Assembly (NCBI GenBank): GCA_902573755.1
Contig: CACGLD010000008.1
Coordinates: 1-32,957 of the forward strand
Length of the DNA: 32,957 nt
Reading direction: 5' to 3'
Origin: an uncultured Pelagibacteraceae bacterium
Lineage (GTDB): Bacteria > Pseudomonadota > Alphaproteobacteria > Pelagibacterales > Pelagibacteraceae
Shown: piece by piece, positions 1 to 32,957 of the stretch
Layout: each line of letters opens with the position of its first letter
Numbering within the stretch: position 1 is the first letter of the stretch
The notes under the pieces: generated by a model
Seen by the model: the letters and a program-made list of their open reading frames with translations, nothing else
Told to the model about the DNA's origin: nothing
Databases searched by the model: none
Program-made: the position numbers and the translations under genes

Positions 1-849
1 AGAATTTCAAAAAAATTAATTAATCCAAAACCAAAAATAAAAATTAGAAAAATTTCACAATCTATTTCTCATATTGATGCAAATAATAGTATTGGTTTTG
101 TTGCAGCTGATTTAGGAATTAAAACTGCAATTAAACATGCGCAAAAAACTGGAATAGGAATGGTGGCAGTTAAAAATAGTGGTCACTATGGTTTATCAGG
201 TTATTACGCAGAACAAGCAGTAAAGAAAAATTTAATTACAATGATCTATACAAATGCTCCTCCAGCAGTTGCTCCACATGGTGCGTTAAAAACTTTATTT
301 GGAACAAATCCAATTTGTTTTGGATCCCCTACTGGTTCTAAAATTCCATTCATTTTAGATACATCAATCTCCATGATTAATAGAGGAAAAATTAGAGTTG
401 CTGCGAGAAACAATCAATCAATTCCAGCTGGTGTTGCTTTAGATAAATTTGGTAAACCAACTACAGATGCTAAAAAAGCTTTAGCAGGAGTTCAATTACC
501 AATTGCAGGTTTTAGAGGCTCAGGACTTGCTTGGATGGTAGATATATTAAGTGGAGTATTGACCGGAGGAAATCATGCAGGAAGAGTTAAAGATCCATTT
601 GATGATTTTTCAGGTCCACAAAATATTGGACATTTATTTATAACTTTTAAAGCAAATTTATTTCAAAAAAATTATAACCAACGTATTAAAGATAATATTA
701 AAACAATAAAAAAACTTCCTAAGATTAAAGGAGTTAAAGAAATAATGTATCCAGGACAAAACAAATTTAACCGGTATAAAAATAACTCAAAAAAAGAAAT
801 TTCTATACCGGATATAATAAAGAAAGATTTGGAAACCTTAATAAGTTAA
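1..849 (+). CDS. Ldh2-family NAD(P)-dependent 2-hydroxyacid dehydrogenase (5' truncated)
   Basis: The reading frame is open from base 1, so the gene begins outside the window; the ATG at 160 is internal. The visible 282 residues match the C-terminal two thirds of the malate/L-lactate/sulfolactate (Ldh2, YlbC, ComC) dehydrogenase family. Seen are the family motif NSGHYG, the stretch FGTNPICFGSP, an ALAGVQLPIAGFRGSGLA segment and LTGG near the C-terminal third. Members oxidise or reduce 2-hydroxyacids in the cytoplasm with NAD(P). Substrate cannot be read from the sequence. ComC-type sulfolactate dehydrogenase is one possibility, made attractive by the HpsN-like gene at 5094, but malate, lactate or ureidoglycolate-type substrates are equally allowed. 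The lysine-rich tail after about residue 215 looks lineage-specific. The 3' end overlaps the convergent small gene by 12 bases. Confidence 0.85.
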   Translation, partial: RISKKLINPKPKIKIRKISQSISHIDANNSIGFVAADLGIKTAIKHAQKTGIGMVAVKNSGHYGLSGYYAEQAVKKNLITMIYTNAPPAVAPHGALKTLFGTNPICFGSPTGSKIPFILDTSISMINRGKIRVAARNNQSIPAGVALDKFGKPTTDAKKALAGVQLPIAGFRGSGLAWMVDILSGVLTGGNHAGRVKDPFDDFSGPQNIGHLFITFKANLFQKNYNQRIKDNIKTIKKLPKIKGVKEIMYPGQNKFNRYKNNSKKEISIPDIIKKDLETLIS

Positions 850-1035
850 CATCGTTAGAGCACCCAAAGAAACGATAACAGATGATAAAATTATTGTTCG
901 TTTAACTTTTTCCTTCTTCTTTTCTTCTAGAAGTCTTTGCTTTAGAACATCCACATTAACCCTTTTCGGAGCTTCAACATATTGAGAGGGGGTCTCTACA
1001 ATCTCAGATGTTCTATGTAAGCTTTCTGTACTCAT
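838..1035 (-). CDS. Small single-pass membrane protein, unknown function
   Basis: A 65-residue ORF with an ATG start and no recognised family. Residues 1-25 are polar, residues 28-47 are rich in Lys, Glu and Arg and probably helical, and residues 47-64 form one hydrophobic segment ending two residues before the stop, so it looks like a tail-anchored or single-pass inner-membrane protein. It is divergent from the winged-helix regulator at 1152 and shares the 116-base intergenic region with it, so that regulator could control both. It overlaps the Ldh2-type gene tail to tail by 12 bases. A real gene is likely because the coding looks coherent (charged region then transmembrane helix), but no function can be assigned. 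Confidence 0.6.
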   Translation of the reverse strand: MSTESLHRTSEIVETPSQYVEAPKRVNVDVLKQRLLEEKKKEKVKRTIILSSVIVSLGALTMLTY

Positions 1036-1091
1036 ATTTGTTTTATAATGTTAATTTTAATCATTATTAGTTTAATTTTTACATACTAGGG

Positions 1092-1139
1092 TTGTCCAAA
1101 ATGGGTTGACACTAATTTCACTTTTGTTCATATTGGGTT
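1092..1139 (+). promoter_or_regulatory. Pair of 16-bp direct repeats (candidate operator)
   Basis: Bases 1092-1107 and 1124-1139 are direct repeats identical at 13 of 16 positions, with consensus TTGTYCAWAWTGGGTT. They start 32 bases apart, close to three turns of the helix, so both lie on the same face. The first ends in the -35 hexamer of the promoter described next and the second covers its -10. The neighbouring gene encodes a protein with two winged-helix domains in one chain, which could bind direct rather than inverted half-sites. Autoregulation is inference. Confidence 0.5.
1106..1134 (+). promoter_or_regulatory. Candidate sigma70-type promoter for the tandem winged-helix regulator
   Basis: A perfect TTGACA at 1106-1111, a 17-base spacer, and CATATT (4 of 6 matches to TATAAT) at 1129-1134. 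Predicted transcription start is near 1141, only about 10 bases before the ATG at 1152, so the mRNA would have a very short leader without an obvious Shine-Dalgarno site. Both hexamers overlap the direct repeats at 1092-1139. Confidence 0.5.
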
Positions 1140-1151
1140 TTTTATAAAAAC

Positions 1152-2111
1152 ATGAACACTTTACCTAGTATATCCGCGCACATAGATGAGAACGTAATCA
1201 ATAAAATAATTCAAGATAATTTTGCCACACTAGCACCCTCTTTTTTTACCTTAACAAGCAACTGGTTTGTCAGAGCTTACAATTATTACAAAGACATAGA
1301 TAAGTTCGTAATAATTATATATTTGATACATCAAGATCTTATATATTTCAGGCAAAATGGGGTAAAAATTGATTACGACACATTTTATAAGGATAAGTCA
1401 ATCGAGATTAAAAAAATTAATATTTCAGACATTTCAAAAGATCTAGGAGTACCAAAAGAGAGTATCAGAAGAAAAGTTGTAGAATTAGAAAATGATGGAA
1501 CAATTAAAAGAGTTGGTAAAAAAATATTTATTGTCAGAAATACACTATACTCAGCTAGAGCAACTAACACTTTGACAGAGATTGCAACAATATTGCATGA
1601 ATTTAACAAAATTTTAAAAAAAGAAAAACTTGTAACTGAAGTTTATTCAGTTGATGAAATAATATCTGCGATGAAAGAAAATTTCTCTTATTGTTGGTAC
1701 CAATTTAATAAATTCTGGTTCATTTATATGAAGAGATGGAGGGATGAAATTAAAGATTTAGAATATTTAGCTATTGGAATGGTGGTCATTATTAATGCAG
1801 TTAAGAATAAAGAATTTACTCCAAAGAAAAATATGCGTTCATACCATAAAGCACTTATGGGTTCAGATGTTAGAGGTGTTAATGCCATGTCGATTTCTGA
1901 TATAACTGGTATTCCAAGACCAACAGTTGTAAGAAAACTAAAATATTTAATTGATAAAAAATATCTTCACATAAATGAAAAAAAATTAATTACATTCGAT
2001 GCTAAAGATAGTGCCTTTCAAAAAACAAGTAAAATGATAAACCAAAATATGCTTAGCTTAAGTAATTTTATCTATAAAACCTTTAATCAAATAAGAATAA
2101 TCAATCCTTAA
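1152..2111 (+). CDS. Tandem winged-helix transcriptional regulator (internally duplicated)
   Basis: A 319-residue protein that I do not recognise as a named regulator. Two winged helix-turn-helix segments are visible: about residues 84-128 (core ISDISKDLGVPKESIRRKVV, then a wing VGKKIFIV) and about residues 236-282 (core MSISDITGIPRPTVVRKLKY, then a wing INEKKLITF). Each is preceded by a helical segment of similar pattern (NWFVRAYNYYKDI near residue 37, FWFIYMKRWRDEI near residue 188), which suggests an internal duplication of about 100-150 residues. No ligand-binding domain of a known family is evident. The upstream region has a good promoter overlaid by two direct repeats, so autoregulation is plausible. 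Likely targets are the divergent small membrane protein, the adjacent BASS transporter, or genes elsewhere. Its 3' end overlaps the convergent transporter gene by 4 bases. Confidence 0.8.
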   Translation: MNTLPSISAHIDENVINKIIQDNFATLAPSFFTLTSNWFVRAYNYYKDIDKFVIIIYLIHQDLIYFRQNGVKIDYDTFYKDKSIEIKKINISDISKDLGVPKESIRRKVVELENDGTIKRVGKKIFIVRNTLYSARATNTLTEIATILHEFNKILKKEKLVTEVYSVDEIISAMKENFSYCWYQFNKFWFIYMKRWRDEIKDLEYLAIGMVVIINAVKNKEFTPKKNMRSYHKALMGSDVRGVNAMSISDITGIPRPTVVRKLKYLIDKKYLHINEKKLITFDAKDSAFQKTSKMINQNMLSLSNFIYKTFNQIRIINP

Positions 2112-2959
2112 TTAGATTTTTTTAAAAAATATATAAAAATAAATCCTGTTATATACATGATTAGTGCATACGCACCTGTTGGTAATGCATATAATATATC
2201 AGTACCAAATATTTGCGTAGAGACAAATAACGCTAAAGTACCATTTTGCAATCCACATTCTAAAGCAATACATTTCATTTGTTTAACTCCTGAAGCAAAA
2301 GCTTTTGCGATGTAATAGGCAATGACCATCATTGAAATATTTAAGATTAAAGCAATTAAACCTGCTTGTTTTATAAAGCTAATAAAATTTTCTCTTTCTG
2401 AATAAAAAGCTGCTACAAAAAAAACAGCAAATAAAATTATGTTAAGTTTATTAAATATTTCAACTTTAGAAGATATGAAATTATCAGCAAATTTTCTAAT
2501 AATCATTCCTAAAATCACAGGTACTGTTACAACTAAAAACATTTTTAAAGCTATTCCTGTCATTGAAATGTTTCGAGAAACTTCTGTTATCCCTAACATG
2601 TCTGCAGAAGTAAAGATTATTAAAGGAACTGTAATTATACTTAATAAACTAATAACAGCTGTTAAAGATATTGATAATGCAACATCGCCATCAGCAAATT
2701 TTGTCATTACATTAGATGTTACACCTCCCGGTGCTGCAGCTATGATCATAACCCCTATTGCTATTTCAGGCGGTGTTTTTAAAATTAAAATTAATATATA
2801 TGCTACTATTGGAAGAATTATTAATTGAGAAATAAAACCAACAATAAAATCTTTTGGCGCTTTGAATACTCTTCCAAAATCTTCTAGTTTTAATCCTAGG
2901 CCTAAGCCTAACATTATCAAGGCCAATATGATTGGCGCTATCTTAGTTACAATCTCCAA
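2108..2959 (-). CDS. BASS/SBF-family sodium-coupled organic-anion transporter
   Basis: A 283-residue polytopic membrane protein with about nine or ten hydrophobic segments. It matches the bile acid:sodium symporter (SBF/BASS) family: an N-terminal MLGLGLGLKLEDF segment, then AAAPGGVTSNVMTKFADGD, the family's conserved APGG-SN region near the sodium sites, and ALECGLQNGTLAL toward the C-terminus, the second crossover motif. Family members import bile acids, pyruvate, pantoate or other organic anions with sodium; the substrate here is unknown. The start is TTG at 2959, preceded by a G-rich stretch about 6-11 bases upstream that could act as a ribosome binding site. It lies between the winged-helix regulator (convergent) and the divergent epimerase gene. 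Confidence 0.88.
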   Translation of the reverse strand: MEIVTKIAPIILALIMLGLGLGLKLEDFGRVFKAPKDFIVGFISQLIILPIVAYILILILKTPPEIAIGVMIIAAAPGGVTSNVMTKFADGDVALSISLTAVISLLSIITVPLIIFTSADMLGITEVSRNISMTGIALKMFLVVTVPVILGMIIRKFADNFISSKVEIFNKLNIILFAVFFVAAFYSERENFISFIKQAGLIALILNISMMVIAYYIAKAFASGVKQMKCIALECGLQNGTLALFVSTQIFGTDILYALPTGAYALIMYITGFIFIYFLKKSN

Positions 2960-3072
2960 CGACTTTCCCCCCTCTAAAATAAATCTTAATCAATAAATTC
3001 GCTAAAAAAAAGAAAAAACTATAGATATTGAAAAAGATAATATAAATAATATCAAATATTAACAAAAATTTA

Positions 3073-4119
3073 ATGTCTATAGCTTTAATTACAGGTTCAA
3101 ATGGTTTGGTAGGATCAGAGTCTGTAAATTTTTTTTCAAAAAAAGGATTTGATATAATTGGTATTGATAACAATTTAAGAGAGTTTTTTTTTGGAAAAGA
3201 TGGTTCTACAAGCTGGATTAAAAAAAAAATTAAAAAAGAAATAAAACAATATTCTCATTACAATGTAGATATTAGAAGTTATCAAAGTTTAGAAAAAATA
3301 TTTAAAAAATATAAAAAACATATTTCAATAATCATTCATTGTGCTGCTCAACCCTCACATGACTATGGAAAAAATTTTCCAATTCTAGATTTTAATGTAA
3401 ATGCAACAGGTACATTAAACCTTTTAGAATTAACAAAGATTTATTGTCCTAATGTTCCATTTATATTTATGTCTACTAACAAAGTTTATGGCGACAACCC
3501 AAATAAGCTTAAAATAATAGAAAAAAAAAATCGATATGAGCTTAAATACAATGATCGTTATTACAAAGGTATAGATGAAACTTTTTCAATAGATAATTGT
3601 ACACATAGTTTTTTTGGAGTTTCCAAAACTTATGCTGATTTAATTGTACAAGAATACGGGAAAAATATAGGTCTTAAAACTGTTAGTTTTAGAGGCGGTT
3701 GCATTACTGGTCCAAATCATAGTGGCGCTAGATTACATGGTTTTTTATCTTACTTAGTTAAATTAACTACCTCAAAAAAGAAATATTCAATCATTGGTTA
3801 TAAAGGCAAACAAGTTCGAGACAACCTTCACAGTTCTGACCTAGTTAATTGTTTCTGGGAATTTTATAAAAAACCAAAAAAAGGTGAAGTTTATAATATT
3901 GGTGGAGGTAGATTTTCAAGTTGCTCAATATTAGAGGCTTTAAATGAAGTTGAGGCTCTAGGAAAAATAGATATAAAAAAAAAATTTATAAAAGAAAACA
4001 GAGTTGGTGATCATATCTGGTATATTACTAATAATGATAAATTTAAAAAACACTATCCAAATTGGAAACAAAAATATAATACAAAAAAAATAATAAGTGA
4101 ACTTATGGAAAACCTTTAG
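3073..4119 (+). CDS. NDP-sugar epimerase/dehydratase (extended SDR, CDP-paratose 2-epimerase-like)
   Basis: A 348-residue extended short-chain dehydrogenase. The Rossmann motif GSNGLVG is at residues 8-14, HCAAQPS near 89, STNKVYGD near 134, and a signature GGCITGPNHSGARLHGF around residue 212. The last, with GKQVRDNLHSSDL further on, is what I recall from CDP-paratose 2-epimerase (RfbE)-like enzymes acting on nucleotide sugars in the cytoplasm. The usual catalytic Tyr-x3-Lys reads Phe181-x3-Lys185. I recall Phe here in close relatives too, so this may be a subfamily trait rather than damage. It heads a + strand run with the phosphotransacetylase 2 bases downstream, although the products share no obvious pathway. 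Confidence 0.82.
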   Translation: MSIALITGSNGLVGSESVNFFSKKGFDIIGIDNNLREFFFGKDGSTSWIKKKIKKEIKQYSHYNVDIRSYQSLEKIFKKYKKHISIIIHCAAQPSHDYGKNFPILDFNVNATGTLNLLELTKIYCPNVPFIFMSTNKVYGDNPNKLKIIEKKNRYELKYNDRYYKGIDETFSIDNCTHSFFGVSKTYADLIVQEYGKNIGLKTVSFRGGCITGPNHSGARLHGFLSYLVKLTTSKKKYSIIGYKGKQVRDNLHSSDLVNCFWEFYKKPKKGEVYNIGGGRFSSCSILEALNEVEALGKIDIKKKFIKENRVGDHIWYITNNDKFKKHYPNWKQKYNTKKIISELMENL

Positions 4120-4121
4120 TT

Positions 4122-5033
4122 ATGCTTTCAAATAAAGAAATAATTTGTCCAAATAACTTATTAGATTTGGCTCATAAAAAAAAAGGAGTAAAAGTTGCAG
4201 TTGTAAATGCCGGCAAACCTTTACCTATGCTATCAGTTCAAGACGCAGTTAATGAAAGTTTAATTGAGCCAATATTTATTGGTCATGAAGTAGAAATTCA
4301 AAAATGTGCAGAGGATATCAAATGGGACATTTCTAAATATGAGCTTATCCATGAACCTGTAGAAAATGACACTGCAAAAATTGCAGCTAAACTAGCAAGT
4401 GAAGGTAAGGTACAAATAATAGTTAAAGGTCATATTCATACTGATGTGCTTATGAAAGAAGTGCTTAAACGTGAATACAATTTGTTAGGAAAAACAAGAT
4501 TAAGTCACATCTGGCATATGACTATTGGTAAAGATGATAAGCCATTAATTATTACTGATGGAGCATTAAATGTTTTACCAAATGTTAAAACAAAAATGCA
4601 TATTCTTAAAAATGTAGTTAATTTTTCTAAAAGAATAGGAATAGAAAAGCCAAAAGTATCCGTATTATCTGCAACCGAAGAAGTTTTAGAAAGTGTACCA
4701 AGTTCAATTGAGGCTGCAGAAATAACAAAATTAGCCAAAGAAGAAAATTTAAGTGCTGATGTTTTTGGTCCTTTAGCATTTGATAATAGTATTTCAAAAA
4801 AATCTGCTGCAATTAAAGGAATTAAAAATTTAGTTGCTGGAGAAGCAGATGTTTTATTAGTGCCTAGTGTAGAAACTGGGAATGCTTTAGTAAAAATGTT
4901 GATTTATTTTAATGGAGCATGTGCCGCAGGAGTTGTGGTTGGTGGAAAAGTTCCAGTCGTTATAACAAGTAGATCTGATGAAGCTCAAGCGCGTTTAGCT
5001 TCTATTGCAGCTGCAGTAGTTGCATTGGACTAA
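4122..5033 (+). CDS. Phosphate acetyl/butyryltransferase (Pta/Ptb family)
   Basis: A 303-residue single-domain protein of the PTA_PTB family, the size of stand-alone phosphate acetyl- or butyryltransferases. Family-typical stretches are KGHIHTDVLMKEVL near residue 107, RLSHIWHM near 126, ITDGALNVLPN near 144, a GPLAFDNSIS segment near 206, and a C-terminal GVVVGGKVPVVITSRSDEA. It converts an acyl phosphate plus CoA to acyl-CoA plus phosphate, or the reverse. No acetate kinase gene lies nearby. In sulfonate degraders such a Pta takes acetyl phosphate from sulfoacetaldehyde acetyltransferase (Xsc), a role that would suit the HpsN-like gene downstream, though no xsc is in the window. It starts 2 bases after the epimerase stop, so co-transcription is likely. 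Confidence 0.85.
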   Translation: MLSNKEIICPNNLLDLAHKKKGVKVAVVNAGKPLPMLSVQDAVNESLIEPIFIGHEVEIQKCAEDIKWDISKYELIHEPVENDTAKIAAKLASEGKVQIIVKGHIHTDVLMKEVLKREYNLLGKTRLSHIWHMTIGKDDKPLIITDGALNVLPNVKTKMHILKNVVNFSKRIGIEKPKVSVLSATEEVLESVPSSIEAAEITKLAKEENLSADVFGPLAFDNSISKKSAAIKGIKNLVAGEADVLLVPSVETGNALVKMLIYFNGACAAGVVVGGKVPVVITSRSDEAQARLASIAAAVVALD

Positions 5034-5093
5034 ATGATTCATTGAATTTCAAACAAAATTCATTTAAATAAATTGAAATTTTAAAGGAGAGAA

Positions 5094-6380
5094 ATGGCAA
5101 TTACATATTTAAAAAAATCACCAAAAACATCATCAACAGACGACACAAAAACAAGAGAAATAGTTGAAAATATTCTAAAAGATATTGAGACTAGTAAAGA
5201 AGAAGGGTGTAAGGAGCTTTCAAAAAAATTTGATAAATATGAGGGTGATGTAATTGTTTCAAAAGAAAAAATTGAAGAAATAAAAAAAAATTTAGATCAA
5301 AAAACTAAAGATGATATTCAATTCTCTCATGAAAGAGTAAGAAAGTTTGCTGAGGCACAATTAAAAAATTATGGCCAAGACTTTGAGGTTGAATTATCTG
5401 ATGGTTTATTTGCAGGACAAAAACTTATTCCAGTAAATACAGCTGGTTGTTACGTACCAGCAGGAAGGTATGCTCATATAGCCTCAGCCGTAATGAGTGT
5501 TACAACAGCAAAAGTTGCAGGGGTTAAAAATATTTTAGTTTGTAGTTCACCTAAACCTGGTGTTGGAGTGCATCCGTCTATTGTTTATACAGCTGACTTA
5601 TGTGGTGCTGACGTGATAATGAATTTAGGTGGTGTGCAAGCTATTGCAGCAATGACTAATGGTTTATTTGGAAATGCACCTGCGGATATTTTGGTTGGTC
5701 CTGGTAACCAATTTGTTGCAGAAGCAAAAAGAATTTTATTTGGAAAAGTTGGTATAGACTTATTTGCTGGTCCAACAGAAATTGCAGTTATTGCAGACGA
5801 GACAGCTGATCCTGAAATGGTAGCATATGATTTAGTTGGACAAGCAGAACACGGTTACAATTCTCCAGCTTGGTTGTTTACTAAAAGTAAAAAAGTTGCA
5901 GATTATGTAATGGAAAGAGTTCCAGAATTAATTGCAGATTTACCAGATCTTCCAAGAGAAAATTCAGGTGCTGCGTGGAGAGATTATGGTGAAGTAATTC
6001 TTTGTGATACTGATGAAGAGATCGCTAAAGTTAGTGATGAATACGCTCCAGAACATTTAGAAGTCCAGACTAAAAATTTACAATGGTACCACGACAGATT
6101 AAAAAATTATGGATCTTTATTCATTGGTGAAGAAACAACTGTTGCTTATGGAGATAAATGCTCAGGTACAAATCACATTTTACCAACAAAAGGTGCTGGT
6201 AGATACACGGGTGGTTTATTTGTTGGAAAATTTATTAAAACATTAAGTTTCCAAAGAATGAGTAAGGCTGCAACAAAAGAAGTTGGTGCTGCTTGTGCAA
6301 GAATTTCTAGATACGAAGGAATGGAAGCACATGCGAGAACAGGTGACGTGAGATTAAGAAAATATGGATTTTCTAATTAG
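5094..6380 (+). CDS. HisD-family NAD-dependent dehydrogenase, sulfopropanediol dehydrogenase (HpsN)-like
   Basis: A 428-residue full-length histidinol-dehydrogenase-family enzyme. By comparison with E. coli HisD the zinc ligands are kept (Gln250, His253, Asp354, His413), as is the catalytic Glu320-His321 pair. Residues around the substrate differ: AGPTEI (Thr228) instead of the usual AGPSEV, and Lys355 after the zinc Asp where HisD has the histidinol-contacting Tyr. The stretches CYVPAGRYAHIASAVMS, GQAEHGYNSPAWLF and EAAWRDYGEVILCDT-like GAAWRDYGEVILCDT resemble HpsN, which oxidises 2,3-dihydroxypropane-1-sulfonate to sulfolactate. No other his gene is near. A strong site, AAAGGAGAG, precedes the ATG. 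It follows the Pta-type gene by 60 bases and may share its transcript. Family is certain; the HpsN assignment is moderately supported. Confidence 0.85.
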   Translation: MAITYLKKSPKTSSTDDTKTREIVENILKDIETSKEEGCKELSKKFDKYEGDVIVSKEKIEEIKKNLDQKTKDDIQFSHERVRKFAEAQLKNYGQDFEVELSDGLFAGQKLIPVNTAGCYVPAGRYAHIASAVMSVTTAKVAGVKNILVCSSPKPGVGVHPSIVYTADLCGADVIMNLGGVQAIAAMTNGLFGNAPADILVGPGNQFVAEAKRILFGKVGIDLFAGPTEIAVIADETADPEMVAYDLVGQAEHGYNSPAWLFTKSKKVADYVMERVPELIADLPDLPRENSGAAWRDYGEVILCDTDEEIAKVSDEYAPEHLEVQTKNLQWYHDRLKNYGSLFIGEETTVAYGDKCSGTNHILPTKGAGRYTGGLFVGKFIKTLSFQRMSKAATKEVGAACARISRYEGMEAHARTGDVRLRKYGFSN

Positions 6381-6383
6381 TAA

Positions 6384-7643
6384 TTAATTAGTTAATTTTA
6401 AATCTAAATACAAAGCTGCGGACCAAGAAAAATTATTTGCACCCATTGGTTTACCATTCTTACAACTGTAATATTCATGAAATCCTTTTTTTTCCACCAA
6501 TCTAATAGTGCTTAGTTTAATTTTTTTTGAGTATTTTTCATCCTTATTAATGAGGCCCTTAAAAATAAACCAATTACAATTAACCCAAACAGGACCTCTC
6601 CAATATCGTTTTTCCTCAAAGCTTTTGTGATTAGGTTTTATTGAAGAAAAGAAGTATTTTTCTTTTAAGTTATGTTTTTTTAAATTTTTAATTAAAACAT
6701 TATTTATTTTATGATTATTAATATCAGCAAACAATACTAGGTAATTTGTTATTGAAGGAACTGATATTTTTTTTTTATTTCTTATATCAAATGAAAAAAA
6801 AGCACCCTTTTTTTTATCAAAAAATCTTAAAATGTTTCTCTCAGTAAGTTTCACATAATTAATAATTTTTGAGCTATCTAGATTAAATTCTTTTAAAAGT
6901 ATGATTAAATCTTTATTTGCTTTAAGAAATATAGAGTTAAATCCAATATCAACGACATTGAACAATGCGGTATTGAATATTTTTTTTGGATTATACTTCT
7001 TTTTTCTAAGATCATTTTTAATCGTCACATACCTATCATAGTCAATATTTAAAGGTCTATGTTCTGGATTAATGACTTTATTATCAGCTCTTTTGTATTG
7101 TATATTTTTTTCAATTTCAACTTTACTCATTGGTCCATCCCAAAGTGAAGAATTGTCATAACCGCTTTCCCACGGATGAAGTATGGATATCAAACCAGTT
7201 TTTTTGGGATCTCTATATTTAATAAACCATTCATGAGATTTTTTAATTTTAATTATAAATTTTTTAATTTCTTTTTTTTGTTTTTTAGTAATTTTATTTT
7301 TATCTATGATTTGTTTTAAAATGCTTGCGAGTACTGGGGGTTGAGTTATTCCTGAGGAGTGAATTTTATTTCCACAATTCCAAGCAGTATGATTAGGATA
7401 GTAATTAGTATTTGTGTCATGAAATAGAATGTGCGGAATCATTCCATCTTTCCATTGTCCATCTAAAAGAGTTTTAATTTCTTTTAATGCAAAATTTAAA
7501 TTAAAATAAGAATATCCTAATGCAATAAATGCTGAATCCCAGTTCCATTGAGCAGGATATAATTTATTATTTGTCGGTAAGGTATATCCTCTTTTTCTAT
7601 TTCCAATTAAAATTTTTTGAGCATTTTTAATAAACCTATTCAT
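6384..7643 (-). CDS. GH63-type alpha-glycosidase (mannosyl/glucosylglycerate hydrolase-like)
   Basis: A 419-residue protein without a signal peptide, hence cytoplasmic. It resembles the single-domain (alpha/alpha)6-barrel glycosidases of GH63, such as bacterial mannosylglycerate and glucosylglycerate hydrolases. Seen are YPAQWNWDSAFIALG near residue 29, GMIPHI at 67, GITQPP at 98, HPWESGYDNSSLWD at 156-169, YWRGPVWVNCNW at 347 and FHEYY at 388. By analogy Asp163 (GYDNS) is the general acid and Glu390 (HEYY) the general base. It is the last gene of the - strand importer operon, its ATG overlapping the permease stop by one base (TAATG), so it probably cleaves the imported glycoside. The compatible solutes glucosyl- or mannosylglycerate are attractive substrates but unproven. 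Confidence 0.75.
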   Translation of the reverse strand: MNRFIKNAQKILIGNRKRGYTLPTNNKLYPAQWNWDSAFIALGYSYFNLNFALKEIKTLLDGQWKDGMIPHILFHDTNTNYYPNHTAWNCGNKIHSSGITQPPVLASILKQIIDKNKITKKQKKEIKKFIIKIKKSHEWFIKYRDPKKTGLISILHPWESGYDNSSLWDGPMSKVEIEKNIQYKRADNKVINPEHRPLNIDYDRYVTIKNDLRKKKYNPKKIFNTALFNVVDIGFNSIFLKANKDLIILLKEFNLDSSKIINYVKLTERNILRFFDKKKGAFFSFDIRNKKKISVPSITNYLVLFADINNHKINNVLIKNLKKHNLKEKYFFSSIKPNHKSFEEKRYWRGPVWVNCNWFIFKGLINKDEKYSKKIKLSTIRLVEKKGFHEYYSCKNGKPMGANNFSWSAALYLDLKLTN

Positions 7644-8836
7644 TATCCTTTAACGCTTCCTGCTGTCAAACCGCTCACTAGATATTTTTCAAAATAAACA
7701 AATATAAATAATACTGGTAATGTAACAACAACTGACCCTGCCATTAAATATTGTCTTGGCGTTTCAGCATCTCCACTTAAGTATTGAATAGCTCTCGATA
7801 ATGTAAATGAATTTGGATTGTCCAAAAACATTAAAGAAAATAAAAATTCATTCCAAGCAATCATAAAAACATACAAAGCAACAGATGAAATAGCTGGAAT
7901 ACTTAGCGGAATTATAATTTTTGTAATAATTCCAAACCAACTTAATTTATCTAATATTGCAGCTTCCTCTAATTCTTTTGGTATGCTTTTGAAGTATCCT
8001 TGTAACATATAAATAGCTACTGGGAGTGTTGTTGCTGTATACACTATTAATAAACCTTCAATTGAATTACGTAAACCTAATTGACTAAATATTGTATACA
8101 ATGGAATAACAAGAACGATTGCAGGAAACATATAAATTATAAGTATAGATGTAGATAAAAATGTTTTTCCAAAAAAATTTAATCTTGCAACTGCATAAGC
8201 AGCAGGTATTGCAAAAAGAAGAGTGATAATAACAGTACCGATAGAAACAATTGTACTAATCACAATATATTTTCCAAATTTATAAGATTTAAAAATTACA
8301 AAATAAGATTTAAATAAATCTTTTATATCCTGGCCAAAATTTATACTAAAATCTAAAGGATTCACTAACAATGCTATTTGTGTTTTAAAACTTGTTACTA
8401 ACATCATGTAAAATGGAAAAAGTATTACAAATGAAAAAAATAAAATTCCAAATAAAGTTAAAAAATCAAATAAAATTACTTGAGTAGAGTGCTCTTCTTT
8501 TAAACCTATAAAAGTATATTTGCTAATTTTATTGGTAAAAAAATATAATATTAAAAATACGCCCACATTATACCAAATTGGTAATTTTTGTATTAAGTAA
8601 CCATCACAAAAAACGAATATTAGAGAAAAAATGATTGATTTATAAAATGATTTAATTCTATCACCTATTCCCAAGTGAGCTAATGATATTAAAAGACCAA
8701 ATATAAAAATTATTTCTATATTAAAGCTATTAATACTTAAACCTTGCAATGTTGCTAATATCTTCCAAATCGAAATTAAAAAAATTAAGAAAAAAGTAGA
8801 TATCAACGAAAATAGTATTGTATTTTTAATTCTCAT
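7643..8836 (-). CDS. CUT1-type ABC sugar permease (MalG-like) with N-terminal membrane extension
   Basis: A 397-residue inner-membrane permease. The core from about residue 118 is a normal MalG-type binding-protein-dependent permease with six helices, the EAA loop EEAAILDKLSWFGIITKIIIP contacting the ATPase, and the typical ending VSGLTAGSVKG. Before it lie about 117 residues with four more predicted helices (roughly 5-27, 39-57, 66-82, 88-101), which usual MalG proteins of about 280 residues lack. The role of the extension is unknown. The gene overlaps the upstream permease by 11 bases and the downstream glycosidase by one, indicating translational coupling. It should form the translocation pore with the 419-residue permease at 8826. 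Confidence 0.88.
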   Translation of the reverse strand: MRIKNTILFSLISTFFLIFLISIWKILATLQGLSINSFNIEIIFIFGLLISLAHLGIGDRIKSFYKSIIFSLIFVFCDGYLIQKLPIWYNVGVFLILYFFTNKISKYTFIGLKEEHSTQVILFDFLTLFGILFFSFVILFPFYMMLVTSFKTQIALLVNPLDFSINFGQDIKDLFKSYFVIFKSYKFGKYIVISTIVSIGTVIITLLFAIPAAYAVARLNFFGKTFLSTSILIIYMFPAIVLVIPLYTIFSQLGLRNSIEGLLIVYTATTLPVAIYMLQGYFKSIPKELEEAAILDKLSWFGIITKIIIPLSIPAISSVALYVFMIAWNEFLFSLMFLDNPNSFTLSRAIQYLSGDAETPRQYLMAGSVVVTLPVLFIFVYFEKYLVSGLTAGSVKG

Positions 8837-10085
8837 CTACTCTTTTTCCTAAAAGTTTAAAATAAAAAAACATAAACATTAAAAGCAGTACAACGATTAC
8901 TATTGAAACAGCGGAGCCCATTCCAATGTCTGATATTGCAAAACCTTGTTGATAAACATTTATTGGTAAAGTTCTTGTTCCTGATGCACCTCCAGTTAAT
9001 AAAAAGACATCCTCAAATTTATTAAAATTCCATATAAATCTAATCATAAATAAAATTGAAATTACTGCAGTAATTTGAGGAAGTGTAATATTAAAAAATT
9101 TTTGAAAGGGACTAGCTCCATCAACATCAGCTGCCTCATATAATTCTTTTGGAATAGCTTGAAGTCTCGCAAGAATAAATAAAAAGGCTAAAGGAAAATA
9201 CCTCCAAATTTCAAACATTATAACTGTTGTAAGTGCTAACCTTAATTTAAAATCAAAGCCCAAAATACTTATTTCAATATATTTTTGTCCAAGAAGGTTT
9301 ATTGGAGTTTCAATAATTTGATAATTTAGTAATAAGCTATTTAAGGTACCGCTATTTGGGTCTAGTAAAAGTTCCCAGGTATAAGCTAAAGCTACAACAG
9401 GAGCAACATAAGGAAAAAGCAGAACACTTCTCATAAATGTTCTTCCATAAAATTTTTGATTTACCATTTGAGCTGTTAAAATCCCAAATACTATTGAGCC
9501 AACTGTTCCAAAGAATGTGTAATAAAATGTTGTTAGTAGTAAATCTATAAATTCATTTTCAAATAAAACTTTTTTAAAGTTTTTAAGAGTAAAGTTAGTA
9601 TTAAGTAATATATTATCAGATTTCCCATCCAATTTTGGTTTAATTGATTTAAGATTTTTTTTGTCTATTTTTGATCCATCATTTGTTGCAAATATTACTT
9701 GGAAATTTTCCCTATATTTAGCTGGCCAATTTCCAAATTCACATTTTAAGTTATACTTTTTAAAAGAGCATCTTGGATCTAAATTTTTAATTTCAAAATT
9801 TTTTGGAAAATTATCTTGAAACGAAACATCTCTAATTTCTTGAATTAATGAACTATTTCTTAACTTATATAATATTTTTATTTTAGTAGGTTCATCAGAA
9901 ATAGATTTTACAATTTTTTTTGCTCTTGGTTCTGGAATTCGAATATCTTTTAGCTCAACTTCTTTAAAACTAATCCAAATATTTGCAAAAATCGGAAATA
10001 AAATTATTGAAAAAACTAAAAGAACTGCAGGTAGTGTTAGTATGTATGCAGTTTTTTTTTCTGTATTTGCTAAAGTATCGTTCAT
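8826..10085 (-). CDS. CUT1-type ABC sugar permease (MalF-like) with large periplasmic loop domain
   Basis: A 419-residue permease. One helix (about 14-37) is followed by a long loop (about 38-180) and then the five-helix permease core, with the EAA loop EAADVDGASPFQKFFNITLP for the ATPase. The loop, which should face the periplasm, reads like a beta-sandwich of DUF11/Ig type: an LRN segment, then VSFQDNFPKNFEI, Cys106 and Cys115, and FGNWPAKYRENFQVIF. It may parallel the Ig-like P2 loop of E. coli MalF, which touches the binding protein. The ATG lies one base after a 15-bp hairpin, so its ribosome binding site must lie within the hairpin's 3' arm or be dispensable. It lies 47 bases after the binding-protein gene. 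Confidence 0.88.
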   Translation of the reverse strand: MNDTLANTEKKTAYILTLPAVLLVFSIILFPIFANIWISFKEVELKDIRIPEPRAKKIVKSISDEPTKIKILYKLRNSSLIQEIRDVSFQDNFPKNFEIKNLDPRCSFKKYNLKCEFGNWPAKYRENFQVIFATNDGSKIDKKNLKSIKPKLDGKSDNILLNTNFTLKNFKKVLFENEFIDLLLTTFYYTFFGTVGSIVFGILTAQMVNQKFYGRTFMRSVLLFPYVAPVVALAYTWELLLDPNSGTLNSLLLNYQIIETPINLLGQKYIEISILGFDFKLRLALTTVIMFEIWRYFPLAFLFILARLQAIPKELYEAADVDGASPFQKFFNITLPQITAVISILFMIRFIWNFNKFEDVFLLTGGASGTRTLPINVYQQGFAISDIGMGSAVSIVIVVLLLMFMFFYFKLLGKRVDEN

Positions 10086-10086
10086 A

Positions 10087-10120
10087 AAAAAAGCGGATAA
10101 TTTATATTATCCGCTTTTTT
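10087..10120 (-). terminator. Intercistronic hairpin between binding protein and permease genes
   Basis: A perfect 15-bp inverted repeat: arms 10087-10101 and 10106-10120 with a 4-base loop. In the - strand RNA it is a GC-centred stem ending in a run of U, so it has the form of a factor-independent terminator. It lies 12 bases after the binding-protein stop and one base before the permease ATG. It likely gives partial termination or protects the upstream mRNA from decay, yielding more binding protein than permease. Confidence 0.75.
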
Positions 10121-10132
10121 AAAAAATTTAAA

Positions 10133-11464
10133 TTAATTGAATTTAGCTAATGATTTGTTAATCATATCAACAGCTTCATCGACATCAATTTGATCATCAA
10201 TATAAAGTCTAGTAATTCTATTTATAAATTGAGAATTTATGACTTTTGACGCTCTTGATAGTTCGCCTTCTTTAACACCCCATCTATTCGCAGTATCCAA
10301 ACCAGCTACAATGTTATTAATAACATCTGGGTCATATAGATCAGACAAAGGTGCTTTTCTATCAACTCCAACAGGTAGTTTACTCCAAGCTTTCGTGAAA
10401 GCCTCAGGGTCACTTGAGTTTCCTCTTCTTACAGGAAATTTACCTTCTGGAGCTATCGATAATGTGCTTGTGTAACCTTCATCCATTGAGTACATGATGA
10501 ATTGTTTAGCTTCATCTGTATCAGCATCAGCTGTTATACCAAAATATCTAACATCTGCCCATGCAGCACCTTTCTTATTACTTGGTCCACTAAAATTAGT
10601 AATGAAACCGGTTTTAGAAGCTAGCTCAGGTGATGTTGGATCACTGTTAATTGTTGGTGGAGCCGAGTCTCTTAAACCTGCAAGCTCATCCATGATGAAT
10701 GGAGACCAAATAATCATTGGAGTTTTTCCTGCAAAGTAAAGTGCTCTAGATTGTTTCCAATACAATTCTCCTGGAGGACTTGCTTTTGCAATTACTTTAT
10801 AAAACTCTAATGCTTCTTTTAATTTCTTACCTTGTTTTTTGATTCCACCTTTTTTAACAATATTAACTCCATTTGCTAAAAGAACGTGCTCTAAAACCTG
10901 ACTCATAAAATTTTCATCAGTTTTAGTTGCAGCAACAAAACCAAACATTCCGTTTTGTTTTGATAGCTTCTCAACAGCAGCTACGATGTTTGCATAGCTT
11001 GTTGGTGGTGCTAAATCTGCATTTTCAAAAAGGTCTTTTCTATAAACAACCATTTGTGTCCATCCATCTACGGGAACAGCTGCAATTTTTGAACCTTTTT
11101 TTGCCATGTTAAGTGCACCTGGCGCAAATGTATTTTTACCAAGTTCTTTTACAACATCGTCATTAGCATCTACATCTAAAATTCCTGCTTCAGCCCATGG
11201 TAATACATATTGTAAAGTGTGATATATAACGTCTGGTAAGTCTCCTGCTGCTGCAGCAGCTGTGGCTCTAGTTCCCAATTCTTTTTCTTCTACTGGGATT
11301 ACATCTACCTTAATACCTGTTTTAGCTTCAAAAGCTTTTGCCATTTCCTCTTGTTTAGCCATTCGGGCAGGCTGAACTTCTGTAGTCCAAAACTTTATGT
11401 CTGCGTAAACAACATTCGAAATAAAAAACGAAATCACGCAAAACATTTTTATTATATTTTTCAT
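10133..11464 (-). CDS. ABC transporter sugar-type substrate-binding protein (family 1)
   Basis: A 443-residue periplasmic binding protein. A signal peptide spans about residues 1-21 (KN-II-K then a hydrophobic core ending VVYA before DIKFW). The mature part starts with a strand IKFWTTEV and carries FEAKTGIKVDVIPV, GDLPDVIYH, VDGWTQMVVYRKDLFE and later GKTPMIIWSP, all usual for extracellular solute-binding family 1 proteins of CUT1 importers. The C-terminal region RASKVINSQFINRI fits family helices. The ligand is unknown; the downstream GH63-type glycosidase suggests a small glycoside. A strong AGGAGG at 11469-11474 sits 4 bases before the ATG. Own promoter and operator-like palindrome lie upstream, so this gene heads the permease-glycosidase operon. 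Confidence 0.9.
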   Translation of the reverse strand: MKNIIKMFCVISFFISNVVYADIKFWTTEVQPARMAKQEEMAKAFEAKTGIKVDVIPVEEKELGTRATAAAAAGDLPDVIYHTLQYVLPWAEAGILDVDANDDVVKELGKNTFAPGALNMAKKGSKIAAVPVDGWTQMVVYRKDLFENADLAPPTSYANIVAAVEKLSKQNGMFGFVAATKTDENFMSQVLEHVLLANGVNIVKKGGIKKQGKKLKEALEFYKVIAKASPPGELYWKQSRALYFAGKTPMIIWSPFIMDELAGLRDSAPPTINSDPTSPELASKTGFITNFSGPSNKKGAAWADVRYFGITADADTDEAKQFIMYSMDEGYTSTLSIAPEGKFPVRRGNSSDPEAFTKAWSKLPVGVDRKAPLSDLYDPDVINNIVAGLDTANRWGVKEGELSRASKVINSQFINRITRLYIDDQIDVDEAVDMINKSLAKFN

Positions 11465-11500
11465 TTCTCCTCCTATTTATGCCCAAACTATATTAAAATG

Positions 11501-11529
11501 ATTCTATTTAGCAAAGACACGAGGGTCAC
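11501..11529 (-). promoter_or_regulatory. Candidate promoter of the - strand binding-protein gene
   Basis: Read on the - strand: GTGACC (4 of 6 matches to TTGACA) at 11529-11524, a 17-base spacer and TAGAAT (5 of 6 matches to TATAAT) at 11506-11501. It sits 37 bases upstream of the ATG at 11464, which has a strong AGGAGG. The -35 hexamer overlaps one arm of the palindrome at 11526-11544. Confidence 0.45.
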
Positions 11530-11544
11530 ATATCAGATATGTGA
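11526..11544. promoter_or_regulatory. 19-bp palindromic operator candidate
   Basis: A perfect palindrome of two 9-bp arms around one central base, TCACATATC-A-GATATGTGA. It overlaps the -35 hexamer of the candidate promoter for the binding-protein operon, where a repressor would block RNA polymerase. No LacI-, GntR- or similar regulator is encoded next to it. It is too AT-rich and its loop too short to be a terminator for the ATPase gene that ends at 11607. Confidence 0.6.
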
Positions 11545-11606
11545 TTGATACATGCAGATTATTCAAAAAACGGGGGAATATTGAATTTTGTCAATTATAG
11601 GTTGTG

Positions 11607-12662
11607 TTATGATTTTAATCTTTTTCCATTTTCATCAAAAATAAAAATGTCATTTAGATCAAAACCTATAGAATTTCCTATTTCAACATTGCTTGGGATT
11701 TTTGCACTTAATTGATGTTCATCTTTTTTCATATATACAATTTTTTCATTACCAAGATTTTCAATTAATTCTATTTCAGGATTAAAAGTAAATTTTGTAT
11801 TCTGATTTGCTTTTAAATGTTCGGGCCTAATACCCACAAAATGTTTTGATTTTTTTAATTTTAAATTATCAAATTGAATATCATTACCTAACAATTTAAT
11901 TGTATTTTCTGAAACAACATTTTCCTCATTGACATCTAAGATATTCATTTTGGGTGTGCCTATAAATTGTGCAACAAAAATATTTGCTGGATCATTATAA
12001 ATTTCCTCAGGAGTACCAACCTGTTCAATATTTCCCTGATTTAGAATAACTATTCGGTCTGCTAAAGTCATAGCTTCAACTTGGTCATGAGTCACATAAA
12101 TCATATTTGTTTTAATTTGATTATGTAATTTAGATATTTCAACCCTCATTTCAGCTCTTAATGCTGCATCAAGATTGGATAAAGGTTCATCAAATAAAAA
12201 TATCTTTGGATTTCTTGTAATAGCTCTTCCTATCGCCACTCTTTGTCTTTGACCTCCAGATAATTGTTTTGGTTTTCGCTCTAATAACTCTTCAATTTTT
12301 AAAATTTTTGCAGCCTGCATAACTTTAGTGTTGATTTCTTCCTTTGGCCTTTTTTCAATTTTTAAACCAAAAGACATATTTTCATAAACATTCATATGAG
12401 GATAAAGAGCGTAAGATTGAAAAACCATTGCAGTTTGACGTTTAGAAGGATGAAGTTCATTAATTTTTTGATCATTAATAAAAATTTCACCTTCATCTAT
12501 TTTTTCTAATCCAGCAATCATTCTTAGAAGAGTTGATTTTCCACATCCAGATGGTCCAACTAATACAAGAAACTCATCCTCTTTACCTAAAAGATTAAAA
12601 TCTGTGATTATTTTATTAGATCCAAATGATTTATGTACTCCAGTAAATTTTATGTTAGCCAT
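11607..12662 (-). CDS. CUT1 ABC importer ATPase (MalK/UgpC-type)
   Basis: A 351-residue cytoplasmic ATPase that powers sugar-type ABC importers. Seen are Walker A GPSGCGKST near residue 37, Q-loop MVFQSYALYPHM, signature LSGGQRQRVAIGRA near 134, Walker B IFLFDEPLSNLD near 154 and the H-loop VTHDQVEAMTLADR near 188, then a C-terminal TOBE/OB regulatory region (about 240-351) with VGIRPEHL. It begins one base after the stop of the tandem NTF2-like gene, so the two are co-translated. It is the only CUT1-type ATPase in the window, while two permease pairs are present (7643-10085 and 18193-20105). It may serve both, as shared MsmX-type ATPases do. That sharing is inference. Confidence 0.92.
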   Translation of the reverse strand: MANIKFTGVHKSFGSNKIITDFNLLGKEDEFLVLVGPSGCGKSTLLRMIAGLEKIDEGEIFINDQKINELHPSKRQTAMVFQSYALYPHMNVYENMSFGLKIEKRPKEEINTKVMQAAKILKIEELLERKPKQLSGGQRQRVAIGRAITRNPKIFLFDEPLSNLDAALRAEMRVEISKLHNQIKTNMIYVTHDQVEAMTLADRIVILNQGNIEQVGTPEEIYNDPANIFVAQFIGTPKMNILDVNEENVVSENTIKLLGNDIQFDNLKLKKSKHFVGIRPEHLKANQNTKFTFNPEIELIENLGNEKIVYMKKDEHQLSAKIPSNVEIGNSIGFDLNDIFIFDENGKRLKS

Positions 12663-12663
12663 T

Positions 12664-13749
12664 TTATTTTTTTATACTTTCTAAAACATCAACTCCAATT
12701 TGTTTTAATATATGGATTATATCAATTGGAACCCAATTTTCACGAATTTTTCCTTCGTCATGATGATAAAAATCCATAACTCTCATAGTAACATTTTGGT
12801 TTTCAGATTTATAACCCAGCCAATCCTCAGTTCCATATATGGCCTGAATACTATTCCATCCTGCTGTTAAAGAAAATTTTCCATCACCTAACTCGCAATA
12901 ATGACCAAGTTTCCAATAATTTCTTTCTTTAAAAGTTTTTCTAAAAGGTAACTGATGATTATCTACAAATCCCTCTAAAGATCTGGCAGTTCCAATACCA
13001 CTTGGTCCATACCAAATCATTTTTTCATGCCAAAAATCTTTTTGTGGATGGTTTATTAATCTTTCCTTAAGATTTTTATCAGAAGAAACCTCTAATTCAG
13101 GTTTTATATTTAAACTTCTCTGCATGATAAGTGATTGCTCTAAACTTGCTTTAGAAATTTCCATATCTTTTTCAAAAAAATTTACACCATCTGTGTTAAT
13201 TGGATTTAACCAATTTCCTTCAGATCCTCTTGAAAGATTAATTGGATTTGATCCAGTTTGTATTAATAGGTCTATTAAATCGATTAAAATATAACTCTCA
13301 ACAATTTTATCATCTTTAAGCTGATGAATTTCACAACACTTTAGATTTACCATTTTGTTATTAGGTTGAATGCCTAACCATGGATTTTTAAATACGCCTG
13401 ATAATGAAGAAATTGAACCTACTTGAATTTTATCTCTAAAAGCGCCACTAATTACTATTTGCTCTCTTCTTTCAAGATCAGGAAATGAGTTAAAAAGAGG
13501 TTTCCAAAATTTTTCTTTAAAATTATCAACTCCTGAAAATTCATTTAATGGGTAAAAACAATTAACATTAATATTCTGAGAGAACGCATTTTTAAGATTT
13601 TGATCAAGTTTAGAGATGCCACCATTTACTATTGAATTTAAATATTTTCTGACAACTTGTTTGTAATTATAATTTTCTTCGGGTGAGATGACTTTTTTTT
13701 CCACTTTATCTTGACCCTTAAGACCTGTATCAAATTGTTCAATTTGCAT
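12664..13749 (-). CDS. Tandem NTF2/SnoaL-like domain protein
   Basis: A protein of 361 residues from the ATG at 13749. The frame is open to a GTG at 13779, which would leave only 20 bases to the divergent cupin gene; I prefer the ATG, though neither start has a clear ribosome binding site. Two SnoaL/NTF2-like alpha+beta-barrel domains can be made out, about residues 25-150 (NFKEKFWKPLFNSFPDLERR) and 215-355 (a WYGPSGIG stretch, then EGFVDNHQLPFRKTF). Such domains occur in polyketide cyclases, isomerases and ligand-binding proteins, so no reaction can be deduced. Its partner at 14744 has the same two-domain plan. It is coupled to the importer ATPase one base downstream, which ties it to processing or sensing of the imported compound. 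Confidence 0.75.
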   Translation of the reverse strand: MQIEQFDTGLKGQDKVEKKVISPEENYNYKQVVRKYLNSIVNGGISKLDQNLKNAFSQNINVNCFYPLNEFSGVDNFKEKFWKPLFNSFPDLERREQIVISGAFRDKIQVGSISSLSGVFKNPWLGIQPNNKMVNLKCCEIHQLKDDKIVESYILIDLIDLLIQTGSNPINLSRGSEGNWLNPINTDGVNFFEKDMEISKASLEQSLIMQRSLNIKPELEVSSDKNLKERLINHPQKDFWHEKMIWYGPSGIGTARSLEGFVDNHQLPFRKTFKERNYWKLGHYCELGDGKFSLTAGWNSIQAIYGTEDWLGYKSENQNVTMRVMDFYHHDEGKIRENWVPIDIIHILKQIGVDVLESIKK

Positions 13750-13799
13750 ATATTTTTTGTTAGATAATTTTACTATCACAAAATATAGTTTAAAAAAAT

Positions 13800-14744
13800 A
13801 TGAATAATCGATTAGCTAAATTTGAAGATCTTGTTCCAAGTACTTTGCCATTTGTTGAAGGCAAACTTGAAGGTCATAAAGAAAGAAAAAATTATTCTAT
13901 TGTAGGCCCAGGTGTCGCAGAGGATAGTAAACAATTTGTTAAAATAGCAATGCCACATAGTTTTAATCTAGGTGCTGTGTCTGCTATGCCTAAAAATGGA
14001 TCCGGTTTACATAGCCATACAACTGCAGAAGTTTTCATTATTTATTCCGGCAAATGGAAATTTTATTGGGGAGCAGAAGGTAAGGATGAAACGATATTAG
14101 GTGCAGGAGATATTATCTCTATGCCTACTAATATGTTTAGGGCATTTGAAAATGCAGGTGATGAAGAAGGTTTAATTTTTGTCGTTTTAGGTGGAGATGA
14201 TCCGGGAATAATAACTTGGGTTCCAAGTGTCTTAGAAAAAGCAAAGAAAACAGGTATGGCACTTTTAAATGATAATTCATTAATTGATTTATCTTTAAAT
14301 GAAATTCCGAAAGGAAAAAGTATTCTAAAACCAATTTCTAAAGAAGAAATAAAAAAATTTGATAACTATAAACTGAATCAGCTAGAAAAATTTATATGTA
14401 AATATAATGAAAATACAAAACAAGTTACTAAGATAAACGATAATATTAATTTAATTCAAATTCTTGGAAAAAAATTTGAAAATAAAGAATACGCTCCATT
14501 AATAAATCAAGATACTGGATTTAACCTTTCAATTTTAAAATCTAATAATGGACAAATAAATAATTTAAAGTTTGAAAAACCTACAATATTATTTTCAAGA
14601 ACTGGTAAGTGGGAAATTATGATTGATGACTTTCAATGTATTTTAAATCCCAAAGATACAATTTCTATCCCAATTAATTCTAATGTTAATATAAAGATAA
14701 ATGAAAAAAAGGATTGTTACTTAAATTGTGTAACACAAATCTAA
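13800..14744 (+). CDS. Bicupin-like protein with one intact cupin
   Basis: A 314-residue protein. The N-terminal cupin (about 45-135) has motif 1 with His71, His73 and Glu77 (HSHTTAEVF) and motif 2 as GDIISMPTNMFRAFEN, where the position of the usual metal-binding His is Arg114. A metal could therefore be held by only three side chains. The C-terminal half (about 210-314) looks like a second, degenerate cupin without His ligands (LFSRTGKWEIMI, then ILNPKDTISIPINS). Cupins include dioxygenases, isomerases and sugar-binding proteins; I cannot choose among them. It heads the + strand operon cupin, NTF2-like, MetE-like. Its stop overlaps the next start (TAATG). It is divergent from the NTF2-like/ATPase operon across about 50 bases. 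Confidence 0.75.
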   Translation: MNNRLAKFEDLVPSTLPFVEGKLEGHKERKNYSIVGPGVAEDSKQFVKIAMPHSFNLGAVSAMPKNGSGLHSHTTAEVFIIYSGKWKFYWGAEGKDETILGAGDIISMPTNMFRAFENAGDEEGLIFVVLGGDDPGIITWVPSVLEKAKKTGMALLNDNSLIDLSLNEIPKGKSILKPISKEEIKKFDNYKLNQLEKFICKYNENTKQVTKINDNINLIQILGKKFENKEYAPLINQDTGFNLSILKSNNGQINNLKFEKPTILFSRTGKWEIMIDDFQCILNPKDTISIPINSNVNIKINEKKDCYLNCVTQI

Positions 14745-15706
14745 TGAAAGGATTTGATCAAAAATATAAAAACTTTCCTGATTATATTCTCAAAATAACT
14801 AAACAAATTTGGGAAAACAAAGATGTTGAGTCTATTGCTCAATTTTACACCGATAATATTCCTGTTAGATCACCTTTTGGAGTTACTTATGGAAATAAAC
14901 CTGTAATTGATGCAACTTATGCAACATTAAAAGAATTTCCTAACAGACAGTTACTTGGTGAAGATGTGATCTGGAATGGAAATGATGATTTAGGATATCA
15001 CTCTTCTCACAGAATTTTAAGCAAAGGAACACATCTTGGAGATGGTTCATATGGTAAACCAACTAAGAAAGATATTTATTATAGAGTCATTGCTGATTGT
15101 GCGTGCAAAAATAATCAAGTCTATGATGAATGGATTGTCCGTGATCAAGGTGCAATGGTAAGACAAATAGGATTTACACCAAAAGAATTTGCACAAATGA
15201 TTATTGATAAAGAAGGTGGTGCTGACAAAGCACAACAATTATTCAATTCAAGCTCTGAGATGAAATCAGATTACAAACAAGGCGTTGTGCCAAATGAATC
15301 TGTTGGAGGAAATTACTCAAAAATATTAAAAAATATCTTTAAAAATAAGTATGATTTCTCTGATTATGCAAGAGCTGCAACTATCTATTGGCCTGGAAAT
15401 AAAATTGGACATGGAAGAGAGGATATTGTCAAATTTTGGAATAATTTAAAGAATACTTTTAGCGATATAAAGTTTTCAATTGAACATGTTGGTTATTTAG
15501 AAGAGCCAGATAAAAATCCCAAAGCATCAATAAGATGGTTTTTAGAAGGTATTCATTCTAAAGACACTTTAGATTTTGGAGAAAAGTCAAATAAAAATAT
15601 TTTTATAATGGGTATAAACCATGCAGAAATAATTGATGGAAATGTTATAAGAGAATGGGTTTTGTTTGATGAGGTTGCAATTTGGAAACAAATTTTAATG
15701 AAATAA
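14744..15706 (+). CDS. Second tandem NTF2/SnoaL-like domain protein
   Basis: A protein of 320 residues starting at the ATG at 14744, which overlaps the cupin stop as TAATG; the frame is open further upstream, but the coupled ATG is the better start. Two NTF2/SnoaL-like domains: about residues 10-150 (FYTDNIPVRSPFG, then DEWIVRDQGAMVRQIG) and 185-318 (YARAATIYWPGNKIGHGRED, then INHAEIIDGNVIREWVLFDE). The second domain shows the classical SnoaL ending, in which a conserved Glu/Trp strand precedes an Asp-containing turn. It resembles the protein at 12664-13749 in plan, and the two flank the divergent promoter region, so they may form a pair or a complex. Function unknown, probably on the imported compound. 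Confidence 0.78.
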   Translation: MKGFDQKYKNFPDYILKITKQIWENKDVESIAQFYTDNIPVRSPFGVTYGNKPVIDATYATLKEFPNRQLLGEDVIWNGNDDLGYHSSHRILSKGTHLGDGSYGKPTKKDIYYRVIADCACKNNQVYDEWIVRDQGAMVRQIGFTPKEFAQMIIDKEGGADKAQQLFNSSSEMKSDYKQGVVPNESVGGNYSKILKNIFKNKYDFSDYARAATIYWPGNKIGHGREDIVKFWNNLKNTFSDIKFSIEHVGYLEEPDKNPKASIRWFLEGIHSKDTLDFGEKSNKNIFIMGINHAEIIDGNVIREWVLFDEVAIWKQILMK

Positions 15707-15709
15707 AAT

Positions 15710-16837
15710 ATGAGTAAAATTAAAACAACACATGTGGGAAGTTTACCCAGATCAAATGAATTATCCGAACTCTTGTTTAAAAAAGATCAAAAAGAAAAAA
15801 TAGATTTTAATCAATTTGATAAAGTCGTCCAAAAAGATGTTAACAACATTGTTAAAAAACAAATTGAGGTTGGAATTGATTATATCAGTGATGGTGAAAT
15901 GTCTAAAATTAGTTATGCTACTTATGTTAAGGATAGAATTGATGGATTTTCTGGAGAGAGTGAGAGAAAAGCACCAAAAGATTTAGATGACTTTCCTTCT
16001 TTCAAAGAAAGAATTGCAAGAACAGGTGGGACACCTACTTACACAAGACCATGTTGTACAAGTGAATTAAAAATAAAAGATAAAACTTCCCTAACAAAAG
16101 ATATTAATAATTTTAAGCAAGCACTAGAAAATAATAATCATAAAGATGGTTTCATGAACGCTGCCTCTCCTGGAGTTATTTCTGCTTTCTTGCCAAATAA
16201 ATATTATAAAAATGATGACGAATATTTAGAAAATTTATCTAATCTTATGAAAGATGAGTATGAGGAAATTACCTCAAATGGATTAAAACTTCAGTTAGAT
16301 TGTCCAGATTTGGCTCTTGCTAGACATATGACTTTTAAAGATTTATCAGAATCTGAATTTCTAGTTAGAGCTGAAAAACAAATAGAATGTCTTAACAATG
16401 CTATCAATAATATCGACAGTTCTAATATAAGATTGCATATCTGTTGGGGAAATTATGAGGGACCTCATCTACATGATATTCCGTTAGAAAAGATAATGCC
16501 AATTGCATTGAAAGCTAATGTGCAGACTTATCTAATTGAGTCATCTAATCCAAGACATTCTCATGAGTGGCAAATTTTTGAAAATTTAAAAATTCCAAGA
16601 GACAAAATAATTGCCCCAGGCGTAATAGATTCTACAACAAATTTTGTTGAACATCCCGAAGTTGTAAAGAATAGAATTTTAACTTTTTCTAAAGTTATTG
16701 ATGCGGAACAATTATTAGCTGGAACTGACTGTGGGTTTAGCACCTTTGCTGGCTTTGGCAATGTAGACGAAAATATAGTTTATAAAAAACTTGAGGCTCT
16801 CGTAAGAGGTGCGGAACTTGCGTCAAAAGTGATTTAA
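15710..16837 (+). CDS. MetE C-terminal-like zinc methyltransferase (YxjG/YxjH-type)
   Basis: A 375-residue protein equal to the catalytic barrel of cobalamin-independent methionine synthase, without the N-terminal half of MetE. It begins with the family motif THVGSLPR (7-14). The zinc ligands match E. coli MetE: His243 and Cys245 (LHICWGNY), Glu277 (LIESSN) and Cys341 (GTDCGF). Asp199 lies in LDCPDLALARH. Such short homologues move methyl groups to homocysteine from varied donors, and related epoxyalkane-CoM transferases use the same zinc site to activate a thiol. The gene starts 4 bases after the NTF2-like gene, so its substrate may come from the same pathway rather than from folate. A terminator hairpin overlaps its stop codon. 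Confidence 0.85.
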   Translation: MSKIKTTHVGSLPRSNELSELLFKKDQKEKIDFNQFDKVVQKDVNNIVKKQIEVGIDYISDGEMSKISYATYVKDRIDGFSGESERKAPKDLDDFPSFKERIARTGGTPTYTRPCCTSELKIKDKTSLTKDINNFKQALENNNHKDGFMNAASPGVISAFLPNKYYKNDDEYLENLSNLMKDEYEEITSNGLKLQLDCPDLALARHMTFKDLSESEFLVRAEKQIECLNNAINNIDSSNIRLHICWGNYEGPHLHDIPLEKIMPIALKANVQTYLIESSNPRHSHEWQIFENLKIPRDKIIAPGVIDSTTNFVEHPEVVKNRILTFSKVIDAEQLLAGTDCGFSTFAGFGNVDENIVYKKLEALVRGAELASKVI

Positions 16838-16848
16838 TTATCACTTTT
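16825..16848 (+). terminator. Probable factor-independent terminator after the MetE-like gene
   Basis: Nine-base arms at 16825-16833 and 16840-16848 (AAAAGTGAT and ATCACTTTT) with a 6-base loop that contains most of the stop codon. The 3' arm ends in TTTT, followed by ATT. It separates the cupin-NTF2-MetE-like unit from the second binding-protein operon, which has its own promoter. Confidence 0.6.
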
Positions 16849-16851
16849 ATT

Positions 16852-16893
16852 CTATATCAGGAGTAGATATAGTTTTCTAACTTAAATTATAAT
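16852..16893 (+). promoter_or_regulatory. Candidate promoter and inverted repeat before the second binding-protein gene
   Basis: A perfect TATAAT at 16888-16893 with TAGATA (4 of 6 to TTGACA) at 16864-16869 and an 18-base spacer. An inverted repeat CTATATC-N7-GATATAG spans 16852-16872 and overlaps the -35. The ATG follows at 16922 with AGAGAG ahead of it. The ATATC/GATAT arms recall the palindrome at 11526-11544, though the spacer differs (7 versus 1 base). Confidence 0.45.
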
Positions 16894-16921
16894 TTAACAA
16901 CAAATAATAGAGAGAAAACAT

Positions 16922-18142
16922 ATGAGAAAAATACTAGTTACTTTATTGTTTCTGCTTTTTGGAACTTCTGCATTTGCAGATTGTAACATTAAAAGTGGTT
17001 CAATAAATATTTTGGCAAATGATTTTCCTGCATTAAGAACTTTCGTTGAAACTTCTAAGCAATGTAAAGGAAGTGCTGATTTTAAAGTGACTCACTCATC
17101 TGAGCATAATAAAATCGCAGTGCCAGCTTTAACTGCAAATCCATCTGAGTTTTCAGCAAGAATTGCAGCAAATAGTTCAATTGTTCCTTTGATGAACCAA
17201 GATTTGATAAGACCATTAGATGATCTTGTTAAAAAATATGGAAAAGGAATTCAAGATTCTCAATTAATTACAATTGATGGAAAAGTAATGGCTGTAGCAT
17301 TTATGGCTAACACTCAACACTTATATTATAGAGAAGATGTATTGAAAGATATGGGTATAGCTGTACCAAAAACTTACGAGGAAGTAGTTGCAGCATCTGA
17401 AAAAATTAGAGCTTCAGGTAAAATGCAATATCCTTATGCAGCTGCTTACAAAGCTGGATGGAACTTAGCAGAAGAATTTGTAAACATGTTTATAGGTCAT
17501 GGTGGTGAATTCTTTAAATCTGGAAGTGCAGAGCCTAATATAAATAATGCAAAAGGTGTTGCTACTTTAAATATGTTAAAAAAATTATCTGAATTGAGTA
17601 ACCCTGATTACTTAACTCATGATAGTGAAGCAATTAAAGTAGAATGGGAATCTGGAAATGTTGCATTAATGACTTTATGGGCATCTAGATCAGGAACTCT
17701 TCTAGATGATGAAGGTGATCCTAACATTACAAAAGCAACTAAATTAACTGGACCTGCTACTGTAGGTGGAGGAAATATTCCAGCCGCTACGTTATGGTGG
17801 GATGGTTTCACGCTTGCAAAAAACAGACCTGATGCAGATGCTGAAGCAACTTTTAGAGCTTTAGCGCATGCAGCATCAAATAAAAAGATGGTTGCTGACG
17901 CTGCTGATCAAGCTGTTTGGTTAGTAGAAGGTTTTGTACCAGGACCAAAATCTATTGGTGTTATCGAAGCTGTAAAAATGGGAGCAAAACCATATCCAAT
18001 GTTACCGCAAATGGGTTTAATGCATGGTGCATTAGGAAGTGAGATTGTTGAGTTTTTACAAGGTAAAGAGTCAGCTGAACAAGCATTGAAAGATGTTGAG
18101 GCTGCTTACATTAGTAAAGCTAAAGAACAAGGCTTTCTATAA
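16922..18142 (+). CDS. ABC transporter sugar-type substrate-binding protein (second importer)
   Basis: A 406-residue periplasmic binding protein with a signal peptide of about 19 residues (RKILVTLLFLLFG, cleavage after FA) followed by DCNIKSG. Family 1 features include SEFSARIAANSSIVPLMNQDL, a loop LYYREDVLKDMGI typical of CUT1 binding proteins, ALMTLWASRSG and a Trp-rich WWDGF. Cys21 and Cys34 of the precursor could form a disulfide. The ligand is not predictable. It differs clearly from the binding protein at 10133 and probably binds another ligand. It has its own promoter and heads the permease-permease-HAD operon; a hairpin follows its stop. No ATPase gene is present in this operon. Confidence 0.9.
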   Translation: MRKILVTLLFLLFGTSAFADCNIKSGSINILANDFPALRTFVETSKQCKGSADFKVTHSSEHNKIAVPALTANPSEFSARIAANSSIVPLMNQDLIRPLDDLVKKYGKGIQDSQLITIDGKVMAVAFMANTQHLYYREDVLKDMGIAVPKTYEEVVAASEKIRASGKMQYPYAAAYKAGWNLAEEFVNMFIGHGGEFFKSGSAEPNINNAKGVATLNMLKKLSELSNPDYLTHDSEAIKVEWESGNVALMTLWASRSGTLLDDEGDPNITKATKLTGPATVGGGNIPAATLWWDGFTLAKNRPDADAEATFRALAHAASNKKMVADAADQAVWLVEGFVPGPKSIGVIEAVKMGAKPYPMLPQMGLMHGALGSEIVEFLQGKESAEQALKDVEAAYISKAKEQGFL

Positions 18143-18155
18143 AATCTAAAACTTA

Positions 18156-18180
18156 TAAGTGGGGATTTACTCCCCACTTA
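18156..18180 (+). terminator. Intercistronic hairpin after the second binding-protein gene
   Basis: A perfect 10-bp stem, arms TAAGTGGGGA (18156-18165) and TCCCCACTTA (18171-18180), with a 5-base loop. The run of four G-C pairs stands out in this AT-rich DNA. It lies 13 bases after the binding-protein stop and 12 before the permease ATG. There is no long U-tract, so mRNA stabilisation of the upstream cistron or weak attenuation is likelier than full termination. Confidence 0.65.
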
Positions 18181-18192
18181 ATCATTATTTAA

Positions 18193-19221
18193 ATGCCTAA
18201 TAAAACTTTTTTCTGGTTTTTTTTACCTACAGGCTTAGCAATGATCCTGTTTATTGGGTTACCAATTATATCTACTGGCATTCAATCTTTTTACGCACAA
18301 CATGATCAAGTAGTAAAAGAAGTTAAAAAATGTGACCCTTTTGGATGTACTGTTTCAATTGTCGTTGATAACGAAGAAACCTCTAAAATTAGAGAAGCAA
18401 AGCCTCTTGGAAAATTTAATGGTTTTGGCACTTATACTGATCGAAATCATTTAGCAGTTGATGAAATAAAAAAATTTTGGAATGAAACTGAAAGTTTTGG
18501 TGCTTTTGTAGACCAGGTAACTAATCTACCTTTTTATAAAGCTCTGATATTTACTTTAACTTATTGTTTGTTTGTTACACCAAATGTACTCCTCTTAGGA
18601 TTTATTATTGCATTAAGTTTAAATGCAGTCGCTAGAAAAATTAGAGGACCTTTAATCTTTGGTACAATTTTACCGATGATTGTTACACCTTTGGTAGGAT
18701 CATTGGTATTATTTTGGATGATAGACTCTCAAGGTATAATTGGAGCAAATATTCAAAATTTGATGAATGACCCATATTTATCACTTAAATCATCAAAAAC
18801 ATTAACTTGGATAACAATTATTATTTATGGTATTTGGCATCACTCCCCTTTTGCCTTTGTAGTTTTTTACGCAGCACTTCAAACAGTCCCTCAAGAACCA
18901 ATTGAAGCTGCAATTATAGATGGAGCCTCAAGATTTCAAAGAATTAAACATATAGTTTTACCACATATTTATCCTGTAGTTACATTTGTTGCTTTAATTT
19001 CTTTAATGGATAACTTTAGAGTATTTGAACCCATTATAGGGTTTAGTGCTGAAGGAAGTGCACAATCTTTATCTTGGTTAATCTATGACAATTTAGTTAA
19101 TGAGGAAGTGATATTGTTTGGTTCTGCAGCAGCTACTTCAATGATGACTATTATTGGTATAGCTATTCTACTGGCACCAGTATTAATTAGAACTTGGAAA
19201 GAATTTAAAACAGCGAGATAA
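18193..19221 (+). CDS. CUT1-type ABC sugar permease (MalF-like), second importer
   Basis: A 342-residue inner-membrane permease. Helix 1 (about 6-28) is followed by a periplasmic loop of about 90 residues containing Cys47 and Cys52 (KKCDPFGCTV), then the five-helix core. The EAA loop EAAIIDGASRFQRIKHIVLP (about 237-256) contacts the ATPase. The loop is shorter than in the MalF-like protein at 8826 but occupies the same place. It begins 50 bases after the binding-protein gene, across the hairpin, and is followed 2 bases after its stop by the partner permease at 19224. The ATPase is presumably supplied by another locus, the nearest candidate being the gene at 11607. Confidence 0.9.
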   Translation: MPNKTFFWFFLPTGLAMILFIGLPIISTGIQSFYAQHDQVVKEVKKCDPFGCTVSIVVDNEETSKIREAKPLGKFNGFGTYTDRNHLAVDEIKKFWNETESFGAFVDQVTNLPFYKALIFTLTYCLFVTPNVLLLGFIIALSLNAVARKIRGPLIFGTILPMIVTPLVGSLVLFWMIDSQGIIGANIQNLMNDPYLSLKSSKTLTWITIIIYGIWHHSPFAFVVFYAALQTVPQEPIEAAIIDGASRFQRIKHIVLPHIYPVVTFVALISLMDNFRVFEPIIGFSAEGSAQSLSWLIYDNLVNEEVILFGSAAATSMMTIIGIAILLAPVLIRTWKEFKTAR

Positions 19222-19223
19222 TT

Positions 19224-20105
19224 ATGGATTATGGACTAGATACAAAATCAACTCGTTTAAAAACTTTTAATACTATTTTTATAATCACTTGGTTGTTAAT
19301 TGCTTGCTTTCCTTTTATTTGGACTTTTTGGGGATCATTTAAAGTAAGAGCTGATTTCTTTTCAAGATCTGATTGGTGGTATGCAATATCAGCATTTAAT
19401 ACTTTAATTGAAACAGGCGGAAAATTTACAACTAATGCTTATACACAAGCTTGGACAGAAGGTGAATTTTGGAAAGCATCAAAAAATACAATTATAGTTA
19501 CAGTATTTGTTGTAAGTATTTCTTTGTTTTTAGGAACTTTAGGAGCGTATGCTCTTTCAAGATCAACTGAAAAATATGCTTTTTGGATTTTAATGGCAGC
19601 TTTAATTTTTAGAGCTATGCCACATATAACTTTAGTATCAGGATATCTTTTTCCTTTCTTTGAATTACAGATTTGGGGAATTCTTCCAACTACAATTGTT
19701 GTTTTGGTTGCTATAAATCAACCTTTTACACTATGGTTACTCTACTCCTTTTTTAAAACAGTTCCTAAAGAGCTTGACGAAAGTGCTTTAATAGATGGTT
19801 GTTCATATTTTCAAGCTTTTAGACATATTATTATGCCTGTGATGTGGCCTGGTGTAATTACAGCGGGATTATTTAGTTTAATGTTAGCTTATAATGATTT
19901 TACAGTAACAGCATTACTTCTTAATCAAGAAAATCATACTATGGTTCCAAAAATACAAAGTTATTTAGGTACAAATCAACATGAAGGAAATTTAATGTGG
20001 GCAGTTTCTGCAGTTGTATCTGCTACCGCACCTTTATTTATGCTTGTTATGTTTTTCCAAAGACAGGTCATTAGTGGTTTGACTGCTGGAGCTGTAAAAG
20101 GTTGA
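19224..20105 (+). CDS. CUT1-type ABC sugar permease (MalG-like), second importer
   Basis: A 293-residue permease of usual MalG length with six predicted helices, the first at about 15-36. The EAA loop is ESALIDGCSYFQAFRHIIMP (about 190-210), and the protein ends in ISGLTAGAVKG, nearly the same ending as the permease at 7643. Unlike that protein it has no extra N-terminal helices. It starts 2 bases after the preceding permease stop, and its own stop overlaps the TTG start of the HAD-like gene (TTGA), so all are one operon. Confidence 0.92.
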   Translation: MDYGLDTKSTRLKTFNTIFIITWLLIACFPFIWTFWGSFKVRADFFSRSDWWYAISAFNTLIETGGKFTTNAYTQAWTEGEFWKASKNTIIVTVFVVSISLFLGTLGAYALSRSTEKYAFWILMAALIFRAMPHITLVSGYLFPFFELQIWGILPTTIVVLVAINQPFTLWLLYSFFKTVPKELDESALIDGCSYFQAFRHIIMPVMWPGVITAGLFSLMLAYNDFTVTALLLNQENHTMVPKIQSYLGTNQHEGNLMWAVSAVVSATAPLFMLVMFFQRQVISGLTAGAVKG

Positions 20106-20764
20106 AATATTATAAAGCATTACTTTTTGGTTCTATTGGATCTATTGTTGAAACTTCAGAAATTCAAAGAAAGTCATTCAATAAAGCATTCAAGCAATAT
20201 GGGCTCGATTGGAATTGGACCAAACGTGAGTATCAAAGGTTATTAAGTAAATCTGGTGGCAAAGATAGAATATCAAGATATGCTAAAAAGAAAAAGATTG
20301 AAGTTAACTCAGTATATTTAAGAAATTTAAAAACTAAAATCTTTAATAATTATCTTAAAAAAAATCAGATTAAATTAAGACCAGGTGTTAAAAATTTAAT
20401 TTCTTTATGTAAAAAAGAAAATATAAAAATTGCATTCGTTTCATCTACATCTTCAAACAATATAAATGCAATCTTATATTGTTTAAGAAATTCAATTAAA
20501 AAAAGAGATTTTAACTTTATAGGGAATGCAAAATTAGTAAAAAAATTCAAACCCAACCCAGATATATACTTATTAGCACTTAAAAAACTAAAGCTTAAAG
20601 CTAATGATTGTGTGGCCATTGAAGATACTCAAGAAAGTTTAAATTCAGCTAGGAGAGCTAAAATAAAATGTATAATTTTTCCTGGAAAATTTCATTCTTC
20701 AAAAAAATTTACTGGAGCTTATAAAAAGGTTTATCAGCTAAATAAAAATATTATTTTGAGATAA
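20102..20764 (+). CDS. HAD-superfamily (CbbY/beta-phosphoglucomutase-like) protein with degenerate motif I
   Basis: A 220-residue protein starting at TTG, which overlaps the permease stop as TTGA; no ATG is available nearby and the HAD fold begins at once, so this start is sound. The cap plus core plan fits subfamily I phosphatases/phosphomutases. Motif II (VSSTSSNN near 113), motif III Lys150 (KKFKPNPDIY) and motif IV Glu174-Asp175 (AIEDTQES) are present. Motif I, normally DxDGT/S, reads GSIGS at residues 10-14, so both the nucleophile Asp and the general acid/base Asp are missing. Phosphoryl transfer by the usual mechanism is not expected; a binding, regulatory or altered catalytic role is possible. 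Co-transcribed with the second importer. The 3' end overlaps the convergent hydrolase gene by 14 bases. Confidence 0.8.
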   Translation: MKYYKALLFGSIGSIVETSEIQRKSFNKAFKQYGLDWNWTKREYQRLLSKSGGKDRISRYAKKKKIEVNSVYLRNLKTKIFNNYLKKNQIKLRPGVKNLISLCKKENIKIAFVSSTSSNNINAILYCLRNSIKKRDFNFIGNAKLVKKFKPNPDIYLLALKKLKLKANDCVAIEDTQESLNSARRAKIKCIIFPGKFHSSKKFTGAYKKVYQLNKNIILR

Positions 20765-21506
20765 ATTCTTTTACTAAATTATTAAATTGATCAGGCTGTT
20801 CTAAGTGAACATTATGAGCGCAATCTTTAAATATTTCTAAACGGCTATTTTTAATATTTTTATTTAGTGTATCTACTTGATCAAAATTATATGAAGTATC
20901 TTTATCACCCCATATTATAAGAGTGTCATTTTTTATATTTTTTAAATTTTCTTTACCTCTCCAATTTTTCATTGCTAGTAATGCATTATCAGCAGTTTCT
21001 AATGAAACATTTTTAACAGCATTTTCACAAAGAAAATAATTTTTGTCCTTATCGCCTTTTACAAACCACTTAGGAGGTACTCTAGAAAAAGAGAGTTGTG
21101 TGCCTTCTTTCTTAAGTTTTTCCCTTGTTTCATCCATAGTCTCAAATCGTCCTGGGATATCTCCAATAGATCCTGTTGCAAAACAAATTAATTTATTAAC
21201 TCTATCACCAATCAATTTTGTGATTTCTTGAACAATCATTCCACCCATCGAATGACCAATTAAATTGAATTTATCGATTTTTTTTTTATCTAATACATTT
21301 ATAATTTTATTAGCCATTTTATTAATAGAGTCTAAAGATTTAGCATTATGACTTTCTCCAAATCCCGGGAGAGCTGGGATAATTACACGATAATCTTTTG
21401 AAAAAAATTCTTTTTGAAAAGTCCACATTTCAGATGAACCTAGATAACCATGAACTAAAACAAAAGGAAAACCTTCGCCTATATCATCTACGTAAATATC
21501 ACTCAT
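20751..21506 (-). CDS. Alpha/beta hydrolase
   Basis: A 251-residue cytoplasmic alpha/beta-hydrolase. The oxyanion region LVHGYLGSS is near residue 17, the nucleophile elbow GHSMGG near 84 (Ser), the acid Asp in IIWGDKD near 199, and the base His in CAHNVHLEQP near 228. This full triad and length fit esterase, lactonase or C-C hydrolase relatives; the substrate is unknown. The start overlaps the stop of the LysE-type gene by 4 bases (ATGA), so it is the last gene of the - strand betaine-transport transcript. It overlaps the HAD-like gene tail to tail. Confidence 0.88.
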   Translation of the reverse strand: MSDIYVDDIGEGFPFVLVHGYLGSSEMWTFQKEFFSKDYRVIIPALPGFGESHNAKSLDSINKMANKIINVLDKKKIDKFNLIGHSMGGMIVQEITKLIGDRVNKLICFATGSIGDIPGRFETMDETREKLKKEGTQLSFSRVPPKWFVKGDKDKNYFLCENAVKNVSLETADNALLAMKNWRGKENLKNIKNDTLIIWGDKDTSYNFDQVDTLNKNIKNSRLEIFKDCAHNVHLEQPDQFNNLVKEFISK

Positions 21507-22108
21507 AATATTTCCTTAATAATAAATAAAATTAAAATAGACATAAAACATATAATAAAAATATTAATTATTTTCCAAATTTTTTTACTATTAGCATACT
21601 TTGATAAATAATTAGATAAATACCCCAAAGTAAAAAAAAATAAAAATGAAGCAATAGCCGCACCGATACCAAAAGATATTTTCTGATTTAATAGATAATT
21701 TTTAGAAAAATTTCCTAGAAAAAAAACAGTATCTGAATAGACATGAGGATTAAGATAAGTAAATCCAAGTGTTTTAATAAATATATTTATTTTTGAAATA
21801 CTTGTTAATTCATTATGGAAATTTATATCTGAGTAGTGTGTTTTAATTTTTGTATAAATAAAGTGCAGTAAAAATATTATAAGAAGTATATTAAAAATTA
21901 ATTCTACTATTTGATTGAAGTATTGATTAAAATAATGGAAAAGAAAAATACCTAAAAATATTAAGATTAAATCTGATAAAGAACAGATTAAACAAATAAG
22001 TAATACATGTTGTTTTTTTAATCCTTGCTCAATTACAAAAATATTTTGTGCTCCTAAAGCCAAAATTAAACTTAATCCTGTAAAAAAACCTAATAATGCA
22101 TACTCCAT
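21503..22108 (-). CDS. LysE/ArgO-family amino-acid exporter
   Basis: A 201-residue inner-membrane protein with six hydrophobic segments and the LysE signature near the N-terminus: LGAQNIFVIEQGLKKQH (about 18-34). The next helices (CSLSDLILIFLGIFLF) and a central TLGFTYLNPHVYSDTVFFLG, with the Asn-Pro pair, are typical of the family. Members export lysine, arginine or other amino acids. The gene begins 9 bases after proW and overlaps the alpha/beta hydrolase start by 4 bases, so it is transcribed with the betaine importer. It might release an amino acid made during betaine uptake or catabolism, which is inference only. Confidence 0.9.
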   Translation of the reverse strand: MEYALLGFFTGLSLILALGAQNIFVIEQGLKKQHVLLICLICSLSDLILIFLGIFLFHYFNQYFNQIVELIFNILLIIFLLHFIYTKIKTHYSDINFHNELTSISKINIFIKTLGFTYLNPHVYSDTVFFLGNFSKNYLLNQKISFGIGAAIASFLFFFTLGYLSNYLSKYANSKKIWKIINIFIICFMSILILFIIKEIL

Positions 22109-22117
22109 TAGGATTAA

Positions 22118-23623
22118 TTAAACTCTTTTTTTACCTTGAACAACCCTATCAAGAATTAGAGCTACAAATAATATAGCCACACCTGCTAAAATTCCTTGTC
22201 CAACATTTGCATATTGAAGTGCTTCTAAAACATCTTGTCCTAATCCTTTTGCACCGATTAGAGATGCAACCACTACCATTGCTAGACTTAACATTACCGT
22301 TTGGTTTACACCTGCTAAGATAGATGGAGTTGCTAATGGTAAATCTACTTTTCTAAGTAAATACCATTTTGATGCTCCATAAGCGATTGCAGCTTCCCTA
22401 ATTGTTTCAGGCACACCTCTTAATCCAAGAACTGTTAATCTAACTACAGGGGTTCCTCCAAAAATCATTGTAATAATTACTGCAGCGACCTTCCCTGTTC
22501 CAAAAAAAGCAATTACTGGAATCATAAACACAAAGGCTGGCATTGTTTGCATAAAATCCATTATTGGTCTTATCATAGAATAAAATCTTTGACGTCTTGC
22601 ACAAAAAATTCCAAGCGGAATTCCAATAACTATACTTAATACAGCTGCTGTTCCCAAAAGAGCCAAGGTAGTCATTGCTTTTACCCAAAAGCCTAAAAAT
22701 CCCATGTAACATAAAAATCCTGCTGAATAAATTGCAGCTCTTGGGCCTGCAGCTAGACCTGTTAAAGTTACTATAGTCGTAATGATCACTATCCAGGGAG
22801 TTTTTACAAACAATAGTTCTAAGAAATCTAATACTGATCTAATACCAATTGTGATAGCTGTAAATAAAGCATCTCCTTTTAAAACAGCATAATCAAAAAT
22901 AGTTTCCACCCATTTAATTGAAGTAAGTCTTATGTCAGGGTGAGTTGGAAAGTCATCCATTATAGTAATAACTCCTGGGAAGCTATAATGCACAACTGAA
23001 AAAAACATAATTACTGCAGCAAAAATTGTACTTGAGATAAAGTTCTTAATTTGCATTCCTGGTCTTATTGTTTTATCTGATAACCACTCTGAATATCTTT
23101 TTTCTAAGATAGAATTAGCTAAAATACCTTGGACTATTTTAATTGAAATTAATAAAGCAATACCAAAAATAGTTATCCAAATTGCAGACGCTTCAATTCT
23201 TGCAACTTCATCAATATATCCCTGCATCGCATCTTCTAAGGATTTAATATTACGTTTATAGACATCAACCTTATCTGGATTGTTAGTAATAGCTGCTTCT
23301 AACTGTTTATTTCTAAATGCAATAGTTGATTCTACTTGTTTTATTTTTTCAACAGCATCCTTGGTAATATTTCCAAATAAACCTCTAATAATTTGAACAA
23401 CAGAGAATGTTTCAACTATTAAAAAGGCTAAAGCCCAATTCCATATATTTCTCATTCCAAACCAAATTGGACCTAGAATTCCTGCATATAAATTAAATGA
23501 AAAAGAGAATGAAGGTTTGCTTCCAATTTTTTGGAACTCTTTAATGTAATATTCTGGATTTGATTTAACAAAGTCAGTAATAAGTTCTGATCTAGTAGGA
23601 TTATTTATTTGCTTATTCTCCAT
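22118..23623 (-). CDS. proW: Glycine betaine/proline ABC permease ProW with N-terminal extension
   Basis: A protein of 501 residues from the ATG at 23623; two GTG codons just upstream keep the frame open, but the ATG is spaced 6 bases from a GAGG site. The C-terminal 260 residues are a standard ProW/OpuAB permease with TTLALLGTAAVLSIVIGIPL, the loop PETIREAAIAYGASKWYLL that contacts ProV, and SLIGAKGLGQDV. E. coli ProW has about 354 residues; here the N-terminal region is longer. Residues 20-80 (NPEYYIKEFQKI, then LGPIWFGMRNIWNWAL) resemble DUF2628, about 90-145 look like a coiled coil, and a helix follows at 146-168. The gene overlaps proV by about 11 bases. It imports betaine-type osmolytes with ProX and ProV. 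Confidence 0.93.
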   Translation of the reverse strand: MENKQINNPTRSELITDFVKSNPEYYIKEFQKIGSKPSFSFSFNLYAGILGPIWFGMRNIWNWALAFLIVETFSVVQIIRGLFGNITKDAVEKIKQVESTIAFRNKQLEAAITNNPDKVDVYKRNIKSLEDAMQGYIDEVARIEASAIWITIFGIALLISIKIVQGILANSILEKRYSEWLSDKTIRPGMQIKNFISSTIFAAVIMFFSVVHYSFPGVITIMDDFPTHPDIRLTSIKWVETIFDYAVLKGDALFTAITIGIRSVLDFLELLFVKTPWIVIITTIVTLTGLAAGPRAAIYSAGFLCYMGFLGFWVKAMTTLALLGTAAVLSIVIGIPLGIFCARRQRFYSMIRPIMDFMQTMPAFVFMIPVIAFFGTGKVAAVIITMIFGGTPVVRLTVLGLRGVPETIREAAIAYGASKWYLLRKVDLPLATPSILAGVNQTVMLSLAMVVVASLIGAKGLGQDVLEALQYANVGQGILAGVAILFVALILDRVVQGKKRV

Positions 23624-24674
23624 CACCACCCTCTATCACTGCTTTTAAAAGATCTGACTGTGTAATAACTCCAATATTTTTTTGCTCATTATTTTTAACA
23701 ACTAATGGCTTATTTTTCGATTTTGAGACTTCAATTAATTTACTTAGTAGTTCATGTTCATCTACACTTTGTAAATTTTCTTCTAGTTTTCCATTATTGC
23801 TTTCATAACTTTCAATTGTTTGCATAATAGTTTTTGCCTGAACAACTTTAAGTCGAGAAATTCCTTTAACAAAGTCTGCAACATATTCATCAGCAGGACT
23901 TACAACGATTTCTTCAGGAGTTCCTATCTGAATTACCTTTCCATCCCTCATAATTGCAATTCTGTGACCTACTCGTACTGCCTCATCTAAATCATGAGTT
24001 ATAAAAACTGTAGTCTTTTTCATCTGTTTTGAAAGTTTGATAAATTCTGATTGAAGCTGTCTTCTAATTAATGGGTCTAATGCACTAAAAGGCTCATCCA
24101 TTAAAAGAAATTCTGGGTCTGCAGCTAATGCTCTTGCAAGCCCTACTCTTTGCTGCATACCTCCTGATAATTCATGAGCAAATTTGTTACCCCAACCTTG
24201 TAATTCAACTATTTCTAAAATTTTATTTGCTGCATCTAAACGATCATTTTTACTTACACCTCTTATTTCTAGAGGCATTGCAATATTATCTACAACCGAT
24301 CTATGAGGCATTAGGGCAAAGTTTTGAAAAACCATACCTATTTTTTTATTTCTTAATTCTTGTAAATGGTCTCTATCTAGCTGCATTACATCATGACCAT
24401 TAATTAAAATCTTTCCTGAAGTTGGTTCTAAAAGTCTATTTATATGCCTGACTAGTGTAGATTTTCCACTACCTGAAAGTCCCATTACACAAAATATTTC
24501 ACCTTGATTAACATCAAATGAAACATTTGATACACCAATCACTGAGTTATATTCTTCTAAAGCTTCTGTTTTTGAAATTCCTTTATTTTGAATTGCATCT
24601 AGTGCTTCGGGTGAAGTATTGCCAAATACTTTCCAAACATTTTCAATTTTTATTGCTGAACTCGATGAATCCAT
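23613..24674 (-). CDS. proV: Glycine betaine/proline ABC importer ATPase ProV
   Basis: A 353-residue ATPase. A short N-terminal ProV-type lead (about 1-45, IENVWKVFGNTSPEALD) precedes Walker A GLSGSGKST near residue 70, Q-loop MVFQNFALMPHRSV, signature LSGGMQQRVGLARAL near 166, Walker B FLLMDEPFSALDP near 186 and H-loop ITHDLDEAVR. From about 285 to the end there is one CBS-like region (ESKNKPLVVKN-type KSKNKPLVVKN, then IGVITQSDLL), where E. coli ProV has a pair, so osmotic or nucleotide sensing may be reduced. It follows proX across a hairpin and overlaps proW. Confidence 0.94.
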   Translation of the reverse strand: MDSSSSAIKIENVWKVFGNTSPEALDAIQNKGISKTEALEEYNSVIGVSNVSFDVNQGEIFCVMGLSGSGKSTLVRHINRLLEPTSGKILINGHDVMQLDRDHLQELRNKKIGMVFQNFALMPHRSVVDNIAMPLEIRGVSKNDRLDAANKILEIVELQGWGNKFAHELSGGMQQRVGLARALAADPEFLLMDEPFSALDPLIRRQLQSEFIKLSKQMKKTTVFITHDLDEAVRVGHRIAIMRDGKVIQIGTPEEIVVSPADEYVADFVKGISRLKVVQAKTIMQTIESYESNNGKLEENLQSVDEHELLSKLIEVSKSKNKPLVVKNNEQKNIGVITQSDLLKAVIEGGDGE

Positions 24675-24696
24675 ATTCGTTTTTATTATAGGAAAA

Positions 24697-24727
24697 TATA
24701 CTCGGCAATCTTAAATTGCCGAGTATA
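24697..24727 (-). terminator. Intercistronic hairpin between proX and proV
   Basis: A perfect 13-bp stem with arms 24697-24709 (TATACTCGGCAAT) and 24715-24727 and a 5-base loop. In the - strand RNA it is followed by UUUUCC. It lies 14 bases after the proX stop and 22 before the proV ATG. As in the other two importer operons it probably favours the binding-protein message by partial termination or by blocking 3' decay. Confidence 0.72.
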
Positions 24728-24741
24728 AAATTTAATTTAGA

Positions 24742-25704
24742 TTATAATCCTAACCAACCGTCTACAGTTGATTTATTTGCTTCCATCCAAGCTCTAGCAA
24801 CAGCAGCTGGATCTTTTTTCTCAACTGAAACTGCATAAGCCATTGCAGAAACATCATCAGCTGTTAATTGAAAATTCTTGAAGAATTCTACAATCGCTGG
24901 TGATTGACTCTCTAAAGAAGTAGCCCAACCGATTTGGATTTGCTTAAGCGCATCTTTAGATGCAACATAAGATTTCTTATACCAGTCAGCATCTGCCTTA
25001 GGTTGAATCATTTTATATTTTGCAGGATCATATTTTGGTTCTGTTAACATCACTACGTCAGCCATTCCCCAAATTGCATGAGGTTTATAACAATAGAATG
25101 CATAACCTTCACCTTTTTTGATTGAGTCTAGTACTCTTGCGTTTTTAACTGCTTCAGCAGCTCTAACTGCTTCAATACCAGCATCATATAAACCATAGTC
25201 TCTTAATTTAACTTGGTTTACATTTGCAGAAGCCCAACCATCAGCACCAATCCAAAACTCACCTTTTCCATTGCCATCACTATCCATAGCTTTAACAACT
25301 TCAGGTCTTGCTAAATCTTCAATTGCTGTAATGTTCATTTTTTTAGCAAACTGTTGAGAAACACAATAACCTTGGTTTCCTTCATAAGGTTTGCTGCTTA
25401 ATTTTAAAGTTCCTTTTGGAACTAAATCATTTGTATAAGCTTCTTGGTTAGGTAACCAAATATCAGGATGCACATCGATTTCACCCTTGCCTCTATCAAT
25501 CGCTGCATAAATTGCTGTGTTGTTTCCTGGAACAAGCTCAGCCTCTCCACCCATTTTATCTGTAACAACTGCTGCTAATAAATTTGCAATAGCTGTAGCA
25601 CCTGTCCAGCCTGGATCTCCAATTTTAACCTTTTCTGCTTGTGCAGAGAACATTGCTAAAATCGAGATTAACCCAGCTACAAGTGTAGTTTTAATTATTC
25701 TCAT
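24742..25704 (-). CDS. proX: Glycine betaine/proline periplasmic binding protein ProX-like
   Basis: A 320-residue OpuAC/ProX-family protein with a signal peptide of about 23 residues (RIIKTTLVAGLISILAMF, cleavage after AQA). The mature part starts KVKIGDPGWTGATAIANLL, a family hallmark in which the Trp contributes to the quaternary-amine pocket. Also seen are IDRGKGEIDVHPDIWLPN and YAFYCYKPHAIWGMADV, whose aromatic residues fit the cage that binds betaine-type ligands. The gene has a good AAGGAG site before the ATG and starts the - strand operon proX-proV-proW-lysE-hydrolase. A TTGACT at 25761-25756 could be its -35, but I see no good -10. The exact ligand (glycine betaine, proline betaine, DMSP or similar) is not decidable. 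Confidence 0.93.
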   Translation of the reverse strand: MRIIKTTLVAGLISILAMFSAQAEKVKIGDPGWTGATAIANLLAAVVTDKMGGEAELVPGNNTAIYAAIDRGKGEIDVHPDIWLPNQEAYTNDLVPKGTLKLSSKPYEGNQGYCVSQQFAKKMNITAIEDLARPEVVKAMDSDGNGKGEFWIGADGWASANVNQVKLRDYGLYDAGIEAVRAAEAVKNARVLDSIKKGEGYAFYCYKPHAIWGMADVVMLTEPKYDPAKYKMIQPKADADWYKKSYVASKDALKQIQIGWATSLESQSPAIVEFFKNFQLTADDVSAMAYAVSVEKKDPAAVARAWMEANKSTVDGWLGL

Positions 25705-25805
25705 ATTATCTCCTTTTAAATTTATAAATAAAGCTTAACGTGAATTGAGTTAGCGAGTCAAAGAAAATAAAGTTATAAAAAATGAGTATAATAACTAAAT
25801 ATAGT

Positions 25806-26216
25806 TTATTCTGGATTTGCCGTTAGAGTTTTGATCTCTAAAATATTTTCGTTTGGATCTTTAACAAAGAATGTTTCTTGTTCATACTTGGTACCTTTAA
25901 ATCTTAGATAGGGTTCATCATAATATTTTGTACCACTGTCTTTTAATCTTTGTTTAAGTGCGTCAAAATCTTTTCTAGATAAATGAACTCCAAAATGAGG
26001 AACTGATACATTACCCATATCCACATCATGTCTTTCATTATCCAGTTTATGTTCACTTTTATGAAGTGTTAGTTCGTTACCCCAAAAATCAACATCAGCC
26101 CATTCCTGAGCAGAATTATCTAATCTACATCCTAAGGTTTCACTGTAAAATTTTTTTGCTATCTCTAAATCTCCACAAGGTATTGCTAGATGGAAACAAT
26201 TAGTGTTTTTGTACAT
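25806..26216 (-). CDS. VOC (glyoxalase/dioxygenase) superfamily protein
   Basis: A 136-residue protein with the two beta-alpha-beta-beta-beta halves of the vicinal oxygen chelate fold. The first half begins FHLAIPCGDLEIAKKFYSETLG (metal-ligand His9), and the second contains VPHFGVHLSRKDFDAL and ends FFVKDPNENILEI, a typical VOC strand with the Glu ligand. Family members bind a divalent metal and act as glyoxalases, dioxygenases or resistance proteins; this one is not assignable. It is divergent from cysE across 74 bases and lies alone downstream of no operon partner. Confidence 0.85.
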   Translation of the reverse strand: MYKNTNCFHLAIPCGDLEIAKKFYSETLGCRLDNSAQEWADVDFWGNELTLHKSEHKLDNERHDVDMGNVSVPHFGVHLSRKDFDALKQRLKDSGTKYYDEPYLRFKGTKYEQETFFVKDPNENILEIKTLTANPE

Positions 26217-26290
26217 AATTAGACTTTAATATATGAATTTAATCACTATATAAAGCCTGTTTTTAAAACAAATCAGAAAAAAATTTAATA

Positions 26291-26875
26291 ATGAGCGATT
26301 TTTTACAATCAATAATTGATAGAGATCCTGCGGCAAAATCTAAACTAAGTTTAATTTTAACTTACCCGGGAGTGAAAGCGGTATTCTTTCATAGATTAGC
26401 TAATTTTTTTAGTACTGCAAAATTTCATTTAGTTGCAAGAATCATTTCTCAATTTTCAAGATTCTTAACTGGTATAGAAATACATCCGAATGCAAAAATT
26501 GGAAAAAATTTATTTATTGATCATGGAATGGGAGTTGTGATTGGAGAAACGTCTGAGATTGGTGATAATGTAACTATTTACCATATGGTTACATTAGGTG
26601 GAATTGCACCTAGTATAAATTCAAATGATCAACGTAATATTAAAAGACATCCTACAATAAAAGAGGATGTAGTAATTGGTTCAGGTGCACAAGTATTAGG
26701 TCCAGTGGTAGTTGGTAAAGGTGCAAGAATTGGAGCTAATGCAGTAATCACTAAAGACGTTGCAGAAAATACTGTGATGGTTGGAATTCCAGCAAGAAGT
26801 GTTGGTATTGCTGATAGTGAATTTAAACCTTATGGAATTACACCTGACAGTGATAAAAAATCAGATAATGAATAA
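26291..26875 (+). CDS. cysE: Serine O-acetyltransferase
   Basis: A 194-residue short (EpsC-like) serine acetyltransferase, making O-acetylserine from serine and acetyl-CoA. The N-terminal helical part ([18 protein letters not shown]) is followed by left-handed beta-helix hexapeptide repeats from about residue 60 ([18 protein letters not shown]). The catalytic His-Asp region [15 protein letters not shown] and the HMVTLGG loop are present, as are [16 protein letters not shown] and PARS near the end. E. coli CysE is longer at its N-terminus. The next gene, cysteine synthase, overlaps its 3' end by 8 bases, forming a two-gene cysteine biosynthesis unit. Confidence 0.93.
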
Positions 26876-27869
26876 CACACAAAACGATTTTATTTCAGGA
26901 ATAGGAAACACCCCACTAATTAAATTAAGAGCAGCATCTGAGATTACTGGATGCAATATTTATGGAAAAGCAGAATTTTTAAATCCAGGAGGATCAGTAA
27001 AAGATAGAGCTGCCCTTGCATTAATTAAAGATGCTCAAGAAAAAAAATTAATTGCTAAAGGTGGAATAGTTGTTGAAGGAACAGCCGGTAACACTGGAAT
27101 TGGTTTAGGCCTTTTAGGAAATTCTTTAGGTTATAAGACAATCATTGTAATGAATGATAATCAAACCCAGGAGAAAAAAGATCTACTTAGAAATCTTGGG
27201 GCTGAATTAAGATTGGTCCCACCAAAACCTTATAAAGATGACAACAATTTTGTTAAAGTGGCAGCTAGACTAGCAGATGAATTAAGACCAACAAATAATA
27301 ACGGTGTAATTTGGGCTAATCAATTTGATAATACCGCAAATGCCAAAGGTCATTATGAGGGGACAGGACAAGAAATTTGGGAACAAACTGAAGGTAAAGT
27401 AGATGGGTTTGTGTGTTCTTCAGGTACAGGTGGAACTATTTCAGGTGTCAGTAATGCTCTTAAAGAAAAGAATAAAGATATAAAAATTTATTTATCTGAT
27501 CCAAAAGGTTCGGCTCTTTATAATTACATTAAAAATGGTGAACTTAAATCAGAAGGTGGATCAATAACTGAAGGAATTGGTTCAAGTAGAGTAACAGCCA
27601 ATTTTGGTGAGGCTAAAATCGATGACGCATATTCAATAGACGATCATGAGGCATTACCTATACTTTATGATTTAATTCAAAATGAAGGTTTAAGTTTGGG
27701 TACAAGTTGTGGAATTAATATAGCAGGTGCAATAAGAATGGGTAAAGAGATAGGTCCTGGTAAAACTATTGTTACGATCCTTTGTGATAGAAGTGATAAA
27801 TACGCAACTAAAATGTTCAATAAAAAATTCCTAGAGGAAAAAGGGTTGCCAATACCTAATTGGTTTTAA
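26868..27869 (+). CDS. cysK: Cysteine synthase (O-acetylserine sulfhydrylase), PLP-dependent
   Basis: A 333-residue enzyme of the CysK/CysM fold type II family. I place the start at the ATG at 26868, overlapping the cysE stop by 8 bases; the frame is open upstream, but those 29 residues are a shadow of cysE. The PLP lysine is Lys45 in [11 protein letters not shown], the substrate loop is [10 protein letters not shown], and the phosphate loop [10 protein letters not shown]. It makes cysteine from O-acetylserine and sulfide (or thiosulfate for CysM types). CysK versus CysM cannot be fixed with certainty. Coupled to cysE. Its stop overlaps the convergent membrane-protein gene by 4 bases. Confidence 0.92.
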
Positions 27870-28282
27870 GCGTAAATTTTATCAGCTAATCCGTAACAAA
27901 GAATAGCGCTTAAAACAAAAAAGATAAAAGGTGCAATTATTCCCTCGTTGCTAGTTTTTTCATTTATTCCAGTTTTATCAATTTTTATTGAATAAAAATT
28001 TGTAAGAAAAACACAAGCATGAATAATTACTAATAAAGTAAAGAAAGCCCAAGTTCCTTCAGCTCCATTAGGTCTTACAAACATTATGTAGAGAGCCATT
28101 ACTACCCAACCAATCATTAGTGCGCCAGCAAATCTAACAATAATTGCTGCACTATGATCTATGTTAAATTTATCCATGAATGTTTTTGTTCCAACAATTG
28201 TTTGAAAACAATAAACGGCTATTCCAATAAAATGGGCAAGAAATACAACTAAATAAAATATTCCATTAAACTTTTCGATCAT
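27866..28282 (-). CDS. Four-helix integral membrane protein, unknown function
   Basis: A 138-residue protein with four predicted membrane helices (about 5-26, 45-65, 76-96 and 114-134) and no recognised family. A short polar segment (SIKIDKTGINEKTSNEG) separates helices 3 and 4. It resembles small DUF-type membrane proteins common in alphaproteobacteria, but I cannot name one. The ATG at 28282 is divergent from the small-gene island at 28443, and the 160 bases between hold no other gene that I can see. Confidence 0.7.
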   Translation of the reverse strand: MIEKFNGIFYLVVFLAHFIGIAVYCFQTIVGTKTFMDKFNIDHSAAIIVRFAGALMIGWVVMALYIMFVRPNGAEGTWAFFTLLVIIHACVFLTNFYSIKIDKTGINEKTSNEGIIAPFIFFVLSAILCYGLADKIYA

Positions 28283-28442
28283 ATTGAAATGTTATCAAAA
28301 ATTAAAATCAAATTAAACATCTAAAAACAGCATTTCTAAGTAATAAAACCTGCATATCTGTCGCGCGATATAAACACAAGAGACTCCAGAATAAAAATGT
28401 AACATTCTTAGGTTGCAATTTAACTATTTGGAAAGGAATATT

Positions 28443-28931
28443 ATGAGAAAAATAATACTAGCATTAATTTTCACATTAATGTCAATGTCTTCAGTATCAT
28501 TTGCAGATGGTCATAGTGGAAAAATTAGTCTTGCTGGTTTTTTTGTTGGCGATGCTAAAGCTATTGTAGATGAAAAAGGAAACATCATGACTTTTACATA
28601 TGAAGGTCTAAGTGGATTTAATGCAATTGAAGGTACTTCGTTTGGTGATAATTCATCACATCATTGTATAGGTGCAGGATCAATTCCAGGTAAAGGTTTT
28701 GAAATGGGTCACTGTAAAATAAAGTTTATAAATGGTGATACAGCAATAATTTATTATGAAATAAAATTAGGTTACTCAATGGAAGGTACTTTTAAATGCA
28801 TCAGTGGTACTGGTAGATATGAAGGTATCGAATGTAGTGGAACTACAGGTTATACACAAATTAAGCCTGCTCAAGAAGGTAGAATTCATGCTACGAATTA
28901 TTACAGGGGCACTTACACATTGAAAAAATAG
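28443..28931 (+). CDS. Secreted beta-barrel-like protein, unknown function
   Basis: A 162-residue protein from the ATG at 28443, chosen because GGAAAGGA precedes it and a signal peptide follows directly (RKIILALIFTLMSMSSV, cleavage after FA). The frame is open back to a TTG at 28413, but that would put 10 residues ahead of the signal. The mature part is rich in beta strands and glycine, ending in a GTGRYEGIECSGTTGY motif like that of allene-oxide-cyclase-barrel or DUF3224-type proteins, and has four Cys (HHCIGAG, HCKIKF, FKCISG, IECSG) that may form disulfides in the periplasm. First gene of a run of five small + strand genes. Confidence 0.72.
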   Translation: MRKIILALIFTLMSMSSVSFADGHSGKISLAGFFVGDAKAIVDEKGNIMTFTYEGLSGFNAIEGTSFGDNSSHHCIGAGSIPGKGFEMGHCKIKFINGDTAIIYYEIKLGYSMEGTFKCISGTGRYEGIECSGTTGYTQIKPAQEGRIHATNYYRGTYTLKK

Positions 28932-28940
28932 GACGATAAT

Positions 28941-29315
28941 ATGAGAAAAATAATAATAACTTTATTCAGCGTTTTATTTCTAACATCTTCACATGCAGAT
29001 ATGTCTGATAGTGACAAGAATAGAGCTTGGGAATGCAGTGGTATCTATATGGCTAACTATTTCTTGCCATCAGGCGAAACTTTTGAATATAGTATGAAAG
29101 AAAAATCTATGGCATCGGTAAAAGTTTTAAAAGCTTATGCTTTAGAGGTAGGAGTTCCTGAAAAGGAATGGGATGAAGGCGTAAACAAAGCTGTTGATAA
29201 ATTTTATGGATCTAAATTTGACGAGGCTAAAACTAATGCCTGTCATAAATTTGTAAATTCAACAGTGCCTAATGGCGAAGATAGAGTTAAAAAAGTAGTT
29301 CAAACACTATATTAG
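28941..29315 (+). CDS. Small secreted helical protein, unknown function
   Basis: A 124-residue protein with a clear signal peptide (RKIIITLFSVLFLTSS, cleavage near HADM) and a mature mainly helical domain of about 104 residues. Two cysteines (WECSGIY and TNACHKF) bracket the domain and could pair in the periplasm. I do not recognise the family. Its signal sequence begins like that of the preceding gene, and it follows 9 bases after it, so both are likely made together. AGGACG lies ahead of the ATG. Confidence 0.7.
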   Translation: MRKIIITLFSVLFLTSSHADMSDSDKNRAWECSGIYMANYFLPSGETFEYSMKEKSMASVKVLKAYALEVGVPEKEWDEGVNKAVDKFYGSKFDEAKTNACHKFVNSTVPNGEDRVKKVVQTLY

Positions 29316-29327
29316 AAAGGAGGAAAA

Positions 29328-29621
29328 ATGTACGTAAAAATAGAACAAAAGCTTTCAAAAGGTTTTAATAGTTGGAAGCAGATGATGCTTGCAAATGGTG
29401 ATAAAATAAAAAAATATGGAATGACAATTGCCTTTGCAGGAGCAGAAAAAGAGGATGATAACTCTATGACTGTTTTAGTTCATTTTGAATCACCAGAAGG
29501 TCTAAAAGGTTTTGGTGGGGATCAAGAACTAACTCAAGCAAGAATAGACTGTGGAGTTATTATGGATCAATCTAAAATGACTATAATGACTGATGAGTCA
29601 GTTGTGAATCATAAAGGATAA
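29328..29621 (+). CDS. DUF3764-like small cytoplasmic protein
   Basis: A 97-residue protein without signal or membrane segment. The order strand (MYVKIEQKLSKGFNSWKQM), helix, strand (MTIAFAGAEKEDDNSMTVLVHF), helix (ESPEGLKGFGGD), strand suggests a dimeric alpha-beta barrel (ferredoxin-like), and the pattern recalls DUF3764, a family I associate mainly with marine bacteria and cyanobacteria; the match is from memory. A very good site, AAAGGAGGAAAA, precedes the ATG. It sits between the secreted protein gene and the GYD-like gene. Confidence 0.62.
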   Translation: MYVKIEQKLSKGFNSWKQMMLANGDKIKKYGMTIAFAGAEKEDDNSMTVLVHFESPEGLKGFGGDQELTQARIDCGVIMDQSKMTIMTDESVVNHKG

Positions 29622-29627
29622 AATTAA

Positions 29628-29951
29628 ATGTCTAAGTTTTATGTAATAGGAAAAGCAAGTCCTGAGCTATTAAAGAAAATGCATGCAGATCCATCAGCAG
29701 ATAGAGGTGCTGTAATGAAATCTATGTGTGAAAGCTTAGGAGTTAAAGCAATAAGTTATGAATGGTTAAGAGGACGTTTTGATGTTCTTTTTTGTGTTGA
29801 AGGAGATTATGAAAGTGTTCTTGCTATGAAAGTAACAGTTCTAAACAGTGGAATGATGTCAGATCTAATGGTGCATGAAGTGTTTGATTATAATAGTGCA
29901 TTTAAAAAAGCATCTGACGCGTCTAAAAGTTATAAAAAACCAGGTGAATAA
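29628..29951 (+). CDS. GYD-like small domain protein
   Basis: A 107-residue protein. The segment RGRFDVLFCVEGDYESVLAM followed by a strand and LMVHEVFDY resembles GYD-domain proteins, in which a strand reading G-Y/F-D-V is followed by a helix and a closing strand in a ferredoxin-like fold. The N-terminal part (FYVIGKASPELLKKMHADP) is the other half. Function of GYD proteins is unknown. The gene starts 6 bases after the DUF3764-like gene stop. Confidence 0.6.
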   Translation: MSKFYVIGKASPELLKKMHADPSADRGAVMKSMCESLGVKAISYEWLRGRFDVLFCVEGDYESVLAMKVTVLNSGMMSDLMVHEVFDYNSAFKKASDASKSYKKPGE

Positions 29952-29966
29952 AAAGAAAGAAAAACT

Positions 29967-30287
29967 ATGTCGATACTAGAAAAATATAGTGCTGCTTTAA
30001 AAAATAAAGATGAAGCAGCAATGAATGATCTTTTGCATGATGATTTTAAATTCACAATGCATAAGTCAGGAAATGTTTTAACTAAAGGTGATGTTATCAA
30101 ATGGGCAATGAGCGGTGACATTAATCAAGATAAAGTTAGAATTGTTTATGAAAATGATGAAGTTGGTGTTCATCATGCATTTGTAACTTTTAATGATGGA
30201 AATGTTGAGGCGGTAATGGCAGTTTATAAATATGATAATGGTAAAATCATTAGTTTAGAAACAGGCGCTACTCCAATACCAAAATAA
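29967..30287 (+). CDS. Single-domain NTF2/SnoaL-like protein
   Basis: A 106-residue protein with the SnoaL/NTF2 pattern: helix-rich start (ILEKYSAALKNKDEAAMNDLLHDDFKFTMHKSG), then VLTKGDVIKWAMSGD and a curved sheet ending AVMAVYKYDNGKIISLETG. It has one such domain, unlike the two-domain proteins at 12664 and 14744. No catalytic residue can be assigned. AAAGAAAGA lies ahead of the ATG. It closes the five small-gene run; the SMR pair starts 38 bases downstream. Confidence 0.72.
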   Translation: MSILEKYSAALKNKDEAAMNDLLHDDFKFTMHKSGNVLTKGDVIKWAMSGDINQDKVRIVYENDEVGVHHAFVTFNDGNVEAVMAVYKYDNGKIISLETGATPIPK

Positions 30288-30325
30288 TTATATATATTTG
30301 GCGAGATTTCATTTAAGATTATTAA

Positions 30326-30658
30326 ATGAGTCTTGCCACTTCATATTTATTCCTGGGAATAGCTGTTTTCTTAGGAGTTACCTCAAATAGTTTTGCTAAA
30401 AGTGCTGAAGGCTTTACTCTTCTTTTTCCAAGTATAATTACTGCAATTACAATTGTACTATGTATGTATGCTCTTTCATTGGTAATGAAAAATATTCCAA
30501 TGGGAATAACTTATGCTTCCTTTGCGGGCTTAACAATTATAGCAACAGTTGTTGTGGGTATAATTAGATTTAATCAAGTACCTAATTTATATTCATTAAT
30601 TGGTTTAGCTTTTATTATTGTTGGTGTTTTAATGGTCAACCTGTTAGGTAATAGTTAA
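30326..30658 (+). CDS. SMR-family (EmrE-like) membrane protein without the conserved Glu
   Basis: A 110-residue, four-helix protein of the small multidrug resistance fold. Alignment by eye to EmrE without gaps (Lys25 to Lys22, EGFT to EGFT, Tyr63 to Tyr60) places Gly17 at the position of the essential proton- and drug-binding Glu14 and Phe66 at the position of Trp63. The C-terminal helix IGLAFIIVGVLMVNLL is typical. Proton-coupled drug export of the EmrE type is therefore doubtful; another transport or scaffold role is possible. It forms a trio with the DUF2798-like gene 2 bases downstream and a second SMR gene. Confidence 0.85.
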   Translation: MSLATSYLFLGIAVFLGVTSNSFAKSAEGFTLLFPSIITAITIVLCMYALSLVMKNIPMGITYASFAGLTIIATVVVGIIRFNQVPNLYSLIGLAFIIVGVLMVNLLGNS

Positions 30659-30660
30659 TT

Positions 30661-30888
30661 ATGATTAATAAAAAATATGCACAACCCTTATTTATGATTT
30701 TAATGTCTTTAGGTATGAGTGTTATTATGAGTGGTGTTGTTGTAGCTGTGAATACAGGTGTGTCAGATGGTTTCTTTTTTAGATGGGGATATTCTATAAT
30801 GTTTGCATATCCTATTGCTTTAATAGCAGCATTTACTCTAGCCCCTTTAATGAGACCATTAGTTAATAAAATTGCGTCAAAAGAATAA
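30661..30888 (+). CDS. DUF2798-family two-helix membrane protein
   Basis: A 75-residue protein with two hydrophobic helices (about 8-31 and 44-66) and the pattern KKYAQPLFMILMSLGMSVIMSGVV near the start, then FFFRWGYSIMFAYPIALIAA. This fits DUF2798, small membrane proteins of unknown role. It lies between two SMR-family genes, 2 bases after the first and 2 before the second, so the three are one transcript and may form one complex. Confidence 0.78.
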   Translation: MINKKYAQPLFMILMSLGMSVIMSGVVVAVNTGVSDGFFFRWGYSIMFAYPIALIAAFTLAPLMRPLVNKIASKE

Positions 30889-30890
30889 TC

Positions 30891-31226
30891 ATGAAACCTT
30901 TATTGGGATATTTATTTTTAGCTAATGGCATAATTTTTGGAATAGCTTCAAATAGTTTTGCAAAAATTTCTGAGGGATTTACTAAATTAACTCCATCTGT
31001 TTTATGTATTTTGTTTATGTGTATTACTATGTTTTCAATTGCAAAAGCAATGTCTGCACTACCAGTTGGATTTGCCTACTCTACTTATAGTGGTTTAACC
31101 GTTACGGGTGTTGTCCTTTTTGCGGTATTAAAATTTAATCAAGTACCTAATCTTTATGGAATAATTGGAATAATTTTAATTATTATTGGTGTGATAATGG
31201 TTAATTATCTTGGACGACTAAACTGA
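30891..31226 (+). CDS. Second SMR-family membrane protein without the conserved Glu
   Basis: A 111-residue SMR protein closely similar to the one at 30326 (shared SNSFAK, EGFT and FNQVPNLY). Aligned to EmrE, Gly17 again replaces Glu14 and Tyr66 replaces Trp63, while Tyr63 is kept. Two unlike SMR proteins encoded together usually form heterodimers of opposite topology. The 3' end overlaps the convergent DUF952 gene by 22 bases. Confidence 0.85.
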   Translation: MKPLLGYLFLANGIIFGIASNSFAKISEGFTKLTPSVLCILFMCITMFSIAKAMSALPVGFAYSTYSGLTVTGVVLFAVLKFNQVPNLYGIIGIILIIIGVIMVNYLGRLN

Positions 31227-31576
31227 TACTTTTTTAAAATCTCTGGAAGCTCATGTCTTCCATCTTCATTCAATGGTAAATCATATTGATTAACAACAGT
31301 GCTAGTATCTAAAGATGAATATAAATGAGGATACATATCTCCATTCGATGCCTGCTCCCACAACAAATGTTCAAGTTTAAATGCATTTACTCTTAACAAA
31401 ACTAGATTTTCTTTTTTAGGGTAATGCTTATTTAAAGTTTCTTCTACCTGATCTTCTTCTGAAAAGTGAATATATCCATCTTTAAGGTCTTTTTCTGATC
31501 CACCATAAGTTCCAGATTGTTTAGCCTTTTGCCACTCATCTTTATCTATAACTTTGAAAATAAATTCTAAATTCAT
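31205..31576 (-). CDS. DUF952 family protein
   Basis: A 123-residue cytoplasmic protein matching DUF952: N-terminal FIFKVIDKDEWQKAKQSG, then the hallmark DGYIHFSEEDQVEETLNKHY (residues about 33-52), and LRVNAFKLEHLLWE followed by PHLYSSLD near 85. The function is unknown; the family has been compared with glutathione S-transferase-like and ADP-ribosyltransferase-like folds, which I cannot confirm here. It follows the DUF924 gene by one base and so belongs to the - strand unit that begins at the right edge. Confidence 0.85.
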   Translation of the reverse strand: MNLEFIFKVIDKDEWQKAKQSGTYGGSEKDLKDGYIHFSEEDQVEETLNKHYPKKENLVLLRVNAFKLEHLLWEQASNGDMYPHLYSSLDTSTVVNQYDLPLNEDGRHELPEILKKYQFSRPR

Positions 31577-31577
31577 T

Positions 31578-32141
31578 TTACCAAGAGGAATTTGGACCTT
31601 TTAAGAATTCTATTTCTTCTTCAGTAGACTCTCGTCCTAAAATTTCATTTCTATGAGGATATCTATGAAATTGTCTAATTGCTTTTGTATGATCTTGCCA
31701 AAATTTTTTTATTTCATTATATCCTTCGTGTTCTCTTAAATATTTGTTTAATAAGTAATAGGCCATTTCATGATCACTGATTTCCTCACTATGAATTAAA
31801 GGTAGCAACATAAAAAATCTTTGATTTACATTCATGGCTTCTAAATAACCTGAATAAACTGCATCGTTTACTATCAATCTGGTTTTTTGATCTTGAACAA
31901 ATGCTTTTTTATCATTTCTAAACATATTTCTTGAAAACTGATCAAATAAAATAACTAACGCCAGACAACTCATGGGGTTATCTTGCCAATCATCATATTC
32001 ATTTTGACAAGCAAGTTCGTAGTCTTTTAAAAAATTATCTTTTATTTTTTGATCAAACTTTTCATCTTTTTTAAATCGCATTTCAGAAGGAGTTTCTTTA
32101 AACCAAAAATCTAGAATTACTTGTGCTCGTTCTGGTATCAT
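31578..32141 (-). CDS. DUF924 family protein
   Basis: A 187-residue, mainly helical cytoplasmic protein of the DUF924 family: VILDFWFKETPSE at the N-terminus, LALVILFDQFSRNMFRND near residue 60, RFFMLLPLIHSEE and a HPHRNEILGRESTEEE-like YPHRNEILGRESTEEE near the C-terminus. The helix layout suggests a tetratricopeptide-like shape. Its role is unknown. The ATG overlaps the stop of the inositol-monophosphatase fragment (ATGA), and the DUF952 gene follows by one base. Confidence 0.87.
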   Translation of the reverse strand: MIPERAQVILDFWFKETPSEMRFKKDEKFDQKIKDNFLKDYELACQNEYDDWQDNPMSCLALVILFDQFSRNMFRNDKKAFVQDQKTRLIVNDAVYSGYLEAMNVNQRFFMLLPLIHSEEISDHEMAYYLLNKYLREHEGYNEIKKFWQDHTKAIRQFHRYPHRNEILGRESTEEEIEFLKGPNSSW

Positions 32142-32553
32142 TCCGCTAATGGTTTTAATAATTTTAAAATTTTATTATGATTAGCTTTATTATTTGAAAC
32201 AATAATATTTCCTCCAACAACAGGGTTTTTGTTTCCCCAAGTAGTTACTATTGCTCCTGCTGCTCTAACGATTGGCATTATTGGATGAATATCCCAAATC
32301 TTATTTGCACATTGTGCGACCATTTCAAGCCTACCTTCAGCTAATTGACAATAAGTCAATGCATCAAAACATGGAAATTGCATTCTTTTGATAAATTTTT
32401 GGATTTTTGATTGTTGCTTTAAAGTTAATTGATTGTGAAAAGCAGCTGCTAATTTTGCATTAGTAAAATTCAATTTTGAGTTAACATTAAGTTTTCTTTT
32501 TTTTCAGACCCATTATTAAAATAAACCTTATTTTCAATTAGCTCAATTTTCAT
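32138..32553 (-). pseudogene. C-terminal fragment of an inositol-monophosphatase-family gene with probable frameshift
   Basis: From a TTG at 32473 a 111-residue ORF encodes the C-terminal half of an IMPase-fold phosphatase: FDALTYCQLAEGRLEMV, then NKIWDIHPIMPIVRAAGAIVT, containing the metal-binding Trp-Asp. The N-terminal half with the catalytic Glu and DPxDGT motif is absent from this strand. Upstream, a second frame from an ATG at 32553 reads MKIELIENKVYFNNGSEKK and would join this one if a run of eight A at about 32497-32504 were one base longer, so a homopolymer frameshift (real or a sequencing error) is likely. A TGA sits four codons before that ATG. The end overlaps the DUF924 start, as in an operon. 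Whether this is decay, inversion or assembly error is discussed in the findings. Confidence 0.6.
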
Positions 32554-32620
32554 AATAGTAAGTCAAGGATTATTTAAAATTTAACTTTAATCAACATAAA
32601 TTAAATAGTAAGAGTTCATT

Positions 32621-32957
32621 GTGAAAAAATTTGATACAAAAAAATATCCAATATATGCAAGCTTTTTAAATCAACTTGCTAAAGATTTAACCAAGTTTTA
32701 TTACGCCAAGTTAGATAAGCCATTTAAGATAACTAACAAGATGAAAGGCAAAGGTTATGATCCTGTAACATCATCAGATAAAGCCTTTGAAAAATTTATA
32801 AGATCTAAAATTTCAAAAAAATTCCCAAATCACCAAATTATAGGTGAGGAATATGGTCATAAAAATACCAAGAGTGAGTTTTCATGGGTGATTGATCCAA
32901 TTGATGGTACCAGATCATACGTTGTAGGTAATCCTAGTTGGAGCAATCTCATTTCAT
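32621..32957 (+). CDS. Inositol-monophosphatase-family protein, N-terminal part (runs off the window)
   Basis: From a GTG at 32621 the frame stays open to the window end and encodes 112 residues of the N-terminal half of an IMPase-fold phosphatase. Seen are DYDPVTSSDKA-like GYDPVTSSDKA near residue 47, GEEYG with the catalytic Glu near 79, and the metal-binding motif DPIDGTRSYVVGNPSW near 95. Such enzymes remove phosphate from inositol phosphate, histidinol phosphate, PAP or fructose bisphosphate in the cytoplasm. No ribosome binding site is obvious. The C-terminal half lies beyond the window if the gene is complete. It is divergent from the fragment at 32138-32553. Confidence 0.8.
   Translation, partial: MKKFDTKKYPIYASFLNQLAKDLTKFYYAKLDKPFKITNKMKGKGYDPVTSSDKAFEKFIRSKISKKFPNHQIIGEEYGHKNTKSEFSWVIDPIDGTRSYVVGNPSWSNLIS

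Follow-up and report, generated by a model that had tools for sequence, protein, structure and literature searches.

Gene content and layout of the locus

The window, a 32,957-nucleotide stretch of contig CACGLD010000008.1, comes from a SAR11-type ocean bacterium (Pelagibacteraceae) and, judged by gene order in relatives, carries two adjoining but separable gene modules (Table 1). Module M1 (6384-11464) consists of an importer and a GH63 enzyme, while module M2 (12664-20764) holds two double-SnoaL proteins, a cupin, a MetE-like protein, a second importer and a pseudo-HAD. A preliminary description of this DNA had treated the ~14 kb as one locus, with two divergent gene sets joined at a promoter gap at 13750. 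Profile searches bear out its gene inventory, with a GH63-like protein, two CUT1 permeases, a solute-binding protein (SBP) and an ATPase on the minus side, a cupin, a double SnoaL, a short MetE-like protein, an SBP, two permeases and a HAD on the plus side, and one double-SnoaL protein per side. The divergent gap is confirmed as 50 bp, the SnoaL-A start kept in relatives being the ATG at 13749, and the coupling of SnoaL-A to the ATPase is likewise seen in a SnoaL-A stop codon that ends at 12664 and an ATPase start at 12662. At 14744 the ATG of SnoaL-B overlaps the stop codon of the cupin gene. What does not survive is the single locus and its joint: gene order in relatives divides the stretch into M1 and M2, and SnoaL-A travels with the plus-side genes, so the joint at 13750 is rejected and the seam is placed at the MalK-like ATPase. 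A consensus promoter scan of 6300-20900 found sites no more often than in shuffled sequence (76 found, 84.1 expected).

Table 1. Features of the two modules and the flanking dehydrogenase gene, in window coordinates.
Feature	Position	Strand	Evidence
o6, HpsN-type dehydrogenase (R-DHPS dehydrogenase by motif, GRYAH)	5094..6380	+	PDB 8v35
M1 GH63 MgH/GgH-type glycosyl-glycerate hydrolase	6384..7643	-	PF22422 273.9 bits
M1 CUT1 permease, MalG-like	7643..8836	-	PF00528 69 bits
M1 CUT1 permease, UgpA/MalF-like	8826..10085	-	PF00528 62.7 bits
M1 sugar-type solute-binding protein SBP1	10133..11464	-	PF13416 78.2 bits; PDB 7v09 82.2 bits
MalK/UgpC-like ATPase, M1/M2 seam	11607..12662	-	NF008653 464.6 bits (cut-off 432); placement in relatives
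M2 SnoaL-A, two NTF2/SnoaL domains	12664..13749	-	PF07366 71.9 bits, two stretches
M2 divergent intergenic region, 50 bp	13750..13799	.	conserved SnoaL-A start
M2 cupin protein, probably bicupin	13800..14744	+	PF07883 40.8 bits; alignment; model and fold search
M2 SnoaL-B, two SnoaL domains	14744..15706	+	PF07366 66.4 bits, two stretches; conserved start Met
M2 MetE-like zinc protein, short (375 aa), with only the catalytic half	15710..16837	+	PF01717 60.2 bits
M2 solute-binding protein SBP2	16922..18142	+	PF01547 60.8 bits
M2 CUT1 permease	18193..19221	+	PF00528 51.8 bits
M2 CUT1 permease	19224..20105	+	PF00528 64.5 bits
M2 HAD-like protein without motif I aspartates	20102..20764	+	PF13419 84.3 bits

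Module arrangement in relatives and the ATPase at the seam

We examined 80 named loci, many of them close kin, of which 68 are informative. Across SAR11 and other genomes, M2 is kept as a unit, but its adjacency to M1 is found in only 16 of the 68, with M2 standing without M1 beside it in the other 52; in nine relatives with both modules, M2's visible neighbour is not M1. Twenty-nine loci fetched from relatives comprise 12 M2 and 17 M1 loci, with L079 holding genes of both. This arrangement speaks against the joint pathway suggested earlier for the whole 14 kb, and the glycosidase of M1 and the SnoaL/cupin/MetE set of M2 fit two pathways better than one.

All parts of a CUT1 importer are found (SBP_bac_1/8, two BPD_transp_1 permeases and a MalK/UgpC-type ATPase), and the two predicted systems agree with the uptake of small organic compounds foreseen in the preliminary description. 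The stretch contains two permease pairs but one ATPase. Because this single ATPase is linked to the M1/M2 pair in all ten judgeable genomes, its being common to both importers is plausible; further MalK-like ATPases occur in several genomes. A chance neighbourhood, which the preliminary description had expected if the halves lay far apart in relatives and their homologues never co-occurred, is possible, if somewhat unlikely: M1 and M2 would merely have inserted at the same site, next to the DHPS gene block, with no functional link and no common ATPase. By that criterion the outcome is mixed, the halves usually lying apart yet co-occurring. The usual separation of the halves fits this account, as does the finding that both modules border on the o1-o6 block, each in different genomes. 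However, SBP1 (M1) is present in 13 of the 14 genomes with SBP2 (M2) and in 13 of the 107 without it (Fisher p 1.3e-9, and 1.3e-6 within the genus, kinship not corrected for), and the ATPase alternates in position, sitting with M1 in some relatives and with M2 in others.

Enzymes of the two modules and their conservation

The GH63 protein of M1 exceeds the curated cut-off of the Pfam family MGH1-like_GH (27 bits) roughly tenfold, finds 2z07 as its top PDB match (318.4 bits) and matches the M. hassiacum hydrolase at 187-195 bits. It keeps 13 of 13 residues, namely the catalytic Asp182 and Glu419 (acid and base) and the 11 further residues that GgH is listed as sharing with every characterised MgH. 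Its score against the NCBIfam glucosylglycerate hydrolase equivalog falls below the cut-off (300.8 vs 550 bits), and it is therefore not filed as GgH proper. The PDB match and the conserved residues favour glycoside cleavage by the cell's own enzyme, as had been proposed, and M1 is probably a system for the uptake and cleavage of glucosylglycerate, a solute of ocean cyanobacteria, or of something closely related to it. Glucosylglycerate appears as a cyanobacterial solute in excerpts of two sources (PMC12636525, PMC3686209).

M2 is a conserved unit. A search of 385 class-level genomes found 29 with SnoaL-B, of which 20 have a MetE-like gene within 5 kb and six have no MetE-like match. Versions of M2 also lie on roseobacter and haloarchaeal plasmids, close ones in the roseobacters Ruegeria, Marinovum and Octadecabacter, and five of the plasmid clusters (L171, L173, L176, L178, L181) combine SnoaL, cupin, MetE-like, CUT1 and HpsN-like genes. 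The clusters of Ensifer (L177) and Paracoccus (L175) have no MetE in the visible stretch, which together with the six genomes shows that MetE does not belong to every M2 version. The literature searched contained no description of the M2 gene set and no reported activity for its double-SnoaL, cupin or MetE-like member.

Both SnoaL proteins exceed the PF07366 cut-off (28.4 bits) over two stretches each, and the SnoaL-A model (pLDDT 87.4, pTM 0.89) has two NTF2 domains. Lsd19 and MonB, two epoxide hydrolases of polyether synthesis, are among the two-domain solved structures that a fold search listed for SnoaL-A. Over both domains the superposition is poor (an rmsd of about 16-18, with alignment rows mainly at residues 23-168 and the second domain barely covered), and single domains fit SnoaL-like proteins better (3kkg, Z 17.8). 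In the cupin, the HxH...E motif is invariant and Phe replaces the usual His of the second motif. As to its earlier designation as a bicupin, only the N-terminal half matches Pfam Cupin_2 (cut-off 27.2 bits). Since the model (mean pLDDT 81.0) can be superposed on two-cupin proteins across >300 columns (TM about 0.55, rmsd 8-12), a degenerate second cupin is likely.

The MetE-like protein carries the zinc ligands H243, C245, E277 and C341 and the homocysteine residues S11, E63 and D197, 7 of 7 being invariant in all 11 aligned sequences, which span SAR11 to an archaeon; the residue list follows an excerpt of PMC7857596. It accordingly possesses the residues for methyl or alkyl transfer to a thiol, as the preliminary description had it. 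In the Pfam search PF01717 alone was found, the folate-binding N-terminal domain being absent, and the protein passes no NCBIfam equivalog cut-off (best 115.4 vs 406 bits). Among 121 genomes, strong matches (71% or more) occur in 11, all inside M2; a twelfth genome has a fragment, and 29 more have weak matches of 23-28%. With most relatives lacking a strong match, a role as the genus's housekeeping methionine synthase is judged unlikely.

Motif I of HAD phosphatases is DxDG, which supplies the nucleophile aspartate. The last protein of M2 has FGSIG at this place in 12 of 12 aligned orthologues, in line with its description as inactive-looking, and by its sequence is no phosphatase of the usual kind. 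Plasmid HAD homologues number 34 records, the best (42%) from Roseobacter litoralis at a locus that is not M2-like, and no HAD match was found in the 11 plasmid stretches scanned. The PDB relatives of SBP2 were considered as a guide to the M2 substrate and set aside, the matches being weak and of mixed sugar-binding type (best 44.2 bits).

Just outside the stretch covered by the preliminary description lies o6, a recurrent flank of M2 in relatives. It matches sulfopropanediol 3-dehydrogenase (PDB 8v35) at 537.5 bits, the best HisD reaching 236.3, and its GRYAH agrees with the HpsN motif rule G-R-Y-A/S-H given in an excerpt of PMC11382572. An HpsN-type gene flanks M2 in 64 of the 68 informative loci, in three motif variants: among 51 readable loci, GRYNN occurs in 25 and GKFPM in 5, while the other 21 have the HpsN motif. 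GKFPM or GKYPM is present in the seven plasmid stretches with the motif found, among 11 scanned. The sulfonate-recognising His is hence lost in 30 of the 51 loci and in seven plasmid clusters. The variants are swapped in place between L168 and L162, L165, L167 and L169; the L168 dehydrogenase is 80-82% identical to Pelagibacter GRYNN rows vs 71-73% to GRYAH/GRFAH rows, and GRYNN rows cluster in the dehydrogenase tree with middling support (85/70). HpsN-type genes (73% identity or more) are present in 53 of the 121 genomes, and M2 in only 11 of these, so in the window's clade, where the flanking dehydrogenase is HpsN by its GRYAH motif, it may be a mere neighbour.

Proposed pathways and comparison with known systems

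We lean towards a reading in which two neighbouring, separable catabolic modules are present, M1 for a glycosyl-glycerate and M2 for another small polar compound, with the ATPase driving both importers. Here, M1 would import glucosylglycerate, mannosylglycerate or a close glycoside, which its hydrolase, assigned by family and residues, would cleave inside the cytosol, giving glycerate and a hexose. The second CUT1 system would bring in the other compound, possibly a methylated one, for breakdown by M2. The double-SnoaL proteins and the cupin may first rearrange or open it; the MetE-like zinc enzyme may then pass one of its methyl or alkyl groups on to homocysteine or a thiol like it, and the flanking HpsN-type dehydrogenase may oxidise the leftover diol or polyol. 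The seam ATPase, given its alternating position in relatives, could power both importers. Thiol-linked demethylation is our best guess for the M2 chemistry. The fullest form of this proposal is tentative and rather doubtful: M2 as a hitherto undescribed route for the breakdown of a methylated compound abundant in the sea, common to SAR11, roseobacters, rhizobia and haloarchaea. Along this route the double-SnoaL and cupin proteins would prepare the substrate, the MetE-like protein, a stand-alone zinc enzyme, would demethylate it onto homocysteine, and what is left would be oxidised by an HpsN-derived dehydrogenase (GRYNN/GKFPM) dedicated to the task.

Other readings of M2 turn on the same proteins. 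The MetE-like protein could be a plain folate-using methionine synthase carried along for methionine supply, a view helped by its fully conserved zinc and homocysteine residues, by MetH exceeding its family cut-off in 0 of 73 relatives (many of these genomes incomplete), and by a Novosphingobium homologue among folate and O-demethylation genes; its missing folate-binding half, the confinement of its strong matches to M2 and its distance from any equivalog cut-off make this unlikely. Epoxyalkane:CoM transferase offers a model in which the MetE-like protein would be a thiol transferase or lyase, and M2 might then handle an epoxide or thioether, with the SnoaL proteins as epoxide hydrolase or cyclases. 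The Lsd19 and MonB matches suit such chemistry, but given their poor superposition and the closer single-domain fit to SnoaL-like proteins we consider it improbable. That M2 is an accessory of DHPS catabolism, with SBP2 importing DHPS or a conjugate for oxidation by HpsN, is consistent with the frequent HpsN-type flank, with the motif of o6 and with a SAR11 HpsN that matched the roseobacter enzyme in its specificity for DHPS (excerpt of PMC11131964). Against it stand the 53 genomes with HpsN-type genes vs 14 with M2, and the widespread loss of the sulfonate-recognising His; we regard it as quite unlikely and keep DHPS as a rival rather than as the direct M2 substrate. An arsenosugar with a DHPS aglycone was also thought of as a candidate and set aside.

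M1 thus read offers a concrete, easily tested link from a cyanobacterial solute to SAR11 uptake, while M2, conserved as a gene set in ocean bacteria of very high abundance, would, if the demethylation pathway is true, double as a methionine source in SAR11 cells without MetH. The three dehydrogenase variants suggest that genes annotated as histidinol dehydrogenase (HisD), or counted as HpsN by ocean surveys, may include enzymes with other roles. Because close M2 versions lie on roseobacter plasmids, the M2 substrate can be sought by genetics in roseobacters instead of SAR11.

Each component has known counterparts. The M1 hydrolase resembles the GH63 MgH/GgH enzymes (Thermus 2z07, M. hassiacum 5ohc) in its near whole-length match and identical 13 residues, and shares with the Thermus protein a Phe at the Gln434 position, but it scores below the NCBIfam GgH cut-off and belongs to an oligotroph, where it is coupled with a CUT1 importer. 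One ATPase is known to serve several CUT1 importers in the MsiK/MsmK type, and the window locus would likewise have one for more than one permease pair; its gene, in contrast, alternates between modules, and the MsiK/MsmK examples are Gram-positive. SnoaL-A, in its model, shares the NTF2 fold, twice over, with SnoaL polyketide cyclases and Lsd19/MonB, while the M2 SnoaL proteins differ in their importer-linked, putatively catabolic context. The MetE-like protein has the HCEC zinc ligands and the S, E and D homocysteine residues of MetE and the core methionine synthases (MesA-D) but, unlike MetE, is without the folate domain and sits in a transporter-linked set with a presumed catabolic role. 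Finally, o6 carries the motif of HpsN, whereas by the published motif the copies with GRYNN or GKFPM, often seen beside M2 elsewhere, count neither as HpsN nor as HisD.

Two modules and the ATPase between them

The preliminary description had treated positions 6384-20764 as a single two-sided locus. Every gene that it listed is found in the window, but their grouping as one locus does not hold, as gene order in relatives splits the region into two modules, M1 and M2. The window proteins were set against 29 loci from relatives and against the best 80 MetE-like loci among genome contigs, in which MetE is present by construction and many of which are close kin. M1 is ordered SBP1-permease-permease-GH63, SBP1 being its solute-binding protein, while M2 consists of SnoaL-A divergent from cupin-SnoaL-B-MetE-SBP2-permease-permease-HAD. 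Among the matches listed, this exact M2 order occurs in 62 of the best 80 loci; one (L116) has it without a HAD match, in six (L162, L165-L169) additional SnoaL genes separate MetE from SBP2, and the remaining 11, including L164 with its own extra SnoaL genes, show a partial order interrupted by a contig or locus end. The left flank is judgeable in 68 of the 80, the other 12 stopping before it, and M1 adjoins M2 in 16 of these 68 informative loci and not in 52. Among genomes with both modules, these are joined in G000 and G038, G022 is compatible across a contig break, and nine others have a different neighbour beside M2. Because M1 and M2 are mostly separate in relatives, the module boundary is the ATPase and not the divergent gap.

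The two modules nevertheless tend to co-occur. SBP2 is present in 14 and SBP1 in 26 of the 121 genomes examined, the window's own included (E up to 1e-30 and 1e-60, respectively), with SBP1 in 13/14 SBP2 genomes versus 13/107 others; the sole SBP2 genome without SBP1, G050, is ~60% complete. With kinship ignored, Fisher p values are 1.3e-9 overall and 1.3e-6 within the genus (73 genomes). A single ATPase gene lies between M1 and M2 in G000 and G038 (G022 is again compatible), and beside M2 with none adjoining M1 in G005, G031 and G054; in G011, G013, G018 and G039 it stands at M1 instead, 53-55% identical to its window counterpart, with none at M2. This count covers ten genomes, contigs ending too soon in G004, G047 and G048. 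The simplest reading is one ATPase common to both importers, although additional MalK-like ATPases (44-55% identity) in several of the same genomes weigh against it.

The window is an entire contig of an assembly of 943,839 bases, 68.6% complete. The best-matching named loci carry the label Pelagibacteraceae, mostly with "isolate AG-" or "AH-", which we take to mark single-cell genomes; this is in keeping with a SAR11 origin. The SnoaL-A start is kept across relatives, and FGSIG replaces the aspartate motif of HAD in 12/12 aligned orthologues. Hairpins between binding-protein and permease genes can reduce permease expression relative to the binding protein, and the one following SBP2 is perhaps of this type; terminator-like sites in the region number 8 versus 5.5 expected. 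The block beside o6 looks like a C3-sulfonate breakdown set and is found again adjoining M1 or M2 in relatives, some of which have ProW/OpuAC-like genes between o6 and SnoaL-A. Two of the seven short genes were scanned and gave no Pfam match; matches to the series in relatives are highly variable, crossing between members. The inositol-monophosphatase matches are either two genes or a joining artefact.

Features of the window and of compared loci
Feature	Coordinates	Strand	Content
Block beside o6	1-5033		L-sulfolactate dehydrogenase-like (below cut-off), TrmB-like regulator, BASS transporter, NAD epimerase, phosphate acetyltransferase-like
o6	5094-6380	+	HpsN-type dehydrogenase
M1	6384-11464		CUT1 importer, GH63 enzyme
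ATPase	11607-12662	-	MalK-like
M2	12664-20764		SnoaL, cupin, MetE-like, SBP2, permeases, HAD-like
SnoaL-A start	13749		ATG
Divergent gap	13750-13799
Hairpin	18156-18180		10 pairs, separating SBP2 from first M2 permease
Importer genes	22118-25704		glycine-betaine type (ProW, ProV, OpuAC-like), adjoining LysE-type gene
Short genes	28413-31226	+	seven in series
Contig end	32138-32957	opposite strands	two partial inositol-monophosphatase matches
L162 dehydrogenase	5510-6829		GKFPM
L168 dehydrogenase	5487-6773		GRYNN
L172 (Halobellus limi plasmid)	13977-20370		five ester cyclases in series, MetE-like gene
L180 (Novosphingobium pentaromativorans plasmid)	12004-21263		MetE-like gene near aminomethyltransferase, methylenetetrahydrofolate reductase, purU, methylenetetrahydrofolate dehydrogenase, ligA

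M2 beyond SAR11 and its flanking dehydrogenase

Across 385 genomes sampled evenly from the window's class, taken as Alphaproteobacteria, the search for SnoaL-B (E up to 1e-40) has matches in 29 and that for the MetE-like protein (E up to 1e-60) in 72. Of the 29, 20 have both genes no more than 5 kb apart, one has them 7 kb apart, two have them on separate contigs and six have no match to the MetE-like protein. Among plasmid records, 170 have MetE-family matches and 23 have SnoaL-A homologues. SnoaL, cupin, MetE-like, CUT1 and HpsN-like genes stand together on plasmids of Ruegeria AD91A, R. conchae, Marinovum, Octadecabacter and Rhizobium SSA_523; plasmid clusters of Ensifer adhaerens E-60 and Paracoccus have this set without MetE in the stretch compared, and of the set Vibrio pelagius has only the SnoaLs and CUT1. 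The cluster of the archaeon Halobellus limi has a different ABC importer and no cupin or HpsN match, and in Rhodococcus (L179) and Novosphingobium (L180) the MetE-like gene occurs without the remaining set, the L180 surroundings hinting at methyl-group disposal. More distant sets (Alloyangia, Pantoea, Deinococcus, Klebsiella) hold HisD-like, SDR, hydrolase, aldolase or RraA, LacI and cupin genes, with ester cyclases in the first three, and look like sugar-acid type catabolism. By title and start of abstract, no description of the SnoaL-cupin-MetE set was found in the open-access papers searched, and as far as these searches go M2 is an undescribed conserved catabolic module.

The dehydrogenase o6, just beyond the span of the preliminary description, is part of the same story. 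Its match to the solved DHPS dehydrogenase scores 537.5 bits, that to the best HisD 236.3, and it carries GRYAH, the published HpsN motif; by sequence and motif, it is assigned as HpsN. An HpsN-type gene lies left of M2, or past M1 where joined, in 64 of the 68 informative loci; L094, L100 and L110 stop too early, and L098 is without one. HpsN-type genes (at least 73% identity) are also found in 53/121 genomes, 42 of which are without M2, so o6 in the window clade may be a chance neighbour. The motifs, readable in 51 of the best 80 loci, are GRYAH in 21, GRYNN in 25 and GKFPM in 5, and 7 of 11 scanned plasmid stretches have one, always GKFPM or GKYPM. Among relatives, in a count covering 34/53 orthologues, GRYNN is confined to G011, G013, G018 and G039, all four with M2, and the 30 others have GRYAH or GRFAH. 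In L168 the motif is GRYNN, but its near relatives L162, L165, L167 and L169 have a GKFPM dehydrogenase in that position, a swap to a different dehydrogenase subfamily beside SnoaL-A with the rest of M2 much like L162; its GRYNN row is 80-82% identical to those of Pelagibacter, and the GRYNN rows cluster in the tree with middling support (85/70). The recurrent flanking gene, these variants and the in-place swap argue that HpsN-type oxidation is part of M2, and that the pocket of the M2-linked dehydrogenase would no longer be built for sulfonate.

Proteins of the modules and known enzymes

The predicted SnoaL-A structure (pLDDT 87.4) has two NTF2-type domains, the first resembling SnoaL-like 3kkg (Z 17.8, rmsd 3.0, 143 aligned); two-domain epoxide hydrolases are among the fold matches of the model, but superpose poorly. 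The second cupin motif normally has a His, in place of which the M2 cupin has Phe in 11/11 sequences, with HxH and Glu kept. In E. coli MetE, zinc is bound by H641, C643, E665 and C726 and homocysteine by S433, E484 and D599 (PMC7857596). The MetE-like protein, its register set by alignment to Arabidopsis MetE, shares these as H243, C245, E277 and C341 and as S11, E63 and D197, invariant in 11/11 sequences, those of Rhodococcus and Halobellus as well as SAR11 among them, but is without the folate domain of MetE. MetH passed the family cut-off in 0/73 relatives, many incomplete, versus 7/14 control genomes; partial matches, chiefly to the first domain, occur in 62/73. Since no relative passed, a methyl group transferred to homocysteine would probably benefit these cells.

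The GH63 protein matches Thermus protein 2z07 (TTHA0978), presumably the mannosylglycerate hydrolase Tt8MgH, over residues 8-413 with 318.4 bits; its match to the M. hassiacum hydrolase scores 187-195 bits. Glucosylglycerate reportedly serves cyanobacteria as a solute when nitrogen is limiting (PMC12636525) and most Prochlorococcus as a main osmolyte (PMC3686209), and its synthesis genes are reported from offshore SAR11 genera (PMC12636525). Among the papers listed there is no report of its breakdown by SAR11, which may still be in print. The 13 residues, including the acid Asp182 and base Glu419, that are given as common to the M. hassiacum enzyme and all characterised MgH (PMC6608630) are all identical in the aligned window protein. 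M1 is a further member of an already known type.
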